In this document: in pieces, positions 1 to 64,000 of the stretch
How the letters are laid out: each line of letters begins with the position of its first letter
Position numbering within the stretch: position 1 is the stretch's first letter
Virus record (IMG/VR): IMGVR_UViG_3300042261_002390
Coordinates: 1-64,000 of that record
Direction: 5' to 3' (one strand)
DNA from: a virus
DNA length: 64,000 bases
Made by a program: the position numbers and the translations under genes
Notes under the pieces: generated by a model
What the model saw: only the letters and a program-made list of their open reading frames with translations
The model's database searches: none
What the model was told of the DNA's origin: nothing

Positions 1-402
1 TTATATCCTAATTTTATCATTGCATTTTTTACTAATGTCTGTGCTTGTGAGATACTTATTGGTTTTTTTTTGTGGATTAAAACCAGTGGTACTTAGCCAT
101 TCTTGAAATCCATCTTGGAACTCTTGTGGTGTATCGATACGAGATGCAGCATATTTGACTGATGCTGATTTATCTGTTGCTTTTTGTAAATATGCCACAT
201 CAGCAGGTACTTTGTATTGCGTCGTTGGTAATTGTTCGTCAATTGGTACGCAGTTAGGTACTTCTTTACCTTCCTTATCTTTCATACCATATTGTTTATA
301 GCCATCCCAACATGAATCTTCTTCATTTAACACCGTTTTATATCCGGGATTTATTTTTCCCATCATTTCAAATAGTTTCTGTTTATTTTGAACATTTTTC
401 AT
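1..402 (-). CDS. Small putative internal virion protein with LFEMMG leader
   Basis: The 133-residue protein has no recognised enzymatic domain. Its N-terminus (QKLFEMMGKI then TVLNEED) matches leaders seen at 3986, 5177, 7760 and 32212, and ends in an L-x-E site of the type cut by T4 prohead protease. Next comes a Cys-containing segment (SCWDGYKQYGMK, then VPNCVPID) that I recall from other phage hypothetical proteins. I chose the ATG at 402 rather than the longer reading from 474 because the reverse-strand octamer GTATTTAT (418-425) lies inside the longer version, 15 bases before this ATG. The stop codon is the first three bases of the window, so the gene is complete. Role as a packaged head protein is inference. 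Confidence 0.7.
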   Translation of the reverse strand: MKNVQNKQKLFEMMGKINPGYKTVLNEEDSCWDGYKQYGMKDKEGKEVPNCVPIDEQLPTTQYKVPADVAYLQKATDKSASVKYAASRIDTPQEFQDGFQEWLSTTGFNPQKKTNKYLTSTDISKKCNDKIRI

Positions 403-417
403 GTCACCGATTTTAAT

Positions 418-425
418 ATAAATAC
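418..425 (-). promoter_or_regulatory. GTATTTAT putative late promoter
   Basis: ATAAATAC on the plus strand, 15 bases upstream of the reverse-strand start at 402. It fixes that start because the longer ORF would contain the promoter. Confidence 0.6.
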
Positions 426-592
426 CACAATAACAAAAAAATGCACCAAGAAATATGGTGCATTTTAATCTCATCAGTCAGTCTCAAATTTTACGTAACC
501 ACTGTCTGGCAATAAAATTTTGAAAAATCATTCCTGATTTTCTCTCAGACATAACTTAATTCATTCATACATTAAGCAATGATTTTCATTTA

Positions 593-600
593 ATAAATAC
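593..600 (-). promoter_or_regulatory. Orphan reverse-strand GTATTTAT octamer
   Basis: An exact copy of the octamer with no convincing gene directly downstream; only ORFs of about 20 codons follow before 474. It may be a second promoter for the gene at 1-402, or chance. Confidence 0.3.
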
Positions 601-642
601 TGTATTTCATGAAATTTATTATGGATTAATATAAAACATTTA

Positions 643-650
643 GTATTTAT
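643..650 (+). promoter_or_regulatory. GTATTTAT putative late promoter
   Basis: The octamer ends 16 bases before the ATG at 667, the usual spacing in this window. Confidence 0.6.
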
Positions 651-666
651 TATAAATTTTAAATCG

Positions 667-1266
667 ATGAGCACAAAAAATTTAATAAAAATCATTAATG
701 AAACTATTGAAGAATTTGATTTTCTCAATAACGAATCTTCGCTTATGGAACAGGAAACCATTGAATTGCTGAAAAATGAAGATTTACAGAAACGATTTAT
801 TTGTGATTCATTATTGGAGAGAAATGATAAAATAAAAATCCTTAATAATGAAACAGCTAGTTTAGACGGTAATTGGGAAGATGACCCTGAAAACGCAAAC
901 ATGCTTTCAATTCAATATGACCTAAAGTTACAATACACATATGATTCGAGTAAAGAACCTTTAGTATTTAATTTATTTTTTTATGGTGATAATGTTAGTA
1001 TTTCTACAGCAGATAGATTTGAAAAGGGCGATTATTACTCACCATCAGAAGGAGAATCTTGGTTTAGAAATATTGAATGGGATGATATTAATGTTGAATT
1101 GGCAACCGAAGAAGGTGATGAAATTAGATTTATAGCATTTGAAAAAGCACCGTATAATATTAAAAGAATATTCATACGTGAATTTGTCGAAAATTTTATT
1201 AGTTCATATACGAATATGGATGTTCGTGATAATATTGATAAATCACAAGTAACACAATTCTGCTGA
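667..1266 (+). CDS. Hypothetical protein
   Basis: A 199-residue acidic protein that I do not recognise. The first 60 residues are predicted mostly helical and charged; residues 70-165 look beta-rich (LKLQYTYDSS, LVFNLFFYGDNVSIS). It starts 16 bases after a GTATTTAT octamer and ends one base before the next gene (1268), so the two are probably co-transcribed and translationally coupled. No signal peptide or membrane segment is visible. Real-gene status rests on length, promoter and coupling. Confidence 0.75.
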   Translation: MSTKNLIKIINETIEEFDFLNNESSLMEQETIELLKNEDLQKRFICDSLLERNDKIKILNNETASLDGNWEDDPENANMLSIQYDLKLQYTYDSSKEPLVFNLFFYGDNVSISTADRFEKGDYYSPSEGESWFRNIEWDDINVELATEEGDEIRFIAFEKAPYNIKRIFIREFVENFISSYTNMDVRDNIDKSQVTQFC

Positions 1267-1267
1267 G

Positions 1268-1681
1268 ATGAACGAAGAAAAAAAGAAAATACTCGATAAG
1301 ATTAATTTGCTCATCGATAAAAGAAAGGATGAGTTACTTCAAAGATTTCCACATATACATGAAATCGAAGATGGTATCATTATTCGATTTTTTACTAATT
1401 GGAATAATTGCAGTAATAATGAAGAAGTTAGATATAAAAGGTTTGTTAATGAAAGTGATGATGACGATATTACTGTTTTACATTTTATTCCAAAAGGAAC
1501 AAAACTTGAGTTAATGAAGCACGAGTATATCAACTCAATAATATGTATCAACGGTAGAATAAAAATTAAAATAGATAGTGAAGCATTTATACTTGAATCC
1601 AATAAAAAACTATATCTACCTAACAATGAGTTTGAAGCATACGCTTTTGAAGATACTTATGTAATTACACAAAATAAGTAA
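1268..1681 (+). CDS. Cupin-like small protein
   Basis: The 137-residue protein has a helical N-terminal third (KKKILDKINLLIDKRKDELL) and a beta-rich C-terminal half with a single-domain cupin pattern: a pair of strands around HEYINSIICINGRIKI, then a hydrophobic strand and a second half-motif ending AYAFEDTYVI. The usual cupin metal ligands are incomplete: one His in HEY is visible and no HxH. A metal-free binding role is therefore as likely as catalysis. It follows 667-1266 by one base in an apparent two-gene operon and converges on the reverse-strand gene at 1682. Assignment is from fold-like pattern only. Confidence 0.6.
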   Translation: MNEEKKKILDKINLLIDKRKDELLQRFPHIHEIEDGIIIRFFTNWNNCSNNEEVRYKRFVNESDDDDITVLHFIPKGTKLELMKHEYINSIICINGRIKIKIDSEAFILESNKKLYLPNNEFEAYAFEDTYVITQNK

Positions 1682-1894
1682 TTACCATTTCTTTTTAGGT
1701 GCTGCACAAGATGAATACCTGCTTCTTACTTTAGCTGGCATATAGCATCCACATAAATTACATGTTTTATTTGATTTTTTAAAGTCATCACATTCAACAC
1801 AAATCTCTATTCTTTTTTTTGCCAATTCTTCAGCTTCAGGATTTTCAAAAATTAAATTTTTCCAGCCATCATAAATTTCCAATAAAATGCTCAT
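1682..1894 (-). CDS. Small zinc-ribbon-like protein
   Basis: A 70-residue protein whose C-terminal half holds C-x2-C (CVEC), C-x2-C (CNLCGC) and a last Cys before a basic PKKKW tail, consistent with one structural zinc site. Similar short Cys-rich proteins with a CGC-M-x-K pattern occur in phages and bacteria, usually with no assigned function. It lies two bases after the stop of the tail protein at 1897-3900 on the same strand, so it is probably transcribed from the promoter at 3919. A role in folding or assembling that protein is possible but unproven. Confidence 0.7.
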   Translation of the reverse strand: MSILLEIYDGWKNLIFENPEAEELAKKRIEICVECDDFKKSNKTCNLCGCYMPAKVRSRYSSCAAPKKKW

Positions 1895-1896
1895 AA

Positions 1897-3900
1897 TTAT
1901 CGATAAATAATTCTACCACCTTTACTCACTAAAATATTTTCATTTACTTTTGATTCCCAAATAGCATTATGTAATACTTCAGGAGATGTTAATGCATTGT
2001 CATATATTCTTAACTTCTGAATACCACCAATAAATGATGTGTTAAAGTTTTGTTCAATAGTTAAATCATTTTTTCTCAAGTCTTGTACTAAAATATCAGA
2101 TGCGGTATATCTAAAGTTCTTAATAAATAAAGGTTTATCAATGTTAAAAGTATTTGATGTTTGAATCAATAAACCAACATTAATGAAATTTTGTCCACTA
2201 TTATCTGATGTTTTAATTACAGATTTTAAGTTATTCCATGTATTTTGACCAGTAATCAAGCTATTTTGAACAGTTCCACCAGTTAGTACACTATTTGCAT
2301 ACCAACCATAGTTGCTTAAATTTCCAAACATATCAATAACTGGTTCACCTGTTTCGCCATAATACATAATACCGTTAGTATATATGTATTCAAATTCATC
2401 CGGGAATGGATGTAACCCAAGTCTTTCTGCTGTTTGTATACTATTAACAGTAATTGGGAAAGAATATTCAATAGCATTATACACATTAACATCAGTAGTA
2501 TCACTGTATGCTAATATTGATAATAAGTTTGTTACAGAATTACCACTACTATCAACATTTCTAAAGAAACCATCATCAAATATTGATACATCGAAAGTAT
2601 AATCTCTATTAGACAACACTGATATTGGGTTATTAAATTTGATGAAATATGTATTTCCAGTACCACCGGTATAATCAACACGGAAAACAGTATAATCAAA
2701 CTTTTGTGTATCTGCACTTAATACTAGTCCTGATAATGGATTATCACCAATAAGCGGGTTTTCTTGAACCGAAAAATTGGTGTTTATATATGTAGTATCT
2801 TCGCCACTATATAATCCATACGTTTGATAGTCATAATGCCACGAATGTTCTAATCCAAATGAACCGCCACCCCAACTAATTGAATAAGGGACTCCGATTT
2901 GTTTTTCTCTTTGGTTAACAAATCCATGAAAATAAAACTCAGGAAAATTATATATAATCCAATTTGCTCGACCATTTACATAAAATATTAATTTACCTGT
3001 TCTTTGTTTACCACACTCTAGCGATATTGGAGAATTGAATACATAATCGGGAGTAAATACAACATCAATCATAGTAAATCCAGTTACTGTTATTGGTGTT
3101 GGAGATGTATTTGTAATAGTAAATCCAGATAAATCAATATATTTATATGCTAATCGTTTGTCATTTGTTAATTCAAATGCAATCATGTTATTCTTTATAT
3201 TATTGACTTGTGGGTGTTCACTATATTTAATCTCAGTGCTATCTTCGGGATAAATAAAACCTTTTTTAGTTATAGTTTCGCCAACAAATGCATTTAAATA
3301 ATCCCCGGCACTTGTAGTTACACCACTAGTTATTGTTATACCAGTAATTGTCTCACCGCTAAAATATGGATTATATTTATCTTCGGCACGAGCACCCATC
3401 ATAAAGAAAATCCCATGTGATTCGGGTAGAATATTTAAAACAGTTTCAATTGTAATACCATTATTATATCTTGCCGGGAATATAGTATAATTATAATCTT
3501 CTAATTTAAAAAATCCATGTAAATATCCACCGTTCAAATTAAAATAATTTCCACTTGTTGCAGTAATTCCGGTAATTGGTAGATATTCAGTATTAATTGT
3601 CGCACCACTCGTTTGACCAGTAGTTGGATTTAATATGTCATAAAATCCAATTTTATTCATTTTTAGGTACGTGTCATTAGGTGTAAGTGTTTCACCTTCC
3701 CACATTAGTCCATTAGCAACGTCAAATGATGTTAATCCAAAATCATATAAATTAATATTATCAGAAACAGCATTAGTCCACTTATTTAAACTAATTGTAG
3801 TTAGTCCAGTATTGAAGTCAATCCACGATTTAACGTTTGTTAAATCAATATGTATTGCTAAATTATTCGTAATTATACCATTTAAACATTCTAAATTCAT
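1897..3900 (-). CDS. Tail or fibre protein with LamG-like lectin fold
   Basis: A 667-residue, Thr/Gly/Asn-rich, beta-dominated protein typical of phage tail surface proteins. The end (about residues 635-660, KLRIYDNALTSPEVLHNA) matches the signature that closes LamG/concanavalin-A-like domains, and LIFYVNGRANW earlier is the matching strand, so carbohydrate binding on the host surface is likely. Many short G-x-T-I-T/T-G-I-T segments suggest repeated strands. The ATG at 3900 is preferred over an upstream TTG at 3909, with GTATTTAT (3919-3926, reverse) 18 bases before it. Neighbours do not identify its place in the virion. Confidence 0.7.
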   Translation of the reverse strand: MNLECLNGIITNNLAIHIDLTNVKSWIDFNTGLTTISLNKWTNAVSDNINLYDFGLTSFDVANGLMWEGETLTPNDTYLKMNKIGFYDILNPTTGQTSGATINTEYLPITGITATSGNYFNLNGGYLHGFFKLEDYNYTIFPARYNNGITIETVLNILPESHGIFFMMGARAEDKYNPYFSGETITGITITSGVTTSAGDYLNAFVGETITKKGFIYPEDSTEIKYSEHPQVNNIKNNMIAFELTNDKRLAYKYIDLSGFTITNTSPTPITVTGFTMIDVVFTPDYVFNSPISLECGKQRTGKLIFYVNGRANWIIYNFPEFYFHGFVNQREKQIGVPYSISWGGGSFGLEHSWHYDYQTYGLYSGEDTTYINTNFSVQENPLIGDNPLSGLVLSADTQKFDYTVFRVDYTGGTGNTYFIKFNNPISVLSNRDYTFDVSIFDDGFFRNVDSSGNSVTNLLSILAYSDTTDVNVYNAIEYSFPITVNSIQTAERLGLHPFPDEFEYIYTNGIMYYGETGEPVIDMFGNLSNYGWYANSVLTGGTVQNSLITGQNTWNNLKSVIKTSDNSGQNFINVGLLIQTSNTFNIDKPLFIKNFRYTASDILVQDLRKNDLTIEQNFNTSFIGGIQKLRIYDNALTSPEVLHNAIWESKVNENILVSKGGRIIYR

Positions 3901-3918
3901 TTTGCACAAGAATTTATA

Positions 3919-3926
3919 ATAAATAC
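3919..3926 (-). promoter_or_regulatory. GTATTTAT putative late promoter
   Basis: Reverse-strand octamer 18 bases upstream of the tail protein start at 3900; it diverges from the plus-strand copy at 3951. Confidence 0.6.
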
Positions 3927-3950
3927 TATTGGACTTTAATTAATATTATC

Positions 3951-3958
3951 GTATTTAT
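3951..3958 (+). promoter_or_regulatory. GTATTTAT putative late promoter
   Basis: Octamer 27 bases upstream of the ATG at 3986, forming a divergent pair with 3919-3926. Confidence 0.6.
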
Positions 3959-3985
3959 AGAAAATAATAAATTCTAAAGAATCTC

Positions 3986-5149
3986 ATGAATAAAAACATT
4001 AAACTAAGATTATTCGAAATGATGAATAGAGTTGGTGGAATGCCAATTGTTAATGAAGCTGATTCATTACCACCCGGAATTACTAATAATGACATCATTT
4101 CATTGGATGATTTTGTTGATTCAGGCAATATTCAAGAAGATACGACTGGTGTTCAAATGCAACCAGCAGATATAAAAAAAATTGTCGATAAAAGGAAATC
4201 TGATGCTCCACGTGATAGAGAAGACCCATATATTCATTCTAAGACAATTGAAATTATTGATAAAAATGGTAATGAAATCGACCAAGAACAGCTAAAAAAA
4301 ATAATAACGCAAAGACCACCAACACTTTTAAGTAGTAATGAAAAAGTGGGTAAAACAGGTATCTTAAAGATATCATTGCCTGCATATAAAGGATTATATT
4401 ACGATGAAAAAGATGGACAATTTAAAGTAGTTAATACGTGTCCAAACGCTGGTGAATGTAAACTATATTGCTATCAACAAAAGGGTAGGTCTGTTATGTA
4501 TGATAATGCTGCAATTAGTAAAACCAGAATATTAAACTTTTTACTAAACCATTGGGATGCATTTAAATATAAAATGGTTGATGAAATTGAAACAGCCAAA
4601 ATGAGCAATGATAAAAAGGGATTAAAAACTATCGTAAGATGGCATGATTCCGGGGATTTTATTTCTGATAAGTATCTTGATTTAGCTATGGATATTGCAA
4701 GGGAAACACCAGATGTTTTACATTATGCATATACTAAAATGGTTTCATCAGCAAAACGAGCAAACGTACCTAGTAATTTTGTGTTTAGATATTCATTAGA
4801 TACTGGTTCACCCGAAACCGGATTAGTTAACAAATATGAGGATAAACATACTGAAGTAGTGCCTAAGCAATTATTTAAAGACTTAATGTATGCTAAAAAA
4901 GAACCGATTAAAGGTGGAAAAGAATTTAAAAATATTTGGCATTATAATTCAAAACACGATTTAATCGAATTTAAAAACAGATTATCAAAACAATATGGAA
5001 TCGATGTAAATACAATTATAACATTTGATGAAATGCAAAAAATTCCTGAGCAAGGTGATAATAAGTGGAACGTAATTGTTACACCATCAGACCCGGACAC
5101 TGCAGCACATAGAAAAGATGTATTAGGTGTTTATTTATTGATTCATTAA
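3986..5149 (+). CDS. GP88-family protein with putative capsid-targeting leader
   Basis: The 387-residue protein has two parts. Residues 1-24 (LRLFEMMNRV ... PIVNE) are the shared leader seen in four other proteins here, with a V-x-E end. Residues about 120-330 resemble the phage GP88 family (named after a mycobacteriophage gene product, function unknown): a Cys cluster TCPNAGECKLYCY (C152, C158, C162), then RWHDSGDFISDKYL near 216-229. The Cys cluster could bind a metal or iron-sulfur centre; this is inference. The region between the leader and the GP88 core is acidic and probably flexible. If the leader acts like T4 internal-protein signals, the GP88 domain would be packed in the head and injected with DNA. 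Confidence 0.7.
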   Translation: MNKNIKLRLFEMMNRVGGMPIVNEADSLPPGITNNDIISLDDFVDSGNIQEDTTGVQMQPADIKKIVDKRKSDAPRDREDPYIHSKTIEIIDKNGNEIDQEQLKKIITQRPPTLLSSNEKVGKTGILKISLPAYKGLYYDEKDGQFKVVNTCPNAGECKLYCYQQKGRSVMYDNAAISKTRILNFLLNHWDAFKYKMVDEIETAKMSNDKKGLKTIVRWHDSGDFISDKYLDLAMDIARETPDVLHYAYTKMVSSAKRANVPSNFVFRYSLDTGSPETGLVNKYEDKHTEVVPKQLFKDLMYAKKEPIKGGKEFKNIWHYNSKHDLIEFKNRLSKQYGIDVNTIITFDEMQKIPEQGDNKWNVIVTPSDPDTAAHRKDVLGVYLLIH

Positions 5150-5152
5150 TAA

Positions 5153-5160
5153 GTATTTAT
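5153..5160 (+). promoter_or_regulatory. GTATTTAT putative late promoter
   Basis: Octamer 16 bases before the ATG at 5177, just after the stop of the GP88-like gene. Confidence 0.6.
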
Positions 5161-5176
5161 ATAAAATTTAGTAATT

Positions 5177-5632
5177 ATGAAAAAGAACGACAAACAAAGA
5201 CTTTTCGAAGTCATGGGTAGGTTAGATAAAACATTTAAGCCAAAACTCAATGAAGACATAATGAACGCCGAACCAGAAGAACACCAAAACGAAGGCGCAA
5301 CCAATAAAGCTAAGTTAGAAGAATTGGTTAAAATGGCAAAGAAAGCATATAAACATTTGCCAGATGGTGAATTACCTTCATGGGTTCAAGATAATATTAC
5401 AATTGCAAAAGAACGCTTAGGTAGTGTTTGCGGTTGGTTGCATAGCGAAGAAGAAGCCGAAGAAACTGACATGGAAGGTGAACATCGTGATATGGATGAC
5501 GAAGAAGAACACGATGAAGAAGCCGAAGAAACTGAAACTGATGAAGAAGAATCTGACGATGAAGAATCAGAAGAAGAGTCTGAAGAACCAGAAAAAGAAT
5601 CAAAACCAAAAATTCCAGTAAAGAACTGGTAA
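5177..5632 (+). CDS. Acidic putative internal head protein
   Basis: A 151-residue protein. Residues 1-27 hold the leader (KQRLFEVMGRLD then FKPKLNED), almost identical to that of the gene at 32212. Residues 35-85 form a small predicted helical domain (KLEELVKMAKKAYKHLPDG, WVQDNITIAKERL), and residues 90-140 are an extreme Glu/Asp tract followed by a short basic tail. Acidic internal proteins are known in T4-like prohead cores. The L-x-E at the leader's end would be the prohead protease cut site. It has its own octamer at 5153 and is followed 13 bases later by a homing endonuclease gene. Confidence 0.7.
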   Translation: MKKNDKQRLFEVMGRLDKTFKPKLNEDIMNAEPEEHQNEGATNKAKLEELVKMAKKAYKHLPDGELPSWVQDNITIAKERLGSVCGWLHSEEEAEETDMEGEHRDMDDEEEHDEEAEETETDEEESDDEESEEESEEPEKESKPKIPVKNW

Positions 5633-5645
5633 TACGTTATCGATT

Positions 5646-6422
5646 ATGTACAACGAAGCTGATGATAAAAAAACACATAAATCTGGCATATACGTAATTA
5701 AAAATATAATTAACAATAAAATATATGTTGGTCAAACTATTAATATTATTGAAAATAGAATAAAAAGGCATCAATACGAATTGAAAAATAATAAACATGC
5801 TAATATTTATCTACAAAGAGAATTTAATAAGTTTGGTATACATTGTTTTGAATTTAATATATTATATTTCGGCATAATAACTATTGATGAATTAAATGAA
5901 ATTGAAATTAATCTAATTCAAAAATATAAATCGAATGATGAGAATTTTGGTTATAACATCTTACTTGGCGGTAAAAATCAAAAATTACCAGAAACTGTAA
6001 AAAATAAAATAAGCAAATCGTTGTTAAATAATAAATTTACATCAAAAAAAATTGTTCAATATGATATACAAACCGGAAATATTCTTAAAACATGGGATTC
6101 GTTTAATGAAATTAAACGTCAGCTTGGGTTCAATATAGGAAATATTGCCCAATGTTGTAAATTAAATCCGCAATATCCACATTCAAATAAATTTGGTTGG
6201 AGATATTTAGATGATTACGAAAAATCAAATAAAAATGATTTAATGTATGATTTAAATTCAAAAAAACATAAAAAAATTATTGCAATAAACTGTGATGAAA
6301 TAATAGAATTTAAATCAATAAAAGAGGCTGAAGTTTATTTTAATGTTCACAGAAAATTCATACATAGAGTATTATCAGGAAAAAGAAAAAAATATCATAA
6401 TTATGAATTTAAATATGTATAA
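5646..6422 (+). CDS. Free-standing GIY-YIG homing endonuclease
   Basis: The 258-residue protein starts with a GIY-YIG nuclease domain: SGIYVIKN near residues 13-20, KIYVGQT near 26-32, an Arg-bearing helix (ENRIKRHQ), and the conserved Glu region in NEIEINLIQKY. The C-terminal half has two NUMOD-type DNA-binding modules (IVQYDIQTGNILKTW with the following helix-turn-helix, and a second from KIIAINCDE). It has no GTATTTAT octamer and sits tightly between two head-associated genes (13 and 5 bases), as an inserted mobile gene would. Very AT-rich codon use fits a selfish element. Its target site is not visible. Confidence 0.88.
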   Translation: MYNEADDKKTHKSGIYVIKNIINNKIYVGQTINIIENRIKRHQYELKNNKHANIYLQREFNKFGIHCFEFNILYFGIITIDELNEIEINLIQKYKSNDENFGYNILLGGKNQKLPETVKNKISKSLLNNKFTSKKIVQYDIQTGNILKTWDSFNEIKRQLGFNIGNIAQCCKLNPQYPHSNKFGWRYLDDYEKSNKNDLMYDLNSKKHKKIIAINCDEIIEFKSIKEAEVYFNVHRKFIHRVLSGKRKKYHNYEFKYV

Positions 6423-6427
6423 TTTAA

Positions 6428-7438
6428 ATGAAAGAAAATGAAACAATATTAAATAAACCTAGACGAAGCCCAGAAGGACCTAAAAAATATACTGTTTCGG
6501 TAAAAGACCCGAGTACTGGTAATGTTAAAAAGGTTAATTTTGGCGACCCTAACATGGAAATTAAACGTGATAATCCTGAAAGACGTAAGAATTTTCGTGC
6601 TCGTCATAATTGTGATACTGCCACAGATAAAACAACGCCAAGATACTGGTCATGTAAATTTTGGTCAAAAAGAAACGTATCTGACTTGTTGAAAGAAGTA
6701 ATTGAACCAGATAGTGTTGATGTATCATCAATTCAAATGAATGATACATTAAATCCATTAATTTGGGATGAAAATGAAAAGCTTAAAACCGATGTTAGAA
6801 AAGTATTATTATTGAATGCCAAACGATTCATTGAGTTTTCTGATGTTGAAAATCTTAAATTCAACGACATAATTCTAACTGGAAGCATGGCTAATTATAA
6901 CTACAATGACGAATCTGATTTAGATGTACATATCATTATGGATTTCACACAAATATCAGAAAATATTGATTTTGTAGGTGATTTTTTAAAACTAAAAAAA
7001 CAATTATGGAGTGAATTAATACCGATTCAAGTAAAAGGTCATGATGTTGAGATGTATTTTCAAGACATTAATGAACCTCATCATTCATCTGGAACATATT
7101 CACTTATGAAAAACGATTGGGTTCGTAAACCAACGAAAAAAATTGTAAATATCGATGTGGCTAATGTTCAATTAAAATCAGCAGACTTGATGAACGCCAT
7201 TGATGATTTGGAGTCCAATAGAAGTGAAAAGAATTTTTTAAAAAAACACGAACAATTAAAAGATAAAATCAAAAAATACAGACAATCTGGCTTAGACAGC
7301 AATGGTGAATATTCCACCGAAAATCTAGTATTTAAGATACTTAGAAATTCTGGATATTTAAAAAAATTGGTTGACATTAAAAACGATTATCTGACAAACG
7401 AATTAAGTTTAGATGAATTTTTAAATCCAGATTTATGA
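6428..7438 (+). CDS. Nucleotidyltransferase fused to phage RRKNFRARH module
   Basis: Residues 20-80 of this 336-residue protein form a basic module (KKVNFGDPNMEIK, RRKNFRARHNC, YWSCKFWS) that I recall from tailed-phage head-region proteins and that has no settled function. Residues about 145-215 form a polymerase-beta-type nucleotidyltransferase core: GS at 152-153, then SDLDVH with D164 and D166, and a plausible third acidic residue in HDVEMY (D206 or E208). Such enzymes transfer a nucleotide to RNA, protein or drug; the substrate here is unknown. The C-terminus is helical. It follows the homing endonuclease by five bases and overlaps the next start at 7435 by four (ATGA). Confidence 0.75.
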   Translation: MKENETILNKPRRSPEGPKKYTVSVKDPSTGNVKKVNFGDPNMEIKRDNPERRKNFRARHNCDTATDKTTPRYWSCKFWSKRNVSDLLKEVIEPDSVDVSSIQMNDTLNPLIWDENEKLKTDVRKVLLLNAKRFIEFSDVENLKFNDIILTGSMANYNYNDESDLDVHIIMDFTQISENIDFVGDFLKLKKQLWSELIPIQVKGHDVEMYFQDINEPHHSSGTYSLMKNDWVRKPTKKIVNIDVANVQLKSADLMNAIDDLESNRSEKNFLKKHEQLKDKIKKYRQSGLDSNGEYSTENLVFKILRNSGYLKKLVDIKNDYLTNELSLDEFLNPDL

Positions 7439-7683
7439 AAAAATTTATTGTAAAAAAAGAGCAATTAGTTGAATATGTTGAAAAGAAAAAAGCCGAAAAA
7501 ACCTTTTATGACATATTAGAGCAATTACACTTAAGTACCAAAATGTTAAATGAAAACGTATCACATTTAAAGGTAAACCAGTCGATAATTGACAATTACA
7601 GAAGAAAAGATTTAATTACGCCTATGGTGTATGAAATGCTTGTTACATATAAAGTAATTAATGAAAATTATGAAATATTATAA
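7435..7683 (+). CDS. Small hypothetical protein
   Basis: An 82-residue, charged, mostly helical protein that I do not recognise. Its ATG overlaps the stop of the nucleotidyltransferase gene (ATGA), so translation is probably coupled and the two products may act together, as nucleotidyltransferase and small-partner pairs often do (inference). It contains MLNEN near residue 38, similar to the L-N-E ends of the leader peptides, but lacks the LFExMG part. Confidence 0.65.
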   Translation: MKKFIVKKEQLVEYVEKKKAEKTFYDILEQLHLSTKMLNENVSHLKVNQSIIDNYRRKDLITPMVYEMLVTYKVINENYEIL

Positions 7684-7710
7684 CAAAATATCTTTTTTAC
7701 ACTAAAATAA

Positions 7711-7718
7711 GTATTTAT
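7711..7718 (+). promoter_or_regulatory. GTATTTAT putative late promoter
   Basis: Octamer 41 bases upstream of the ATG at 7760. Confidence 0.55.
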
Positions 7719-7759
7719 GAGAAATGTAAATAATAATAGCTATTAATAAAACATAAAAA

Positions 7760-10171
7760 ATGAAAAGTCATACATCAAAAGAGGCATTATTCGAAAGAAT
7801 GAGAACGTTAGCCGAAGTAAACAAAACATCGCTTAAAGAATCGCTAAATCGTACATTAGGTACGTTGATTGATTATAAAAGAGCAGCAGATGGTGTTGTT
7901 TATGGTATTGTTAAAGAAAATCACCTATATTACATAAAGAAAGGTGGTATTAAATCAGACCCAGACGTAACTGATTTTGCATATATTGGTGGTTTAGCAA
8001 ACATCACTAATTTCCAATATAAATCATTATCTGAAGCAGATAAAAATCGTAATATGCTTTTACATACAATCAATGAAGCATATTCATTGAATATGGGTAA
8101 GAAAAAAATTAATGAAGATGCTGCTGAAGACGAAATCGACAACGCTGAAGCAAGATTAGGTGATTTAGATGCTGCAACTGCTGCAGAAACTGAACCTGAT
8201 GATGTTCAGATGGCTGCTGGATTAGAAGCAGAACCAATGGGTGATGAACCTGCACCAGAAGGCGGTGAAGAAGAATTGCCAGCACCAGAAGGTGAACCTG
8301 CACCAGAAGGCGGTGAAGAATTGCCTACTGACGGCGGTGAAGAAGAATTGCCAGTTGATGGTGAACCTGCACCAGATGGTGAAGAAGAATTACCTACTGA
8401 TGGTGAAGAAGAATTACCTGTTGATGGTGAACCATCACCCGAAGGAGGCGAAGATGAAAATATTCGTGAATTAGAAAAATCTATTGGTAAATTAACCAAT
8501 GTTATTAGAAAAACGGATTTAGAACCAACACAATCAAAATCCTATCTTAAGTCATTGATTCAGTCGTTTAAAGATAAATTACCTGAACTTGAAATTGAAG
8601 ATAGAAAGGAAATTGCAAACATGATTACTAAAGTAGTACCACCTGAAGATGTTGAGGATTTGAGTAGTGTCGTTCCTCAAGACGATGAAGCAGGTATGGA
8701 AGAAGCAGCATGTAATGAATGTGGTAGTTTTGCAAAATATGCAGAATCAAGAGGATATGGTAGCGCAGATGCATTAATGGAATGTGGTGAAGAAGAAGTT
8801 GGTAATCTTGTAAGCGGATATGCTAATGCAAACGCTGAAGGTATGAACGACGGTGACCATGAAAATGTTGCACTTGTAATCAAATTAGTCAATCCTGAAA
8901 TTTTAAATAGTTTAAAGGGTGATTATGGACACGAAGAATATGCAAATAAACTCACACCATATGTTGATTCAATGAACGAAGAAACCGAAGAAGAAGGTTA
9001 CACAAAACTCAACGAATTGTTCGGTAGTTTAGGACGTGGTTTAAAGGGTGCTTTTGGTAAAGTAGGTGGTGATGTTGCAAAAGGTGTTAGCGACAAATAT
9101 ACAGCAGCAAAAGAAAAAGTTCAGCAATATGGTACTGGTGTAAAACAAGCTTACCATCAAGCTAACGTTGGTGCTGAAATCGATAAGCTTGAAACGCAAG
9201 CAAACGAATTAAGACAGCAAGTACTCGCATTAGCAGATAGAGCAAAAAAAGCAGGTCAAACTGACGTTAACGTCAATAGTTTACTTAGAAGTATTGGAAA
9301 TCAAATAGTTACTGGTAACATAAATATTGGTGGTACTAAGGCAGGTTCAACAATTCAAAGAGAAAATATTGACCCGGCAAATATTGAAACGCAATCACTT
9401 TATGAAGAAGATGAAGAAATTGACAATGTTGAAGTTGACGATACCGAAGCTACTGAAGAAAAACCAGAAATTAGTTTTGCACCTGCAGCACAAACATTAG
9501 GTGCTGGTGTAAATAAGCCCGATGGTGCTCCAACAACAATTAGTGTAACTTCAAAAGAAGGTGCTAAAGTTGATGTTAGTTTGAGTGAAGTTGTTAAAAA
9601 GTTAAGAGAAATTGTTGCTGAAGGTAAAGTTAAAGAAGGTAATGCGTTTACTGCTAAATTAGCTAATACTCCAAAAGGTAAGGATTTTAAACTTGGTGAC
9701 AAGAAAATGAAAGATACTTCGGATTACGATAAAGAAAACGTTGAAGAAGCAGCAAAACCATCTGCCGGATTATCGAAAGAAAAGAAATCAGCTATTGTAA
9801 AAAAAGCTAAAGCTGGTGAAGATATTGGTAAGAAGGGAAAGGGTTTTAAAGAAGTCGAAAAAGCAGCAAAAAAAGGTGGTGCTGAAGACCCTAAAGCAGT
9901 AGCTGCAGCAGCTATGTGGAAAAATGTAAAGCGTGAAGGTGTTGAGGCAAAACCAATGAAGAAGAAAATGGAAGAATCTTTCGTAGCAAACAATGGTTTC
10001 ACTGTTGAAAATATCCGAGAATATACTAGACATAGATTAGGTATTTTAAGCGGTAAGGAAAAAGAATCTTTAACAGAAGCATCAACAAATCAAAAATTCG
10101 AAAAAGCATTGAGTATGTTAAACGAAGCAATTGAAAAACAATTCAACGTAGCTAAATCGAAATTTAAATAA
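7760..10171 (+). CDS. Large putative internal head protein with acidic repeats
   Basis: An 803-residue protein of low-complexity, helix-rich character. The N-terminus (KEALFERMRTL ... TSLKES) is a diverged form of the leader, with L-x-E as the possible protease site. Residues about 155-235 are Pro/Glu/Gly repeats (APEGGEEELP units), 430-500 are Ala/Lys/Gln helical, 620-720 are Lys/Ala/Gly-rich, and the last 80 residues are helical again. Several further L/I-x-E sites (TINEA, KKINED, SMLNEA) would be cut by a T4-type prohead protease. Position just upstream of terminase and portal fits a prohead core or ejected protein. No enzymatic domain is visible. Confidence 0.7.
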   Translation: MKSHTSKEALFERMRTLAEVNKTSLKESLNRTLGTLIDYKRAADGVVYGIVKENHLYYIKKGGIKSDPDVTDFAYIGGLANITNFQYKSLSEADKNRNMLLHTINEAYSLNMGKKKINEDAAEDEIDNAEARLGDLDAATAAETEPDDVQMAAGLEAEPMGDEPAPEGGEEELPAPEGEPAPEGGEELPTDGGEEELPVDGEPAPDGEEELPTDGEEELPVDGEPSPEGGEDENIRELEKSIGKLTNVIRKTDLEPTQSKSYLKSLIQSFKDKLPELEIEDRKEIANMITKVVPPEDVEDLSSVVPQDDEAGMEEAACNECGSFAKYAESRGYGSADALMECGEEEVGNLVSGYANANAEGMNDGDHENVALVIKLVNPEILNSLKGDYGHEEYANKLTPYVDSMNEETEEEGYTKLNELFGSLGRGLKGAFGKVGGDVAKGVSDKYTAAKEKVQQYGTGVKQAYHQANVGAEIDKLETQANELRQQVLALADRAKKAGQTDVNVNSLLRSIGNQIVTGNINIGGTKAGSTIQRENIDPANIETQSLYEEDEEIDNVEVDDTEATEEKPEISFAPAAQTLGAGVNKPDGAPTTISVTSKEGAKVDVSLSEVVKKLREIVAEGKVKEGNAFTAKLANTPKGKDFKLGDKKMKDTSDYDKENVEEAAKPSAGLSKEKKSAIVKKAKAGEDIGKKGKGFKEVEKAAKKGGAEDPKAVAAAAMWKNVKREGVEAKPMKKKMEESFVANNGFTVENIREYTRHRLGILSGKEKESLTEASTNQKFEKALSMLNEAIEKQFNVAKSKFK
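8221..8455 (+). repeat. Imperfect in-frame coding repeats (EGGEEELP units)
   Basis: Repeated codons for Pro-Glu/Asp-Gly-Gly-Glu-Glu-Glu-Leu-Pro, with units of roughly 12-20 codons. The DNA repeats closely (GGTGAACCTGCACCAGA recurs), so unit number may vary between isolates through slippage or recombination. Confidence 0.8.
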
Positions 10172-10197
10172 TGATTAATTAAATTCAATTCGATAAT

Positions 10198-10223
10198 AAA
10201 AGCCACAGCAATGTGGCTTTTTT
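10198..10223 (+). terminator. Intrinsic terminator with GCAA tetraloop
   Basis: A ten-pair stem (AAAAGCCACA with TGTGGCTTTT) closes a GCAA loop and runs into Ts. It ends the 7760-10171 unit. The same stem recurs at 44909-44938 with loop GCGA. Confidence 0.85.
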
Positions 10224-10231
10224 CGTTTCGA

Positions 10232-10239
10232 GTATTTAT
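10232..10239 (+). promoter_or_regulatory. GTATTTAT putative late promoter
   Basis: Octamer 14 bases upstream of the ATG at 10254, placed directly after the terminator at 10198-10223. Confidence 0.6.
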
Positions 10240-10253
10240 AAAAAAAATTTAAT

Positions 10254-10742
10254 ATGATTTACGATGATGAAAAATTGAAACTAATTTATGTTTTGAAAAT
10301 TGGTTATAATTCAAAAGAAGAAGGGTTGTATGAATTTATATTTTCAACAGACGAAGCCAATATCGATATGGAAGGATGGTGTTGGGATATATCCCCTGCA
10401 TGTGATAATGCAACGCCACCAACTGAAGAATTTTATGATGCAGTTTTTAATTTAAAAACTAAATCATTTGATTTATTCTGCTTACATGAAGCAGTTGATA
10501 GAGAATATATGCATGGGTATTATACTATACACGCATTAGCATATGAAATACCGCCACAAAAAGATGATGAAAACGGTGGATTCAGTGATTATGAAAAAAT
10601 GTTCGAAAACGATAATGACGATTTACCATTATTAGTTTTCCACTATGGCATGTCGTTGAAAAAAATCAAAGATATGCTTGAGCCAAGAAAGATTATTTTA
10701 AAGAACAATGAATTTATTGAGATATCTTCCATGAAATTTTAG
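10254..10742 (+). CDS. Hypothetical protein upstream of terminase
   Basis: The 162-residue acidic protein has no domain I recognise. It contains a Cys/Trp-rich segment (MEGWCWDISPACDN near residues 42-55) and alternating strand-like stretches. It is a single-gene unit between a terminator (10198-10223) and an ORF-free promoter/hairpin unit (10742-10826). The place just before the large terminase and the T4 gp16-like length raise the small-terminase question, but I see no helix-turn-helix or coiled coil typical of gp16, so I do not assign it. Confidence 0.65.
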   Translation: MIYDDEKLKLIYVLKIGYNSKEEGLYEFIFSTDEANIDMEGWCWDISPACDNATPPTEEFYDAVFNLKTKSFDLFCLHEAVDREYMHGYYTIHALAYEIPPQKDDENGGFSDYEKMFENDNDDLPLLVFHYGMSLKKIKDMLEPRKIILKNNEFIEISSMKF

Positions 10743-10749
10743 TATTTAT
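10742..10749 (+). promoter_or_regulatory. GTATTTAT octamer with no ORF downstream
   Basis: Exact octamer overlapping the stop codon of 10254-10742 and followed by a hairpin at 10787-10820 with no start codon between them. Confidence 0.5.
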
Positions 10750-10754
10750 ATATT

Positions 10755-10826
10755 GAGTTCATCTACCATTCGGAAGAAAGAAATCGAGGCTCGACACGTC
10801 ATCAGAAATGTGTCGAGCCTTGCTAT
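10755..10826 (+). ncRNA. Putative small phage RNA
   Basis: Between the octamer at 10742-10749 and a strong hairpin there are about 70 bases with no ORF. The hairpin has a perfect 11-pair stem (10787-10797 with 10810-10820) and a 12-base loop. The tail TTGCTATTTTA is only moderately T-rich, so the hairpin may be a stable RNA domain as well as a terminator. The transcript start is an estimate from the promoter position. No similarity to a known RNA family is recognised. Confidence 0.35.
10787..10826 (+). terminator. GC-rich hairpin, probable terminator
   Basis: AGGCTCGACAC pairs perfectly with GTGTCGAGCCT and is followed by TTGCTATTTTA. It isolates the terminase gene from upstream transcription. 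Confidence 0.65.
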
Positions 10827-10839
10827 TTTATAATTAATA

Positions 10840-10847
10840 GTATTTAT
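10840..10847 (+). promoter_or_regulatory. GTATTTAT putative late promoter (terminase)
   Basis: Octamer 15 bases upstream of the terminase ATG at 10863. Confidence 0.65.
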
Positions 10848-10862
10848 TATAAAAAATTATAA

Positions 10863-12923
10863 ATGACGACTGAACGTAATAACAATACACACGAAAAAGA
10901 AGATATATTTCCTGAACATATTCCAATAATACCATTGGATATTGAGAGAGAAAAAGCCAAAGAACAAGCTAGAAAACTGGCTGATGACTTAAGAAAAAAA
11001 ACAGGAAAAATTGAGCCAATTATAATCACTAAGGCTGGTAAGGCAAAAAAAGCATCGGATTTAATATACTTCGAACAAGAAGACGAAATTATTAGATGCA
11101 TTTCAGACCCGGTGTATTTTATTGAAACCTATCTAACGGTTTTCGACCAAACACAAGGTACTGCTGGTATGATTGTCCCGTTTAAATTATTTGATTTTCA
11201 AAAAGAATTAATACAAACATATCGAGAAAACCGATTTATTGTTGCCAATAAATATCGACAAGCAGGTATTTCAACAACTACATGTGCATATATTGCATGG
11301 TACATAATGTTTAACAATAATAGACAGGTTGCTATTATTGCAAATAAACTAGAAACAGCACGTGATGAAATCATGAGTGATGTTGTATTATTTATTGAAG
11401 GATGTCCGGATTGGTTAAGACCTAAAACAGGTAAAGAAACTAAAGGCAAGTATAAAGACACACAAAAATTAAAAATATACGATAATGACTCAAAGTTGGG
11501 GGCGTTTTCAGCTAAGGGTGGTCTTCGTGGTATGACACCTACACTAATTTTTTGGGATGAAACAGCGTGGACTGAAAAGGGCGATACTTTTTGGACTGCA
11601 GCAAAGCCAACTCTTGGTACTGGTGGTGGTGCAATCATGGTTAGTACTCCGTCCGGGTTAGATGCTGTATTTTATAAACACTTTAATGAAGCACGTAAAG
11701 GTAAAAATAGTTTTAAAGCAGTTGAATTATGGTGGTTTAATGACCCACGCTATAATAAAGGTTTGGAGTGGGTAAAAAACAAAAATAAAGAAAACGAAAT
11801 TAGAATTCAAGATGAAAATTGGGATAAAATCAGAAGAATCCAAATGATGGATGATGGCTGGGAAGCTACATCACCTTGGTTCGAAGAACAAGTAAGGGAT
11901 GCTAACGGTGATATGCGTAAAATTGCACAAGAGTTACTTTGTTCATTCTTAGGTTCTGGTGATAATTTTATTGCTGAAGAGTATTTAAAAAGAATTCAAG
12001 AAAATGAAATAAGAACACCAATCAGACAAGAATATCTTGATTTAAATATGTGGATATTTGAAGACCCACAACCATTAGAAACATATATAATGGCACTAGA
12101 TGCATCTCCGGGTCATGGTGAAGATAATTCAACACTAAATATGTTAAAAACAGTTGAGATTATTGAAGAAAAAATAATCACAAAAAACGGTAAGCCAAAA
12201 AGAGTTAAAATAAAAAGGCATAAAGTAGAACAAGTGGCAGAATACTATGGAAAAGTTTCTCCCCAAATGCTTTCAGAAATTGCTTACCAATATGGCAGAC
12301 GATATAATAATGCATACTGTGTCGTTGATATAACTGGTGGTTACGGTGTTCAAACTGTTGAGAAATTACTTGAAATTGGCTATGAGAACGTTCATTATGC
12401 TGAAGTTACACATAAACCGTCTCGTGATAGATTACAAGGTTATATTAAAAAAGGTCAAAAAGTAATGCCAGATGGTGCAGTAATGAATGTTGACCTAATA
12501 CCGGGTTTCTTTATTGGCAATAACCGTCCATCAGTATTGCTTGAAATGCAAAGAGCTATTCATCTTGAAGATGTTATAATCAGGTCAATTCGATTGTTAG
12601 ATGAATTAAAAACATTTGTTACTGTTCCGGGGAATCGTGTTGCTGACCATAAACGTTCATTCCATGATGATTCAGTGATGGGACTTGCAATCGGATTATT
12701 TGTATTAAATTTTGATATGGCAAGATTTAAGCAAAGTAAAGGTGTGACAGAAAAAATGTTAAATGCAATAATAACTAATAATGAAATAGGGGAGATTGGG
12801 AAAAGAATAGCTGATGATATGGTAAAAAACAACAAACCAATTGTTTCACCAACAAGTGTTTCACCTAACAATCCATATTTAGCACATAATTGGCTATTTA
12901 ACGGATTAAATAGAAGAAACTAA
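10863..12923 (+). CDS. Large terminase subunit (T4 gp17-like)
   Basis: This 686-residue protein is the packaging motor ATPase and headful nuclease. The ATPase domain shows the adenine-contact motif FDFQKEL (110-116), a Walker A variant KYRQAGIST (130-138, in place of the classical P-loop, as in T4-type terminases), and Walker B TLIFWDE with D232 and the catalytic E233. STPSG (261-265) fits the coupling motif. The RNase H-like nuclease domain begins near MALDASPGHGED (D413), continues with CVVDITGGYG, and ends with a DDSVMG acidic site. It docks on the portal encoded by the next gene. No small subunit was recognised nearby. Confidence 0.95.
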   Translation: MTTERNNNTHEKEDIFPEHIPIIPLDIEREKAKEQARKLADDLRKKTGKIEPIIITKAGKAKKASDLIYFEQEDEIIRCISDPVYFIETYLTVFDQTQGTAGMIVPFKLFDFQKELIQTYRENRFIVANKYRQAGISTTTCAYIAWYIMFNNNRQVAIIANKLETARDEIMSDVVLFIEGCPDWLRPKTGKETKGKYKDTQKLKIYDNDSKLGAFSAKGGLRGMTPTLIFWDETAWTEKGDTFWTAAKPTLGTGGGAIMVSTPSGLDAVFYKHFNEARKGKNSFKAVELWWFNDPRYNKGLEWVKNKNKENEIRIQDENWDKIRRIQMMDDGWEATSPWFEEQVRDANGDMRKIAQELLCSFLGSGDNFIAEEYLKRIQENEIRTPIRQEYLDLNMWIFEDPQPLETYIMALDASPGHGEDNSTLNMLKTVEIIEEKIITKNGKPKRVKIKRHKVEQVAEYYGKVSPQMLSEIAYQYGRRYNNAYCVVDITGGYGVQTVEKLLEIGYENVHYAEVTHKPSRDRLQGYIKKGQKVMPDGAVMNVDLIPGFFIGNNRPSVLLEMQRAIHLEDVIIRSIRLLDELKTFVTVPGNRVADHKRSFHDDSVMGLAIGLFVLNFDMARFKQSKGVTEKMLNAIITNNEIGEIGKRIADDMVKNNKPIVSPTSVSPNNPYLAHNWLFNGLNRRN

Positions 12924-12932
12924 ATATTAATT

Positions 12933-12940
12933 GTATTTAT
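12933..12940 (+). promoter_or_regulatory. GTATTTAT putative late promoter, distal copy
   Basis: First of two octamers in the terminase-portal gap, 61 bases upstream of the portal ATG. Confidence 0.45.
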
Positions 12941-12970
12941 AATATAAACATACTTTTCGAAAATTATTAA

Positions 12971-12978
12971 GTATTTAT
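12971..12978 (+). promoter_or_regulatory. GTATTTAT putative late promoter, proximal copy
   Basis: Second octamer, 23 bases upstream of the portal ATG at 13002. The tandem arrangement is unique in this window. Confidence 0.6.
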
Positions 12979-13001
12979 AAAAAAATATAATATTTTATAA
13001 A

Positions 13002-15029
13002 ATGGCAGAACAAGAAAAAAAGGGTACAATATATCAACAACTCAATAAACTATTGAATTTAGATGGATTTGGCTTTCAAGATGCACAACCTTCGGTGTCA
13101 CAATCAACGCCTGCGAAAGAAACTAAGGTTATTATCAAAGGTAATAGTCCTGAAGAAATAATGAAAAAAGGTTTGGAGCTTGAGCAAAAACGTGAACTCC
13201 AAAATAAATTTTTTAGGACAACTGATAGAGGATTTCAAAAAGCACTTCAATATGAAGCAGCTAGGCTTCCTGCATATCTCGACTATGAAGGTATGGAATA
13301 TTACCCAATCATCTCATCAGCATTGGATTTATTCATGGAAGAAGCAACTACTATCGGTGTTAATGGTAAAATGTTGAATATCTATTCCAATAAAGAGCGT
13401 ATTAAAACCTTATTGGAGGAATTTTTCTACGATATTGTTGACGTTAATGTAAATTTACCTTTTTGGACTAGAAATATGGTAAAATATGGTGATAATTTTA
13501 TTCTTTTATATGGTGAGAGAAAAAAAGGTATCACACATGTTAAACAATTAGTTAATTACGAAATTGAAAGATTTGAGAGAATTCAAAATGGCGTACCAAT
13601 TGTTAAATTTAAAGAACGTATGACTGGTGATGAATTTAATCTGTTTGAAATAGCACATTTTAGATTACTTGGGGACGATAAATACATTCCTTATGGTTCA
13701 TCAGTTTTAAATAAAATTCGTCGTGTATTTAGACAATTAGTTATGGCTGAAGATGCTATGTTAACTTATCGAATAATACGTGCTGGTGAAAAAAAGGTAT
13801 TTAAAATTGACGTGGGAAATATTGATGAAGACGATATTGAAGATTACATCTATAAAGTAGCCACCAAGTTTAAAAAAATTGCACAAGTAGCACCAAACGA
13901 TGGTCAAATCGACTATAGATTTAATATTCTAGGAAACGATGAAGATTATTTTTTACCTGTAAGAAATGCAAACACTCAAACTGGTATTGATACCCTTCCC
14001 GGGGCATCTAATTTGGATGCTATTCAGGATATAGAATATCTCCGTGATAATTTATTTGTTGGACTTGGTATACCTAAACCATTTTTAAGCTTTCAAGATG
14101 CTGCTGGTGCTGGAAAAAACATGGCACAATACGATATTCGTTTTGCAAAAAAAATCAATCGTATTCAGCAAGCATTGATTCAAGAGTTGAATAAAATGGC
14201 AATGATTCATTTACTTTTATTGGGATATAGTAATGAAGATTTAACCGATTTTCAATTAACATTAACCAATCCATCAGTACAACAAGAATTGATGAAGTCT
14301 GAATTAATGCGAGATAAAGCTCAAACATATACTGAATTAACTCGTGGTGAAAACGGTATTGCTGCAATGTCACATACGAACGCTAAGAGAATGATTTTCA
14401 ACATGAGCGATAAAGAAATCGTTGAAGACTTGAAGCAGCAGAAAATGGAAAAAGTTGTCATGCAAGAACTTGCAGATGCACCAGTTTCAATTAAGAAGAG
14501 TGGTTTATTTACCGACATCGATAAAAGATTTGCAGAACCTGAAGGAGCATTAGGAATGTCACCGTCAGGTGGTACTGAAGCAGGTGGTATGCCACCTGTT
14601 GGTGGCGAATTGGGTGGAGCACCCGGAGCACCAGCATTAGGTGGTGAAATGGGTGGAGCACCAGCATTAGGTACACCTGCCCCAACACCCGGAGCACCTA
14701 TGGGTGGTGGTGAAATCGGAGGCGGTGGTGAAATCCCACCATTAGCTGAATCACAAGGAAAATTATCTTCAGAAGAATTTGCCAAACATGTTGAAAATCT
14801 AGTTTTTGGAAGTAGCTTGAAGATAAACCCAGCTAAAACTAAAAGAACAAGAAAAATAATCAATGAAAATACTGAAACAAACGAAAAGTTAAATAAAAAA
14901 GCACTTAACATGATTAGTGAAATCGATGATATACTAAAAAATTCAGAATCAATCAATAAAAAAAGAGTAACAAAAAATACTGAAAATGTGGATTTGGATG
15001 ACTTAAATGATATTGATATACCTGAATAG
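13002..15029 (+). CDS. Portal protein (T4 gp20-like)
   Basis: The 675-residue protein is expected to form the dodecameric head vertex ring through which DNA passes. Residues 70-420 carry the gp20-type core (YPIISSALDLFMEEATT, FWTRNMVKYGDNF, YGSSVLNKIRR) and the conserved tail of the core, FQDAAGAGKNMAQYDIRF. Residues about 515-585 are a Gly/Pro/Ala/Met linker with repeated GG-E-x-GG units, unusual for T4 gp20. The C-terminal 90 residues are charged and helical, with KIINENTE as a possible I-x-E prohead protease site. Placement between terminase and prohead protease matches T4 gene order. Confidence 0.93.
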   Translation: MAEQEKKGTIYQQLNKLLNLDGFGFQDAQPSVSQSTPAKETKVIIKGNSPEEIMKKGLELEQKRELQNKFFRTTDRGFQKALQYEAARLPAYLDYEGMEYYPIISSALDLFMEEATTIGVNGKMLNIYSNKERIKTLLEEFFYDIVDVNVNLPFWTRNMVKYGDNFILLYGERKKGITHVKQLVNYEIERFERIQNGVPIVKFKERMTGDEFNLFEIAHFRLLGDDKYIPYGSSVLNKIRRVFRQLVMAEDAMLTYRIIRAGEKKVFKIDVGNIDEDDIEDYIYKVATKFKKIAQVAPNDGQIDYRFNILGNDEDYFLPVRNANTQTGIDTLPGASNLDAIQDIEYLRDNLFVGLGIPKPFLSFQDAAGAGKNMAQYDIRFAKKINRIQQALIQELNKMAMIHLLLLGYSNEDLTDFQLTLTNPSVQQELMKSELMRDKAQTYTELTRGENGIAAMSHTNAKRMIFNMSDKEIVEDLKQQKMEKVVMQELADAPVSIKKSGLFTDIDKRFAEPEGALGMSPSGGTEAGGMPPVGGELGGAPGAPALGGEMGGAPALGTPAPTPGAPMGGGEIGGGGEIPPLAESQGKLSSEEFAKHVENLVFGSSLKINPAKTKRTRKIINENTETNEKLNKKALNMISEIDDILKNSESINKKRVTKNTENVDLDDLNDIDIPE

Positions 15030-15081
15030 TACTATCTCATTTATTTTTAGTTAAAAATGTCAACATTTACAGTTAAAATTA

Positions 15082-15089
15082 GTATTTAT
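15082..15089 (+). promoter_or_regulatory. GTATTTAT putative late promoter
   Basis: Octamer 20 bases upstream of the ATG at 15110. Confidence 0.6.
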
Positions 15090-15109
15090 TATTAAATCAA
15101 TCTAACAAT

Positions 15110-15889
15110 ATGAAAAACGTCAACATAGGAATTGTTAATTATATAATTTCTAATAAATTAAAGGAATCTTATTTTAGTAATACTTTAATCAATGAATCAA
15201 AGGAAATGACTTTTAATTTTTTAGAGGTTGTGAAAAATTCACCAATTCTACAGCTTGAATTTAAGGTATTTAATAATCTTGAAAATATTCACATTGAAAA
15301 TGATGTTATTGCAGCACGTTATATTGATAACAACATCAAATTATTTGAAGTTTACACTCTTCAAGAAATAAAAGAAGAACATAATAAACTCAAATCATTT
15401 ATTACTGAAAATGTGACATCAATAGATACACATAAATTGCAACTATACAGTTCAATAAATAGATTAATTAAAGAATCACTTAAATTAAGTGATGAAGTTG
15501 ATGTTGATAAAATACATGAATCATTTACATTTGTGTTAAATCATATTAAACAACCAAAAAAATCAAACATCAGCGATATTGATAATACAGTTATCAATGA
15601 AGAGGTTATTGAGATTGCCGTTAATAAATTTAATGAAAAATACGAATCATTAAATGAAGAAGATTTAAATCTCGTACATAACTTAATCAAGCTTAATGAT
15701 GATGATAAGAAAAATTTACTTGAGTCATATAAAGCAGAAACAATATCCTTACTTGAAGGAATTAATAGTGAAGCAGTTAGAGAAAACAAATTGAAATCAA
15801 TTCAAAAGATTACTTCAATGAGTTTTAATCAGTTCAGTGTAGACGATGACATTATCAGTCTACACGAACTTAAGAAAAACTTACTATAA
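15110..15889 (+). CDS. Putative prohead core protein
   Basis: A 259-residue, strongly helical, charged protein with no recognised domain. T4 places the small prohead core proteins gp67 and gp68 between portal and protease, and this gene lies after the portal on the same strand. An I-N-E site lies near residue 29 (SNTLINESKE), with more Glu-preceded sites later, consistent with prohead protease processing. The evidence for a core role is position and composition only. It is convergent with the lytic transglycosylase gene, whose stop codon is immediately adjacent (15890). Confidence 0.6.
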   Translation: MKNVNIGIVNYIISNKLKESYFSNTLINESKEMTFNFLEVVKNSPILQLEFKVFNNLENIHIENDVIAARYIDNNIKLFEVYTLQEIKEEHNKLKSFITENVTSIDTHKLQLYSSINRLIKESLKLSDEVDVDKIHESFTFVLNHIKQPKKSNISDIDNTVINEEVIEIAVNKFNEKYESLNEEDLNLVHNLIKLNDDDKKNLLESYKAETISLLEGINSEAVRENKLKSIQKITSMSFNQFSVDDDIISLHELKKNLL

Positions 15890-16768
15890 TTAACTATATT
15901 TATTACTACTTGCAACATCAGCATTGAATGCGTTAAATTCTGATGTAGGTGCTGACATGTTTAAATGTGTATAATTGAATTTACCATCCAATAGCTTAAA
16001 AATTTTATATACATAGTCAACGCCTTCATTTTCATAACCTATTTTTTTTGACCTTGCAGCAGCAATAGAATCACTATAATTTTGTCTAATATAACCCGGT
16101 CCTCTGTTGTAACCAAATAATACATTACTTGCCAATGAACCATATTTATTGGCAAGATATTTCATATATCTATATTGTGCTTTAATCATTATTTCCGGAT
16201 TATCGATTACGTTTTGATGTAAAATTGGTCTATTCTGTCTACCTAATGCAGTTTTAACTCTTAAATTATCAATATCGTTGTAATTACCGATAAGATTTTT
16301 GGTGATTGCAGCTATTTCATTATCACTCATTTTTATTGAAACATAGCCATCAATATAGCTAGAAGTTTTGATAATAATATCATATATTGCATCTACCAAA
16401 AATTGACTAATACCTGATGCTGTACTAGTTAATGCATAATTCCAAACTTTATATCCAGATTCTTGATATGATTGAGCTGCAATAAAATTAGCATCCATTT
16501 GAAACTCTTTTCCATATTTGTCAAACCAATCTATTAATGCTTCACCCAACTCTTGATTAGTTGTGATTAGCTTACCATTATGTTTGGCATGTGATGTCCA
16601 AATAATAACAGCACCTGCTTCAGGTGTTGGGTAAAATAACGGTAATACGCCGTTTGGATTCTCTTTAGTTTTACTCGTATTTCTACCGGATAGCAATGAA
16701 TTACTACCGCCTGAACAAACTTTCCTAATAAATGATTTGCCGTCTTCTGTTAATTTTACATATGCCAT
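15890..16768 (-). CDS. Virion lytic transglycosylase (SLT fold)
   Basis: The 292-residue protein has a lysozyme-like SLT domain from about residue 85 to 250: catalytic Glu in AAQSYQESGYK (E103), the following STASGISQF block (usually GLMQ in the family), and LFGYNRGPGYI, the counterpart of the AYNAGP motif. It would cleave peptidoglycan glycan strands during tail penetration. The N-terminal 80 residues are extra and may attach it to the hub. It lies one base after the giant hub gene on the same strand, so it is probably the tail-tip lysozyme rather than an endolysin. No signal peptide is visible. Confidence 0.85.
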   Translation of the reverse strand: MAYVKLTEDGKSFIRKVCSGGSNSLLSGRNTSKTKENPNGVLPLFYPTPEAGAVIIWTSHAKHNGKLITTNQELGEALIDWFDKYGKEFQMDANFIAAQSYQESGYKVWNYALTSTASGISQFLVDAIYDIIIKTSSYIDGYVSIKMSDNEIAAITKNLIGNYNDIDNLRVKTALGRQNRPILHQNVIDNPEIMIKAQYRYMKYLANKYGSLASNVLFGYNRGPGYIRQNYSDSIAAARSKKIGYENEGVDYVYKIFKLLDGKFNYTHLNMSAPTSEFNAFNADVASSNKYS

Positions 16769-16769
16769 G

Positions 16770-19700
16770 TTATTGAATATTAATAGTATACATTGAATTA
16801 TATTTTGCTTTATCTGGATTTAATTCACTTGATGCACCTTGAACAATTTCCCCAATACTTTGAGATGAAAGCGGTGTATTATAATTAGTTTCATCCGAAC
16901 TACCACCCTGAAATCCCATACCAGCAGCAGGATTTAATACTCTAGGCATTGGGTATCTTAATATTTTTGTGCCAGAAAAACTAGTTTTCATACTATTCGC
17001 ATTAATTTCATGCTCGACTGAAACAATTAAATATGCTCCATTATATAGTGGTACATTATCTAATTGAAAGTATTGTGTTGGTTGAATCATTGCATTCCCA
17101 AGTCCACTAATAGTTGCTTTATATGCACGATTTTCATATAAATTATATAGATTTTGTCCTTTTGGAATTGGTGCATTTTTACCCTCATCCCCAGCCAACC
17201 TAGCTAATATTTGTATTGATTCGTTGGTTTCCGGGTATTCTTTGCTGTCAATTTTAATGCTACTAAACATCGACTGATTTTGTTGCCCAAATTTGACGTT
17301 AAATGCACGTACTTGTCTCCAAGGAAAATTACTACTATTTCGTTGGTATTGACTATCATATTCAGGATTTGGTACACTGTTTGAGCTAAATTCTTTAGCA
17401 TCAGTAGTCCCAATATTAAGAATTCCATCATTTTTAAATCCGTTATTAATATTGGTTGGGTAACTTGATGAACCACCAATGTACATGCACACAAATGCCG
17501 ATGTTTGCTCAACTTCACCAACAGGGTCTATTTTAAACGTGTCTGTCCAACTATTATCACTATATGTCATGAAATTTTGTAATGGAAAAAATTCAAACCC
17601 ATTCATTGATAATATTTGAGCTAAAACACTATAAACCGAAACATTTGTATCATTAAATAAATCAAGTAATATTTCCGGGTTAATAACAGTATCGCCAATA
17701 GGATTCATCGCTCTATCGACAAAAGCAAAAGAGTCAATTAATTCTTTATTTGGTTTATTGAATGGATATCCGTCGTTTGCACCTAATTTTCTTTCAGGCG
17801 AACACAGCCATTTATCATTAATATTTTTAAACGAATAATATGTTTGTGTTAATATATCCTCATCACCACTTAATTTTTTCGTTTCTTCATCTTCCTTAAT
17901 TTTTTTATTCTCTTTAGCAACCAATTCACTACCAATTCTCTCCATCAGACCTTTAAAATATCTATCATTAACGGCTTTTTTATTTGCATTCAAATTTACG
18001 TTAATTAATGAATCGTATTTTTCTTTTTTCGGCACATTTTTAAAAGTATTTTGACTAAAGATAACTATATTTGTTTTTGTCAATAATTGTCCTAAGATTG
18101 GTTTGAAAAAACTACCATGATTTTCAGGATTTTCTGTTTTAGGATTTAAATATGACTCATATGCAGTATATTTATTCATTTTTTTACTATTCACTAACGA
18201 TTTAACTTCATTATACATCAGTTTTAATTGTGCTCTCATCGTTAGGTAATAACTAGTTCTAAAAACCTCATATTTAGCAGCAAATGTTTCTTTATCTTTT
18301 TCAGACAATATTTTATCAATATCTTCGATATCAGCAAACATATATAAATTAACCAATCCATTGAATTTAGAGCCACCACCAGTACTATAAAATGCTTTTA
18401 ATTCATCAAGTAAGCCGTTATTTTTTGCATTAACCAATCCACCAATATAATATTGAAGATAGTTAGGTACTTCAACAACCGCAGGTGTTTGAAAAATTAC
18501 ATGATTTAAATTTTTTGGGTAAATATTAAAACAACTTAAAGTGTATCCAAAATTTGATAGTAAGATTATCGCACTTAAATCAGATTCAGTATTAATAACA
18601 TCATCAAATAAATCATCATCATATGCAGATAAAGTTTTTATCCACCTATCTACAACATTTGAAAACGATTTTAACCCATAATTTTCAGAAGGTGGATTTA
18701 AACCCAATTCAGCAAATCCAGCATTACCCTTATCCAATAACACCTCAATCGCAGCGTTTGCTGTTTTTTCATTATTGAATGATGCGACACTTGTTAAATA
18801 TCTAGTCTGCAATGAAATGCCTTCAAAATCGTCAATTTCTTCGTCATTAACAGCATTATTTTTAACGAAAGCATCTTTGATAAAAATAAGATTTTGCGTA
18901 GTGAATAAATATGATTCTTCCGGTAATCTGCCATTAAATAATTTTTTAAAAAAGCCTCGTTCTACAGTACTAACAAAAATATCAAGTGGTTTACTACCAT
19001 CAGCAGTTGGCTGTTGTAAATCTATTGCCTCATCAACAATATTTAACCCAACATAATTTGGGTTTGTCTTATCAACATATGCACCATTAATATTGTCGAT
19101 GCTTTCTACTCCAAACTCCGGAAATGCATAAACATCAGTTAAATTATTACTCAAATATTTATAAAAATTATCCGGATTTTTATTATTATTTGCAAATGTT
19201 TTTAAATTACTAGATAATCCAGTATTATTAATCGATAATATTAAATTCAATGCTTCTGATTTTGAATATAAATCAACATATGCGCCATTTGCTTCAGTTA
19301 CGTTATTATAGAAACCATCAGGCAATGAACTTTGAGTTAGCACGTAAAATCTGTCTAGCAATATTTTTAATATTTGGTTTATCCTACTATCTGCACTAAG
19401 ATTAACCGACCCGGTAGTTGAATCAATATTAGAATATGGCGATGCTGGATTATTTGTAGATAATGATGAATCAAATGGGGATATTGGTATCCACACATTA
19501 TTACCTTCAGCATCAGTTTCTTCTTTCATCATCGCATCTGCAGCTTTTTGTCTTTGCAAAGTAAACGTATCTATGAACTTAGTAACTAACTGCATTTCAG
19601 GGAATGGGTCTGAAGCAGGTAAACTTTTATTAATTAATATTGGTGATATTCTAACTTCTTGGTCATTATTCTGTTTGCTGATAATTAGTGGAAATGCATA

Positions 19701-21296
19701 TATGTTATCATTGAGATTATCATTACCACTATCTCTCATACCATAATTAGCAATAATTCTTTTAAAATCAGGCTTATTATGGTGGTCTTGTGCAGATATT
19801 GATGTTGCCCTTAAAATATTGAAGAATTTATCAACATCATTCAATATTATTTTAAAGATGTTATATATGGTGGGTCTCATACCCAAAGTTTGCTCAATTG
19901 AATTATTAATTTTCTCATTAATTGATTTAGCTACATCTTTTTTGCTTTTTTCAATATCAATTTTCGATTTATATAATTTAACATAAAAATCAGTAACATC
20001 AAGAACAGCATATTTTAGTTCAAGATTTGAGTTGTTTGAATTGGTAGATAAATCAAAATTATTGTAAATCACCGTTAATGAAATATCGCTATTAACAATA
20101 CTTCCCTTAGTACCGCTCATAGCACCACTTGTTAATAATTGTGTACGATATATATCCAATCTATTGTTAAGAATAGCTATATTGCTTGGGTTTGAAATAT
20201 ATCCAACATATAATCTTTTAGATGTAGTACTTGGAGTATCTGTAGCATTAAAATTCTTAATAACATCATCATATTCGTAAATTGTTTTTAGTGGGGTGAT
20301 AACATTATCACCAACTTTACTTGTTGCAGGAGGATTTGCAATAGAATAAGATAGCGATGCATCAATATATTGACCTACAACACCTGATATTAAATTTTCA
20401 TAACCAATAGGTTGTGATGAGGCACTTGTATCACTAATAAACACATATGGAATTGCATTTCCATCACTTTTTAATGCATCATAAAAATTAGCTAACGCTT
20501 CTGTTGCTGTTTTATTTGCTTGTAGCTCGTTATTTAATGCATCATATTTATCACTATCACTATTTGTTTTAAGCTGCTTATCGACAACGCTATATAAATT
20601 TCTCAATTTTAAAATCAAATCATTTGTATTTGCAGGAGGCTGCGAAGTGTCTGAATTTATAGATTGGGCATTATTATCCATTAATGGAAAATTAACGATA
20701 TATCTAAACAATACATCACTCAACGGTGCAAACGTAATCGCAACAAATTCACCATTAATAATAAAATTACCACTTTCTGAACTAAATTCAGTGGTATATT
20801 TTACCAAATGTAGTTTATAGCTTAATGTTCTACCATAATAACCCTTAATTTTTAATTCAAAAGTTGGTGGTGGAAAATCAAACAATATTCTATATGGTGA
20901 ATTTTCTTGGTTAAAGAATGATAAACCTCTCAAGTCAACAAATTGTATTGATACTTGAGGAATAAATGATGAATTAATAACTACTTTAATATTAGTAATA
21001 CCAAATGATTCAAATTGTGTTTCATTATTCATTGTACTACCATCATAATAATTTGTGGTAAAATTAAGATAATTTGGATTGTCAGGATTTTGATTGTTTC
21101 CTAAAAAATTTACAATTACATCAACATCAGTTTTTAAACCTTCACCAACCACGATAACACTTCTTCCTTTCCTAGAAGCAGTTAATTCAGCAAATATGTG
21201 CATATCCTGATATTGTGGAATTGCATTAGGTATTGCAGTATTAATGTTAACACTGTTTGGGTCATCTAAATATTTGATATTGTTTTGACTTGGCAT
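16770..21296 (-). CDS. Giant baseplate hub protein
   Basis: A 1508-residue protein, far longer than T4 gp27 (391 residues). The N-terminal 240 residues resemble a tail-tube-like hub domain (beta strands around LKIKGYYGRTLSYKLHLVKY). The segment near residues 1385-1440 (ISGLGNAMIQPTQYFQL then GAYLIVSVEHEI) is the beta-barrel pattern seen in hub proteins of the gp27/gpD class. The centre is helical, Asn/Lys-rich and unrecognised. I chose ATG 21296 because the longest ORF (from 21329) would include the GTATTTAT promoter at 21314-21321. It precedes the lytic transglycosylase by one base, a classic hub-lysozyme pairing. Confidence 0.75.
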   Translation of the reverse strand: MPSQNNIKYLDDPNSVNINTAIPNAIPQYQDMHIFAELTASRKGRSVIVVGEGLKTDVDVIVNFLGNNQNPDNPNYLNFTTNYYDGSTMNNETQFESFGITNIKVVINSSFIPQVSIQFVDLRGLSFFNQENSPYRILFDFPPPTFELKIKGYYGRTLSYKLHLVKYTTEFSSESGNFIINGEFVAITFAPLSDVLFRYIVNFPLMDNNAQSINSDTSQPPANTNDLILKLRNLYSVVDKQLKTNSDSDKYDALNNELQANKTATEALANFYDALKSDGNAIPYVFISDTSASSQPIGYENLISGVVGQYIDASLSYSIANPPATSKVGDNVITPLKTIYEYDDVIKNFNATDTPSTTSKRLYVGYISNPSNIAILNNRLDIYRTQLLTSGAMSGTKGSIVNSDISLTVIYNNFDLSTNSNNSNLELKYAVLDVTDFYVKLYKSKIDIEKSKKDVAKSINEKINNSIEQTLGMRPTIYNIFKIILNDVDKFFNILRATSISAQDHHNKPDFKRIIANYGMRDSGNDNLNDNIYAFPLIISKQNNDQEVRISPILINKSLPASDPFPEMQLVTKFIDTFTLQRQKAADAMMKEETDAEGNNVWIPISPFDSSLSTNNPASPYSNIDSTTGSVNLSADSRINQILKILLDRFYVLTQSSLPDGFYNNVTEANGAYVDLYSKSEALNLILSINNTGLSSNLKTFANNNKNPDNFYKYLSNNLTDVYAFPEFGVESIDNINGAYVDKTNPNYVGLNIVDEAIDLQQPTADGSKPLDIFVSTVERGFFKKLFNGRLPEESYLFTTQNLIFIKDAFVKNNAVNDEEIDDFEGISLQTRYLTSVASFNNEKTANAAIEVLLDKGNAGFAELGLNPPSENYGLKSFSNVVDRWIKTLSAYDDDLFDDVINTESDLSAIILLSNFGYTLSCFNIYPKNLNHVIFQTPAVVEVPNYLQYYIGGLVNAKNNGLLDELKAFYSTGGGSKFNGLVNLYMFADIEDIDKILSEKDKETFAAKYEVFRTSYYLTMRAQLKLMYNEVKSLVNSKKMNKYTAYESYLNPKTENPENHGSFFKPILGQLLTKTNIVIFSQNTFKNVPKKEKYDSLINVNLNANKKAVNDRYFKGLMERIGSELVAKENKKIKEDEETKKLSGDEDILTQTYYSFKNINDKWLCSPERKLGANDGYPFNKPNKELIDSFAFVDRAMNPIGDTVINPEILLDLFNDTNVSVYSVLAQILSMNGFEFFPLQNFMTYSDNSWTDTFKIDPVGEVEQTSAFVCMYIGGSSSYPTNINNGFKNDGILNIGTTDAKEFSSNSVPNPEYDSQYQRNSSNFPWRQVRAFNVKFGQQNQSMFSSIKIDSKEYPETNESIQILARLAGDEGKNAPIPKGQNLYNLYENRAYKATISGLGNAMIQPTQYFQLDNVPLYNGAYLIVSVEHEINANSMKTSFSGTKILRYPMPRVLNPAAGMGFQGGSSDETNYNTPLSSQSIGEIVQGASSELNPDKAKYNSMYTINIQ

Positions 21297-21313
21297 ATTA
21301 TTGGATTTTTTAT

Positions 21314-21321
21314 ATAAATAC
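21314..21321 (-). promoter_or_regulatory. GTATTTAT putative late promoter (hub operon)
   Basis: Reverse-strand octamer 17 bases upstream of ATG 21296. It decides the start of the hub gene. Confidence 0.65.
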
Positions 21322-21368
21322 GAACCCACAAAAATTACAAAATTATAATAATTATTGAAACTATTTAA

Positions 21369-21376
21369 CTATTTAT
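21369..21376 (+). promoter_or_regulatory. CTATTTAT variant putative late promoter
   Basis: One-base variant of the octamer, 21 bases upstream of ATG 21398 and divergent from 21314-21321. Confidence 0.45.
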
Positions 21377-21397
21377 ATCCATAATATATTAACATAA

Positions 21398-21838
21398 ATG
21401 ATTTCATATATAATCAACATATTTTTATCTTCCACAGTAGGCGTACCGATTTGGTATTATAATGCATTTTTTTACCTATTCGTTGTTCTCATGATAGTAT
21501 CTGGAATACTTGTTTATTTTTTAGCAAAAAAAATAACAATTAAAACTGCAGAAATGAAATTAGTACAACAGCAATACGCAGCTAAAATTGATGTTATTAG
21601 AAAAGAACATGCTGAAACATTAGAAAAAATTAGGGTCGATATGTTAAATCGTGAACAGGAAAGAACACGTCAATGGATTGAATCTGAAAAAGAAACATTG
21701 CATGTATTAAATGGTGTATCAAATTTGCTCGATTTAAATGAGAAAATAAACAAGTTTGAATCAGATAAAATTTTAGAAAAACTTAATGAAATACAAATTA
21801 AAGTCGAAAAATTAACGGACAATAACAATAATAAATAA
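21398..21838 (+). CDS. Small membrane-anchored coiled-coil protein
   Basis: The 146-residue protein has two hydrophobic N-terminal segments (about residues 4-15 and 22-45, with FYLFVVLMIVSGILVYFLA the clear transmembrane helix), followed by a long charged helix with heptad character to the C-terminus (KLVQQQYAAKIDVIRKEHAE and onwards). The topology resembles spanin-like or membrane-tethered coiled-coil phage proteins, but no lipobox or spanin partner is visible and I do not assign lysis. It heads a short unit with 21842-21994, followed by the prohead protease. Confidence 0.65.
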   Translation: MISYIINIFLSSTVGVPIWYYNAFFYLFVVLMIVSGILVYFLAKKITIKTAEMKLVQQQYAAKIDVIRKEHAETLEKIRVDMLNREQERTRQWIESEKETLHVLNGVSNLLDLNEKINKFESDKILEKLNEIQIKVEKLTDNNNNK

Positions 21839-21841
21839 CCT

Positions 21842-21994
21842 ATGTCAAATAAGCTAGATAAGTTGAGAGAGATTAACTCATTGCTTCATAAAAAAATACG
21901 TAATATTGAAATAGCAATGTTTATTGAGGATTATGACATGTTTGATAAGGAATCAAAACAATCACATAAAAAAACGAAACAAACTCAAAAATAA
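21842..21994 (+). CDS. Very small basic hypothetical protein
   Basis: A 50-codon ORF beginning three bases after the previous stop: MSNKLDKLREINSLL at the start, a short hydrophobic-acidic middle (IAMFIEDYDMF), and a basic end (SHKKTKQTQK). Tight spacing behind 21398-21838 and a gp21-gene promoter directly after it support a real gene. Function unknown. In T4 a small core protein gene precedes gene 21, but no similarity can be claimed. Confidence 0.5.
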   Translation: MSNKLDKLREINSLLHKKIRNIEIAMFIEDYDMFDKESKQSHKKTKQTQK

Positions 21995-21996
21995 GA

Positions 21997-22004
21997 CTAT
22001 TTAT
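21997..22004 (+). promoter_or_regulatory. CTATTTAT variant putative late promoter (protease)
   Basis: Octamer variant 20 bases upstream of ATG 22025, with the same TATAAAATTTAGTAA downstream context as the copy at 5153. Confidence 0.55.
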
Positions 22005-22024
22005 ATAAAATTTAGTAAATTATT

Positions 22025-22726
22025 ATGAGTAGAATATTGCAAGCAGGTGAAAAAGGATTTGGAATTTTAATTGAAAGTGATGCTGGTTATATCAGTACTG
22101 ATTTAAATCCTGCGTTTATAAATGAAGGTTTTGAATTAAAGCCAAATGAACCTGTTCTAATTAATTGTATTTTACAGAAATGGGGTGTTAAAAATAAAAA
22201 TGGTCGAATATATCCAAAATCAGTATTAGTTCCCCAAGTTGAATCATATCAACAATTAGTATCTAATAATAGTGCTGTTTCTGAAGCAGACCATCCAGAT
22301 TCATCAATAATTTCATTACAAAATATCTCACACATGATTACTAAAATGTGGTGGGGTAAAGGCGACCATGAAAATGTATTATATGGTCAATTGAAAATCA
22401 TTGTTAGCCCGGGTTATATTAAATATGGAGTTGTTTCGGTTGTAGGTGATAAAATAATATTATACATACAAAATAAAATAAGATTAGGCATCTCATCACG
22501 TGGGGTTGGTAGTCTTAAAGAAATAAACGGCGAAAATTTAGTACAGTCAGATTTTGAGTTAATTGGTTTTGACTTAGTTGCAACTCCAAGTACTCCGGGT
22601 GCATATTTATTTCCTGAACAATCAAATTCAGTAACATTCGGTGAAAATTATGTACAAAAGAATGGAATTTATTTGAAGGAAGATGATGAGAAAATCATAA
22701 ATACACTCAATAAATTCTTATTATGA
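22025..22726 (+). CDS. Prohead core protease (T4 gp21-like)
   Basis: This 233-residue serine protease of the gp21/herpesvirus-assemblin type matures the prohead by cutting scaffold, capsid and internal proteins after L/I-x-E. The catalytic His is in SEADHPD (H90) and the nucleophile in LGISSRGVG (S157 or S158), the two signature motifs of the family. The third active-site residue cannot be placed from sequence alone. QKWGVKNKNGRIYPKS near residue 51 is the usual substrate-groove motif. It is encoded directly before scaffold and capsid genes, as in T4. It is the probable processing enzyme for the LNE leaders described elsewhere in this window. Confidence 0.92.
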   Translation: MSRILQAGEKGFGILIESDAGYISTDLNPAFINEGFELKPNEPVLINCILQKWGVKNKNGRIYPKSVLVPQVESYQQLVSNNSAVSEADHPDSSIISLQNISHMITKMWWGKGDHENVLYGQLKIIVSPGYIKYGVVSVVGDKIILYIQNKIRLGISSRGVGSLKEINGENLVQSDFELIGFDLVATPSTPGAYLFPEQSNSVTFGENYVQKNGIYLKEDDEKIINTLNKFLL

Positions 22727-22777
22727 TAGATTTTAAGTAGATTTTTATTAAAAAATATACTTTTTTAGAATGATTAT

Positions 22778-22785
22778 GTATTTAT
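22778..22785 (+). promoter_or_regulatory. GTATTTAT putative late promoter (scaffold-capsid)
   Basis: Octamer 25 bases upstream of ATG 22811. The capsid gene lacks its own copy, so this one probably drives both genes. Confidence 0.6.
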
Positions 22786-22810
22786 ATAAAAATTAACAAC
22801 ATTTCGAAAT

Positions 22811-24433
22811 ATGGCAGACGAAGAAAAAACATCAATTATTAAAGAAGCATTAGCTGATTTAAATGCTATTAGAGAAGCTGCGGAACTTAATGCCATGAAA
22901 AGATTGGCTCAAAGCAATCCGAATAACTTCGATAAATTGTTAAAAGAAGAATTAAATAAAAATAAAAAAGCAAAAGAATCTTATAAAAAAATAGATGATG
23001 CTGAAGAGTCTGAGCAATCAGATAAAACAAAATTAAAAAACGAATCTGATATGAAGAATCAAGCAAATGAGACCGTAAAGGTTGTTGACACAGTTGGAAA
23101 AGGCGAACCTTTTGAAAAAAAGGTTAAAGGTGGTAAACCTGTAGAAGAAGATGTACACATTAAAAAAGGTGGTGGTGTAACCATTACTGACACTATCGGA
23201 AAAAGCGACCCATTTTCTGAAAAGAAAAAAGGTCAAAAAATCGAAGAAGAACGTGAAAAAGATTTTATGGGCGATGTTGAAAGCGATACTCCAAACCAAG
23301 CTAAAGGCGAAACAGGTAAAGGTGTTGCATTTAAGGAAAAAATTAAACCACCTACTGTAGGTAAACCTATTTCAAATTTGAAAGAAGAATTCAACATTTC
23401 AGAACTTGACATGAGTACTGTAGGTACTGCATTGGATAATGCCGACGAAGAAGATGAAATCATCACTATTGATGAAATCGAAGAAGAAATTCAAGGCATG
23501 AGTGGATTACCCCGTCCTGAATTACAGAAACGTGGCGAACCACTTGGACAAACAGGTGATGCTTATCAACAATTAGTTAGTATGAGAAATCAAATTGACG
23601 AAATGTTAAAAGGTATGAATCCTGAAGAAGAAAGTGCTGGCATGGAAGAAGAAGGTATGGAAGAAGGCGATGATATTACTACTGCTGATATTGAATCAGT
23701 ATTAGGTTCAGCACCGGAAGAAGAAGAAGAGGAAGAAGAATCTTACGCTCCTGAAGAAGAAGAGGAAGAAGAATCTTATTTACCTGAACAGGAAGAAGAA
23801 GAAACTTATAAACCTGAAATCGAAGAAGCTTTAGGCGTTTCACATGCAACAAATAAAATTACAACAGCTCATAATCCACGTCCTGCGTATGCTAGTAGTC
23901 CAGCAGCAGTTGAAAGAAGAAGACCATCGACACAAGGCATGTATGAAAGCAAGAAATTTAATAGTTTAATTGAAGAAAACAAAAAGTTAACTAAAAAATT
24001 GAACGAAACAAAAAAATTGAAAGATTCTGCTACGTCATTGGTTGAAAGCTACAAAACAGCACTCGAAAAATATCGCAATCAATTGAAAGAAATGGCAGTT
24101 TTCAACACCAATTTAGCACACGTTAATAATTTATTGGTAAATGAAAGCTTGGCATTAACTCAAGATGATAAAATTAAAATTATCAACGGATTTAAAAAAG
24201 TTGATAGTATTACTGAATCACAGAATGTTTATAAAACTTTCTTAACAGAAATGAATGAAAGTGGTAAAAAAACAATTTCTGAAGGTATTAAAGGTAAAGT
24301 ATCAGCCTCGATACAGCCATCTTCAAAACAAAAACTTGATGAAGTAGTCGAAAAAACAGCATATTCAAATAATGAGCATGTTTCACGCATGAAAAATCTT
24401 ATTGAATATGTAGAAAAAAGAGGTAAAAAATAA
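22811..24433 (+). CDS. Prohead scaffold core protein (T4 gp22-like)
   Basis: This 540-residue protein is about twice T4 gp22. Residues 1-60 are helical and charged. Residues 80-190 hold two similar Lys-rich units (VDTVGKGEPFEKK, ITDTIGKSDPFSEKK). Residues 270-340 are Glu tracts broken by SYAPEEEEE, SYLPEQEEE and TYKPEIEE units. Residues 375-540 are a coiled-coil scaffold domain (ENKKLTKKLNETKKLKD onwards), the part most like gp22. The position between protease and capsid genes supports the assignment. The protein should be degraded by the prohead protease during maturation. Confidence 0.85.
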   Translation: MADEEKTSIIKEALADLNAIREAAELNAMKRLAQSNPNNFDKLLKEELNKNKKAKESYKKIDDAEESEQSDKTKLKNESDMKNQANETVKVVDTVGKGEPFEKKVKGGKPVEEDVHIKKGGGVTITDTIGKSDPFSEKKKGQKIEEEREKDFMGDVESDTPNQAKGETGKGVAFKEKIKPPTVGKPISNLKEEFNISELDMSTVGTALDNADEEDEIITIDEIEEEIQGMSGLPRPELQKRGEPLGQTGDAYQQLVSMRNQIDEMLKGMNPEEESAGMEEEGMEEGDDITTADIESVLGSAPEEEEEEEESYAPEEEEEEESYLPEQEEEETYKPEIEEALGVSHATNKITTAHNPRPAYASSPAAVERRRPSTQGMYESKKFNSLIEENKKLTKKLNETKKLKDSATSLVESYKTALEKYRNQLKEMAVFNTNLAHVNNLLVNESLALTQDDKIKIINGFKKVDSITESQNVYKTFLTEMNESGKKTISEGIKGKVSASIQPSSKQKLDEVVEKTAYSNNEHVSRMKNLIEYVEKRGKK

Positions 24434-24461
24434 TAACTTAAAATAAAAAAAATTTAATAAC

Positions 24462-26144
24462 ATGGGATTTTTAACAGAAAGTGCTGAAGTTGGTAATATC
24501 GGATTAAAACAACTTCGTGAGCAAAGAGAAATTACAACTAACCGTTGGGAAAAAATCGGTTTATTGGAAGGTTTGGAAGGTAATGTAAAAGAAAATTGTG
24601 CTCAATTATTTGAAAATCAATTGTCTTATATGATTAACGAATCTTCAGATTCGACCAATTCAGGTCAATTTGAAACCGTAGCGTTCCCGGTTATCCGAAG
24701 AGTATTTGCAAAATTACTTGCTAACGACATCGTGTCGGTTCAAGCATTGAATTTACCTATTGGTAAATTGTATTACATTAACCCAAAAGCTAGTGTTCGT
24801 GTACAAGATGGTACTCATACAAACGTAGCTGGTCTTGAGCATACTTCACCTGATGGTGCTTATGGTAATGCTGCAACAAAACCATCAACTTCAAGAACAC
24901 AGTTCGAAACTCGTTCATTATACGATGCATTCTATGCAAGTGAATATAATGAAGAAGGTACTTCATTGTTCGACCGTTCAAAAGGTGACATGACTGTTCA
25001 CACTGGTGCAACTTCTGCATCTACTTTCGTTATCGGTACTGATAAATTTATCACTGTACAAATTGGTGGTTTCTTGGTAGCAGATTCAGGTAAATTAGTA
25101 GGTCCTGCTGGTGTTCAGATGGATACTGAATCATTCCTTGCTTCTTTGAAAATTACTGCTGATGCTGACTTAGTAGCTCCTGCTGGATTTACTGACCAAA
25201 ACATTCCTGCTGGTTCTTCAATTCCTTTCAACGTAAAGGTACAGAAATACGGTCAGGCAATCGTTGACAAAGCTGGTATTATTACTTTAGTTGTTGACGT
25301 TCAGTATGCCGGAACTAATGGATATCAACCATTGAGTGCTACAACTACTCCTACATTCAACTACGAATATAGAAGTTATTCAGACCTTGAAGAAGATTCA
25401 AGAATGGCTGAAGTTACTTTCCAACTTGACCAAGTTACTGTTTCCGTAGAAACTCGTAAAATGCGTGCTATGTGGACACCTGAATTAGCTCAGGACGTTA
25501 GTGCATTCCATAACATTGATGCTGAAGCTGAATTAACTGCTTTATTGTCAGAACAAATGGCTGCTGAAATCGACCGTGAAATTCTTCGTGACCTTCGTAG
25601 AGGTGCTGCTTGGACTGCTCGTTGGGACTACAACGGATTGCGTCGTCAATCAAATACTTACTATGGAACACAAAAAGACTGGAATCAGACATTAATCACT
25701 AAGATTAACCAGATTTCTGCTCAAATCCATAAAGCTACTCTTCGTGGTGGTGCATCTTGGGTTGTTGTTTCTCCTGAAGTAAGTGCTGTATTCGATGACC
25801 TTGAATACTTCCACGTATCAAACGCTGCTCCTGAACAGGACAAATATAACATGGGTATCGAAAAAATCGGTACATTGAGTGGACGTTACATCGTTTACCG
25901 TGACCCATATTCACCTGCTAATACTATCCTTATTGGACACAAAGGTAATAGCATCTTAGAGACCGGTTACATATACGCTCCATACGTACCAATGCAGTTA
26001 ACTCCTGTAATGTACAACCCATTCGATTTCACTCCTATTCGTGGTATCATGACTCGTTATGCTAAGAAAATGGTATTGAACCGTTACTACGGACGTATCT
26101 ATTGCGATGGTCTTCAAACTTTTGGTATTGGTGATTTGCAATAA
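24462..26144 (+). CDS. Major capsid protein (T4 gp23-like)
   Basis: The 560-residue HK97-fold capsid subunit has typical gp23 landmarks: FPVIRRVFAKLLANDIVSVQ (near 75-95), the ETRKMRAMWTPELAQD block in the middle, and the C-terminal FTPIRGIMTRYAKKMV then NRYYGRI. The N-terminal arm ends in SYMINESS, where E60 is a good match for the T4 maturation cut after E65. Codon use shifts strongly toward C-ending codons (TTC, AAC, TAC, GAC), unlike the neighbouring genes, consistent with very high expression. It has no octamer of its own and lies 28 bases behind the scaffold gene. A terminator follows at 26164. Confidence 0.95.
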   Translation: MGFLTESAEVGNIGLKQLREQREITTNRWEKIGLLEGLEGNVKENCAQLFENQLSYMINESSDSTNSGQFETVAFPVIRRVFAKLLANDIVSVQALNLPIGKLYYINPKASVRVQDGTHTNVAGLEHTSPDGAYGNAATKPSTSRTQFETRSLYDAFYASEYNEEGTSLFDRSKGDMTVHTGATSASTFVIGTDKFITVQIGGFLVADSGKLVGPAGVQMDTESFLASLKITADADLVAPAGFTDQNIPAGSSIPFNVKVQKYGQAIVDKAGIITLVVDVQYAGTNGYQPLSATTTPTFNYEYRSYSDLEEDSRMAEVTFQLDQVTVSVETRKMRAMWTPELAQDVSAFHNIDAEAELTALLSEQMAAEIDREILRDLRRGAAWTARWDYNGLRRQSNTYYGTQKDWNQTLITKINQISAQIHKATLRGGASWVVVSPEVSAVFDDLEYFHVSNAAPEQDKYNMGIEKIGTLSGRYIVYRDPYSPANTILIGHKGNSILETGYIYAPYVPMQLTPVMYNPFDFTPIRGIMTRYAKKMVLNRYYGRIYCDGLQTFGIGDLQ

Positions 26145-26163
26145 TAATTTCTAATATATTCTT

Positions 26164-26193
26164 AAAAAGGTTGCATATTATGCAACCTTTTTT
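26164..26193 (+). terminator. Intrinsic terminator after the capsid gene
   Basis: Stem AAAAAGGTTGCAT with ATGCAACCTTTTT, loop ATT, then a T run. It overlaps the -33/-7 region of the following host-type promoter. Confidence 0.9.
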
Positions 26194-26201
26194 TATCTTT
26201 G
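26171..26201 (+). promoter_or_regulatory. Host-type (Bacteroidota) promoter
   Basis: TATCTTTG at 26194-26201 matches the Bacteroidota -7 consensus TAnnTTTG, with TTG at 26171-26173, 20 bases upstream. It lies before the Mom-like/GIY-YIG gene. Confidence 0.5.
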
Positions 26202-26204
26202 TAC

Positions 26205-26222
26205 GTGTTTATGCATAAACAC
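26205..26222. promoter_or_regulatory. 18-bp perfect palindrome, candidate operator
   Basis: GTGTTTATGCATAAACAC is fully self-complementary and sits where transcription from TATCTTTG would start, eight bases before ATG 26231. A dimeric DNA-binding protein bound here would block transcription. Confidence 0.5.
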
Positions 26223-26230
26223 ATAGTTTT

Positions 26231-27688
26231 ATGGTTTCATATCAATATAAAATTAGAAAAGAAAAAGAATTGTCTGAAGTGCTTGATTTTGATATTAATC
26301 ATGTAAATCTACATAATACGACAATAAGAGAAATTAATAAAAAAACAGCAACAAAAATAATATTAGAGTATGAATATTTACATTCAATGCCTTTTGCTTG
26401 TAAATATTTTTTTGGGATATATTTTAATATTAATAATTGTGAATATTTGGGAGGTGTTTTAGTTTTTGGCAATGAATATTCTGAAAATACTGGTGCTTGG
26501 CAAAAATATGGATACGAAGATAAGATTCTGCTATTAAGTCGTGGGGTTTGTTTATGGTGGACACCAAAAAATACAGCATCATATTTTATTAGCAGGGTTT
26601 GTGATATACTAAAAAAAACCACCAACTATAAAATAATTACAGCTACTGTAGACCCTGCTGCTGGTGAGATTGGGACAATTTATCAATCATTAAATTGGTA
26701 TTATGTTGGCTTAATGAGTGGCAATTATCATGGTAATAAAATGGCAACTCGATTCGGAGTTATAATCAATGGTAAATTACGATTGTCACGGTGGATACGT
26801 AATAAAATAGGTAGTATGCGCCGTGAAGAAATTTTAAAGCATTATCCGGATGCTATATTTGTACCACAATACAGAAAACAAAGATATTTTTATTTCATCG
26901 GTAATAAAACAGAAAATAGAAAACTTATTAATAGTATTAAGCATCTATTATTACCATATCCCAAAAGAAATAATCAGATTTCAGGAATAATTTATTTAAT
27001 AAAAAATGAAATTAACAATAAAATATATGTAGGGCAAACAATTCGTTCATTACGTGATAGAATTCGTGAATATGAAAAAGGATTTGGCAATGTATATTTA
27101 AACAATGCATTTAAAAAATATGGTTGGAGTAATTTTAAATTTGAAGTAATTGATACTGCAGAGAATTTGGAAGAATTAAATGAAAAGGAAATCTCTTACA
27201 TTAAAAAATATAATTCAAACAATAAAGAATTTGGGTATAATATTGAATCCGGTGGAAAAAATGCAATTCCTGATACTGAGACGTTAGAGAAAATGTCTAA
27301 ATCACATTTAGGCATTGTTCAATCTGAAGAATGGATTAACAGAAGAATAGCTAAAGCAGGTACTGATGAAGCAAAAAAATACGGTAAAACAAAAACAGAG
27401 GATGAAAAAACACAATTAAGTATTAATTCTCCAAAATATTGGAAAGGTAAATCTCGTGATACTAAGACTAAAGAAAAAATCAGTAAAACAAAACTTGAGA
27501 ATGGATTGTCTGAAAAACAAAAAGAAGTATTATTAAAAAAAGTATATAAAGTAGATATTATCAACAATACTACAATAGAATATGAGTCAACATTATCTGC
27601 ATCAATAGCAGAAAACGTAAATCAATCTACAATATCAAGACGATGTTCGAAAAATAAAATAATAAAAAACATATTGTGGAAATATTAA
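26231..27688 (+). CDS. Mom-like acyltransferase domain fused to GIY-YIG endonuclease
   Basis: The 485-residue protein has two apparently independent parts. Residues about 40-180 resemble phage Mu Mom-type DNA-modification proteins (GNAT-like): EYLHSMP, FGIYFN, LGGVLVFGN, LLSRGVCLWW, NTASYFISR, VDPAAGEIGTIYQ, NWYYVGL. Residues 250-345 are a GIY-YIG nuclease: SGIIYLI (251-257), KIYVGQT (264-270), an Arg-rich helix, and the catalytic Glu region LNEKEISYIKKY. A NUMOD/helix-turn-helix module ends the protein (VYKVDIINN, ASIAENVNQSTISRRC). It follows the capsid gene, a common homing-endonuclease location. The Mom assignment rests on motif pattern and needs a profile search. Confidence 0.75.
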   Translation: MVSYQYKIRKEKELSEVLDFDINHVNLHNTTIREINKKTATKIILEYEYLHSMPFACKYFFGIYFNINNCEYLGGVLVFGNEYSENTGAWQKYGYEDKILLLSRGVCLWWTPKNTASYFISRVCDILKKTTNYKIITATVDPAAGEIGTIYQSLNWYYVGLMSGNYHGNKMATRFGVIINGKLRLSRWIRNKIGSMRREEILKHYPDAIFVPQYRKQRYFYFIGNKTENRKLINSIKHLLLPYPKRNNQISGIIYLIKNEINNKIYVGQTIRSLRDRIREYEKGFGNVYLNNAFKKYGWSNFKFEVIDTAENLEELNEKEISYIKKYNSNNKEFGYNIESGGKNAIPDTETLEKMSKSHLGIVQSEEWINRRIAKAGTDEAKKYGKTKTEDEKTQLSINSPKYWKGKSRDTKTKEKISKTKLENGLSEKQKEVLLKKVYKVDIINNTTIEYESTLSASIAENVNQSTISRRCSKNKIIKNILWKY

Positions 27689-27715
27689 AGGGTCGGTAAT
27701 TCCGACCCTTTTTTA
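27687..27715. terminator. Bidirectional intrinsic terminator
   Basis: AAAGGGTCGG pairs with CCGACCCTTT between the convergent genes ending at 27688 and 27713, with A and T runs on the two sides. Confidence 0.85.
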
Positions 27716-27997
27716 TTCTTCTAATTCAACCTTCTGAATATAATTAAAACCTTCAGATAAATTATCATACACTTCTCGCCTGATTTTTAATTTATCGTGT
27801 ATCGTAGATATTGTCGTTCTTATTACATTTAAATCAATGTCAGATGTAGTAACACTAATCTCTTCAGTAGAAAAATCAATCCAGCCATGTGATTTAGTTC
27901 TATATTTACCAGTAAACACCAAACTATCTTTCAATGGATGATACACAACTTCAATTTTTTCACGCTCATTTTTTTCAACAACAATTGTCCATTTCAT
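27713..27997 (-). CDS. Hypothetical protein, last gene of helicase operon
   Basis: A 94-residue protein, beta-rich in the first 60 residues (WTIVVEKNE, IEVVYHPLKDSLVF) and helical after. I do not recognise it. It lies 23 bases downstream of the helicase gene on the same strand. Its start is preceded by TAGGAGAAAATTAATATG, one of very few Shine-Dalgarno-like sequences in this window, so the start is well supported even though such sites are not normally used in Bacteroidota. Confidence 0.7.
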   Translation of the reverse strand: MKWTIVVEKNEREKIEVVYHPLKDSLVFTGKYRTKSHGWIDFSTEEISVTTSDIDLNVIRTTISTIHDKLKIRREVYDNLSEGFNYIQKVELEE

Positions 27998-28020
27998 ATT
28001 AATTTTCTCCTATTTTTAAT

Positions 28021-29496
28021 TTATTCATCCTTCCAATTATTATCGTAAATTAATTCTAAACGTGCTCTTGTGATAGCTACATATTCGAGATTTTTTTCTT
28101 GAATATACTGCCAACTTCTTGTATTTGGCAATGGCAATAAATCCGGTCTAACAATAAAGACACGATTAGCTTCCAATCCCTTAACCTTATGAACAGTTGC
28201 TAAACAAATGCCCTCAATTTTATCACTAAAAATCGCTTTAATTTTAATTTTTAGGTCTTCAACACTAGTAGCAAATTGTGCTAAAAACAACAAAGTAGTT
28301 ACCTTATCTTCCAATGCGGAATATCCACTATGTTCCACCGGGTTTAAGATACCTGTTGATTTTAAATCTTTCTTAAACCTAGATAATTCATCTTCCCAAA
28401 ATGTTTTTAATTTTTCAAGACTATTGATTTTACCAATCAATTCAATTAAATGTATACCTATATCGCTACCTTTAATAATTGCCTTTTTGTGTTGTGTTAA
28501 AAACTCAAAAAATAATTTAACTAAAGGCATTGTTGTTCTACAAAGTACAAAATCACCACCCTGTGCTTCGGTCAAGACGTTTCCTTCACGAACTATGCCA
28601 TCAGGAGCGTCATCAAGTGCCTTAATATCGGGAACAATTTCTTGTGCCTTTTTTATTACGTTTTTTGAACACCTAAATGAGGTTGATAATGGTAATATTT
28701 TAGTATTTGGGAATTTCTCAAACCATTCAAAAGATTTTTCATCAGCAGCATTAAAACCATAAATTCCTTGAAATGAATCTCCAACTGCAATTAACCTACC
28801 AATAGTTTTACCACTTGTTTTATCTTTTTTCAACAATTTTTCAATAATCTTAATTTGACAACGATTTAAGTCCTGAACTTCATCAACAAAAACATAATCT
28901 TGTGGAAACATCCAAATACTGTTATCGACTGCAGGTAAAAAAATCATATCAGTGAAATCATACAAATTTCTATCATTTGTTGCTTCATCTAATACTTTAA
29001 GTACTCGCTTAAAATCGTTTGGTTTTCTTAAGTTTACTTCATAGCGGTCAGCAATATATGGAACATATTCAGGCTTTAATGTTAATGTTAAACGGCATAA
29101 ATTAACTACTTTCTTTATTGAATTTAAGTAAATTGATATTTCTTCATCACTATCAAATTCCTCGTCTAATTTCCAAGATTTTGCCTTCTTTTGAATGATT
29201 TTATCAATTTTAAACTCATCAAAAACTATCTTATCACCATATTTACGTTTAATTGCTGAATTGCCTAACCCATATGTCGTATAACACCTAACGTGTTCCG
29301 GGAGTTTTGTTGATAATTCTTCTTGAATATGCTTGTTGAAAGCTAAAAACATTATTGATTTGTCTTTAGGTAATAATTTTACTGCTTCAACAATAGTAAA
29401 TGTCTTTCCACAACCCGCAAAAGCCTTAATTAATATGTTCTCGGGTCTTTTTTTCGTGAATAATAGTATTCTTTCTTGTTCTGATGTTAGTTTCAT
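28021..29496 (-). CDS. UvrD/Dda-type SF1 DNA helicase
   Basis: The 491-residue superfamily 1A helicase shows, in order: the Q-motif (MKLTSEQERILLF), Walker A AFAGCGKT (25-32), a motif with CYTTYG, Walker B FVDEVQDL, motif III region GDSFQGIYGFNAAD, motif IV TSFRCS, motif V ATVHKVKGLEA, and motif VI EYVAITRARLELIY. It probably acts in phage replication or recombination as T4 Dda or UvsW-associated helicases do. The ATG at 29496 overlaps the previous stop (ATGA), and I prefer it to the longer reading from 29511. Confidence 0.92.
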   Translation of the reverse strand: MKLTSEQERILLFTKKRPENILIKAFAGCGKTFTIVEAVKLLPKDKSIMFLAFNKHIQEELSTKLPEHVRCYTTYGLGNSAIKRKYGDKIVFDEFKIDKIIQKKAKSWKLDEEFDSDEEISIYLNSIKKVVNLCRLTLTLKPEYVPYIADRYEVNLRKPNDFKRVLKVLDEATNDRNLYDFTDMIFLPAVDNSIWMFPQDYVFVDEVQDLNRCQIKIIEKLLKKDKTSGKTIGRLIAVGDSFQGIYGFNAADEKSFEWFEKFPNTKILPLSTSFRCSKNVIKKAQEIVPDIKALDDAPDGIVREGNVLTEAQGGDFVLCRTTMPLVKLFFEFLTQHKKAIIKGSDIGIHLIELIGKINSLEKLKTFWEDELSRFKKDLKSTGILNPVEHSGYSALEDKVTTLLFLAQFATSVEDLKIKIKAIFSDKIEGICLATVHKVKGLEANRVFIVRPDLLPLPNTRSWQYIQEKNLEYVAITRARLELIYDNNWKDE

Positions 29497-29963
29497 TTCA
29501 CAATAGTCCAATTATCATTAGTAATTCCGTCTTTTAACTCAAACAACTGTAATCCAGTTAATTCAGATAATACAAATACTTTTAGACCTTCTTGTCTTTG
29601 ATAAATTTTATCACCATAAACGATAAATTCGGGTAACGCATCTCGTTCTTCAATAGTATCAACACATATATGGTATCGTTTATCCATCATCATATCCATA
29701 TCACCAGCAGCTTTCATATTATTAAATAAAATTTCAGCCATTTCATCGCTCACCTGTCCTAATAATGATACTGAATTTTCAATAATTTCTGCAGCATTTG
29801 AGTCTAGTTGAGCTTTTCTTCGAAAATAAGTGCCTTCCAATAAATATCTAGCAAGTTCAAACACAAAGAATTTATCCTCCGGTTTATTGTCATAATCATC
29901 AGATAATGAGACGTATGGTCTACCTGATTCATTTAATTTTATTTCATATTCAATTTTATGCAT
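29493..29963 (-). CDS. Hypothetical protein, first gene of helicase operon
   Basis: A 156-residue acidic protein that I do not recognise. It has a strand-rich start (HKIEYEIKLNESGRPYVSLSDD), a helical centre with a Met-rich stretch (GDMDMMMDKRY), and a C-terminal YGDKIYQRQEGLKVFVLSELTG segment similar in rhythm to small beta-barrel domains. It overlaps the helicase start by four bases, so the two products are probably made together. Transcription likely begins at the host-type promoter at 29998-30029. Confidence 0.7.
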   Translation of the reverse strand: MHKIEYEIKLNESGRPYVSLSDDYDNKPEDKFFVFELARYLLEGTYFRRKAQLDSNAAEIIENSVSLLGQVSDEMAEILFNNMKAAGDMDMMMDKRYHICVDTIEERDALPEFIVYGDKIYQRQEGLKVFVLSELTGLQLFELKDGITNDNWTIVK

Positions 29964-29980
29964 AATAGTACGATTATAAA

Positions 29981-29988
29981 GTATTTAT
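29981..29988 (+). promoter_or_regulatory. GTATTTAT putative late promoter (neck genes)
   Basis: Octamer 24 bases upstream of ATG 30013, facing away from the helicase operon. Confidence 0.6.
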
Positions 29989-29997
29989 ACTAAAATG

Positions 29998-30029
29998 CAA
30001 ATATAGTATATTATGGGATTAATTACAAC
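29998..30029 (-). promoter_or_regulatory. Host-type promoter for the helicase operon
   Basis: On the reverse strand TATATTTG (29998-30005) matches TAnnTTTG, with GTTG 20 bases upstream (30026-30029). It overlaps the start of the opposing neck gene. Confidence 0.5.
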
Positions 30030-31131
30030 GGTTGATAAAAATAAATTATACCTACATGTTAAACACGAACTTGGTTTTCCTCTCAGACCATTTGAAATTA
30101 AAGATGAGATGATGGATTCATATCTCGAAATGGTTGTTGAAGATTATTCATCAATTGTAAATAATTGGTTGATTGAACAGCAATGGATTAGTTTAGAAGG
30201 TATGAGTAAAGAAAATGGCGATTTTCTTTCAGCATTTTCGAATAAATCGAATCACTATATGGAATCATTTACCTACGCATATTCAAAACAAGTAGGTTTA
30301 GGTACTAATGCACCAGCAGCACCGGGATGGGAATTAAAACGTGATTTCATTGTTACTGAAGCTAATACACAACATTATATGATACCTGCAGGTAGGGAAG
30401 TTAATGAAGTATTATGGGAAACTCCACCTGAAATAGACCAAGGTTTGGTTGACCCATTTGCATTAAATGCTTGGTCGCCGGGTATGGTTGGATGGTCATA
30501 TCTTGGTCGTCCTGCGATGTATGTGCAACCAACATTTTCAACACTTTTAGCTGCACAAGATAGAAGGATGAAACAAAGAGTTTTACAATCAACATTAACT
30601 TATCGCATCACAGGTTTGGCAAATGGAGAAAAAATATTACATTTGTACCCGATTCCCGGAGACCGACATGAAATTTCAGGTGCTTGGGGTAAACATTATG
30701 CCGGAAGAAAGGTATGGTATTGGTATTATGAAACCAATCCACAAACAAGGGATAAGTGTTTAGAGGAAAATGATGATACTGTAAAATTACCATCAGACCC
30801 TCCAACCAAAGTGCTGCAATGGGGTAATTTAAATGATGTTGCTCATCAACAAATTCGTAATTTACTTATTGCTAAAGTAAAAATGGTTATCGGTGGAATT
30901 CGTGGCTTTTATAGCGGTGAATTAGGTGTTGCCGAAAAGCAATTGACAATGGATTATCGTCATTTGCTTGATGAAGGAACTAAATTGAAAGATGATACAG
31001 AAAAGTTAATTCTTGAGCAATTAGGTAGAATTAGTCAAGCAACCTTAACCGAAACACGTGCTAAAATAGCTGAAAATGTTAACAAGGAACGTGGCTATCA
31101 ACCGCCAATGTTTCCTATTATCGCTATTTAA
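30013..31131 (+). CDS. Neck protein (T4 gp13-like)
   Basis: A 372-residue protein. The N-terminal helices (VKHELGFPLRPFEIKDEMMDSYLEM) and the C-terminal block (LLIAKVKMVIGGIRGFYSG, then a long helical KQLTMDYRHLLDEGTKLKDDTEKL) parallel T4 gp13, which binds under the portal to close the filled head and accept the tail. The middle is Trp/Pro-rich beta sequence. Two genes later lies a gp14-like protein, and gp15 follows at 35920, giving the T4 neck set 13-14-15 in order. Similarity is judged by eye and is moderate. Confidence 0.75.
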   Translation: MGLITTVDKNKLYLHVKHELGFPLRPFEIKDEMMDSYLEMVVEDYSSIVNNWLIEQQWISLEGMSKENGDFLSAFSNKSNHYMESFTYAYSKQVGLGTNAPAAPGWELKRDFIVTEANTQHYMIPAGREVNEVLWETPPEIDQGLVDPFALNAWSPGMVGWSYLGRPAMYVQPTFSTLLAAQDRRMKQRVLQSTLTYRITGLANGEKILHLYPIPGDRHEISGAWGKHYAGRKVWYWYYETNPQTRDKCLEENDDTVKLPSDPPTKVLQWGNLNDVAHQQIRNLLIAKVKMVIGGIRGFYSGELGVAEKQLTMDYRHLLDEGTKLKDDTEKLILEQLGRISQATLTETRAKIAENVNKERGYQPPMFPIIAI

Positions 31132-31132
31132 A

Positions 31133-31636
31133 ATGGAAAATTTGTTGAAATTAATGTCAAAAAAACCAAAACTAATATTATTAGTTGGTATTTCAGGAAG
31201 TGGTAAATCTACTTGGGTTAGATTACATGCCGACCCAAACGCTATTGTAGTATCCTACGATATGCTTAGATTTGAAATTAATGGTAATGTTGATGACCAT
31301 CCTAATTCATCTAAGATTCACTTAATTGCATTAAGCAGAATTGTTAAAGGATTATGCGATGGTAAGGACGTTATACTTGATGCAACTAACGTATATTCTA
31401 AAGGACGTAGAGAACTATTAGCTGAAATCCGTGAAATGGCTGATGTTGATTTCGTAGCATGTGCAAAAATTTTTCCAGCTAACCCTGAGTTAAGTAAATT
31501 AAGAATCGAAAACGACATTAAAGCAGGATTAAACCGTTCTAATGTTCCTGTTGAAGCAATTAACAGGCAATATCAAATGTTTTGTGAAAACACACATAAA
31601 TTAGAGCGTGACGGATATAAAATTATTGTAGTATGA
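31133..31636 (+). CDS. Polynucleotide-kinase-like P-loop ATPase
   Basis: The 167-residue P-loop kinase of the T4 PseT 5'-kinase type has Walker A GISGSGKST (19-27), the substrate-binding SYDMLR motif, VILDATN (Walker B-like, typical of this group) and a lid region with DIKAGLNRSN. The 3' phosphatase domain of T4 PseT is absent, so only 5'-OH phosphorylation of DNA or RNA is predicted. The ATG at 31133 is one base past the previous stop; the longer reading from 31076 would overlap the neck gene by 56 bases. It is oddly placed between neck genes 13 and 14. Confidence 0.85.
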   Translation: MENLLKLMSKKPKLILLVGISGSGKSTWVRLHADPNAIVVSYDMLRFEINGNVDDHPNSSKIHLIALSRIVKGLCDGKDVILDATNVYSKGRRELLAEIREMADVDFVACAKIFPANPELSKLRIENDIKAGLNRSNVPVEAINRQYQMFCENTHKLERDGYKIIVV

Positions 31637-32184
31637 AAAAGAAAAAACAAATAATTGACTTAGAACAAGATAGATATGGATTATTTATGTCAGACAATTC
31701 GTTTGATTTAGATGTGATGTATGGTAGAAACTTCCTGCAAACGGATAATGCGCAGGAAGTTATTATACATAAAATTAATGTGATTGAGACTAAAACCCAT
31801 GCATTATATGGTCAAGCAAAAACTAAGGATAAAAAATTTATGCCACCTGTGCGTATAAATGTGATGGTAGGTGTTACCGAAGCCAAACAAAACTATTATG
31901 GTGATAATCCGGGGGGAATTACTCGTGATGATACAGGTACAATTACATTTGGTGTTTATTTAAAAGAACTTGAAGAAAAGCAATTGGAAATTGACCGTGG
32001 TGATATTGTCGAATATAATATGAGTGGTGAGAAAAGTAGATTCTATGAAGTAGAAAATGCTAACAACGTAACTGACGAAACACTTAAAACTATTGGTGGA
32101 TTTAAACCATACTGGAAAAAAATTACTGGTACTCCTGTGAAAGAAGACGTTGTGCCATTTTTGCATGAAACAAAAGGAAACTAA
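31633..32184 (+). CDS. Probable neck protein (T4 gp14-like)
   Basis: A 183-residue protein whose start overlaps the kinase stop by four bases (ATGA). DLDVMYGRNFLQ and the later GDIVEYNMSGEKSRFYEVENA parallel the T4 gp14 DLIFGED and GDLIYFPMDNSLFEI segments, and the size is a little shorter than gp14 (256). gp14 forms the second neck ring with gp13. The assignment rests on these short matches plus position after gp13, so it is moderate. Confidence 0.6.
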   Translation: MKKKKQIIDLEQDRYGLFMSDNSFDLDVMYGRNFLQTDNAQEVIIHKINVIETKTHALYGQAKTKDKKFMPPVRINVMVGVTEAKQNYYGDNPGGITRDDTGTITFGVYLKELEEKQLEIDRGDIVEYNMSGEKSRFYEVENANNVTDETLKTIGGFKPYWKKITGTPVKEDVVPFLHETKGN

Positions 32185-32187
32185 TTA

Positions 32188-32195
32188 GTATTTAT
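32188..32195 (+). promoter_or_regulatory. GTATTTAT putative late promoter
   Basis: Octamer 16 bases upstream of ATG 32212. Confidence 0.6.
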
Positions 32196-32211
32196 ATTAA
32201 AACTTTATAAA

Positions 32212-32625
32212 ATGGCAAATAATAATAAAAAACAACGATTGTTTGAGGTAATGGGTAAAGTAGATAGCTCATTTAAACCAAAATTAAATGAAGAAATGAC
32301 ACAGCCTGTTGATGAAATGTCTAAATGGGGTGTAACCCGTGCGAATCCAAAATATTCTCACTTTGCAGTTTTAAAAGGCGTTGACCCAGCAGTTGATGGT
32401 AAAATTGTTAATGGTTGGGAATATGGTGGTTATGACCCGGCAGAATTACGTCAATTTAAGAAAGATTATTTCTTCCAAGATATAAAAGATAATCAAATCA
32501 ATCCAAAATTAGTAAATATTGTAACCGCAAAACATTTACAAAAACAAGGAATTGACCCTTACGATTTTAAAAATTGGTATAAAAATGATAGGGACGGCTT
32601 TGTAGACCAAATATTCACAATGTAA
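32212..32625 (+). CDS. Putative internal head protein with LFEVMG leader
   Basis: The 137-residue protein begins with the shared leader (KQRLFEVMGKVD then FKPKLNEE), nearly the same as at 5177 although the rest is unrelated. After it come a strand-rich centre (VDGKIVNGWEYGGYD) and a helical C-terminus (LQKQGIDPYDFKNWYK). No domain is recognised. It has its own octamer and its own terminator, so it is a stand-alone late gene far from the other leader-bearing genes. Confidence 0.7.
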   Translation: MANNNKKQRLFEVMGKVDSSFKPKLNEEMTQPVDEMSKWGVTRANPKYSHFAVLKGVDPAVDGKIVNGWEYGGYDPAELRQFKKDYFFQDIKDNQINPKLVNIVTAKHLQKQGIDPYDFKNWYKNDRDGFVDQIFTM

Positions 32626-32626
32626 A

Positions 32627-32661
32627 AAAAAAAAGGAGTAGCTTAACTACTCCTTTTTTTA
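32627..32661. terminator. Bidirectional intrinsic terminator
   Basis: GGAGTAG pairs with CTACTCC, flanked by long A and T runs, between the convergent genes ending at 32625 and 32659. Confidence 0.88.
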
Positions 32662-32970
32662 TTCAGTTTCAGATGTAACATCATCAACAGGTTCTGCATT
32701 ATCATCAAATAATGCATCGTCTACCCATATAGGTGTTTTTTCACCCACATATGCGCCAGCAACATTAAAATCGAAATATTCAATAGCTTCCTCATATGTC
32801 ATACCATCTCTTTCCATGAGAATTTTTAAACACTTGCTTATAGAATATACAATAACATATACCCCACTCGGCTTAAGTTCACTAACACCAATAATAGCAT
32901 CATCAAATCCATCAGCAGAAATAAATTCCTCATCGATAAATATATCGGTCAATAATTCAAGTTTATTCAT
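32659..32970 (-). CDS. Hypothetical acidic protein
   Basis: A 103-residue acidic protein. The centre (GVYVIVYSISKCLKILMERDGMTYEEAIEYFDFNVAGAYVG) resembles small phage and bacterial proteins of unknown function in which EEA-x-EYF-x-FNV-x-GAYVG is conserved. Last gene of the nucleotide-metabolism operon running from 35845; its ATG overlaps the upstream stop by four bases. Confidence 0.7.
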   Translation of the reverse strand: MNKLELLTDIFIDEEFISADGFDDAIIGVSELKPSGVYVIVYSISKCLKILMERDGMTYEEAIEYFDFNVAGAYVGEKTPIWVDDALFDDNAEPVDDVTSETE

Positions 32971-33200
32971 TTTATCTTTTTTTTAATTTTTTCAAGTTCA
33001 TCAACTAATTTTTTATGTTGTTCTTTTGATTGAATACCTAAATCATCGCCATATTGTTCAAATATATCAATAACGAAATAAACATATTCCTTTTCCTTAT
33101 CTGACAAGTATATGGTTTTTTTTAATAAAGCATATATTGATGCAGCTAAGAATAATATGACAATTGTTAATAATCCAATAGAAACATATAAAAATGGCAT
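32967..33200 (-). CDS. Single-pass membrane protein
   Basis: A 77-residue protein with one N-terminal transmembrane helix (YVSIGLLTIVILFLAASIY, residues about 5-23) and a charged helical cytoplasmic tail (KLVDELEKIKKKIK). No lipobox is visible. It is embedded in the dut/thyA operon with overlaps on both sides. Function unknown. Confidence 0.65.
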   Translation of the reverse strand: MPFLYVSIGLLTIVILFLAASIYALLKKTIYLSDKEKEYVYFVIDIFEQYGDDLGIQSKEQHKKLVDELEKIKKKIK

Positions 33201-33475
33201 TAATGTGATAATTTTTTCTCTCTAACTAAAGCAATATGTGCTTCGCCAATTATTTTTATCCAAGGAACGGGCTTATTATTTTCACGATAATCTTTTAAAT
33301 ATTCGTTCATTTTATCAAAAAAACGTTCTTCTTGTGATTTACCGTTATAATGTAAACCTCTTTCTTTCCATGTATCACCATAACGTTTTTCGTCTTCTAT
33401 TAACTGTTTTTCAACATCAATAAATGTGAAATCAAGTTCATTGATAAGGCTAACGTCTTTTAATCTATCATTCAT
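33200..33475 (-). CDS. Hypothetical protein downstream of thymidylate synthase
   Basis: A 91-residue charged protein that I do not recognise. The first half is acidic and helical, with a Trp/Arg-rich centre (YGDTWKERGLHYNGKSQEERF); the second half is amphipathic. Its start is two bases past the thyA stop and its own stop overlaps the next start, so it belongs to the same operon. Confidence 0.65.
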   Translation of the reverse strand: MNDRLKDVSLINELDFTFIDVEKQLIEDEKRYGDTWKERGLHYNGKSQEERFFDKMNEYLKDYRENNKPVPWIKIIGEAHIALVREKKLSH

Positions 33476-33477
33476 AA

Positions 33478-34596
33478 TTAGGTTAATAAAGGTGCTTTAA
33501 TATATGACTGAGGATAGTAATTAATCAATTCAATATCATTAGCATTAACATCATCAATTGAAGTTAATTTACGTTTGATATTTAATTTGGCTTTACAAAA
33601 AGTTATATCATTTTCATTCAATAAATTTACATTTTTTCCAATATAATTATCTTCGAGAAGTTTATAATATCTTCTAAGATATTCCTGAGCAGCCTCAAAA
33701 TGTACGTCATATAAATGACAATCAATTGCAGTACACACAACTTCTTTAGGAATCATGTTAACAATATTAGCAATAATATGCACTAATAAAGCATATGATG
33801 CCATATTATATGGCTGACCCAAGAAGAAATCATTCGAGCGAATATTAAACCATAAGTTCAAATAAAATTTAGGTATGCCGTATCTATCCAATTTTTCTTC
33901 AGTATCGAGTTCTTGAGTATCAATCGGAAATCTTTCTTTTTTAATTGCTAATCTTTCTTCAAAACTTAACGGCACGGTATGAAATTGAAACATATTATGG
34001 CAACTCGGTAAGCCAACGATACCATTTTCAATATCAGTAGGGTTATGTGCCACAACAATCATTCTCCGGTCATCAGGGTTTTTTAACAAGGTATTGATAC
34101 AATTTTGTAATTGGTCTGTTTGACCATTAAATTCACGCCATTGCTTACCATATACTCGACCTAATTCTCCCCAACGATTCTTTTCTTTTTTAGCTAATTC
34201 AATAAACGTTTCCTTATCAAGAGGTTTAAATTTATCGTTGGGTTTTTTTCCATCAACATCAGCACCATCACCATAGATTTTAATATATTCTGCCTTCATG
34301 CTTTCTTGCTTTTCTTTATAATAGCGATAAGCATCGTCAGTCCAAATATTACAACCGTTCTCAATGAGGTATTTAATGTGAGTATCGCCAGCAATAAACC
34401 ACAATAATTCATGCATAATATTGCTGAATTGAATTTTCTTAATATCCATTAAAGGAAATTCTTCCTGTAAATCAACACGCATTATTTCAACAAAACGACC
34501 ATGTATATCACCGATGCGTGACGGTCTTTTTTTCAATGGATTCTCAATTAATTCATTAAGAATCCTAGCATACTGAGATTGATACGATACTGCCAT
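33478..34596 (-). CDS. thyA: Thymidylate synthase
   Basis: The 372-residue enzyme converts dUMP and methylene-tetrahydrofolate to dTMP. The catalytic Cys is in GLPSCHNMFQF (C199). RVYGKQWREF, the phosphate-binding DRRMIVVAHNP, and RSNDFFLGQPYNMASYALL with the dUMP-contacting Asn are all present. It is longer than the usual 264 residues because of an insertion near residues 90-140, as in some phage enzymes. It lies in one operon with dUTPase, which supplies dUMP, so the pair boosts dTTP for AT-rich phage DNA. Confidence 0.96.
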   Translation of the reverse strand: MAVSYQSQYARILNELIENPLKKRPSRIGDIHGRFVEIMRVDLQEEFPLMDIKKIQFSNIMHELLWFIAGDTHIKYLIENGCNIWTDDAYRYYKEKQESMKAEYIKIYGDGADVDGKKPNDKFKPLDKETFIELAKKEKNRWGELGRVYGKQWREFNGQTDQLQNCINTLLKNPDDRRMIVVAHNPTDIENGIVGLPSCHNMFQFHTVPLSFEERLAIKKERFPIDTQELDTEEKLDRYGIPKFYLNLWFNIRSNDFFLGQPYNMASYALLVHIIANIVNMIPKEVVCTAIDCHLYDVHFEAAQEYLRRYYKLLEDNYIGKNVNLLNENDITFCKAKLNIKRKLTSIDDVNANDIELINYYPQSYIKAPLLT

Positions 34597-34796
34597 TATA
34601 CTGCAATTCTATTTAATCGGTTATTTAATGTTTCAATTTCCCGGTTTATTCGAGAAATATCAGTAGTGGTTAACGGTATTTGTGTTACCGTTGTTTTACC
34701 ATTAACCTTTTCAGGCTTAGTGCCTTTTTTCAACTGTGCTTCTAATAATTTCTTAGCACTTTCTCTTCTCATCTTGATTCCAGTTCTACCCTTCAT
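34596..34796 (-). CDS. Small basic hypothetical protein
   Basis: A 66-residue protein, basic in the first half (RTGIKMRRESAKKLLEAQLKKG) and with an amphipathic C-terminal helix (RINREIETLNNRLNRI) suggesting a short coiled coil. Its stop overlaps the thyA start, so they are coupled. Not recognised. Confidence 0.6.
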   Translation of the reverse strand: MKGRTGIKMRRESAKKLLEAQLKKGTKPEKVNGKTTVTQIPLTTTDISRINREIETLNNRLNRIAV

Positions 34797-34822
34797 AATC
34801 TTGATATATTTATATGTTATAA

Positions 34823-35260
34823 TTATTTTCCAGAATGTCCAAAACCGCCAGCACCTCTAAGTGTTTCCGATAGTTCGTCAACTTCAATCATCTCTGCCGA
34901 TGGTAAATATAAAAATACCATTTGACCAATCCTATCGCCCACACTAAAGATTTCTTTTTTCTGAGTTACAGAATATTCTTTAGTGTCATTAAAGATAAAC
35001 ATAACCTCGCCACGATATGTAGCGTCAATTACACCTACACCATTTTTCAGCATTAAATCCTTGTTCACAACAGAACTTCTAGGAAATGCTAAACCCACCA
35101 TACCTGTAGGTATTTCAACAGCAATTCCTGTGTGGTAAATTATTTTTCCCGGCAATCTTTCAATTGACGTACAATAGAAATCAAACCCAGCATCTTCATT
35201 ATATTTTCGAAAAGGCGTTTGTGCTTCGGGTATTAACTTTTTAAATTTGATTGTTTCCAT
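34823..35260 (-). CDS. dut: dUTP diphosphatase
   Basis: This 145-residue trimeric dUTPase hydrolyses dUTP to dUMP, keeping uracil out of DNA and feeding thymidylate synthase. Motif 1 EDAGFDF, motif 2 PRSSV, motif 3 GVIDATYRGE (Asp and Tyr for uracil recognition), motif 4 RIGQMVF and the flexible C-terminal motif 5 RGAGGFGHSG are all present. Length is normal for the family. It overlaps the upstream gene by 28 bases, which is long but clear in both frames. Confidence 0.96.
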   Translation of the reverse strand: METIKFKKLIPEAQTPFRKYNEDAGFDFYCTSIERLPGKIIYHTGIAVEIPTGMVGLAFPRSSVVNKDLMLKNGVGVIDATYRGEVMFIFNDTKEYSVTQKKEIFSVGDRIGQMVFLYLPSAEMIEVDELSETLRGAGGFGHSGK

Positions 35261-35511
35261 ATCTTTTTTAGGTTTTCTAATTCGTTCTCTAATTTATTTA
35301 ACATTGCATCTTCATCATCAATCATCAAAGAATCATCATATTCTTTTTTCATTTTTTCATATTGTGCATTAACTTCATCTATTTTTGATAAGGCAAATCT
35401 AGCTTGAAATCCACCATCGATAGTCATTTCTTCAACACTTGCTTTAGCATAAAAATTTAATGCAGATTTAAGTACTTCAACAAGGTTCTGATAATCTTCG
35501 ATATTATTCAT
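35233..35511 (-). CDS. Hypothetical protein
   Basis: A 92-residue, Glu/Lys-rich, helical protein that I do not recognise. The ATG at 35511 (MNNIEDYQ) gives an eight-base overlap with the upstream stop; an ATG two codons earlier (35517) is an equal alternative, while the longest reading from 35544 begins with TTG. It overlaps dut at its 3' end by 28 bases. Confidence 0.6.
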   Translation of the reverse strand: MNNIEDYQNLVEVLKSALNFYAKASVEEMTIDGGFQARFALSKIDEVNAQYEKMKKEYDDSLMIDDEDAMLNKLENELENLKKIWKQSNLKS

Positions 35512-35845
35512 CGTCATCAATGTCCTTCTTATTTTCTTCAACAATTTGTTTCAATTCCTGTACTTCGTTAGGATATAGAGTAAATTCCTTTCGAGGTGGA
35601 TATGATTTATTGTTGTTTATTTTTTTGTGGAAAAATACGCCTTGTGAATCAGAATTCTCAAATTCATCATACAATTCTTGAGATACATTTCCATAAGAAT
35701 ATGTATGCCCTCTGCTAAAAGCAATGTACAATCTTTGAATAGCCGGAAAATATGTTGTTTTTAATACATTACCTGATTCGAAAACAGATTCAATATATCC
35801 AATATTACCGTCATCTTCAATATGTTCTTTACGTTCTACTAACAT
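35504..35845 (-). CDS. KTSC-domain protein
   Basis: A 113-residue protein matching the KTSC domain: a strand near GNVLKTTYFPA, then LYIAFSRGHTYSYGNVSQELYDEF, then SDSQGVFFHKKI, which fit the family rhythm (L-x-V-x-F-x-x-G-x-x-Y-x-Y, A/S-x-S-x-G-x-x-F). The domain is common in phages and occurs with lysyl-tRNA synthetases in bacteria; its function is unknown. First gene of the dut/thyA operon. I use ATG 35845; the ORF extends to a TTG at 35851. Confidence 0.75.
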   Translation of the reverse strand: MLVERKEHIEDDGNIGYIESVFESGNVLKTTYFPAIQRLYIAFSRGHTYSYGNVSQELYDEFENSDSQGVFFHKKINNNKSYPPRKEFTLYPNEVQELKQIVEENKKDIDDDE

Positions 35846-35863
35846 TATCAATAATTTTCATCG

Positions 35864-35894
35864 CAAATATAATCGATTAATAATTAAAATCAAA
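35864..35894 (-). promoter_or_regulatory. Host-type (Bacteroidota) promoter for the dut-thyA operon
   Basis: On the reverse strand TTTG (35891-35894), exactly 19 bases, then TATATTTG (35864-35871) fit the Bacteroidota -33/-7 consensus TTTG-N19-TAnnTTTG. The operon start codon is 18 bases downstream. Confidence 0.7.
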
Positions 35895-35896
35895 GA

Positions 35897-35904
35897 GTAT
35901 TTAT
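35897..35904 (+). promoter_or_regulatory. GTATTTAT putative late promoter
   Basis: Octamer 15 bases upstream of ATG 35920, back-to-back with the host-type promoter on the other strand. Confidence 0.6.
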
Positions 35905-35919
35905 ATAAAAAATTAAAAT

Positions 35920-36684
35920 ATGTCATTACCAAAAAAAGTTAAATATACATTAGACACAAATCCACCTGCAGTAGGTACTGAATATCTTCACTATGGCATT
36001 GAAAGAATTGAAGAATTAATGCGTCAAACTGATGTAAAAACAAAATACTTGCCAAGAACAATCTTACTTGAGGATTTAGACCAAGGCGTGTTTGACTATG
36101 TAAATCAAGACGGTATGAAAGCGGTTCTCGATGGAAGAAACGTGCCTACTTTTTATCTTGATAATGACCGTTGGGGTGAATTTTCTAAGACATGGAAGTT
36201 TATGGATAATGATAAAAACGTTCCAACACCATATATAACAGTAAGACGTATTGACAAACAACCCGGGACTAGATTAGGAACTAAATTCCGTATTCCACAA
36301 CCACGAAAATTCAGATATTTAAATGTTCCAATACTTGATAATAGTGAGATTATTTATTTGCAATTTAGAATGCCAGAACCAACAAATGTCGATTTAACTT
36401 TTGAAGTGGCGTTGTTTACAAAATACAGGGTTGACGTAAACCAATACGACGAACAAGTATTAAAAAACTTTGCATCTCGTCAAGAATATGTATTTATTGA
36501 TGGTAACCCAATGCCACTACTTTTTGAAGGATTTGCTGAATCAAACCCAATCGAAAACATTGATGGTGATAGATTTTTCGTATCTAAGTATGCATTAAAA
36601 ATACTTGGATTTATTCAGGATGAAAAAGAATTTGAAATAGTTAAAACAACACGCAAACCTAAAATTGGTTATACTATAGTGTAA
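35920..36684 (+). CDS. Tail completion / sheath stabiliser (T4 gp15-like)
   Basis: A 254-residue protein, close to T4 gp15 (272). The central block NVDLTFEVALFTKYRVDVNQYDEQVLKNF parallels the gp15 segment with LSIFTRY and IVEQILPYF, and NIDGDRFFVSKYALKILGFI parallels the gp15 IDGDNLSRRRIEWSLTFEVNGW region. gp15 caps the tail tube and sheath and joins the neck. The gene follows the gp13/gp14 pair and precedes tail genes, and has its own octamer. Confidence 0.7.
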   Translation: MSLPKKVKYTLDTNPPAVGTEYLHYGIERIEELMRQTDVKTKYLPRTILLEDLDQGVFDYVNQDGMKAVLDGRNVPTFYLDNDRWGEFSKTWKFMDNDKNVPTPYITVRRIDKQPGTRLGTKFRIPQPRKFRYLNVPILDNSEIIYLQFRMPEPTNVDLTFEVALFTKYRVDVNQYDEQVLKNFASRQEYVFIDGNPMPLLFEGFAESNPIENIDGDRFFVSKYALKILGFIQDEKEFEIVKTTRKPKIGYTIV

Positions 36685-36687
36685 TAT

Positions 36688-37467
36688 TTATTTTTGTGTA
36701 CTATAGGTATTAGTTTTATAATTATAACTATTACCTGATGGATATACTTGCGTAGTGCTATCAAATTTAGAGAAAGTATTATCAATTCTTTCTGAATATT
36801 TTGATGTTGTTGAGATATCAATGCCTTCAGCGAAGAAATCAATAAGATTTAATATCTTCCATGTTTTATTTTTGTGATTTAATTCAGATTTAAAATACAT
36901 TTTTTCAGGTGTACTTAATTCTGCATTATTTTTATTATAAAACAATGTTATTTTACCTGTTTTAGCATTATAAAAGCTAAATTTTACATATCCAATACTA
37001 GTTTCACCAGTTTGAGTACTAATATAAGATTCAGGAACATACCAATAAAATATTTGACTTGTATTTGATGAAACTGGATAGTAAGGTATGTTGGTTAATT
37101 TTGTAATATACGTCGTAAATATTTTAGTTTGAGTATATGGATTATAATCATTGTAATAATCTAATATAAAAAAACTATTTGCAAATGATTTAGAATTTCC
37201 CAATATTTCATCTAAAGTAAATCCTGCCTGAGTGAAAAATGCCTGACCATTAAAACTAAACTTAAATATTACAATTTCAGCAGATATGTCAAATTTATAT
37301 TTTCGTTTTTCAACATCAACAACAGGATTAATTAGTTCATTACCTGTTAACTCAGTAAGATTGTCTATTTCCTGCTGATAACCAATAAAATCATCATTAT
37401 TGCCGATTGTAAATTTAACCGACATATTACTACCGATATATTTTATTTTTTCACGTATTATTGACAT
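36688..37467 (-). CDS. Hypothetical tail/baseplate-associated protein
   Basis: A 259-residue, Tyr/Asn/Thr-rich, beta-dominated protein with no recognised domain. YKFDISAEIVIFKFSFNGQAFF and the TKTIFTTYITKL-like strands suggest a structural, non-enzymatic role. Its start overlaps the upstream gene's stop by ten bases, and it is the last gene of a three-gene reverse-strand operon (40772 to 36688) of apparent virion proteins. Confidence 0.65.
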   Translation of the reverse strand: MSIIREKIKYIGSNMSVKFTIGNNDDFIGYQQEIDNLTELTGNELINPVVDVEKRKYKFDISAEIVIFKFSFNGQAFFTQAGFTLDEILGNSKSFANSFFILDYYNDYNPYTQTKIFTTYITKLTNIPYYPVSSNTSQIFYWYVPESYISTQTGETSIGYVKFSFYNAKTGKITLFYNKNNAELSTPEKMYFKSELNHKNKTWKILNLIDFFAEGIDISTTSKYSERIDNTFSKFDSTTQVYPSGNSYNYKTNTYSTQK

Positions 37468-38615
37468 GGTTTTCCTATGTTATTGATATTAGTAATTGGT
37501 TTAAAATATTGAGAGTCTGTATTATTTTCAAACCAAACCTCACTAAATGCATTTTTGGTTATCAAATCATCCAAATCAGGACTTATATCAAATATCATTG
37601 CTGAAAATGCATATCTCTTTTTGTTTACAAATGGATTGTTAGTTCCAATTCCGGTTAATGGGTCGGTATAGCCTTCTGGCATAATATTTCTCCAAATAAA
37701 ATTACCTGTATTGACCGGATATTCTGTTGCATATGGTGGTATAGATTGTACTAAATCATAAGATGTACTACCAGTATTTGCTTTATATAAGTCACTTGTT
37801 AAATATCTTAATCTTATTGGCATAAATGGATTATATTTCCAAACTAATCTTGTTGAGCTATATGGCGTATAAATGTAAAAATATTGTGAATATTTTTGTG
37901 TTTGAGTAAATCCAGATTTATTATATGTAATAACATCACAAATTTTCTCATCATTTAATGTTTTTACAATATCATCGACATTCATTGTTTTTGTTAATAT
38001 CTCAGATTTTGTTGATGCCCCACCATTTGACCAAAACATACCAAATAATGATTCTTCCGGGGACAATACTTTCTTATATTGAGCATATAAATATAATTCA
38101 GTTACCGGAAATTTAAATTCATCATAATAATTCGATACATCTATATCTACATTGAAATTAAATGAATATATTTGTTCTCCAAATAAATTATTTGAAAACC
38201 CAACTGGAAATAATTCAAAATCATTTGGTGTTGCAATTACTTTAAAACATCTGCTATAACTATTTCCGCTAATATTAGTATAGCCTGTTGATGGTCTAAC
38301 TAAATAAAAATCAAATGAATTCAATAAGTTTTTACTATTTCCGCTATATTGAGGTGAAAAGAAATCTTCAAAATCATAATAGTCATTTTTTAGACCATTA
38401 AGTAATGACATATATTCAATTCTGCCATAAATTCGATATATTTGATTTTCGGCTCTTTCAGCATAAAAAACTTCAGTAGCACTAAGAAAATTATTAATAT
38501 CGTATTCGATAATTTCCTTAGTTTTATTCATTAGTTCAACCTTACCTGACATGTCAGTATTAATTGACACTATATTTTGTTTACTACCTAATAATATTTC
38601 AAATTTATTATCCAT
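37458..38615 (-). CDS. Hypothetical tail/baseplate-associated protein
   Basis: A 385-residue beta-rich protein with many Tyr, Asn and Ser, similar in composition to its neighbours. DVSNYYDEFKFPVTELYLYAQYKK and VWKYNPFMPIRLRYL are strand-like stretches. No homologous family is recognised. The start codon is only five bases after a GTATTTAT octamer (38621-38628), so a transcript from this site would have almost no leader. Confidence 0.65.
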   Translation of the reverse strand: MDNKFEILLGSKQNIVSINTDMSGKVELMNKTKEIIEYDINNFLSATEVFYAERAENQIYRIYGRIEYMSLLNGLKNDYYDFEDFFSPQYSGNSKNLLNSFDFYLVRPSTGYTNISGNSYSRCFKVIATPNDFELFPVGFSNNLFGEQIYSFNFNVDIDVSNYYDEFKFPVTELYLYAQYKKVLSPEESLFGMFWSNGGASTKSEILTKTMNVDDIVKTLNDEKICDVITYNKSGFTQTQKYSQYFYIYTPYSSTRLVWKYNPFMPIRLRYLTSDLYKANTGSTSYDLVQSIPPYATEYPVNTGNFIWRNIMPEGYTDPLTGIGTNNPFVNKKRYAFSAMIFDISPDLDDLITKNAFSEVWFENNTDSQYFKPITNINNIGKPCQ

Positions 38616-38620
38616 ATCTT

Positions 38621-38628
38621 ATAAATAC
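38621..38628 (-). promoter_or_regulatory. GTATTTAT octamer, five bases from the start codon
   Basis: Reverse-strand octamer in GGTATTTATAAGATATG. The spacing to the ATG is the shortest in the window and implies a leaderless or nearly leaderless mRNA if active. Confidence 0.5.
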
Positions 38629-38639
38629 CAATAATTTTA

Positions 38640-40772
38640 TTAGTTAATTAATCCCAATTCATATAAATATTCAATGCAGTCAATACTACCTAAACCCTTA
38701 TAAAAATATGTGTTTGTGTCTGGTATGTTTGAAGTAGGTATGCCATATAATTTACCGCCATTAAAAGGACATGGAGCACTCCATTTTGTTGGGTCTGGAT
38801 TATATACACCATTGCGATAGTTACCAGTTAAACCTCCACTCGATATAAAACCTTTATCTGGTATGGTTTTCATATATTTAATGTCAGGTAACGGTACTTC
38901 TATAATATCAGTCCAATGTAAATCTGAACGAGCAAACCATTTAGTATTATAATCCCCACCAGCAATTATCTGTGTATTATCCTCAAGGAAAAAATCATTA
39001 TAATATGCACCACTAGCATAAACTTGATATGTGAAATTATCAGCAATTCTAATGTCTTTAACAAATCCGAACCCACTCTTCAAATAACCAGATTGTGGTA
39101 GATATATACTTAAGTTCATCCAATTTGCTCCAAAAGAATTAATGTTGGTGTCATTAACACCATTTGATGGATATTTATAGATTGAATTTTGAATAACGAT
39201 GTCACCACCATCATAAATGTCGCCAGTGACAATAATTCCAACATTTCTATGGGGACTATAAGTAACATTGTTTAATTTGCTATTACCCAAAAACGTATCA
39301 GATTTATTATTCTGAGAATTATCACCAATCATACTATTATATGTTAAACCGTGAAATTTTGATAAACTATAAAATTTATTAAATTCAAACTTATATGATT
39401 GAGTTCTCCAAGCATTGGTGTTTGCCGAATCGTCTTCAACATCAAAACTTTTAGTCTCATCAGCGTGTTGTGGAAATTTAAATTTATATCTCATTGGTAC
39501 AACAACTGTATCAGCACCGATAGCACTGGTTATTGTAATGGGTGCATCATTGGTTGTTATTTCAAGTGTAATAAAGCCTCTAAATTCAGTAAATACACCT
39601 TCCGTTGAATTATACGATATTTCGACTGGTTGACCGTATTCATTAGTGACAATTCTTTTTCTATTGCATGAAATAACATATACAAAATTACCGTCTTTTT
39701 GATATATTGAATAATAAGACGGGTCTAATAAAATCATATCACTACCGTCAGGTTCAACATTTCCATTATCAATATCACCATCACTAATATTCGGTGGATA
39801 ATAATATATTTTTTCTGAAACTTTTCCTGTTCTTTTTGATGTAATACCTACATTAGTATTTCTTTCAGTAACATTATTTCCTACGACTAGAAAAAGTTCG
39901 GATATTTGTCTTGAGCTATTTGCATCATCACCCCATAATGTTTGACTACTATCTGTAAAAATGTTTCCGAATATTACAAATGTGTTGTTTAATACCGACC
40001 TAATTCTAAAATCTTGTCGAGTAATACCAATTTCAAAATTTTCAGTATCTCCCCAGAATGGAATAATATCTACACTAATTTCCTGAGTTTCAATATTTGG
40101 TAAGTCAGTTAAATCGCTACTTGGCTTAATTCTACTATTATTATTGGTAAATAAATTAGGTGAATAACCGAGATTACTTACCATTGATGCTGGATTCATA
40201 CTATATTTTCCTATATCTGTAATGTCAACACTCATATGTACTGTTTGAGTTCCGGTAGGAACACCAAATATCATATAATCGCCAGCTTCATTCGTTAATG
40301 CGGTATATTTATAATATTTTTTATATACATTTAAAATATTAGTGTTTGTAACAATTTCTTCTTTTATTGGAAATGAACCAAATGGCTGTTTAGGCATCCA
40401 TTGACCGACTTCTTGATTATATGTTGAAACACGTGGTAATAGATTATATCTTTTACCTTCATTATTTTTATCTCTAGGTGTAGTATACGGATAAATGCTT
40501 ACAATTTCACTATCTACCGAATCTTCATCGGTAAGAGGAATAAATATACTAATTTTCGCATTAGGCACACCAACACCATCATTAGCGATTATTCTCCCAA
40601 CTAAAACACCATAATCAGAATTGAAGTTTTGATAAACGTCTTCAGCATCGATACTCATACTTAAAAATTCAATAGTATTAATATTTTGTTCGAGTTTTAC
40701 TTTAATGTGAGCATCGTTTCCGACATTGCTAGTATTTCCACTACCAAGATAAATGCGTTGCGATAAATTCAT
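38640..40772 (-). CDS. Virion protein with carboxypeptidase-regulatory-like (Ig-fold) domain
   Basis: The 710-residue beta-rich structural protein has near its N-terminus a carboxypeptidase regulatory-like domain with an insertion: YGVLVGRIIANDGVGVPNAKISIF starts it (about residues 48-71) and TNEAGDYMIFGVPTGTQTVHM closes it (about 165-185). Such prealbumin-type domains are common in surface-exposed phage tail proteins. The rest is Asn/Thr/Tyr-rich strands (VGIIVTGDIYDGGDIVIQNS). It heads the 36688-40772 operon with its own octamer. A baseplate or fibre-attachment role is inference. Confidence 0.65.
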   Translation of the reverse strand: MNLSQRIYLGSGNTSNVGNDAHIKVKLEQNINTIEFLSMSIDAEDVYQNFNSDYGVLVGRIIANDGVGVPNAKISIFIPLTDEDSVDSEIVSIYPYTTPRDKNNEGKRYNLLPRVSTYNQEVGQWMPKQPFGSFPIKEEIVTNTNILNVYKKYYKYTALTNEAGDYMIFGVPTGTQTVHMSVDITDIGKYSMNPASMVSNLGYSPNLFTNNNSRIKPSSDLTDLPNIETQEISVDIIPFWGDTENFEIGITRQDFRIRSVLNNTFVIFGNIFTDSSQTLWGDDANSSRQISELFLVVGNNVTERNTNVGITSKRTGKVSEKIYYYPPNISDGDIDNGNVEPDGSDMILLDPSYYSIYQKDGNFVYVISCNRKRIVTNEYGQPVEISYNSTEGVFTEFRGFITLEITTNDAPITITSAIGADTVVVPMRYKFKFPQHADETKSFDVEDDSANTNAWRTQSYKFEFNKFYSLSKFHGLTYNSMIGDNSQNNKSDTFLGNSKLNNVTYSPHRNVGIIVTGDIYDGGDIVIQNSIYKYPSNGVNDTNINSFGANWMNLSIYLPQSGYLKSGFGFVKDIRIADNFTYQVYASGAYYNDFFLEDNTQIIAGGDYNTKWFARSDLHWTDIIEVPLPDIKYMKTIPDKGFISSGGLTGNYRNGVYNPDPTKWSAPCPFNGGKLYGIPTSNIPDTNTYFYKGLGSIDCIEYLYELGLIN

Positions 40773-40789
40773 ATAGAAAATATTTTTCT

Positions 40790-40797
40790 ATAAATAC
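40790..40797 (-). promoter_or_regulatory. GTATTTAT putative late promoter
   Basis: Reverse-strand octamer 17 bases upstream of the start at 40772. Confidence 0.6.
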
Positions 40798-41004
40798 TAA
40801 ATTCATAAAAACCATATTAATATGAAAAAAAATAAAAATTTTGCAAATATTTTTTTTGAGAAATTTAACATGATTTTCAACAAAAAAATTAAAAAATCGA
40901 AAAATATGACTTCGAAAAACAAAAAAAGTGAAAAATTATGATTTTATGGTATATATGAGGCAATTACAATATTATTATGAAAGCTCCTTTTGCATTATTT
41001 TTTA
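40798..41004. other. A-tract-rich intergenic region, possibly curved DNA
   Basis: Between divergent octamers, about 200 bases with A or T runs of 5-8 bases recurring roughly every ten bases (for example at 882, 891, 900, 914, 921 and 931 in 40xxx). Spacing near a helical turn produces intrinsic bending. No terminator or tRNA is seen. Confidence 0.45.
40822..40941 (+). CDS. Possible tiny Lys-rich ORF
   Basis: A 39-codon ORF inside the A-tract region coding a highly basic peptide (MKKNKNFANIFFEKFN at the start, KKIKKSKNM then SKNKKSEKL). There is no octamer upstream, and the composition may simply reflect A-rich DNA. It is listed because it fills an otherwise geneless gap; I consider it more likely non-coding. 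Confidence 0.2.
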   Translation: MKKNKNFANIFFEKFNMIFNKKIKKSKNMTSKNKKSEKL

Positions 41005-41012
41005 GTATTTAT
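41005..41012 (+). promoter_or_regulatory. GTATTTAT putative late promoter (sheath)
   Basis: Octamer 63 bases upstream of the sheath ATG at 41076, the longest leader in the set. Confidence 0.55.
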
Positions 41013-41075
41013 TGATAACAGCAAAATATTGCTTAGAGATTTAAAATAACAAGAAAATTTAAATAATTAATAAAC

Positions 41076-43886
41076 ATGGCAGAATTTGTATTTACCTCAC
41101 CGGGGTTAAAATTTAAAGAACGTGATTTAACATTCGTTACACGTAATGTCGGTATTACTACATTAGGTCTTGTTGGTGAAACGTTAAAAGGACCTGCCTT
41201 TGAACCAGTTTTCATTCAAGACAAAACACAGTTTGCTGATAGATTTGGTGGTCAGAGTGCTAACAGATTTCCAGAAGGAAATCTTCAATATCAATTACCA
41301 TATGTAGCTAATACATATTTAGAAGAATCTAATCAGCTTTGGGTTACTAGAGTATTAGGTTTAAGTGGATATAATGCAGGTAAGGCATGGGCAGTTACCT
41401 TAAACGCAGGTGTTGACCCATCAACAATTGCAATTGATACTGTATTAGCACCATACAGTGCATCATTTACTGAAAATGCATATTTGGGTGTAACATTAAA
41501 TGCATCAGGCGATACTGGTGTAAGCTTTTCAGGCTTTGAAAAAATTAATGATACTGATTTTACTGGTACTTCATATTCATTTATTGTAACATCATATACT
41601 GCTAGTACTGGAAGTGGTGTTGTATCGGTAACAGCTACAACGTTTACTGGTACTGAATATACTGATTACAAAAATATGGTACTTGCAGTTATTAGAAGTA
41701 GAGGCATTGTAATTGATAATGTTAACCTACCTGCTACAACTACATGGCAAACAAGTACATTAGGATTAAGTGCAAACACAACCAATTTAGGTACTGGCGA
41801 TTTATTTGGTACATTTAAATTGACAGCAACCAGTGGTACTAGTGAAACATATGTAGTTTCATTAAATCCTGATGCAAGTAGCTTTATACCAAACGTAATT
41901 GGTTTTGAGCCAAAAGATAAAAACACTAAAATTTGGGTTGAAGCAGTATATCCAGATTTAATTAAAAAGATTGATAGTTTTGGTGATAGTATTTTATCAT
42001 ATCCAGCAACATCAGGATTTACATCGTACGGTATTCCAACAACACTACCATATGCGTATGGAATAAATGACAATTTACTTGTTTGTGGTACTACTTCAGG
42101 CAGTGATAATTTCAGCAATTATAAGACTCAATATAAAACTCCTGAAACTCCTTGGGTTGTTTCACAAGTTAAAGGTAATGCTGTTAGTAGATTGTTTAAA
42201 TTCATCAGTATTTCAGATGGTGATGCAGCAAATGAAGAAATTAAGATTAGTATTGCAAATATTAATCCGGCAACGCTTGAATTTGATATTCAGATTCGTA
42301 GTTTTTATGATACTGATGATAATATTAATTTATTAGAATCATTTACCAAGTGTACTTTAATTAAAGGTCAAAATAGTTTCATCGGTCAGCGTATCGGTAC
42401 ATCGGATGGTGAATATGACCTTTTAAGTAAATATGTAATGGTTGAATTAGCTTCTGATTTGACCGTTGGCGATTTTCCTGCAGGTTTCGAAGGATTCTTG
42501 TTTACAAATTTTGCACAATCAGCAACAACTGGTTCATATGAAGCAATTGCACCTAAAATTTTCTACAAAACATATTATGACTATAATGCTGGTGATAAAG
42601 TTAAGAAAGTATATTTAGGTGTTTCTGAAAACGCATATGATACTGATAATGTTGTTGGTACTGGTATTAACCAAAATTTCTTTAATTTTAATGGTCTAGA
42701 CGGTACTCATGTAAACTCTGAAGGTTTCCATATGGATAAATATGCATCTGGTGTTACATCAAATGGATTTAGTTTTCAATGTGGTATTGATAAATTCCAG
42801 ACATACGCTGATGTAAGCAGTCCGACTTCTGAATATTATTTATTAGCATCAAGAAAATTCACATTAGTACCTTTTGGTGGTTTTGATGGATGGAATGTAA
42901 ATAGAAATAATCGTTCATATGACGACGGATTCCAGCAAAACGGAATCTTTGATGGCGTTGCAATTAATGTAATACCTAATAATGATTTCCAAGCATGGCA
43001 AACAGCCATTAATACATTTGCAAATCCAGAAAAAGTAACAATCAATTTATTTGCAACTCCGGGTATTGATTGGAGTTCTCAAAATATTTTAGTTCAAGAT
43101 ACTATTGAGATGATTGAAACACAAAGAGCAGATACATTATATGTTATTGATTCACCCGATGTTAACATTCCAGTAACTGTTGGTGAAAATAAAGCAGACG
43201 TAGTTGCATCTGAAGATATTGTAGATTTGCTCGATACTGCAGACATTGATTCTAGTTATTCATGTACTTATTTTCCTTGGATTCAAGTGAGAGATACTCA
43301 GAATAATATCAATGTATATATTCCACCAACAGGTGAAGTTGTGAGAGCAATGGCATTTACTGATAATACAGCATTTCCTTGGTTTGCTCCTGCAGGTTTG
43401 AATCGTGGTGTAACTAATGCAAGAAAGTCAAAATATAAAATATCTCAAGAAGCATCTGATATTTTATATGCAGGCAGAATTAATCCAATTAAAGATTTCG
43501 CTGAAACTGGAACTGCTATTTTTGGTCAAAAGACACTTCAAGTTAAAGACAGTGCACTTAACAGAATCAATGTTCGTAGATTATTGCTTCAAATTAAAGT
43601 CCTTATTTCAAATATTGCAATCAGACTTGTATTTGAACAGAACGACCAAACAACAATTGACCAGTTCTTAGCTAAAGCAACACCTGTGCTTGACACAATT
43701 AAACGTGAAAGAGGTTTGTACGACTTCAGAATTAAAATGGATGACAGTAACAATACTCCTGAAACACGTGATAGAAATGAATTATATGGTGAAATATTCT
43801 TAAAACCAACACGTGCTGTTGAATTTATTGGAATTACATTCACAATTACACCATCAGGTGCATCATTTGCTGATGTTGGTGCATAA
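41076..43886 (+). CDS. Tail sheath protein (T4 gp18-like)
   Basis: The 936-residue contractile sheath subunit is longer than T4 gp18 (659), with the extra length in the variable middle. The N-terminal FTSPGLKFKERDLTFVTRNVGITTLGLVGETLKGPAF is the typical sheath start. The C-terminal domain has INVRRLLLQIKVLISNIAIRLVFEQND, DRNELYGEIFLKPTRAVEFIGITFTIT, the conserved core that packs around the tube. The inserted middle (about 100-270 and 380-560, Ser/Thr-rich) probably forms surface domains. Encoded before the tube gene as in T4. Confidence 0.95.
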   Translation: MAEFVFTSPGLKFKERDLTFVTRNVGITTLGLVGETLKGPAFEPVFIQDKTQFADRFGGQSANRFPEGNLQYQLPYVANTYLEESNQLWVTRVLGLSGYNAGKAWAVTLNAGVDPSTIAIDTVLAPYSASFTENAYLGVTLNASGDTGVSFSGFEKINDTDFTGTSYSFIVTSYTASTGSGVVSVTATTFTGTEYTDYKNMVLAVIRSRGIVIDNVNLPATTTWQTSTLGLSANTTNLGTGDLFGTFKLTATSGTSETYVVSLNPDASSFIPNVIGFEPKDKNTKIWVEAVYPDLIKKIDSFGDSILSYPATSGFTSYGIPTTLPYAYGINDNLLVCGTTSGSDNFSNYKTQYKTPETPWVVSQVKGNAVSRLFKFISISDGDAANEEIKISIANINPATLEFDIQIRSFYDTDDNINLLESFTKCTLIKGQNSFIGQRIGTSDGEYDLLSKYVMVELASDLTVGDFPAGFEGFLFTNFAQSATTGSYEAIAPKIFYKTYYDYNAGDKVKKVYLGVSENAYDTDNVVGTGINQNFFNFNGLDGTHVNSEGFHMDKYASGVTSNGFSFQCGIDKFQTYADVSSPTSEYYLLASRKFTLVPFGGFDGWNVNRNNRSYDDGFQQNGIFDGVAINVIPNNDFQAWQTAINTFANPEKVTINLFATPGIDWSSQNILVQDTIEMIETQRADTLYVIDSPDVNIPVTVGENKADVVASEDIVDLLDTADIDSSYSCTYFPWIQVRDTQNNINVYIPPTGEVVRAMAFTDNTAFPWFAPAGLNRGVTNARKSKYKISQEASDILYAGRINPIKDFAETGTAIFGQKTLQVKDSALNRINVRRLLLQIKVLISNIAIRLVFEQNDQTTIDQFLAKATPVLDTIKRERGLYDFRIKMDDSNNTPETRDRNELYGEIFLKPTRAVEFIGITFTITPSGASFADVGA

Positions 43887-43902
43887 TACACAAAATAATT
43901 AT

Positions 43903-43932
43903 GAAAACCCACATTATTGTGGGTTTTCTTTT
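43903..43932 (+). terminator. Intrinsic terminator after the sheath gene
   Basis: GAAAACCCACA pairs with TGTGGGTTTTC (loop TTAT) and is followed by T-rich sequence. Confidence 0.88.
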
Positions 43933-43937
43933 ATTAC

Positions 43938-43945
43938 GTATTTAT
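43938..43945 (+). promoter_or_regulatory. GTATTTAT putative late promoter
   Basis: Octamer 34 bases upstream of ATG 43980, directly after the sheath terminator. Confidence 0.55.
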
Positions 43946-43979
43946 ATAAAAAATTACAACAATTAAAAATAATTTTAAA

Positions 43980-44354
43980 ATGGTAAAGAAAAAAAATGAA
44001 AATATCGTTGTAGACGAAAATTTGGTTAATACAACCCCTATTTTAGACGATGAAGTGGTTTTAAATGAAGCTCAAGCAATAGATAAATTAAGCTCAAATA
44101 TCGAAGAAAATGAGCCAAAAACGGAAGATATTGAGTCAAATATTGATGAACAGACTGAAAAAGTTGTTGACGAGCAACCAGAATTGATTGAGCCTGCTAT
44201 TATTGAGGAAGAACAAGCTGAATTAGTAGTAGATGAAATTGTAGAACCTGTGGTGGAAGTATTAAAATCGGAAGTTAAACAACTTAACAATGTTAACGAA
44301 TTAAACTATTCACAACATAGACATTATTTAAGAACTGGTCGAATTCCGAAGTAA
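43980..44354 (+). CDS. Acidic hypothetical protein between sheath and tube
   Basis: A 124-residue protein of Glu/Val/Ile/Asp-rich low complexity (residues 10-100), probably disordered, ending with a distinct basic tail (YSQHRHYLRTGRIPK) that could bind another virion component. Not recognised. The single-gene unit with its own octamer, between sheath and tube genes, suggests a tail-assembly or regulatory role (inference). Confidence 0.6.
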   Translation: MVKKKNENIVVDENLVNTTPILDDEVVLNEAQAIDKLSSNIEENEPKTEDIESNIDEQTEKVVDEQPELIEPAIIEEEQAELVVDEIVEPVVEVLKSEVKQLNNVNELNYSQHRHYLRTGRIPK

Positions 44355-44370
44355 TATTTTTAATACGACA

Positions 44371-44378
44371 GTATTTAT
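44371..44378 (+). promoter_or_regulatory. GTATTTAT putative late promoter (tube)
   Basis: Octamer 40 bases upstream of ATG 44419. Confidence 0.55.
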
Positions 44379-44418
44379 TAAAAAAACATAAATAGTATAA
44401 ATTAAATAGTTAAATATT

Positions 44419-44910
44419 ATGGCAGGAGAAATGATTAGGGGTATCCCTTTTGAATATGAACCAAAAAGAGTAAATAGATTTTTTGCAGAATTTCCGGATG
44501 AATTAGGCATTGAGGTGTGGAAAGTGCAAAAATTCAAAAGACCTTCAATGAAAATTAATAAAGTCGAAATAGATTTTATGAATGAAAAAAATTATGTTGC
44601 TGGACGTTATACTTGGGATGAAATGACTATCGACTTTTTAGACCCGATAGGTCCTTCTTCATCACAGCAATTAATGGAATGGGTTCGTTTGCACGCAGAA
44701 TCGCTTACTGGTCGTATGGGTTATGCTGCCGGATATAAGAAAAATATCTTATTGAAGGAATTAGACCCAACAGGTGTTGAAGTATCAAAATTTTTCTTGG
44801 AGCAATGTCAGATTGTTTCAATTGATTTTGGAGACAACGATTATTCATCAGATGACTTATCAAAAATAACTTTAACAATACAACCTTGGCGTTGTATCTT
44901 AAACTTATAA
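44419..44910 (+). CDS. Tail tube protein (T4 gp19-like)
   Basis: The 163-residue protein equals T4 gp19 in length. NRFFAEFPDELGIEVWKVQKFKRPSM is the opening strand-loop of the tube fold, TWDEMTIDFLDPIGPSSSQQLMEWV matches the conserved gp19 centre, and FFLEQCQIVSIDFGDNDYSSDDLSKITLTIQPWRC is the closing block. It polymerises as hexamer rings inside the sheath. A terminator follows the stop codon at once. Confidence 0.95.
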   Translation: MAGEMIRGIPFEYEPKRVNRFFAEFPDELGIEVWKVQKFKRPSMKINKVEIDFMNEKNYVAGRYTWDEMTIDFLDPIGPSSSQQLMEWVRLHAESLTGRMGYAAGYKKNILLKELDPTGVEVSKFFLEQCQIVSIDFGDNDYSSDDLSKITLTIQPWRCILNL

Positions 44911-44938
44911 AAAAAGCCACAGCGATGTGGCTTTTTTT
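44909..44938. terminator. Bidirectional terminator with GCGA tetraloop
   Basis: AAAAAGCCACA pairs with TGTGGCTTTTT around a GCGA loop, between convergent genes ending at 44910 and 44937. Same stem as 10198-10223. Confidence 0.88.
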
Positions 44939-45728
44939 ATGCAACTAAATCAAACTTTCGATTTTCAATAATTTTATTTACAAAATAACTCCGGTCTTTA
45001 GCCTCAATAATCTTATAATTATCATTATTGTGTGAAAACCATACTAAATATGATTTACCTAATTTTATTGGGATGTACTTTTCAATAATGTATTTATAAA
45101 TTCCTAATTGCAATGAGTATATTTCTAAATCGCAATCTTCTAAAACAAACAAATCATTCAATAAATGATTTTTCTTATTTTCAAAGCTAAATTCTTTATT
45201 TGTTTTCCAATCCCATATTTGAAATTCTTTCATTTTCACATTATAAAACAGAATATCTAGCATTCCACCAATAAGAGTTTCGGCATCATGCATGACCAAT
45301 TCAGTTCTAATTGGTATTAACTTTCCAAACGTATCATGATAAAAGTTATCGACATGTTTTTTAGTTATTTCATATTCCTTTAGAATGGGGTCAAATCCAA
45401 ACTCTTTATAAATTAATTCTTTTGGGTATTTAAAAATCTTATTTAAAAACAAATTTTCAGCATAATCATGAATAATTGACCCTTTTGTAGTACCCTTTAA
45501 ATTAATAAAATTCCATGCTCTAATGATTTCATATTGCTTCAATCCTAATTGATTGCTTTTATACTGAGACCAGTATTCTTCATCAAAATTTTCTTGATAT
45601 TTATGGATTAAAGTTGTAACTGAAATCAATTCCTTATTATCCACATAATATTTATGTGGTTCATCGAAATATACTATTTTATTAAAAACAGTAAATAATT
45701 CTGGTGGTATTTGTATTTCAATATTCAT
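44937..45728 (-). CDS. RecB-like PD-(D/E)XK nuclease
   Basis: The 263-residue protein has the RecB-nuclease motif set: KGSIIHDYAENLF (His and Glu of motif I region), IGGMLDILFYN (catalytic Asp, GG-x-LD), FQIWDWKTNKEF (D-x-K, normally E/D-x-K) and YSLQLGIYKYI (Q-x3-Y motif). No Cys cluster is seen, so it is not the iron-sulfur Cas4/AddB type. Likely role is exonuclease in recombination or host DNA breakdown. Its ATG is about one TSS-length from a TATATTTG box, suggesting a leaderless early transcript. Confidence 0.85.
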   Translation of the reverse strand: MNIEIQIPPELFTVFNKIVYFDEPHKYYVDNKELISVTTLIHKYQENFDEEYWSQYKSNQLGLKQYEIIRAWNFINLKGTTKGSIIHDYAENLFLNKIFKYPKELIYKEFGFDPILKEYEITKKHVDNFYHDTFGKLIPIRTELVMHDAETLIGGMLDILFYNVKMKEFQIWDWKTNKEFSFENKKNHLLNDLFVLEDCDLEIYSLQLGIYKYIIEKYIPIKLGKSYLVWFSHNNDNYKIIEAKDRSYFVNKIIENRKFDLVA

Positions 45729-45733
45729 TGCGA

Positions 45734-45741
45734 CAAATATA
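45734..45741 (-). promoter_or_regulatory. Host-type -7 box TATATTTG
   Basis: Reverse-strand TAnnTTTG box five bases before the ATG at 45728. A clear -33 TTTG at 19-21 bases is not seen. A start site just after it would make the mRNA leaderless. Confidence 0.4.
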
Positions 45742-45750
45742 GTAATAATT

Positions 45751-46641
45751 TTAGTTTATTACTATATTTTCATTAATTATCGCATTAAGGTCTATTTTTT
45801 CCAAATCATTAATAATTGCAGTTTTGTCTGCAGGCAGTCCGGAATATCCGTGTATGTGATTAATTAATGCTCTTCTAAATATCTCAAGCACTTCCATGAT
45901 AATATCACCCCTTCCAATAGGGTGACCTTCTTTAAAAATTTTTTCTCTATCTTTATTTTCAACACGAGCTGCTTTAAATTGTGGATTACCTGAATGTGAA
46001 ATTAAAGCAATTTTATCACTTGTAATGATACTACTGCTTCTATATTTAGAAGTACCAGATATTGGCTCATAAACTAAACTAATTTCTGCCGGATTTACTG
46101 TATTAAGTTTTAATATATTATCATTTTCATGTTTTCCAGCACGAATATGAACCTCATTTATACGCAATATCACATCTGTATTTATTCTTCCTACAATTGC
46201 AATATCGGTTTTTAGTGGGAAAACACCATCAGCATCGGGATATTTTGATGGAGCAGGCTCTGGTACAGTTAAACCATAATTTGTTGTTGAAAGAGCAGTA
46301 TATATTGAATCATAGCCAATTTTTTGTGGCTGTGATATAATACTTCCCTGCCAAAATCTACTTCTTTCAGGATATTTAATATTTTCAATAAAAATTCTAA
46401 CCACTTCACCAATACGTGGATATGCATGAAAAAATTTTGGCATCATTGGGTAACACCAAGGCAATTCGTCATTAGAGGTTTTATTATCAAAACCCTGAAT
46501 TCTTACCTTAATTCTTCCACCATCAGTGGGGTCATCAATCGAAATAACTTCACCGTAGTATATTGTTCTAGTAATTTCAAATGTACTAGCTTCCTTTTTA
46601 AAAGGATTTGATGTTTGTATTACTGGTTTATCGTATCCCAT
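45751..46641 (-). CDS. Baseplate hub OB-fold protein (T4 gp5 N-domain-like)
   Basis: A 296-residue protein. Residues about 18-105 (YYGEVISIDDPTDGGRIKVRIQG, then ELPWCYPMMPKF and YPRIGEVVRIFIEN) match the OB-fold domain that opens T4 gp5 and related spike/hub proteins. No lysozyme domain and no beta-helix repeat follow, so the T4 gp5 functions appear split: the lytic activity probably lies in the transglycosylase at 15890. The C-terminal part (GRGDIIMEVLEIFRRALINHIHGYSG) resembles the end of such hub proteins. It heads or belongs to a reverse-strand baseplate operon from 48997. Confidence 0.8.
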   Translation of the reverse strand: MGYDKPVIQTSNPFKKEASTFEITRTIYYGEVISIDDPTDGGRIKVRIQGFDNKTSNDELPWCYPMMPKFFHAYPRIGEVVRIFIENIKYPERSRFWQGSIISQPQKIGYDSIYTALSTTNYGLTVPEPAPSKYPDADGVFPLKTDIAIVGRINTDVILRINEVHIRAGKHENDNILKLNTVNPAEISLVYEPISGTSKYRSSSIITSDKIALISHSGNPQFKAARVENKDREKIFKEGHPIGRGDIIMEVLEIFRRALINHIHGYSGLPADKTAIINDLEKIDLNAIINENIVIN

Positions 46642-46847
46642 TATCTTTTCATATATTCTCCAACAAAAATAACATAATTATTTTCAAGACCTTCCATTTC
46701 AATTATTTTTTCATTAATAATGTTTTGAAGTCTATCTATTTCAAAGCTTAAATCAATGATTTCATTTTTTATTTTATCATGACTAAGATTAATATCGTTA
46801 ATCGTCTTTTGTAATTCAATAGCACTATATTTACTTAAATCTTCCAT
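46641..46847 (-). CDS. Small coiled-coil protein
   Basis: A 68-residue, fully helical protein (LQKTINDINLSHDKIKNEIIDL, IDRLQNIINEKIIEMEGLE) with heptad hydrophobic spacing. Its stop overlaps the next start (TAATG). Position between baseplate genes suggests an assembly factor or small virion subunit. Not recognised. Confidence 0.65.
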   Translation of the reverse strand: MEDLSKYSAIELQKTINDINLSHDKIKNEIIDLSFEIDRLQNIINEKIIEMEGLENNYVIFVGEYMKR

Positions 46848-46849
46848 AA

Positions 46850-47257
46850 TTATTGTATTACAGCATAACCTTTTGAATAAATAATTGTTGACCCAAAAAC
46901 AGAAACAGGTCCTGTAGGCGATATACCCGCAGCAGTTAATGATATTCCCGGAGGAATTGCTACAGTTATAATTGCTTCTTGTTGTAATGCATTAACAATT
47001 TCTTCAATTCTAATTCTCTCCATAATTTCATCAGGACTTGCACCACCTGATGGCAAAATACCCACTGGTAACCCTGCTTCACTTTTTCTTGATATAATTC
47101 GTGAAGCAATTTTTGTTGGGGATAACCCGGTACGTTGTGGTACTCCAACCAATATAAGTGGTACTGGTACTGGTGGTGGACTTCCAACTGAAGAAAGACT
47201 TAAAATTCTATCAAATCCCTCAATAATTGAGTCAATACTTGTAAAATCAATGCTCAT
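46850..47257 (-). CDS. Hypothetical baseplate-cluster protein
   Basis: A 135-residue protein rich in Pro, Gly, Ile, Ser and Val, with almost no charge in the last third (ITVAIPPGISLTAAGISPTG, VSVFGSTIIYSKGYAVIQ). The Gly/Pro-spaced short strands resemble small beta-helical tips, and hub clusters often encode a PAAR-type spike tip, but the PAAR metal ligands (His/Cys) are absent. I therefore leave it unassigned. It lies two bases from the coiled-coil gene and 13 bases from 47271-48602. Confidence 0.65.
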   Translation of the reverse strand: MSIDFTSIDSIIEGFDRILSLSSVGSPPPVPVPLILVGVPQRTGLSPTKIASRIISRKSEAGLPVGILPSGGASPDEIMERIRIEEIVNALQQEAIITVAIPPGISLTAAGISPTGPVSVFGSTIIYSKGYAVIQ

Positions 47258-47270
47258 TTTTCTATTTAAA

Positions 47271-48602
47271 TTACGTAGTATTAATTGTTTTAATAATTTT
47301 ACTTGAAGTAAGACTTCTAATTAATTTTATAAACTGATTTATCTTTTCTTCAGTAACTTTTTTTATTATGGGGGTTAATAATGATATTAAATAACCAATT
47401 GCTAAATTATAAATAAATTCACTAATGGTTGCAATAATTTTTTTTACTAAACACATGATAAAAATTTTAAATTTTTTCATATCTTGCAATGGTGTGCTAA
47501 TTTCATTATTACCACCCTGAATAAAACTAAAGATAGACAACAAAGCACGTATTTGTGGTGACTGCGTTGATATTTGTGATATTTGTGTTACAAATATGTT
47601 TATTATTTTTTGAAAAAATCCGTCTTTAATTGTTTCATTATTTTCTGCAGTAATGTTTTGGGATGCAGTACTACCACTAGTGCTTTCATTAATAGTATTT
47701 TCAATAGCATTACTAACCACAAAAGGGTCTGTTGAGCCAGATATTGTTGAAACTAAATTATTTAATGAATTAAATGATAATGAAACACCCATATATCCGC
47801 AACCCATATCATAATACCCAATACCCTCTGACATTAGTTTTGATTTTTCCTCCAAGTCATTCAAATCTTTAACTGGAATAATGAAAGAACTATTATCATT
47901 TGCTGCCTGCTCTAACAATTTTTGAACCTTTAAATCTTCAAGTATTTGTTGAGGTGTTCTATTGTTTTTATTTGAAAATGTGCCATATATGCCATCCATT
48001 ATATTTGTAACCAATTCATTCTTATTAATAATTTCGGCATTATCAATATAATCGGTAAAAAATTTACTAATCGATACGTCGCTATCAACTTTTAAATTAA
48101 ATGAATCACTATTATCATCATATTTAATTACCAAACCATTAAATGTTTTTGAGCTACCGGGATTGTTTATTGCACTATATGAAACACTATCAAAATTAGT
48201 TTTAGTTTCATTATAAATTAAACTACCACTATCCGAATTAGGGTCAATTTTAAGTTTTTGTTTTAAATCGATATTTTTTACTGGAATATCAATACCATCA
48301 TTTTTTATGGTGCTTGGAATATCGTCATCAGAATTATTTTGAGTAAATTGCTGTTTTAAAGTATTTTTCACTTGTGTTTCTGATATATCAACTAATTCAG
48401 TAACCATTCCACCCATCAATTGTTTTAAAGCTTCGCTTCCGGCAACAGTTTTTAACACATCTAATAAATAAGGTATTACATCTTTTTTATTATTTATTGA
48501 TGGAAACATTTTTCCCTTTCTCGCTAACTTACCTTGCTGTGCAAATGAAGTATACGAGCTAATTTTAGTGAAAACATCATTTTTTTTATCAGCTAAACTC
48601 AT
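47271..48602 (-). CDS. Hypothetical virion protein in hub cluster
   Basis: A 443-residue Ser/Asn/Ile-rich protein. Residues 1-80 are helical, 85-180 strand-rich, 190-330 mixed with a Cys/Gly stretch (GYYDMGCGYMGVSLSF), and the last 80 residues contain hydrophobic helices (FIMCLVKKIIATISEFIYNLAIGYLISLLTPII) that could be membrane-interacting. That C-terminal hydrophobic stretch in a hub operon may suit a protein that contacts the cell membrane during injection (speculative). Overlaps the upstream gene by one base. Confidence 0.65.
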   Translation of the reverse strand: MSLADKKNDVFTKISSYTSFAQQGKLARKGKMFPSINNKKDVIPYLLDVLKTVAGSEALKQLMGGMVTELVDISETQVKNTLKQQFTQNNSDDDIPSTIKNDGIDIPVKNIDLKQKLKIDPNSDSGSLIYNETKTNFDSVSYSAINNPGSSKTFNGLVIKYDDNSDSFNLKVDSDVSISKFFTDYIDNAEIINKNELVTNIMDGIYGTFSNKNNRTPQQILEDLKVQKLLEQAANDNSSFIIPVKDLNDLEEKSKLMSEGIGYYDMGCGYMGVSLSFNSLNNLVSTISGSTDPFVVSNAIENTINESTSGSTASQNITAENNETIKDGFFQKIINIFVTQISQISTQSPQIRALLSIFSFIQGGNNEISTPLQDMKKFKIFIMCLVKKIIATISEFIYNLAIGYLISLLTPIIKKVTEEKINQFIKLIRSLTSSKIIKTINTT

Positions 48603-48997
48603 TATTTACCCGTTTTTTGTTTATCTCTTTGTTCAATTGCATCATGAACCATATTTAGCAATTCATTTCTTCTGTCAGCAGAAACACTTCCACTACCTTG
48701 ACTTGAGCTTTCACCACCATCACCATCGTTATTTTGTTTATTTACAAAAACAACTTCTTTTAGATATCTTAAAAGCATTATTTTTTGGTCTTGGTTCTTT
48801 GCTTCTGCAGCAATAAGTTTTACAATTTGGTCACCAATCGCAGCAATTTCACCACCTTCTTTTACCTTAAGTTCCCATTTAGTAAATAATCTATTTATTT
48901 TTGCTTTAATATTATGACTTTCATCATATATTTCTTGAAGAAGTTTATTTACACTTTCTTCATTAAATTCTAATCGTTTTCTTTGAGGTCTCGGCAT
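48602..48997 (-). CDS. Hypothetical helical protein, head of baseplate operon
   Basis: A 131-residue protein, helical and charged, with a Ser/Gly/Asp-rich linker at 91-107 (NDGDGGESSSQGSGSVS) and a short terminal helix. Not recognised. It is the first gene of the reverse-strand hub cluster; the octamer at 49049-49056 lies 51 bases upstream. Overlap with the next gene is one base (TAATG type). Confidence 0.65.
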   Translation of the reverse strand: MPRPQRKRLEFNEESVNKLLQEIYDESHNIKAKINRLFTKWELKVKEGGEIAAIGDQIVKLIAAEAKNQDQKIMLLRYLKEVVFVNKQNNDGDGGESSSQGSGSVSADRRNELLNMVHDAIEQRDKQKTGK

Positions 48998-49048
48998 ATT
49001 ATTAATATTTACATTGATTTTATTTTTTCTAAAATAGTTTTAGTACAT

Positions 49049-49056
49049 ATAAATAC
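49049..49056 (-). promoter_or_regulatory. GTATTTAT putative late promoter (baseplate cluster)
   Basis: Reverse-strand octamer 51 bases upstream of the start at 48997, just downstream of the gp55 terminator. Confidence 0.55.
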
Positions 49057-49065
49057 TAATTATTA

Positions 49066-49105
49066 AAAATTAATGGTGACCGATAATTCAATCACCATTA
49101 ATTTT
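49066..49105 (-). terminator. Intrinsic terminator after the sigma gene
   Basis: A perfect 14-pair stem, AAAATTAATGGTGA with TCACCATTAATTTT, overlaps the stop of 49104-49856 and separates it from the baseplate operon promoter. Confidence 0.8.
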
Positions 49106-49856
49106 AATCATCTAAATAATCATTTTTTTCAATAAAATAAATGTCTTTGAATGGTTTAATAGCTAATCTAATTTCTTTTGTAGTTAAATTAGTTTGTTCT
49201 TTCAAGTATAGTAAAATTTTATTTTTTGCAAATTTATTTGTAACTCTTTTATTGTATTTACCTGATGGACTGTCTTCCATAAACAATAAATGCCAATTTT
49301 TTAGAATATTAATAATTGCATCACCCACTATAATTTCATTCTTTTTCATTAACTTGTCACTATCAATTCTGATTTCAATTTTTTCAACAACTAAGTTAAT
49401 CAATTGCTCTAAATGATGTTGTGTTTCTAGCTCAATTTCATAGCTATAATCACTATTTTCATTTATCTCATCAACAAAATCATCGTAACATAAATTAATT
49501 TTTTTCTCTGAATAACTTTTTCTACTATGGTCACGATAATAATTTCTAATAATGGTCTGGCAATAGCTAAATGCTTTAGTTCTATTGCCAGACTTAGTTA
49601 TTTTATTAGGATTAAATTTAACCATGTGCTCAATCAAATGAGATAATGCATTTGATTCAACTTCATTCATATCGTAATTTCCAATATGAATTGGATATCT
49701 CCTTAATATTGATTGTATCATTTTGCGAAATGGCTCAATCAGAATTTCATTATATATCTGGTTCTTTTCTTCAATTGAATTTGAATTTATATAATCAATA
49801 ACTGCTTGTTCTTCTCTTTCTGCAAAATATGGTGCACCATTGTCACTATTTCTCAT
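49104..49856 (-). CDS. Late-transcription sigma factor (T4 gp55-like)
   Basis: A 250-residue protein (T4 gp55 is 185). Residues about 30-120 resemble sigma-70 region 2 in the gp55 form: a helical start, EVESNALSHLIEHMVKFNPNK, then TKAFSYCQTIIRNYYRDHSRK, where core binding and -10 recognition occur. There is no sigma region 4, as in gp55, which relies on the sliding clamp for activation. The C-terminal extension (about 130-250) is charged and not recognised. It probably directs host RNA polymerase to the GTATTTAT octamers. ATG 49856 is used rather than a TTG at 49871. Confidence 0.75.
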   Translation of the reverse strand: MRNSDNGAPYFAEREEQAVIDYINSNSIEEKNQIYNEILIEPFRKMIQSILRRYPIHIGNYDMNEVESNALSHLIEHMVKFNPNKITKSGNRTKAFSYCQTIIRNYYRDHSRKSYSEKKINLCYDDFVDEINENSDYSYEIELETQHHLEQLINLVVEKIEIRIDSDKLMKKNEIIVGDAIINILKNWHLLFMEDSPSGKYNKRVTNKFAKNKILLYLKEQTNLTTKEIRLAIKPFKDIYFIEKNDYLDD

Positions 49857-49887
49857 TTTACATAAATTCAAAACTAAATGTTATTTA

Positions 49888-50691
49888 TTATACAACTCTC
49901 AATTTAGATAATCGAGTCATATCAATTTGTCTGTCGGTAATAAAATTAGCTTCAGTAGTTGCAGTATCAAACCAAAATTTTCTTTCATTAACAGGCATCG
50001 TTTTCAAATAATTATCAAATAAACTATTCTCTCTTGTTGCCAAATGTTTATATCCAATTTTAGGTATTGTATAAACCTTACAGGCATTATTTAATGCTCT
50101 AAGTAAGAACTCATACATGAATGCTAATTTAATATTTACTTTATATCTACCAAGATTAATAAATTCCGATTTTTTAATAACAGCACCGGATAATTTAAAA
50201 TCTGTATATTGTTTTAATGCATTTGCATTCAAATAACCCATTTCACCATTTTCCCCAACAAATTGTTGTGCCCATACAGTTTCATTTGTTACTTTAATAC
50301 CTTCATTTTTTTCATTAACCTCAATTAACATACTTAAAAATACATCAATATCCGGATATGCATTAATATGTTTTATAACATTGTTGAAATAAGTCGTACT
50401 AAACTCATCATCAAATTCAAGAACAGTAAAATAATCGGTTTCAATGGATTCTACAGCGAGATTTACTTGTGCTTGGTATGAGGTATCACCATTATTTACA
50501 ATTACCGTAGCTCCCGGAACATCAACCAACAATAATTTAATATCATTTTCAATGTTTGGTGGACAAACTACAATAATTTTAGGAAGACTCGTAGTATTTT
50601 CTTGTTTAACTACTGATTCAATTGATTTTTCTAAATAACTTTTAATTAAGTCATTATATTCATGTACTGGAATTATTACTGAAATATTCAT
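49888..50691 (-). CDS. Family 2 glycosyltransferase
   Basis: The 267-residue GT-A enzyme opens with ISVIIPVHEY, a nucleotide-sugar binding strand, and has TVLEFDDEFS near residue 90 (the metal-binding D-x-D equivalent is FDDE, 93-96). The acceptor is unknown: virion protein, phage DNA or host surface sugar. It starts with ATG 50691, nine bases inside a TTG-initiated reading. It lies in a reverse-strand cluster with another glycosyltransferase and upstream of the sigma gene. Confidence 0.82.
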   Translation of the reverse strand: MNISVIIPVHEYNDLIKSYLEKSIESVVKQENTTSLPKIIVVCPPNIENDIKLLLVDVPGATVIVNNGDTSYQAQVNLAVESIETDYFTVLEFDDEFSTTYFNNVIKHINAYPDIDVFLSMLIEVNEKNEGIKVTNETVWAQQFVGENGEMGYLNANALKQYTDFKLSGAVIKKSEFINLGRYKVNIKLAFMYEFLLRALNNACKVYTIPKIGYKHLATRENSLFDNYLKTMPVNERKFWFDTATTEANFITDRQIDMTRLSKLRVV

Positions 50692-50714
50692 ATTTATCAA
50701 CTATTAACTTTTAA

Positions 50715-51857
50715 TTATTTTTCGCTCTCAACAGGATTTAATACTGTTTCAAGTAATTGTTTTCTGTTGTTAATATATTCTTCATATATATTAATCAATT
50801 GTTTTTCAGACTGTTCTTGTGTATATTTAGCAACAATATTGTCCATAGATTTATATAAATCATCAGTAATGCTATCATCTAAATATTTGATGAGAACTTC
50901 ACCAATTAATACTGGCAAATCATAGTAATTTTCAGTCCAAACACCACCACCATCAACAATCTTAGCTGGAAGACCATTTTCATCACGTTCAACCATATAA
51001 TCTGGCATGATATCGGGTTTTAAACAAATTGGGATTACTCCTGATTTCATACATTCAAGTGGAAATGTACCAAATGATGAAATTCTATCAACCCAAACAG
51101 CAGCAAAATTACCATGTAACCTCTTTGCAAAATCTACACGGCGCATTGGCTGTGGTGGTTTACTTTTAGTAAGCATTGGGTCAAAAGTAACCCAACTATA
51201 TTGAGGATATTTTGCAAAAAATAGTTTAACTAATTTTGAAATTTCATTAGCATTTCTACCAATGACAGAAATAATTGGTTTTTGTGGATTTTTTGATTTT
51301 TCAAAATATTCCGGAATACCAATATTATATGTTTTGATATTGAACTTATTACCATAGATGTTTTCAACCCATTCTTTAAGTGTTGTTGACGTAGTAATAA
51401 CTTCATTAATTCCAAATGATGACCAATCAGTTCCCGGGATTAATGAATTAATCATATAATCGACAGATTGTAATAAACCAATTCGCACACATGGTAAATT
51501 TTTAGTTTGTTCCATTACGTTAGAATAAACTTCAGGAATAATCATAAAATCTTCAGGACCTACCATTAATTTAGGGTCAGACATTGACATATGCTTATGA
51601 TTAGTCAATTCTTTTTCAATCCATGTCGGGATAACATAATCACCCTTTTCAACTAAAATTGTTACATCATATCCCATGTTTTTAACTACTGTAGCATGAA
51701 AATAAATTTCATATACACTAGCCACAGGACTTTGAGATTCAGGCACACAAAATAAAAATTTAGATTCTTTGTTAGAAATCTTATTTAATGAAACTTTTAT
51801 TTTTTCAATTTTTTCGTTTTCAGCTTGTTGAGCTGCTAAATTCATATCTTCGCTCAT
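50715..51857 (-). CDS. GT-B-type glycosyltransferase
   Basis: A 380-residue protein with two Rossmann-like halves: FLFCVPESQSPVASVYEIYFHATVVKNMGYDVTILV in the N-domain, and PIISVIGRNANEISKLVKLFFAKYPQYSWV with SSFGTFPLECMKSGVIPI in the C-domain, the latter being the family 4 sugar-nucleotide pattern (FG-x-x-x-LE-x-M-x-x-G). It probably works with the neighbouring GT2 to build a glycan. Acceptor unknown. Confidence 0.8.
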   Translation of the reverse strand: MSEDMNLAAQQAENEKIEKIKVSLNKISNKESKFLFCVPESQSPVASVYEIYFHATVVKNMGYDVTILVEKGDYVIPTWIEKELTNHKHMSMSDPKLMVGPEDFMIIPEVYSNVMEQTKNLPCVRIGLLQSVDYMINSLIPGTDWSSFGINEVITTSTTLKEWVENIYGNKFNIKTYNIGIPEYFEKSKNPQKPIISVIGRNANEISKLVKLFFAKYPQYSWVTFDPMLTKSKPPQPMRRVDFAKRLHGNFAAVWVDRISSFGTFPLECMKSGVIPICLKPDIMPDYMVERDENGLPAKIVDGGGVWTENYYDLPVLIGEVLIKYLDDSITDDLYKSMDNIVAKYTQEQSEKQLINIYEEYINNRKQLLETVLNPVESEK

Positions 51858-51862
51858 TTTTT

Positions 51863-52603
51863 TTATTGTTTTTTATATTTAATTATTTTTTCAAAATCCG
51901 GGTTATTGGTTAATTCAGCAATTTGTAATATTTCCAATACACCTTCTTTAATGTTTTCATTGTAAGGTCTTTTAACCTTAATTAATTTTTTACCCCAAGG
52001 AGTACCTAATTTTAGTATTTCAGGGTCGGTAGTAATTAGAATATCCGAATCGTTCCACATATCAATAGCATTATCAACAAAACGAATATTTTTAAATCTA
52101 CTAGTCATCTTACTTAAAAAGAACAACGTAGATGGAATGCTAAGAAAATTTTCAACAGAATAAAGTGTAAATTCCACATTATTACCATATTTTTCATAAA
52201 ATTCTTTTACGTGTAAATCCATACCACGATACATTATAGGTGCTGATGCATGTATTTCATACACATAGTCTTGATACATAAATCGATTATATACCTCTTT
52301 AGCCGTTAGTTTAATTTCTTTAGGTGCTTTAAATAAAAAAGCATCTGCTGGTGCTTCACCAAATCTTTCGTCAACCTGATATTCAAGAGGGTTTATGTTT
52401 TCAGGCATATCTTCAGGTTCTTTAAGTTCTTTTTCTGTTTCAACAGTATCTTTGAACTTATAGTGCTTGAATAAATCATAAACATATGGTTGTTCAGGTA
52501 TCCCTTCTTCACCAAATTCCTGAGCATAAAATCTATCAAATTGTAGCCATTTTGCCCTAAAAATTTCATTAATATCGATACCAACTTTAATTTTTTTACT
52601 CAT
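51863..52603 (-). CDS. HAD-like hypothetical protein
   Basis: A 246-residue protein. KVGIDINEIFRAKW at the N-terminus and ILITTDPEILKLGTPWGKKLIKVKR near the end give the order of motifs I and III/IV of HAD phosphatases, but motif I reads D-I-N rather than D-x-D, so phosphatase activity is doubtful. The insertion between holds acidic stretches. It overlaps the upstream gene by eight bases and precedes the glycosyltransferase by five, so it may take part in the same glycan pathway. Confidence 0.6.
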   Translation of the reverse strand: MSKKIKVGIDINEIFRAKWLQFDRFYAQEFGEEGIPEQPYVYDLFKHYKFKDTVETEKELKEPEDMPENINPLEYQVDERFGEAPADAFLFKAPKEIKLTAKEVYNRFMYQDYVYEIHASAPIMYRGMDLHVKEFYEKYGNNVEFTLYSVENFLSIPSTLFFLSKMTSRFKNIRFVDNAIDMWNDSDILITTDPEILKLGTPWGKKLIKVKRPYNENIKEGVLEILQIAELTNNPDFEKIIKYKKQ

Positions 52604-52886
52604 TGTTTTTGTTTTTTAATAGCTCCGCTTGATATTGGAGTTCTTCGTTTAATTTTTTTATCAATTCTTCATGTTGTTCAATTAATTTTTCATTGGTAAT
52701 ATATATTGGGTTAATACACTCAATTCTGGTATCTTGTTTTTGTACTGGAATTACAATAATTTCAGCTTCAATAGATTTTGGAGATATCTTTTCAGTTATT
52801 CTCTTAACAAAAGCTGGAATATCTTCCGAACGAATCCCGGCAACGCCAACATATATTACTAATATTTGATTAATCTTTTTTTTCAT
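52596..52886 (-). CDS. Hypothetical protein
   Basis: A 96-residue protein with a strand-rich first part (INQILVIYVGVAGI, SIEAEIIVIPVQ) and a helical C-terminus (EELIKKLNEELQYQAELLKNK). Not recognised. The same rhythm (VYVGVAGI, then AEIIVIPV) suggests a small alpha/beta fold. It overlaps PhoH upstream and the HAD-like gene downstream; ATG 52886 is preferred to a TTG at 52892. Confidence 0.6.
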   Translation of the reverse strand: MKKKINQILVIYVGVAGIRSEDIPAFVKRITEKISPKSIEAEIIVIPVQKQDTRIECINPIYITNEKLIEQHEELIKKLNEELQYQAELLKNKNNE

Positions 52887-53709
52887 TTTCAACTAAGAGT
52901 TGTTTATTATCTTTATTTAACTTATTTGTTTTAGTTTCACCTGTTAATGCGATATATTCTTTATACTTTTCAATAATTATATTAATTATTGGGTTTCTAA
53001 CACTATCATCAGTATTATCCATTTCAATAACACCAATATCATCAACATTTTTATACATTTTAAGTAGTGGCTGTAATGAACTTTCCGATTTATTTCTTAA
53101 GTCAATTTGGTCTATATCACCAAGTAATATTAATTTACTATTACTACCAATACGAGTTAAAAGTGTGAGTGCATTATCTAACGATATATTTTGCATTTCG
53201 TCAGCGATAATAATACAATCATCTAAAGTAGTTCCTTTAATAAAAGCAAGTGGAAATGGTCTTAATATTTCTTTTTCAAGAAGTATTTCAATATTTGCTT
53301 CAGGAATTATTTTTTCCATATTAATATAGAAACTCCACATATATGGGTCAAATTTTTCCTTCACACCACCTTTTAAAAAACCAAGTTCTTCATCTTTTAA
53401 TGTTCTTACTGATTTAACTAAATATAATCTCTTATATCTATTAGTATTTTTTCGCAATAAACTAAGTGCATATGCTAAAGCAACAAAAGTTTTACCAGTA
53501 CCAGCACGACCAGAACAAATGGTAATTTCTTTATTTTTTATTGAATTAATTAATTTTTTCTGACTTTCATTTTTTGCTATAATTTTTAAGTCATTAGGAA
53601 CTAATTTTGCAATTTCGTATTTAATTAAATTAACCTGTTCAGTGCTATTAACCTTAACATTAGTTAATTCATTATAATCATTTTCTTCTTTAACTCTATC
53701 TCTAGGCAT
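52870..53709 (-). CDS. phoH: PhoH-like ATPase
   Basis: The 279-residue protein has the PhoH core: SQKKLINSIKNKEITICSGRAGTGKTFVALAYAL with Walker A GRAGTGKT (67-74), LYLVKSVRTLKDEELGFLKG, and CIIIADEMQNIS (Walker B) followed by LTLLTRIGSNSKLILLGDIDQID. These match bacterial and phage PhoH ATPases, linked to RNA metabolism. It is first in the reverse-strand run to 49104. Neither promoter type is found directly upstream, though TATAAATATG precedes the start. Confidence 0.9.
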   Translation of the reverse strand: MPRDRVKEENDYNELTNVKVNSTEQVNLIKYEIAKLVPNDLKIIAKNESQKKLINSIKNKEITICSGRAGTGKTFVALAYALSLLRKNTNRYKRLYLVKSVRTLKDEELGFLKGGVKEKFDPYMWSFYINMEKIIPEANIEILLEKEILRPFPLAFIKGTTLDDCIIIADEMQNISLDNALTLLTRIGSNSKLILLGDIDQIDLRNKSESSLQPLLKMYKNVDDIGVIEMDNTDDSVRNPIINIIIEKYKEYIALTGETKTNKLNKDNKQLLVENEKKD

Positions 53710-53754
53710 ATTTATAATTAAGTGTTTTTAATATAATTATTTGCTTATATATGC

Positions 53755-53766
53755 TATTACGTAATA
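53755..53766. promoter_or_regulatory. Short palindrome in divergent intergenic region
   Basis: TATTACGTAATA is a perfect 12-base palindrome between PhoH (reverse) and the baseplate gene (forward). It is short enough to be chance in AT-rich DNA. Confidence 0.25.
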
Positions 53767-53806
53767 AAAAAAATAATCTTGAATTATGATGAAAAAAAAA
53801 TATTCA

Positions 53807-53814
53807 GTATTTAT
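53807..53814 (+). promoter_or_regulatory. GTATTTAT putative late promoter
   Basis: Octamer 35 bases upstream of ATG 53850. Confidence 0.55.
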
Positions 53815-53849
53815 CGATGAAATAATAATTAAATATAAAAAATTATAAA

Positions 53850-54755
53850 ATGAGCGATAATTTAACACCACAAAAAGAAAGTATCGGCGATGCATTAAAA
53901 AAATATAGTGAAAGTCGAGGTATTGTAAATGATGAACAAGTTGTAACTAATGTTAATATACCTAAAGCATCATATAATCAACAAGATTATGAACAATTAA
54001 TGTCTAAAGAAACTGACCCTGATTTAATTACTTCATATGAAATAGTTAAACTACCATCAAATGGTTTATTTTACTCTAACAGAATATCTGAAGTAAAAAT
54101 TGAATATATGACTTCTAAAGACGAAGATTTGTTAACAACACCTTCATTAATTGAAAATGGTACTGTATTGGATGTTTTATTAAAAAGAAAAATAAAGACC
54201 CCGGGAATTAATGTTGATACATTACTTGAAGGTGATAGAAATGCATTACTTTTATTCTTAAGAACTTCAAGTTATGGTTCAGATTATACAGTTCAAGTAA
54301 CTGACCCACGCTCTGGTATACCTTTTACAACAAAAGTAGATTTACTAAAATTGAAATATAAAACAATCAATGAATTGCCAGATGAAAATGGATACTTTAG
54401 TCTTGAGATTCCTATGAGAAAAAAGAATGTAAAAGTGAAATTATTATCATCCGGGGAAGATAGAAACATAAAAAAAAGAGCAGATGCAATTCAAGAAGCA
54501 TATAATGAAGAATTCAATCAATATAATACACTTAAATTAAAAGCAACTATAATATCAATTAATGGTAAAACAGATAGGTCATATATTGATAAATTTGTTG
54601 ATGCAATGCCAGCACTTGATGCATATGCTATTCGTAGAAAAATACTTGATGTGAGTCCGGACGTTGATATGTCATATGAATTTATGGCAAAAGACGGATA
54701 TACTTTTAATGCTAATCTAACAGTAGGAATTGATTTTTTTTTCCCCGGGATTTAG
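53850..54755 (+). CDS. Baseplate hub assembly protein (T4 baseplate family), zero-frame product
   Basis: The 301-residue protein matches the T4 baseplate-protein family (gp26/gp51 type): LPSNGLFYSNRISEVKIEYMTSKDEDLL, then GDRNALLLFLRTSSYGSDYTVQVTDPRSG, and the closing YEFMAKDGYTFNANLTVGIDFFF. These proteins act in hub/wedge assembly. The gene ends GATTTTTTTTTCCCC with the stop ten bases on; the T-TTT-TTC at 54737-54743 is a canonical -1 slip heptamer in the zero frame, leading into an open downstream frame. Confidence 0.8.
   Translation: MSDNLTPQKESIGDALKKYSESRGIVNDEQVVTNVNIPKASYNQQDYEQLMSKETDPDLITSYEIVKLPSNGLFYSNRISEVKIEYMTSKDEDLLTTPSLIENGTVLDVLLKRKIKTPGINVDTLLEGDRNALLLFLRTSSYGSDYTVQVTDPRSGIPFTTKVDLLKLKYKTINELPDENGYFSLEIPMRKKNVKVKLLSSGEDRNIKKRADAIQEAYNEEFNQYNTLKLKATIISINGKTDRSYIDKFVDAMPALDAYAIRRKILDVSPDVDMSYEFMAKDGYTFNANLTVGIDFFFPGI
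54737..54743 (+). promoter_or_regulatory. Putative -1 ribosomal frameshift site TTTTTTC
   Basis: In-frame T-TTT-TTC heptamer, with zero-frame codons TTT (54738) and TTC (54741). After a -1 slip, reading continues CCC CGG GAT TTA GCA GGT GAG TAT into 54943 with no stop. Confidence 0.55.
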
Positions 54756-54943
54756 CAGGTGAGTATAAAAAAATGGTTAATGAAGAAATATATATTTTAA
54801 CAAAACATGCTAAATTCCAAGCAGATTATATAGAAAATCTTCCAATTTATCGTAGAAGACATTTTCTATATTTATTACAGAAGGAAAATGAGGAAATTGA
54901 AAAAGCTCAAGAAGCTGCAAAATCAAAAAGACCGAGAAAATAA
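54743..54943 (+). CDS. Probable frameshift extension of the baseplate assembly protein
   Basis: A -1 slip at TTTTTTC would add 66 residues (PRDLAGEYKKM, then VNEEIYILTKHAKFQADYIENLPIYRRRHFLYLLQKENEE) to 298 zero-frame residues, about 364 in all. The LPIYRRRHFL-LLQKE segment matches a pattern I recall at the ends of phage baseplate/tail assembly proteins (L-P-x-x-x-R-x-x-x-x-x-x-L-x-x-E). The frame is open right from the slip site. The alternative is separate translation from ATG 54773 (56 residues, short leader, no octamer). A terminator stem overlaps the stop codon. Confidence 0.55.
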   Translation, partial: PRDLAGEYKKMVNEEIYILTKHAKFQADYIENLPIYRRRHFLYLLQKENEEIEKAQEAAKSKRPRK

Positions 54944-54958
54944 AAATCCCGGTCTTTT
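54926..54958 (+). terminator. Intrinsic terminator overlapping the coding end
   Basis: AAAAGACCG (54927-54935) pairs with CGGTCTTTT (54950-54958). The stem begins inside the last codons of the 54743-54943 frame. Confidence 0.75.
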
Positions 54959-54966
54959 GTATTTAT
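54959..54966 (+). promoter_or_regulatory. GTATTTAT putative late promoter (tape measure)
   Basis: Octamer 19 bases upstream of ATG 54986, starting at the last base of the preceding terminator. Confidence 0.6.
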
Positions 54967-54985
54967 AATAAACAAATTTTAATAC

Positions 54986-57523
54986 ATGGCAACTAACGAC
55001 TTAAATACACTAAAAGCACTGATTGCTGAACAAGAAGCACTAAATCAATTATATCTTAATGCAACGGATATACAACAAAAAAAAGATGCAATTGAAAAGC
55101 AAATTTTAAACGATAAAATGCTTCAACGTGAGCAAGAAAGGCTTATCGGTGAAATGTTGGCTGGTAATCTTAATCTAAGTAAAGAAGACCTTAAAACGCT
55201 TAATGGACAGGTAGATAGACATCGTAAGATAAATGAATACTTGAAGGATGAAAATAAAAATCGTAAAACTGGTGTTGATTTAGTTAAAAAGTTAAATACT
55301 GGTTTATCTAAGACTTGGGAGTATTTGATGCAATCTGATAAAGTAATCAGAGAAACAATCCGTAATTTAGGCATGTCAGGTGCTAAAGCCGATGCAATGA
55401 GAAAATCATTTGAATTATCGGCAATGAATGTTGCTCGTATGGGTGGTAGTTTAGCAACAATTCAATCAGTTATGGAAGGTTATGCTGAAGAAACTGGTAG
55501 AGCACGTGCATTAACTGCTTCAATGGTTGAAGACATTACATCCATTGGACTTGGAACTGGATTAGGAATTGAGCAAGCAACCAAATTAGGCGCACAGTTT
55601 GAATTAATGGGTTTTGACGCTAGAAAAACAGCACAATATGTTCAAGGTATTGTTGATACTTCTGAAAGAATGGGTGTTAATACGACCAAAGTATTAAAAA
55701 ACTTAAACGATAACTTTAAAAAAGTCAATACATATAGCTTTAAATCAGGAAGTAAAGGAATTGCTGAAATGGCGATGAATGCTGAAAAATTTAGAGTTGA
55801 TATGAAAGATGCATTATCTGCTGCCGATGCTGCTAAAAGCCTTGAAAAAGCAATTGATTTGGCAGCAAATTTACAGGTAATGGGTGGTGAATTTGCAAAA
55901 ACAGACCCGTTAGAATGGATGTATCTTGCACGTAATGAACCAGATAAACTAACAAAAAAATTATCTGAAATGACTAGGGGTTTAGTCACGTTTAAAAAAA
56001 ATAGTGAAGGTACATTTGAAAAATTTATTAGTCCTGCTGATAGACAAAGGCTAGAAAGTGTTGCACAATCATTAGGTATTACTGCCGAACAAATGACAGA
56101 AATAACAGAAAGACGTGCAGAACTAGACTTAATGGCTAGACAATTAGCTGGAACTGGATTAACTGACAGAGAAAAAGAATTAGTTGAAGGTGCTGCAATA
56201 TTTAATGCTAAATCAGGTAAATTTGAAGTCCAATTAGCAGGTAGAATGCAAGATATATCGACATTAACAGCAAATCAAGCAAAATCATTTGTTAAAGAAC
56301 AAGCATCGTTAAAAGAAAGAGCAATGGCTGCTCAAACATTTGATGAAGCACTTAAAGCCACAATCGAGGAATTTAAAACAGTATTGCTTCCAATGCTCAA
56401 AGGTATTAATGATATGCTTAAGTGGGTTAGACCTATTGCGGTGAGTTTCAACAACTTCATTAATAGCATTACTAAAACAGATTTAGGTGGAACATTATTA
56501 AAAGCTGCTGGTTGGATGATGGCTGCAGGTTTTTTGATTAATAAAGCAGTAATAGCTTTTAGTTTAAGCGGTAAAGGACTTGGCGAAAGGTTGATTGATA
56601 AAATATCAGGTAATGGTACAAAAACTACAGGATTAGGTGGGTATATAAACCAAAGAAGTGCAGCTAGAAAAGCTAGATTAGCTACTGGTGGTGGAATTAG
56701 TAATCCAAATGCGGGAAAAGGATTAATGCGTGGTGGTACTGGTATAGGTGCTGCTGCACTTGGTATAGGTGCTGGTATAGGTGCTGCTGCTGCAGGTATT
56801 AGTTTATTAGCAGATTCTATGTCAAAATTAACACCACAACAAGCAGAAACATTAAAAAGTATTGTAAGTTCTATTGGGTGGTTTGTAGTTGGTGGCATAG
56901 CTGCTGCAGTTGGAATTAGTTTAATTGGTAAAAGTGCTGAATTATCTGCTGCTGGTTTAGGTATGTTATCATTAACTGCAATAAGTATTGGTGCTGCAAT
57001 GGTTGGCGTTGGGTTTGGTATTAAATTAGCTGCTGATGGTTTAGCTAATTTAGTCATTTCAAGCAAAGGTGCTGGCACAGATATGTTAAAAGTTGCCGGA
57101 GGTATTGCAGCAATTGGGGCATCTTTAGCTATGTTTAGTTTCGGTGGTATTGGTTTAGGAGTTTTTGCTGCAACAATGGCAACTATTGCATTAACAACAC
57201 CAGCCTTAGTTAAAGCAGGAACAGCATTTGAGCAAATGGGTAATGCAGTACTAAATTTAAAAGGTACAAAAGAAGACTTTGTTGCAATTCAAAATGCAGT
57301 TGAATCAATATCTAAAGCGAATAATAAAGGTGGAGGTATGTTAGCTGAATTAGCAACATTATTAAAATCTCCATTAAAGGTAGAATTTGTTGACAAAAAT
57401 GTTGCAGTTGTAAGTGATATAACATTAAACATTGATGGTCAGAAGTTTATGCAAAAAGTTTATAAAGCACCTGCTGCTGTTCAAAAAAATGTTGAGGCAA
57501 AAACACAAGGTTTACCGGGCTAA
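54986..57523 (+). CDS. Tail tape measure protein
   Basis: The 845-residue protein is helical in the first 460 residues (LNTLKALIAEQEALNQLY, KKLNTGLSKTWEYLMQSDKV, RNLGMSGAKADAMRKSFELS), then has a hydrophobic, Gly/Ala-rich region from about 575 to 750 (TGIGAAALGIGAGIGAAAAG, GGIGLGVFAATMATIALTTP) typical of tape measures that enter the membrane during injection. Role: sets tail length and is ejected before DNA. T4 gp29 is 590 residues, so a longer tail is implied. It is placed after the assembly chaperone gene with the frameshift, as in many tailed phages. Confidence 0.85.
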   Translation: MATNDLNTLKALIAEQEALNQLYLNATDIQQKKDAIEKQILNDKMLQREQERLIGEMLAGNLNLSKEDLKTLNGQVDRHRKINEYLKDENKNRKTGVDLVKKLNTGLSKTWEYLMQSDKVIRETIRNLGMSGAKADAMRKSFELSAMNVARMGGSLATIQSVMEGYAEETGRARALTASMVEDITSIGLGTGLGIEQATKLGAQFELMGFDARKTAQYVQGIVDTSERMGVNTTKVLKNLNDNFKKVNTYSFKSGSKGIAEMAMNAEKFRVDMKDALSAADAAKSLEKAIDLAANLQVMGGEFAKTDPLEWMYLARNEPDKLTKKLSEMTRGLVTFKKNSEGTFEKFISPADRQRLESVAQSLGITAEQMTEITERRAELDLMARQLAGTGLTDREKELVEGAAIFNAKSGKFEVQLAGRMQDISTLTANQAKSFVKEQASLKERAMAAQTFDEALKATIEEFKTVLLPMLKGINDMLKWVRPIAVSFNNFINSITKTDLGGTLLKAAGWMMAAGFLINKAVIAFSLSGKGLGERLIDKISGNGTKTTGLGGYINQRSAARKARLATGGGISNPNAGKGLMRGGTGIGAAALGIGAGIGAAAAGISLLADSMSKLTPQQAETLKSIVSSIGWFVVGGIAAAVGISLIGKSAELSAAGLGMLSLTAISIGAAMVGVGFGIKLAADGLANLVISSKGAGTDMLKVAGGIAAIGASLAMFSFGGIGLGVFAATMATIALTTPALVKAGTAFEQMGNAVLNLKGTKEDFVAIQNAVESISKANNKGGGMLAELATLLKSPLKVEFVDKNVAVVSDITLNIDGQKFMQKVYKAPAAVQKNVEAKTQGLPG

Positions 57524-57540
57524 AAGTGTTAAAAAATGTT

Positions 57541-57585
57541 AAAAAATGGCATATTTGAGAAAATCACTAGAATATGTCATTTTTT
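57541..57585. terminator. Bidirectional intrinsic terminator
   Basis: A 15-pair stem, AAAAAATGGCATATT with AATATGTCATTTTTT (one G-T pair), follows the tape measure gene, with A and T runs on both sides. Confidence 0.8.
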
Positions 57586-57590
57586 TCTTG

Positions 57591-57700
57591 TAACTTTGAC
57601 GCAGTTTTGCTTCGCTCACGCAAGCTTCCGCTACACAACACAGCTTTTCTCGCTTCTTCGAAACCAGAAACAAACTTACAATGTTTGTGATTTGATTTAA
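57591..57700. other. GC-richer intergenic segment of unknown function
   Basis: Between the tape measure terminator and the next octamer lies a stretch with clearly higher GC than its surroundings (GCTTCGCTCACGCAAGCTTC and neighbours). TAACTTTG (57591-57598, plus) and TAAGTTTG (57671-57678, minus) both match the host -7 box but lack -33 partners. A reverse-strand transcript from about 57665 would end at the 57541-57585 hairpin, giving an RNA of about 125 bases. A 93-codon reverse ORF crosses it but looks non-coding. The rest of the gap up to 57914 shows nothing I recognise. Confidence 0.35.
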
Positions 57701-57914
57701 AAATCGAACCAAAACTTGAAATAAAAGGATAGCTATGCTCATATTGTAACCAATATTCAAAAATAAAATCAAAAGTAATAAATTTATTTGAAAAATTGAA
57801 TAATTATAATTAAATCCCAATTATTGTTTTAGTATATATTGTTGATATCACTAGCTCCGGGTTTGGAGTAGACTCCGGCAATGTAAAATTAGATATTATA
57901 AATTTAATATGCAA

Positions 57915-57922
57915 GTATTTAT
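57915..57922 (+). promoter_or_regulatory. GTATTTAT putative late promoter
   Basis: Octamer 19 bases upstream of ATG 57942. It lies inside the longer ORF from 57909 and so decides the start. Confidence 0.65.
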
Positions 57923-57941
57923 TTTAAAATATCACATTTTA

Positions 57942-60900
57942 ATGGCACTTCAAGATAATAGAACAAATTCAAGATTATTAACAAGCACTAGCGTTTTAAG
58001 GGAAAAGCTAAATTCTCGTAATTTATATACACCAAATGTTGAATATCCTCTTAGTAATGATAATAATGTTAATAAAACGGTTAGTGCAATAAATACCATT
58101 ATTGCTGGATTAACACCGTTCAAGTCGTATAATCTTGAAAACACTGTTTATGGTAGAATAATAAATAATGAAACTCCATTGGCAACAATTGGTTTGGCTA
58201 TGTTGGGTAAACAAATGGCATTAAATTCAATGTCAAGTATTGCTCAAGAGAATTTTCCAAAAATAAATGTGGCAAATCTTTTTGATAAAGATAGTTCAAC
58301 TAAATTATTCACCAAACAGATTGATTATAGTGTAACCATTAAAACTGGTACTACTGCATTTAGTAGATTTTTAAGTTCTGCTGTATATTGGTATCCTCAG
58401 AAAAATAATCCATTTAAGCCAACATCAATTAACTCTGATTATATTCAACAGACAGGTATTGGACAATTAAAAAGTTTATATTCTTTAGTTAATAAAAATA
58501 TATATAAACCTGACGACACGGATGAGATTAATAGTACTTTTTATTCATATGCCGATGTTGCTGGTGTTACTATTTTGCCTAGAATAAGTATTGTGGCTAA
58601 TAGAAAATATTATGATGCCATAAAATATGCCCCATACAGTCCATTTTATAGTATCTCTGTTTCAGCTATTGTTATTGCTGATAGTAATATGATTAATTCT
58701 GTTAGTACTGAATATAATACAGAATATGCACCAAATAATTCATATGTTGAATCGTATTTTGGAAAAACTAAATTAAATAATGACGCTAAATTAAATTCAA
58801 TTTCCAATACTTGGATTGATGACGAAACTCCATTTAAAAATGATGGTCTTACTAATAAAATTGTTTGGGGTAGAGATGGTATTATTGATGAAGTAAATAA
58901 AAGTTCATCTGATTTAAGAGGTTTAGATGAAGATACATATTCTAATTTTCAAATACAGGATTTAACTGAAAAATTCAATGTAAGAGGCGGGTTATTAGAA
59001 TATACCAGAAATTTAATAAATGCTACTGAAGGTAAAATTGGTGATTTAACTAGAAAAGCGTTTCTTAATAATAATAATGAACCAATCGGTTTTAATGGTT
59101 CTGCATTATGGAATGCATCAGCCAATTCATTACCTTCATTTGCTGGTAAAACAGGTGTACGTCAACATTCTGTATTAGACCCTTATAATCGATTTGCTAA
59201 AGCAATTAGATTTGATGGCAATAGTGTATATAATGGTAATCCGGATTCAGTTATTTATAATTCAGTAATGCCTAGAATTCACCCAACTATTAATGACAAT
59301 GGTAATGGTATAAATAACAAAAACCTAATGTTTAGTATTGAAAATCTAGCCATTAACGTAATTAGTAAAGAGGGATATGGTATTATTGACGATGAATATG
59401 GCTCACAAATTCCATTAGAAGAAGTAGGTCCTTTTAATGGTCGTATTATGTGGTTTCCACCATATGCTATTGACATTAATGAAACAGCAACAGCTAAATT
59501 TGAACCAACTGTAATGGTGGGTAGAAATGAACCGATGTATAATTACATGAATTCTGAAAGAAGTGCAACATTAAATTTTAGTTTGTTAATTGACTATCCA
59601 CCACAAGTAAAAAATTTAACATCGCAAAAGGAAATTGCAGAATTTTTTGCATATGGTACGATTTTTAATGATGAAAAAAAATATGCAAGTAATCTTGAGA
59701 GTAAAATGACTTCTCTTCAGAATCAAATTGATAATATTCTTAATAGAAGAGATATTAAGTTTAATGAAATTAAAATTCCAGATGCAATTTCAATATATTT
59801 TACAAATGATTCACCTAAAGTTGGTGAAGAAAGTACTATTATTGATAAGATGTATGGCAATTATGCGTATGAAATTACATCACAAGTATTATCAAAAGTT
59901 GATAATAATAGTTATGGATATAATAAACCTGTATATTTTATAAGCGGGTTAACTTCTTATGATTATAGTGGTAAAACTATGTATCAATTCACATCAACAC
60001 CTTCATTTTCACAATATACTATGAGTGGTTTAACAGACCAATTTGGCATTGTTGAATTAAATAAAATGTTAAAAGATACTTATGAAAACGAAGAAAATCG
60101 AAAATATTATGATATTGCAATACATGGTGGTGCAACTAAATTATATACTGAAGCTAATCCGAACGATATTCAGGCTGAAATTGATTATAATAAAAAATTA
60201 GGACAGCGTAGAGCAGATGCCGCTAAAATATTAATTACTAAAAGATTGGAAGCAATGTTTGGCAAACCAATTAATCAATTAGGAATTAATATTAGTAGTG
60301 TCTCAAGTGTTGGAAGTAGTCAAGCAAGTCCAAATAATGCAACAGCAGCAGCAATATCTACATCGGAAGCAAAACAAGAAAGATATGCAAGAATAAGAAT
60401 CGTTAGAAATTCAACACCATATCAGCCAAAGCTTGATAAATTGACATCTGATGAACAAGCAACTGTTGATAAATTAAAAAGTGAAATTGAGGCAATTAAA
60501 ACTCAGTTAAGTCTTCTTCAAAATAATTCATCAACAATGATGAAAGAAAGAAGAGAAGATAAAACTGCAATTTTAGATGGTTTTAAATCAATAAAAGATA
60601 ATTATTTATATCCAGCATTTCATTCACAAACCCCGGAAGATTTTCATAAGCGTTTAACCTTCTTGCAACAATGTACTAGACAGGGTTCGGCTAAAAGATA
60701 TGATGTAAAACCTGATGCAAATGGTATTTTAAGAGCTAGAAATTCAGTGTTTGGTCGTCAACCAATATGTATTTTAAGAATTGGTGATTTTTATTATACT
60801 AAAGTGATTATTGAAACTATTAATTTTGATTATAGTGATACTACTTGGGATATGAATCCCGAAGGCTTTGGTATGCAGCCAATGATGGCTAAAATTACTT

Positions 60901-61145
60901 TAACTATGAAAATATTGGGTGGTCAATCATTGAAAGGACCTGTCGATGCATTGCAAAATGCAGTTTCGTTTAATTATTATGCTAATTCAAGTTATACTGA
61001 TAAGGGCATGTATTTATTACCTTCAGCAATGGCTGCTTTAAATGATAGTTATCGTAACGGAATTGATACTGCTAATATGTCAAGTGTCGATAATATTAAT
61101 ATAACAGGTAAATTTATTACGAGAAATTTAAATAATACTGAATAA
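57942..61145 (+). CDS. Large baseplate protein with OmpA-like domain
   Basis: A 1067-residue protein. Residues about 500-560 (FNGRIMWFPPYAIDINETATAKFEPTVMVGRNEPMYNYMNSERSATLNFSLLIDYP) are a beta block that resembles tail-tube initiator/hub proteins (GR-x-EP-x-x-x-Y-x-x-x-ER). Residues about 640-820 look like an OmpA/MotB peptidoglycan-binding domain (YYDIAIHGGATKLY, NKKLGQRRADAAKILITKRL, ERYARIRIV). A tail-tube-like segment closes it (ICILRIGDFYYTKVIIETINFDY). It lies between tape measure and gp53. The start at 57942 replaces the longer reading, which contains the octamer. Confidence 0.7.
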   Translation: MALQDNRTNSRLLTSTSVLREKLNSRNLYTPNVEYPLSNDNNVNKTVSAINTIIAGLTPFKSYNLENTVYGRIINNETPLATIGLAMLGKQMALNSMSSIAQENFPKINVANLFDKDSSTKLFTKQIDYSVTIKTGTTAFSRFLSSAVYWYPQKNNPFKPTSINSDYIQQTGIGQLKSLYSLVNKNIYKPDDTDEINSTFYSYADVAGVTILPRISIVANRKYYDAIKYAPYSPFYSISVSAIVIADSNMINSVSTEYNTEYAPNNSYVESYFGKTKLNNDAKLNSISNTWIDDETPFKNDGLTNKIVWGRDGIIDEVNKSSSDLRGLDEDTYSNFQIQDLTEKFNVRGGLLEYTRNLINATEGKIGDLTRKAFLNNNNEPIGFNGSALWNASANSLPSFAGKTGVRQHSVLDPYNRFAKAIRFDGNSVYNGNPDSVIYNSVMPRIHPTINDNGNGINNKNLMFSIENLAINVISKEGYGIIDDEYGSQIPLEEVGPFNGRIMWFPPYAIDINETATAKFEPTVMVGRNEPMYNYMNSERSATLNFSLLIDYPPQVKNLTSQKEIAEFFAYGTIFNDEKKYASNLESKMTSLQNQIDNILNRRDIKFNEIKIPDAISIYFTNDSPKVGEESTIIDKMYGNYAYEITSQVLSKVDNNSYGYNKPVYFISGLTSYDYSGKTMYQFTSTPSFSQYTMSGLTDQFGIVELNKMLKDTYENEENRKYYDIAIHGGATKLYTEANPNDIQAEIDYNKKLGQRRADAAKILITKRLEAMFGKPINQLGINISSVSSVGSSQASPNNATAAAISTSEAKQERYARIRIVRNSTPYQPKLDKLTSDEQATVDKLKSEIEAIKTQLSLLQNNSSTMMKERREDKTAILDGFKSIKDNYLYPAFHSQTPEDFHKRLTFLQQCTRQGSAKRYDVKPDANGILRARNSVFGRQPICILRIGDFYYTKVIIETINFDYSDTTWDMNPEGFGMQPMMAKITLTMKILGGQSLKGPVDALQNAVSFNYYANSSYTDKGMYLLPSAMAALNDSYRNGIDTANMSSVDNINITGKFITRNLNNTE

Positions 61146-61146
61146 A

Positions 61147-61461
61147 ATGCCATACATAGACTATAATAGATATGCAATACTCCAAAATACAAATGGTACT
61201 ACTGATGCAATGCCATTTGTAAATCTTCCTATAAATCAGAGTGATAAATATGAATATTGGAGTTCAGTAACGAGCAGAATGGATAAATTATCTCAAAAAT
61301 ATTATGGAAATCCATTTTACGATTTCTTGATATTATATGCTAATCCAGAATATGTTTCAGAATTTGATATTTCTGACGGTGCTCTTATTAGAATACCATT
61401 TCCTTTGGCTAAAGTAAAGGCTGATTATGAGGCAACATTAACACAATATAAAAAACAATAA
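61147..61461 (+). CDS. Baseplate wedge protein with LysM-like core (T4 gp53-like)
   Basis: The 104-residue protein has the gp53 core: SVTSRMDKLSQKYYGNPFYDFLILYANPEYVSEFDI then GALIRIPF. This is the LysM-like fold shared by gp53 and tail proteins of contractile machines (D-x-L-x-x-K-x-Y-G-x-x-x-x-x-x-x-I). It is shorter than T4 gp53 (196). One base separates it from the large baseplate gene, and a strong terminator follows. Confidence 0.85.
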   Translation: MPYIDYNRYAILQNTNGTTDAMPFVNLPINQSDKYEYWSSVTSRMDKLSQKYYGNPFYDFLILYANPEYVSEFDISDGALIRIPFPLAKVKADYEATLTQYKKQ

Positions 61462-61485
61462 TTCTTGCATATTTCATTTTTAATT

Positions 61486-61526
61486 AATATGTTTGCAGTT
61501 GCAATATACTGCAAACATATTTTTTT
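61486..61526 (+). terminator. Intrinsic terminator with 14-pair stem
   Basis: AATATGTTTGCAGT pairs with ACTGCAAACATATT and a T6 run reaches the next ATG at 61527. TATGTTTG in its left arm also fits the host -7 box, so the hairpin may overlap a promoter. Confidence 0.88.
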
Positions 61527-62213
61527 ATGAAAAAAACAAAAATTATTGTTATTTTTTCTTCACATTTAACTGAAGATGAGAATAATAAATTTATAAAGCA
61601 TGTTTCGGACACTATTGGTGTTAACCATATTGTAGTCTGTTATCCAAATTTTAATCAATTTAGCTTACCTCAGATTTACAATACTGCACATCGTGAACAT
61701 TATAGTGATGATTCAATAATGGTTTTTTGTCATAACGATATTACGTTTAAGACAAATAATTGGGGTAGATTATTGCTTACTAAATTTAATAGTACTGATT
61801 TTGATATTATAGGTGTTGCTGGAAGTACATATTTAGCTGAAAATGGGGTTTGGTGGGATGATAAAAGTAAGATGTTTGGTATTGTTGAACATACTGACAG
61901 TATTAATACTTGGACAAGTGAATACTCTAAACATATTCCCGGGTACATTAAACCTGTTGTTTTAGTTGATGGTTTGTTTATCGCAGTAAATTACGATAAC
62001 ATTACTAATGATTGGGATGAAGATTTTAAAGGATTTCACTATTACGATATTTCATTTGGATTTAATAATGTATTGAGTGGTAATAATATTGGTGTAACTA
62101 CTGATATTAGAATATTACATCAATCAATTGGTATGGTTAACGAGCAGTGGGAAGAAAATAGAAAATTATTTATTAAAAAATATAAAAATTATTTGCCATA
62201 TTCTATTAAATAA
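61527..62213 (+). CDS. Glycosyltransferase (GT2-type, StrF-like family)
   Basis: The 228-residue protein matches the family-2-related group with MVFCHNDITFKTNNWG (66-80, metal-site H-N-D), DFDIIGVAGSTYLAENGVWWDD, and FKGFHYYDISFGFNNVLSGNNIGV, the donor and acceptor loop signatures. The substrate is unknown. It starts directly after a terminator, with no octamer found; it may be read from a promoter within the hairpin or by read-through. First of four sugar-transferase-type genes. Confidence 0.82.
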   Translation: MKKTKIIVIFSSHLTEDENNKFIKHVSDTIGVNHIVVCYPNFNQFSLPQIYNTAHREHYSDDSIMVFCHNDITFKTNNWGRLLLTKFNSTDFDIIGVAGSTYLAENGVWWDDKSKMFGIVEHTDSINTWTSEYSKHIPGYIKPVVLVDGLFIAVNYDNITNDWDEDFKGFHYYDISFGFNNVLSGNNIGVTTDIRILHQSIGMVNEQWEENRKLFIKKYKNYLPYSIK

Positions 62214-62246
62214 ATATAAACATAAACTACTAATAACATATGAAGA

Positions 62247-62876
62247 ATGATACAAGTAGATAAAATTGAAGACGGATTGCCAGTTAGTGTAATTGTTCCA
62301 TTAAGTAAACAAAGAAAGGATTTTTTCGAGAATATGGTTCTACCATTGATTGAAGCAAATGGGGTTAATGAAATCATTATCAACGATGATGAGGGTTCAG
62401 CACCTAAAAAAAGAAATGATGGTTTTAAACGTTCTACTCAACCATATGTGTTTTTTTGTGATGATGATATTTTATTGCCAGCAGACTATATTGGAGCATT
62501 GTACGAAAAACTTGAAAATAATCCTGATGTTTCATTCGTATATACCGGATATCACGGAATAGTATTATACCCTGAAACACACCCAATGCGTGGAAATTTT
62601 CAGATTCCTAATATTGAATTTAATAAGTCTGCATTAATGCAGGGAAATTATATTTCGACCATGACATTAATGCGCCGGGAAGTATTTCCGATGTTTGATG
62701 AAAATTTAAAAAGATTACAGGATTGGGATGTCTTTTTAACTATTGTTAAAAATGGTGGCAAGGGAATGCTTGTGCCAAATCAGACATTTTATGCATATTA
62801 TTTAGATTCTGGTATTACTTCAAACAACAATAATGAAATTGATGCAGTCTTTGCTATAAGAAAAAAACATTTTTAA
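62247..62876 (+). CDS. Family 2 glycosyltransferase
   Basis: The 209-residue GT-A enzyme has PVSVIVPLSK at the N-terminus, NEIIINDDEGSAPKKRNDGFK for the nucleotide, YVFFCDDDILLPADYI with the D-x-D (C-DDD, 72-74), and RRLQDWDVFLTI-type acceptor-side motif (KRLQDWDVFL). Compact length, about the catalytic core only. It begins 33 bases after its neighbour and is co-directional with three further glycosyltransferases. Confidence 0.88.
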   Translation: MIQVDKIEDGLPVSVIVPLSKQRKDFFENMVLPLIEANGVNEIIINDDEGSAPKKRNDGFKRSTQPYVFFCDDDILLPADYIGALYEKLENNPDVSFVYTGYHGIVLYPETHPMRGNFQIPNIEFNKSALMQGNYISTMTLMRREVFPMFDENLKRLQDWDVFLTIVKNGGKGMLVPNQTFYAYYLDSGITSNNNNEIDAVFAIRKKHF

Positions 62877-62879
62877 ATT

Positions 62880-63815
62880 GTGAAAAGGTCTAATATCAAT
62901 AAAAAAGAATTAATTGCTAGAAAAATTAAATACAGACATGAACAAAATTTGTTTCTGAATAATATGAATGATAGAGATTTAAGACGATTTAATAAAATTG
63001 AACCAAAACCTGATGTAACCGGATTAAGTCGTGGGGATAGACGAAGTGGAAACTATTTGGATTTAGTTGAAAATAATTATATTAAAAAAGAAAATGTCGA
63101 TGTTGATATTGTAATTTGTATTCCATCACACGATAGATATGAAAAATTAAAAAGAATTATTGAACAAATAAAAGATTCTAATTCAAAATATAGTTATTTA
63201 ATTGTTATATTAAATGATGGGTCATCTGATGAAAGATATAATACGTTAGTTAATGAATACCCAAATATTATTCAGATAGTAAATAGCGTTCCGAATGGTA
63301 AAGCATTACACTGGTTTTGTTATAATCAAATGTGGAATGTTTTAAAAGGTTGTATTTGTCATGCTGTTTTACAAATGGATGATGATTTTATATTGTGTGA
63401 CAATTTTCTTGATATAATTGTTGATTTATTTTTTGAAAAGAAAAATGTTAATAGTAGAATTATGGCAATTTCACCTCATCTATGGTCATTTAAAAAAGCT
63501 TGTAAATATGAGTCGTGGTGGAATAGAAATGATTTGATTGATGGTATTGCATTGATTGATTATGATGTTATAAAATATTTGAATTTTGAATTACAGCCAG
63601 TAAATGCTAAGGATGTAATTAAACCGGGTGTACAAGTGAGAGCATGGACACAAATTTCTATGGGAATTAAAATGTATAGAGGCATTATTTTTAGAACATC
63701 CGAATCGTTGGTTTTCCATGACGGTAATGAAGATTCTAAATTACATGGTGATTTTAGAAAAGTAAAAAAAATATATACACATAATTTTATTAATAAAAAT
63801 ATTGAATATGATTAG
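62880..63815 (+). CDS. Family 2 glycosyltransferase, GTG start
   Basis: A 311-residue protein. After about 70 basic helical residues the GT-A domain begins at VDIVICIPSHDRYEKLKRII, with LIVILNDGSSD and LQMDDDFILCD (D-x-D, 167-169), and ends with a C-terminal HDGNEDSKLHGDF. It starts with GTG, three bases past the previous stop; ATG 62964 would remove the basic N-terminus. The overlap of eight bases with the next gene indicates one operon. Confidence 0.82.
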   Translation: MKRSNINKKELIARKIKYRHEQNLFLNNMNDRDLRRFNKIEPKPDVTGLSRGDRRSGNYLDLVENNYIKKENVDVDIVICIPSHDRYEKLKRIIEQIKDSNSKYSYLIVILNDGSSDERYNTLVNEYPNIIQIVNSVPNGKALHWFCYNQMWNVLKGCICHAVLQMDDDFILCDNFLDIIVDLFFEKKNVNSRIMAISPHLWSFKKACKYESWWNRNDLIDGIALIDYDVIKYLNFELQPVNAKDVIKPGVQVRAWTQISMGIKMYRGIIFRTSESLVFHDGNEDSKLHGDFRKVKKIYTHNFINKNIEYD

Positions 63816-64000
63816 CATAATATTAAATGTTTATAAGAGACCATATATGTTGGAAAAACAGATTGAAGCAATAAAAAATCAATCAATATCCATTAAAAGT
63901 GAAAATATTCATGTTTGGTATAATAATGGCGATGTAGTTCAACATACTCCAAATGATAAAAATATAAAAACATATTTATGTAATTGGAATAGTAAGTTTT
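63808..64000 (+). CDS. Partial glycosyltransferase, cut by window end
   Basis: The first 64 codons are visible: ISIILNVYKRPYMLEKQIEAI, then IHVWYNNGDV, the start of a GT-A family 2 enzyme. It begins inside the stop region of the previous gene, so it is coupled. The rest lies beyond base 64000. Confidence 0.75.
   Translation, partial: MISIILNVYKRPYMLEKQIEAIKNQSISIKSENIHVWYNNGDVVQHTPNDKNIKTYLCNWNSKF

What the first reader, a model, noticed from the sequence alone, without database searches (positions are those of the whole stretch)
1..32625. Shared LFExMG...LNE leader: a probable capsid-targeting and cleavage signal on unrelated proteins
Five otherwise unrelated proteins begin with variants of KQRLFEVMG followed after 8-11 residues by L/V-x-E: 1-402 (TVLNE), 3986 (PIVNE), 5177 (PKLNE), 7760 (TSLKE), 32212 (PKLNE). 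T4 internal proteins carry N-terminal capsid-targeting peptides removed by gp21 after L/I-x-E (established). A gp21-like protease is encoded at 22025 and the capsid protein has MINE at residue 60. Inference: this leader sends cargo proteins into the prohead, so it identifies the set of injected proteins of this phage.
Basis: partly seen in the sequence, partly recalled or inferred. Interest (0 to 1): 0.88.

Follow-up and report, generated by a model that had tools for sequence, protein, structure and literature searches.

The report
Shared capsid-entry tag in uncultured phages
Unrelated proteins of a family of large uncultured phages, probably infecting Bacteroidota, begin with the same ~27-residue tag, which very probably carries them into the phage head and is then cut off by the phage's own protease, so the tag gives a readable list of proteins likely packaged and in part injected into the host.

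Summary
The leader K-x-R-L-F-E-x-M...[L/I/V]-N-E starts exactly 7 proteins of the 246 kb genome, five in the window and two at 71.4-73.5 kb. Four of the five in the window are statistically solid; 7760 is weak by sequence. In relatives I collected 170 non-identical leader proteins, all N-terminal, with mature parts in at least 35 unrelated clusters. Conservation stops sharply after the Glu. Leaders keep their protein sequence while synonymous sites are saturated, so this is not a DNA element. The same [LIVM]-N/T/K-E site occurs in the capsid protein propeptide and at the N-terminus of the gp21-type protease. In this proteome, LFE followed by [LIVM]NE is found only in leaders, in two similar N-termini and in the capsid propeptide (9 observed, 0.35 expected). 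All five window leader genes carry the putative late-promoter motif GTATTTAT. Mature domains in relatives include an ADP-ribosyltransferase and a zincin protease. Best reading: a capsid-targeting sequence like that of T4 internal proteins, with unrelated sequence and a wider cargo. Limits: no virion data; 20 of 170 leaders lack the cut site; some bearers look like prohead core rather than injected cargo. New variant of a known kind.

The parts
322..402 (-). leader of gene 1-402: MKNVQNKQKLFEMMGKINPGYKTVLNE | EDSCWDGYK...
   Evidence: leave-one-out E=1e-7
3986..4057 (+). leader of the Gp88-domain protein: MNKNIKLRLFEMMNRVGGMPIVNE | ADSL
   Evidence: (PF17338 E=1e-31); leave-one-out E=0.003
5177..5254 (+). 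leader of small acidic protein: MKKNDKQRLFEVMGRLDKTFKPKLNE | DIMN
   Evidence: leave-one-out E=1e-11
7760..7840 (+). divergent leader of 803-aa acidic protein: MKSHTSKEALFERMRTLAEVNKTSLKE | SLNR
   Evidence: leave-one-out not significant (E=2.7); relatives keep [IL]KE|S at this place
32212..32292 (+). leader of 137-aa protein: MANNNKKQRLFEVMGKVDSSFKPKLNE | EMTQ
   Evidence: leave-one-out E=2e-12
22025..22726 (+). gp21-type prohead protease (Peptidase_S77); own N-terminal candidate site AFINE|GF at residue 34
22811..24433 (+). acidic gp22-position scaffold candidate, just upstream of the capsid gene
   Evidence: position and composition only; no Pfam or PHROG match
24462..26144 (+). major capsid protein (Gp23 family)
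24606..24641 (+). capsid propeptide end LFENQLSYMINE | S: the same LFE...[LIVM]NE arrangement as the leader
   Evidence: [LIV][NK]E in 46 of 46 distinct relatives matched
418..425 (-). GTATTTAT putative late-promoter motif before gene 1-402
3951..3958 (+). GTATTTAT motif before 3986
5153..5160 (+). GTATTTAT motif before 5177
7711..7718 (+). GTATTTAT motif before 7760
32188..32195 (+). GTATTTAT motif before 32212

Best explanation
The leader is a capsid-targeting propeptide that works like the T4 CTS. Proteins made late in infection are recruited into the prohead core by the basic, amphipathic N-terminal segment K-x-R-L-F-E-x-M-x-[RK]-[VLI]. The phage's S77 (gp21-type) protease then cuts after [LIV]-N-E, releasing the mature protein inside the head; small enzymatic proteins among them are injected with the DNA. 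Shown here: the leader, its sharp end, protein-level selection, the protease, the matching site in capsid protein and protease, and the shared upstream motif. Inferred: binding to the core, actual cleavage, and injection.
For: 170 leader proteins, all N-terminal, with mature parts in at least 35 BLAST clusters. In an alignment not forced on the motif, information is 3.4-4.2 bits at K, R, LFE and M, low in the linker, 3.0/2.5/3.3 at L-N-E and about 1 afterwards; [LIVM]NE in 111/170 leaders vs 4.2% of control windows, [LIVM]xE in 150/170 vs 31%. Leaders of unrelated proteins: pS 0.70, pN 0.23. Substrate-site agreement: capsid sites INE 42, LNE 2, LKE 1, VNE 1; protease N-terminal sites LNE 15, INE 8, ITE 6, VNE/IKE/LTE 1 each; leaders N >> T = K at P2. 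LFE-x(4-20)-[LIVM]NE occurs 9 times in the proteome (0.35 expected): six leaders, the capsid propeptide, two other N-termini. S77 protease in 16 of 17 related long records. GTATTTAT upstream of 5/5 window leader genes vs 46/284 others, Fisher p=1.4e-4; it also precedes terminase, portal, scaffold, sheath and tube genes. Cargo domains in relatives include ART-PolyVal, zincin and PNK. T4: the targeting part of the CTS is separable from the processing part, and gp21 cuts after L/I-x-E (PMC9026906). The same self-comparison recovers the T4 IPII/IPIII leader as a positive control.
Against: No proteomic or structural data from any virion of this lineage. 20/170 leaders lack L-x-E, so cleavage is not universal; LFE itself fits L-x-E, so the cut point is ambiguous. 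The leader shows no sequence match to the T4 CTS. Two of the seven bearers look like core protein. The late promoter is inferred from sequence only, and in relatives leader genes are only modestly enriched for it (75/165 vs 31% of other genes in head loci).
Confidence: 0.83

Rival explanations
1. The leader marks components of the prohead core (scaffold or core proteins that are cut up and lost), not cargo that stays in the head and is injected.
For: 7760 (pI 4.6, 20 [LIVM]xE) and 71869 (pI 4.3, 11 [LIVM]xE) are long and acidic like core proteins.
Against: Many bearers are small proteins with enzymatic or globular domains: ART-PolyVal, zincin HExxH...ENEANA, PNK, cupin, Gp88. Mature 1-402, 5177 and 32212 have only one [LIVM]xE each.
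Confidence: 0.2
2. The leader only docks proteins on the scaffold or portal. Cleavage after LNE is incidental or absent, and the real cut, if any, is after LFE.
For: LFE fits L-x-E and is more conserved than LNE; 20/170 leaders keep LFExM without a later L-x-E. Targeting and processing are separable in the T4 CTS.
Against: The second site is strongly conserved in sequence and marks the end of conservation; P2 shows the same N > T/K preference as capsid and protease sites.
Confidence: 0.15
3. A shared DNA or RNA element (promoter, translation or recombination site) that happens to lie in the coding start.
For: Leader genes share an upstream promoter-like motif and two neighbouring genes have near-duplicate leaders.
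Against: Synonymous positions are saturated while residues are kept (pS 0.70 vs pN 0.23); several codons are used for each of L, R and K; the upstream motif is also found on genes without the leader.
Confidence: 0.02
4. A tag for another destination or partner in the infected cell (replication compartment, membrane, host protein), unrelated to the head.
For: The leader is basic and amphipathic (moment 0.50; 8.6% of proteome 11-mers are higher), which many tags are.
Against: The leader ends in the head-protease site and the capsid protein carries the same LFE...NE arrangement; five bearers are under the motif that precedes head and tail genes.
Confidence: 0.06

Closest known systems
T4 capsid-targeting sequence (CTS) of internal proteins IPI, IPII, IPIII
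   Same: N-terminal peptide shared by otherwise unrelated small proteins; ends at an L/I-x-E site for the gp21-type protease; same Gp23/S77 head module; variable cargo.
   Different: No sequence match; 24-28 residues instead of 10; two conserved blocks (LFExM and LNE) with a variable linker; up to 12 bearers in one genome and at least 35 cargo clusters including enzymes.
T4 Alt (packaged ADP-ribosyltransferase with N-terminal propeptide)
   Same: One leader bearer in a relative has an ART-PolyVal domain, as expected of an Alt-like injected enzyme (L013:17980-18465).
   Different: Different ART family, and that copy has no L-x-E after the leader.
SPN3US / phiKZ head-protein propeptides
   Same: Giant phages that remove N-terminal propeptides of head and ejected proteins after x-x-E (PMC10052503).
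   Different: SPN3US protease cuts after A-x-E and most propeptides are 111-254 residues; here P3 is L/I/V and the leader is short and shared between proteins.
Flavobacterium phage vB_FspM_immuto leaders (not described before, as far as I found)
   Same: In this cultured phage I found two shared N-terminal leaders ending in [LI]xE: MENFDLKKFLVENKLTxNSKxLxE (4 proteins) and MKKQILSEQFxRMQxLAGIITES (2).
   Different: Sequences unrelated to LFExM; the leader HMM has no significant hit there.
Polyvalent proteins of phages and plasmids (Iyer et al. 2017, PMC5512222)
   Same: Cargo domain types overlap: ART-PolyVal, zincin metallopeptidase.
   Different: Here domains sit on separate small proteins, each with its own head-targeting leader, rather than in one giant polypeptide.

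Membership tests
T4-type capsid-targeting sequence / internal proteins | Short N-terminal peptide shared by proteins with unrelated mature parts | tested here: met
   7 in G000; 170 in the lineage in at least 35 clusters, all N-terminal
T4-type capsid-targeting sequence / internal proteins | Leader ends in an L/I-x-E site for the prohead protease | tested here: met
   All 7 in G000 have [LIV]xE; 150/170 overall have [LIVM]xE vs 31% in controls; 20 exceptions
T4-type capsid-targeting sequence / internal proteins | Same phage encodes an S77 (gp21) protease and a Gp23 capsid protein | tested here: met
   S77 in 16/17 related long records
T4-type capsid-targeting sequence / internal proteins | Sequence homology to the T4 CTS (MKTYQEFIAE) | tested here: not met
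   Leader HMM has no significant hit in T4, so this is 'works like', not 'is a'
T4-type capsid-targeting sequence / internal proteins | Late expression | tested here: inconclusive
   GTATTTAT motif on 5/5 window leader genes and on head and tail genes; no transcript data
T4-type capsid-targeting sequence / internal proteins | Protein found cleaved inside virions | not testable with these tools
   Needs virion mass spectrometry
T4-type capsid-targeting sequence / internal proteins | Injected into the host | not testable with these tools
   Only domain types point that way
SPN3US/phiKZ-type propeptides | A-x-E cleavage motif (SPN3US) and mostly long propeptides | tested here: not met
   The conserved column before N-E in the unforced alignment is L 123, I 22, V 8, M 4, A 1; capsid and protease sites are also L/I/V; leader 24-28 residues

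The most novel reading that the evidence does not exclude
The leader is a portable copy of the end of the capsid protein's own propeptide (LFENQ...INE|S). Cargo enters the prohead by using the same scaffold dock and protease presentation as the capsid protein, and each Gp23-type lineage may have evolved its own leader family this way, giving a general sequence rule for reading out packaged and injected proteins of uncultured phages.
Probability: 0.25. Interest if true: 0.85.

Novelty: new variant of a known kind. Interest (0 to 1): 0.62.

Why it matters
Which proteins a phage carries in its head and delivers at the start of infection is known for very few phages, and in T4 these proteins are anti-defence factors (PMC12373910). 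A leader that can be read from sequence gives candidate packaged proteins for a widespread uncultured lineage, proposes a packaging route for ADP-ribosyltransferases, zincins, kinases and many proteins of unknown function, and suggests an address tag for loading proteins into a different type of phage head.

Tried and rejected
Density of [LIV]NE across each protein as a test of core proteins: only 173828-176305 stood out. Exact T4 late promoter TATAAATA: 32 matches, 20.7 expected, and none upstream of leader genes on the coding strand; the real shared motif is GTATTTAT. DNA-level element: rejected by pS/pN. tblastn of the leader against 50,697 phage records: no match. bS21, described in other Bacteroidetes huge phages with the same head genes (PMC9723584), is absent from 10 records here. 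AlphaFold of 32212: low confidence (pLDDT 62), leader region below 50, no fold match. AlphaFold of the zincin: pLDDT 79, weak IrrE/PprI, CapP and Wss1-like matches. No defence-system match of note among bearers.
Full report
WHAT IS THERE. The window is the first 64 kb of a 246,149-base virus record, called G000 here. I read the rest of the genome in stretches and searched every six-frame ORF with a profile of the leader. There are exactly seven hits, all at the N-terminus of long ORFs, and the next hit has E = 1.3. The two new ones are neighbouring genes at 71410-71862 and 71869-73458. With each leader left out of its own profile, and both of the pair at 71 kb left out together, six of seven are still found (E from 0.003 to 2e-12). 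The exception is 7760 (E = 2.7). Its relatives keep a similar N-terminus ending in [IL]KE|S, so it may be a diverged member or an analogue.

HEAD MODULE. The protease at 22025 is Peptidase_S77 (E = 5e-20) and the capsid protein at 24462 is Gp23 (E = 4e-73); terminase at 10863, portal at 13002, tail sheath at 41076 and tail tube at 44419 are also identified. The nearest cultured capsid protein is that of Flavobacterium phage immuto at 34% identity. Close relatives (69-91% in the capsid) are common among IMG/VR contigs up to 365 kb, and three contigs of Bacteroidota metagenome bins carry the same capsid gene, so a Bacteroidota host is likely but not shown.

THE LEADER ACROSS THE LINEAGE. The leader was found in all 17 related long records searched, up to 12 copies in one. 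Together with two DNA-pattern scans this gave 170 non-identical leader proteins, all N-terminal, whose mature parts fall into at least 35 clusters by BLAST (the largest cluster is partly joined by acidic low-complexity sequence, so the number is approximate). An alignment made without reference to the motif shows two conserved blocks: K-x-R-L-F-E-x-M (3.4-4.2 bits) and, after a linker of variable length, L-N-E (3.0, 2.5 and 3.3 bits). After the Glu the information falls to about 1 bit. [LIVM]NE occurs shortly after the first block in 111 of 170 leaders against 4.2% of control windows of the same proteins; [LIVM]xE in 150 of 170 against 31%. Between leaders of unrelated proteins synonymous sites are saturated (pS 0.70) while non-synonymous change is low (pN 0.23): selection acts on the peptide.

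LINK TO THE HEAD PROTEASE. The site after the leader has the same letters as two independent head substrates of the same phages. At the capsid propeptide, 46 of 46 distinct relatives matched have INE, LNE, LKE or VNE; at the N-terminus of the protease, 32 of 32 have LNE, INE, ITE, VNE, IKE or LTE. Leaders show the same order at P2: N far ahead of T and K. These are predicted sites; the capsid count was made with a pattern that already expects a hydrophobic-x-E arrangement, and the protease count reads a fixed position, so the informative part is P2 for the capsid and the whole triplet for the protease. In addition, the pattern LFE-x(4-20)-[LIVM]NE occurs only nine times in the G000 proteome (0.35 expected): in six leaders, in the capsid propeptide itself (LFENQLSYMINE|S, conserved in relatives) and at the N-termini of 70694 and 127573. 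T4 gp21 cuts after L/I-x-E, and in the T4 CTS targeting and processing are carried by different residues (PMC9026906).

EXPRESSION. Upstream of the leader genes lies GTATTTAT, typically 20-35 bases before the start codon. It occurs 77 times in the genome (36 expected from a first-order model), within 90 bases upstream of 51 of 289 genes on the coding strand and of only 9 on the other strand. It precedes terminase, portal, scaffold, sheath and tube genes, and all five window leader genes (5/5 vs 46/284, p = 1.4e-4); the two leader genes at 71 kb sit in a gene string whose gene at 70493 begins with it. I read it as the late promoter of this phage, which is an inference. In relatives the enrichment over other genes near the capsid locus is modest (45% vs 31%).

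CARGO. Mature domains include Gp88 (window 3986), and in relatives an ART-PolyVal ADP-ribosyltransferase, a PNK-like kinase, a cupin, DUF5661, DUF4313 and DUF3293. The family of 71410 has an HExxH...ENEANA signature of a zincin metallopeptidase, with weak structural matches to IrrE/PprI, CapP and Wss1. ART and zincin domains are recognised components of proteins thought to be packaged and injected by phages (PMC5512222). By contrast 7760 and 71869 are long, acidic and rich in L-x-E, more like prohead core protein. So the leader probably means 'goes into the prohead', not in every case 'is injected'.

LEADERS WITHOUT A CUT SITE. Twenty of 170 leaders keep LFExM but have no [LIVM]xE after it, often reading ...NPDF; they include PNK-like kinases and the ART. 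Either they are packaged uncut, as T4 CTS variants with Asp at the cut site are, or LFE itself is the cut site, or they are a different use of the same docking helix. This is unexplained.

COMPARISON. The same self-comparison of N-termini recovers the IPII/IPIII leader in T4 and finds two undescribed shared leaders ending in [LI]xE in Flavobacterium phage immuto. Thus the kind of system is known from T4, where internal-protein genes have long been recognised by their leader and IPs are anti-restriction proteins (PMC12373910). New here are the leader sequence, its two-block anatomy, its spread over a large uncultured lineage and the range of cargo. No match to the leader exists in 50,697 phage records. 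I found no mention of it in the open-access literature searched; subscription journals and preprints were not covered.

VERDICT. Observation confirmed; interpretation partly supported: targeting and cleavage likely, injection plausible for the small enzymatic bearers, exclusive 'set of injected proteins' not supported. New variant of a known kind.

Noticed in passing
L030:6281-8236, L036:5882-7678, L048:6462-8309, L050:1545-3506, L063:6369-8309, L028:6281-8236: In six relatives the prohead protease is interrupted in frame by an intein-like insert of about 350-400 residues at its conserved ADHPD motif (starting CVNASES..TKDGW, ending HWTGN|S); L036 has it at a slightly different position. G000's own protease is uninterrupted.
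   Followed up: partly
window, 20-35 bases upstream of many genes, e.g. 10840, 12971, 22778, 29981: GTATTTAT is a strand-specific motif upstream of 51 genes, probably the late promoter; it is close to the reverse complement of the T4 late promoter TATAAATA.
   Followed up: partly
NC_055915 (Flavobacterium phage immuto): L244:11698-11994, L244:10697-11695, L245:1803-2315, L246:5807-6352; L244:4741-5202 and L245:25061-25453: Two shared N-terminal leaders ending in [LI]xE on otherwise different proteins of a cultured phage: MENFDLKKFLVENKLT.. and MKKQILSEQF.RMQ.LAGIITES. A practical system for testing the idea.
   Followed up: partly
G000 70694-71410, 127573-128523, 191634-192149 (outside the window): Further N-termini ending in INE (ILFEEHL...YKINE|S, ILFENIKIFRHIINE|A, VKNFKQFINE|Q), possible variant leaders; the last resembles the T4 type.
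   Followed up: no
G000 173828-176305 (outside the window): 825-aa protein with 7 [LIV]NE motifs (0.9 expected, P=4e-5), possible prohead core protein.
   Followed up: no
window 5646-6422 and 26231-27688: GIY-YIG homing-endonuclease-like genes inside the head gene region, one next to the leader gene 5177 and one just after the capsid gene.
   Followed up: no
window 31076-31636 vs L013:17447-17992: PNK-like kinase at the same place behind the capsid region; relatives carry the LFExM leader on it, G000's copy does not. Leaders seem to be gained or lost by corresponding genes.
   Followed up: partly

Follow-up and report, generated by a model that had tools for sequence, protein, structure and literature searches.

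A probable homing cassette behind a phage major capsid gene encodes a Mom-type domain joined to a GIY-YIG endonuclease

Homing endonucleases are usually regarded as pure parasites of phage genomes. The gene described here, from a giant phage, joins a Mom domain and a GIY-YIG homing endonuclease in a single ORF (26231-27688, plus strand; 485 codons without internal stop, 485 aa). It is located in a window of 64,000 nt, which is the whole stretch of DNA that was analysed and represents positions 1 to 64,000 of a 246 kb virus contig (IMG/VR record IMGVR_UViG_3300042261_002390); the complete contig has one Mom match and eight GIY-YIG matches.

For jumbo phages, Mom domains joined to REase-fold nucleases have been described, and a role resembling restriction-modification (R-M) was proposed for them (Iyer et al. 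2021, PMC7824862). These fusions likewise combine a Mom-family GNAT with an endonuclease in large phages. However, the nuclease is of the GIY-YIG type in the window and HNH/EndoVII-like in a sister group, there is no REase fold, the Mom domain is canonical, and the gene resides in a homing hotspot. The initial annotation had considered the combination to be new. This has to be narrowed, as fusions of Mom to REase-type nucleases were already known from jumbo phages (PMC7824862), while the pairing with GIY-YIG was not found in the open-access papers searched. We found there neither a canonical Mom fused to GIY-YIG or HNH/EndoVII-like nucleases nor a report of Mom/nuclease exchange at one hotspot or of a Mom-like fold for the domain associated with Hef.

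Mom from phage Mu (PDB 8bv8; PF25680) shows full-length homology, adopts the same fold, has the same 'PYPK' end, and its S124 corresponds to S117 of the fusion protein. It differs in the absence of an attached nuclease and in two residues, with H58 and R154 of Mu Mom being replaced by E48 and E146. As the two glutamates are also found in close standalone Moms of the same subfamily, we rejected the reading that the fusion had cost the Mom domain its active site.

With respect to the nuclease and its position, the Seg family of phage T4 is similar. The free-standing GIY-YIG gene segD is located between capsid genes 23 and 24 (PMC2988022) and, as for the cassette in the window, Seg enzymes have a GIY-YIG catalytic domain, are encoded intergenically beside the major capsid gene, and are variably present; unlike for the fusion, a Mom domain has not been described for them. 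Hef-type enzymes (U5 hef, Bacillus AR9, Campylobacter Hef73; PHROG 3339/559; U5 grouped by class) combine a homing nuclease with a domain that is predicted to be a Mom-like GNAT, and fill the same post-capsid slot in relatives. One nuclease of this type, Hef from phage U5, cleaves nrdB and is known as a homing enzyme (PMC2988022). In contrast to the fusion, the GNAT-like domain of the Hef-type enzymes is C-terminal, follows a weakly REase-like part and does not have the Mom serine motif. Finally, the EndoVII-type homing endonuclease F-CphI (PMC6083498) is similar in nuclease class to the N-terminal part of the HNH-Mom proteins from the sister group (L149-L164), but is devoid of a Mom domain and is engaged in psbA-linked collaborative homing.

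Domain architecture and conservation of the fusion protein

The Mom domain (residues 1-245; 26231..26965, plus strand) extends intact up to 'PYPK', the natural end of Mom, according to the residue alignment, to a search with Mu Mom 8bv8 (hmmsearch E 4e-18) and to the full-length match of PF25680 (residues 30-245, profile positions 2-202 of 202; E 1.7e-24; 87.1 bits with a curated cutoff of 27.1 bits). After a spacing of about 6 residues it is followed by the GIY-YIG catalytic domain (residues 252-331; 26984..27223, plus strand), which is matched by PF01541 (E 3.3e-9). The remaining residues 332-485 (27224..27685, plus strand) represent the NUMOD/HTH-like C-terminal DNA-binding tail of a homing endonuclease, which is indicated by TIGR01453 (NCBIfam, group I intron endonuclease; E 4.8e-24) and PHROG 314 (homing endonuclease; E 2.7e-33), both of which extend to the C-terminus. 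Together with PHROG 1384 ('Mom-like'; E 2.7e-27), the PHROG assignments agree with Pfam. An AF2 model, built on a 32-sequence alignment (mean pLDDT 77.8), has helices at 454-461 and 465-473 in the tail; the individual domains are modelled, while their mutual placement is not fixed given the pTM of 0.48. Foldseek of this single-chain model retrieved Mu Mom 8bv8 (3e-10) and the catalytic domain of I-TevI (1mk0; 1.3e-4).

Pfam, PHROG, TIGR01453 and Foldseek thus bear out the initial annotation in its view that Mom-like and GIY-YIG parts are combined in one protein. The N-terminal half, which might have belonged to another family, does belong to Mom (PF25680, 8bv8), with a length of about 245 rather than 180 residues. 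The proposed NUMOD tail is retained in modified form: Pfam NUMOD profiles do not match the fusion protein, but the coverage by TIGR01453 and PHROG 314 reaches the C-terminus, and among the homologues NUMOD1 is scored in L019 and NUMOD3, below threshold, in L008.

Residues of Mu Mom are conserved beyond the serine. R104 and D141 correspond to R111 and D149, and the equivalents of Y159, Q160 and N163 are present as Y151, Q152 and N155. The serine is the residue exchanged in the inactive Mu Mom crystal (S124A, PDB 8bv8). It is invariant in all 16 GIY fusions, all 5 HNH fusions and all 19 standalone Moms, and more than 40 further positions are invariant in true Mom fusions. Judged by this one residue and by overall conservation, the Mom half is probably catalytically competent. 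In the nuclease half, the catalytic residues Y255, Y266, R277 and E320 are present, as is N337 just C-terminal of the domain; this set (Y, Y, R, E, N) is intact in 15 of the 16 aligned Mom-GIY proteins. Pairwise dN/dS values (NG86) are 0.11-0.19 for the Mom half and 0.13-0.36 for the nuclease half, at dS of about 0.7-1.4. Both halves of the fusion are under purifying selection.

Searches with the Mom domain revealed a C-terminal GIY-YIG fusion in 20 other viral contigs (L129-L148), a set in which two of the nucleases are shortened and lack the motifs, one fusion is truncated by the contig end, and a few pairs are near-identical. The concern that the two halves had been joined by an assembly error is thereby dispelled. 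The homologous fusions adjoin the capsid gene in nearly all cases. A further Mom-GIY-YIG fusion, adjoining matches to GN2 (see below) and GIY-YIG, was found in a Bacteroidales MAG contig (L209). Named phage records do not include any that covers 80% of the window fusion, of the HNH-Mom protein or of the GN2-GIY protein, the plasmids searched gave only one weak match from Streptomyces, and the fusion does not match any PADLOC defence model. Two Acidobacteria MAG proteins of 643-663 aa (L211, L212) also carry a Mom domain; by eye, their C-terminal part seems ParB-like and DNA methyltransferase-like.

Close standalone Moms terminate at 'PYPKR' plus 0-15 residues and Mu Mom terminates at 'PYPK' (K241), so that the nuclease is attached behind an intact Mom. 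In the large contigs of the clade, a full-length canonical Mom occurs solely at the nuclease-linked locus. Five fusion-less relatives (G002, 322 kb; G004, 365 kb; G005, 334 kb; G007, 299 kb; G009, 340 kb) have no Mom match, which is suggestive only as the completeness of these contigs is not stated; standalone Moms are present in a more distant relative (G020).

Turnover of the slot behind the capsid gene

The major capsid gene (24462..26144, plus strand; PHROG 138 major head protein, E 9.6e-66), which is syntenic in the related loci examined, anchors an insertion hotspot. Immediately behind it, the fusion gene forms a free-standing, probable homing cassette. At its left boundary, the cassette is delimited by the intrinsic terminator of the capsid gene (26164..26192, plus strand), a 13-pair stem with a T run; a hairpin and T run 3' of the capsid gene also occur in empty alleles. 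At its right boundary, an intrinsic terminator of the cassette (27687..27711, plus strand) precedes a small convergent gene (27713-27997, minus strand). Since two terminators bracket the ORF and Rfam has no match in the window, we rejected the possibility that the ORF is encoded by a group I intron. Overlapping with the capsid terminator is a promoter-like site, TTG-N20-TATCTTTG (26171..26201, plus strand), a putative promoter which we take to fit the Bacteroidota consensus. A -7 box TAnnTTTG is found at the same position in eight occupied slots (L049, L078, L062, L073, L051, L056, L092, L014) and was not found in three empty alleles (L054, L088, L097). The leader of the fusion gene contains an 18-bp perfect palindrome, GTGTTTATGCATAAACAC (26205..26222), which is partly conserved in L049 and could be an operator or a hairpin. 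A Bacteroidota host is likely, considering the promoter fit, the Bacteroidales MAG contig with the fusion, and the Flavobacterium phages which have the closest named capsids, though at just 34% identity.

We surveyed 80 capsid loci. In the three empty alleles only about 70 bp separate the capsid gene from the next gene. In other relatives the slot is filled by a lone GIY-YIG (L052, L096), by Mom-GIY-YIG, or by GN2 plus the same GIY-YIG (52-68% identical). One contig (L003/L078) has a tandem pair of Mom-GIY cassettes. Close relatives thus differ in whether this fixed site is occupied, a trait of homing endonucleases, and its content turns over rapidly on the capsid tree. Cassette type requires 21 changes (shuffled mean 23.4). 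For the Mom label, which 11 rows carry, 10 changes are needed, compared with 10.1 on average after shuffling. Neither shows significant phylogenetic clustering on this tree. On the nuclease tree, a single clade of Mom-linked GIY-YIG is rejected (AU p 0.00012) while monophyly of GN2-linked GIY-YIG is not (p 0.087). On the Mom tree, a quick search with SH-aLRT only, nuclease-linked Moms separate from standalone Moms (support 96). A scan of the capsid flanks for co-conversion, in 14 intervals, yielded a few nominal p values and no clear signal.

The alternative partner, GN2, is a domain of ~250 residues that is also found at the C-terminus of the homing endonucleases in PHROG 3339/559, annotated as Hef or Hef-like (Campylobacter, Bacillus AR9 phages). 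Its predicted fold is that of a Mom-like GNAT: the AF2 model (pLDDT 92) has Mu Mom 8bv8 as best PDB match (Foldseek 1.3e-7), hhalign relates GN2 to Mom (E 5.5e-6, probability 86%), and several genomic copies score above the Pfam Mom cutoff (36, 34, 33 and 30 bits), with A3 hits coinciding in position. The alignment position of the Mom serine is variable in GN2 (S/T/V/N/A), which may therefore bind rather than modify. GN2 is multicopy in single phage contigs of 325-340 kb, with six matches in the record of L084 (G006) and seven in that of L099 (G009).

In the sister phage group (capsid 52-55% identical), the gene 3' of the capsid gene codes for a protein of 460-475 aa (L149-L155, L158-L164), in which an N-terminal HTH and an HNH/EndoVII-like part precede a complete Mom ending with PYPKR. 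The nuclease part matches PHROG 1035 (endonuclease VII; E 8.5e-12 to 4e-14), while Pfam HNH reaches just E 0.049, which is under the cutoff. L165, with only a nuclease remnant, looks like a decayed copy of this type. Nuclease types are thus exchanged in the slot while the partners stay Mom-like, which points to selfish elements that bring a DNA-modification domain of their own, a class that has received little notice.

Proposed function and alternative explanations

With moderate confidence, we propose that the gene is a mobile homing cassette which both homes and modifies phage DNA, its nuclease being covalently joined to a complete, probably competent GNAT acyltransferase of the Mom type. 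That the protein cuts, homes and modifies adenines, and that the two activities are coupled in any way, is inferred. When a carrier and a cassette-free relative infect the same cell, the GIY-YIG half would cleave the relative's DNA close to the capsid gene, and the ensuing repair would place a copy of the cassette in the slot behind this gene (intronless homing). Adenines of phage DNA would be the substrate of the Mom half, and their modification would protect the carrier genome from host restriction and possibly also the target from the cassette's own nuclease. In this way the element would be of benefit or, at the least, tolerated. A mobile element that pays its way with its own modifier, as already suggested in the initial annotation, fits the behaviour of the hotspot, the intact catalytic residues, and the restriction of canonical Mom to the fusion in the large contigs of the clade.

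It is unlikely that the Mom-fold domain has lost modification and is a mere DNA-binding module that chooses the target of the nuclease. In the same slot, the same nuclease lineage carries GN2 at its N-terminus instead, a domain predicted to be Mom-like in fold, yet with a variable serine column, and this would be in line with a targeting role. However, the invariance of the serine and of more than 40 other positions in true Mom fusions argues against such a role, as does the retention of Mom upon nuclease decay (L017/L018, where R, E and N have been lost, and the remnant L165), and lone GIY-YIG copies occur without Mom. That Mom outlives the nuclease motifs in L017/L018 would, on the other hand, be expected for passive hitchhiking, in which a homing gene arrived at the 3' end of an otherwise normal mom gene and the stop codon between them was lost, without any cooperation between the two parts. 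The joint, located exactly where same-subfamily standalone Moms and Mu Mom end, agrees with this reading as well. We still consider it rather unlikely: Mom-linked GIY-YIGs belong to more than one lineage and a second nuclease class is attached N-terminally to Moms of the same clade, so that a chance fusion must have recurred; moreover, the fusion-less large relatives show no separate mom gene.

An R-M-like weapon, which would use Mom to mark phage DNA and the nuclease to destroy unmarked DNA of the host or of rivals, seems quite improbable. GIY-YIG enzymes with such a tail are usually highly site-specific, gain and loss at the slot resemble a homing site, the same nuclease exists without any modifier (L052, L096), and PADLOC models give no match. 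Nevertheless, this function has been predicted in print for Mom-nuclease fusions of jumbo phages (Iyer et al. 2021, PMC7824862), and Mom is joined here to two further nuclease classes.

Returning to a cassette that homes and modifies, a wider generalization is possible and put forward tentatively. Mom-fold GNATs might be a general functional partner that phage homing nucleases (GIY-YIG, HNH/EndoVII-like, Hef/REase-like) have acquired repeatedly, attached at either terminus and including the so far unnamed C-terminal domain of Hef. In such modifying homing elements, modification would steer the cuts or pay for the element. A lineage that retains a DNA-modification enzyme and swaps its nuclease would give a parasite a concrete route to usefulness or self-protection, and would bridge homing and restriction-modification. 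The question why homing endonuclease genes persist becomes testable on one protein, and a predicted fold and family can now be assigned to the conserved non-nuclease domain of the widespread Hef-type homing endonucleases.

Insertions elsewhere in the window and its relatives

Next to the locus, a UvrD/GajB-like helicase is encoded (28021-29511, minus strand). Its gene is cut into two or three parts by inserts of ~1 kb in L013, L016/L051, L069, L073, L080 and L092, resembling intron or homing-gene insertions. In L014 (851-2698), an insert of about 1.2 kb splits the gene for the head maturation protease. A protein of 1519 aa, whose gene is flanked by structural genes of the window (16770-21329, minus strand), has no PHROG match at E 0.001. 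At 5646-6422, the window encodes a further homing endonuclease of the GIY-YIG type, which has NUMOD1 and I-HmuI-like motifs.
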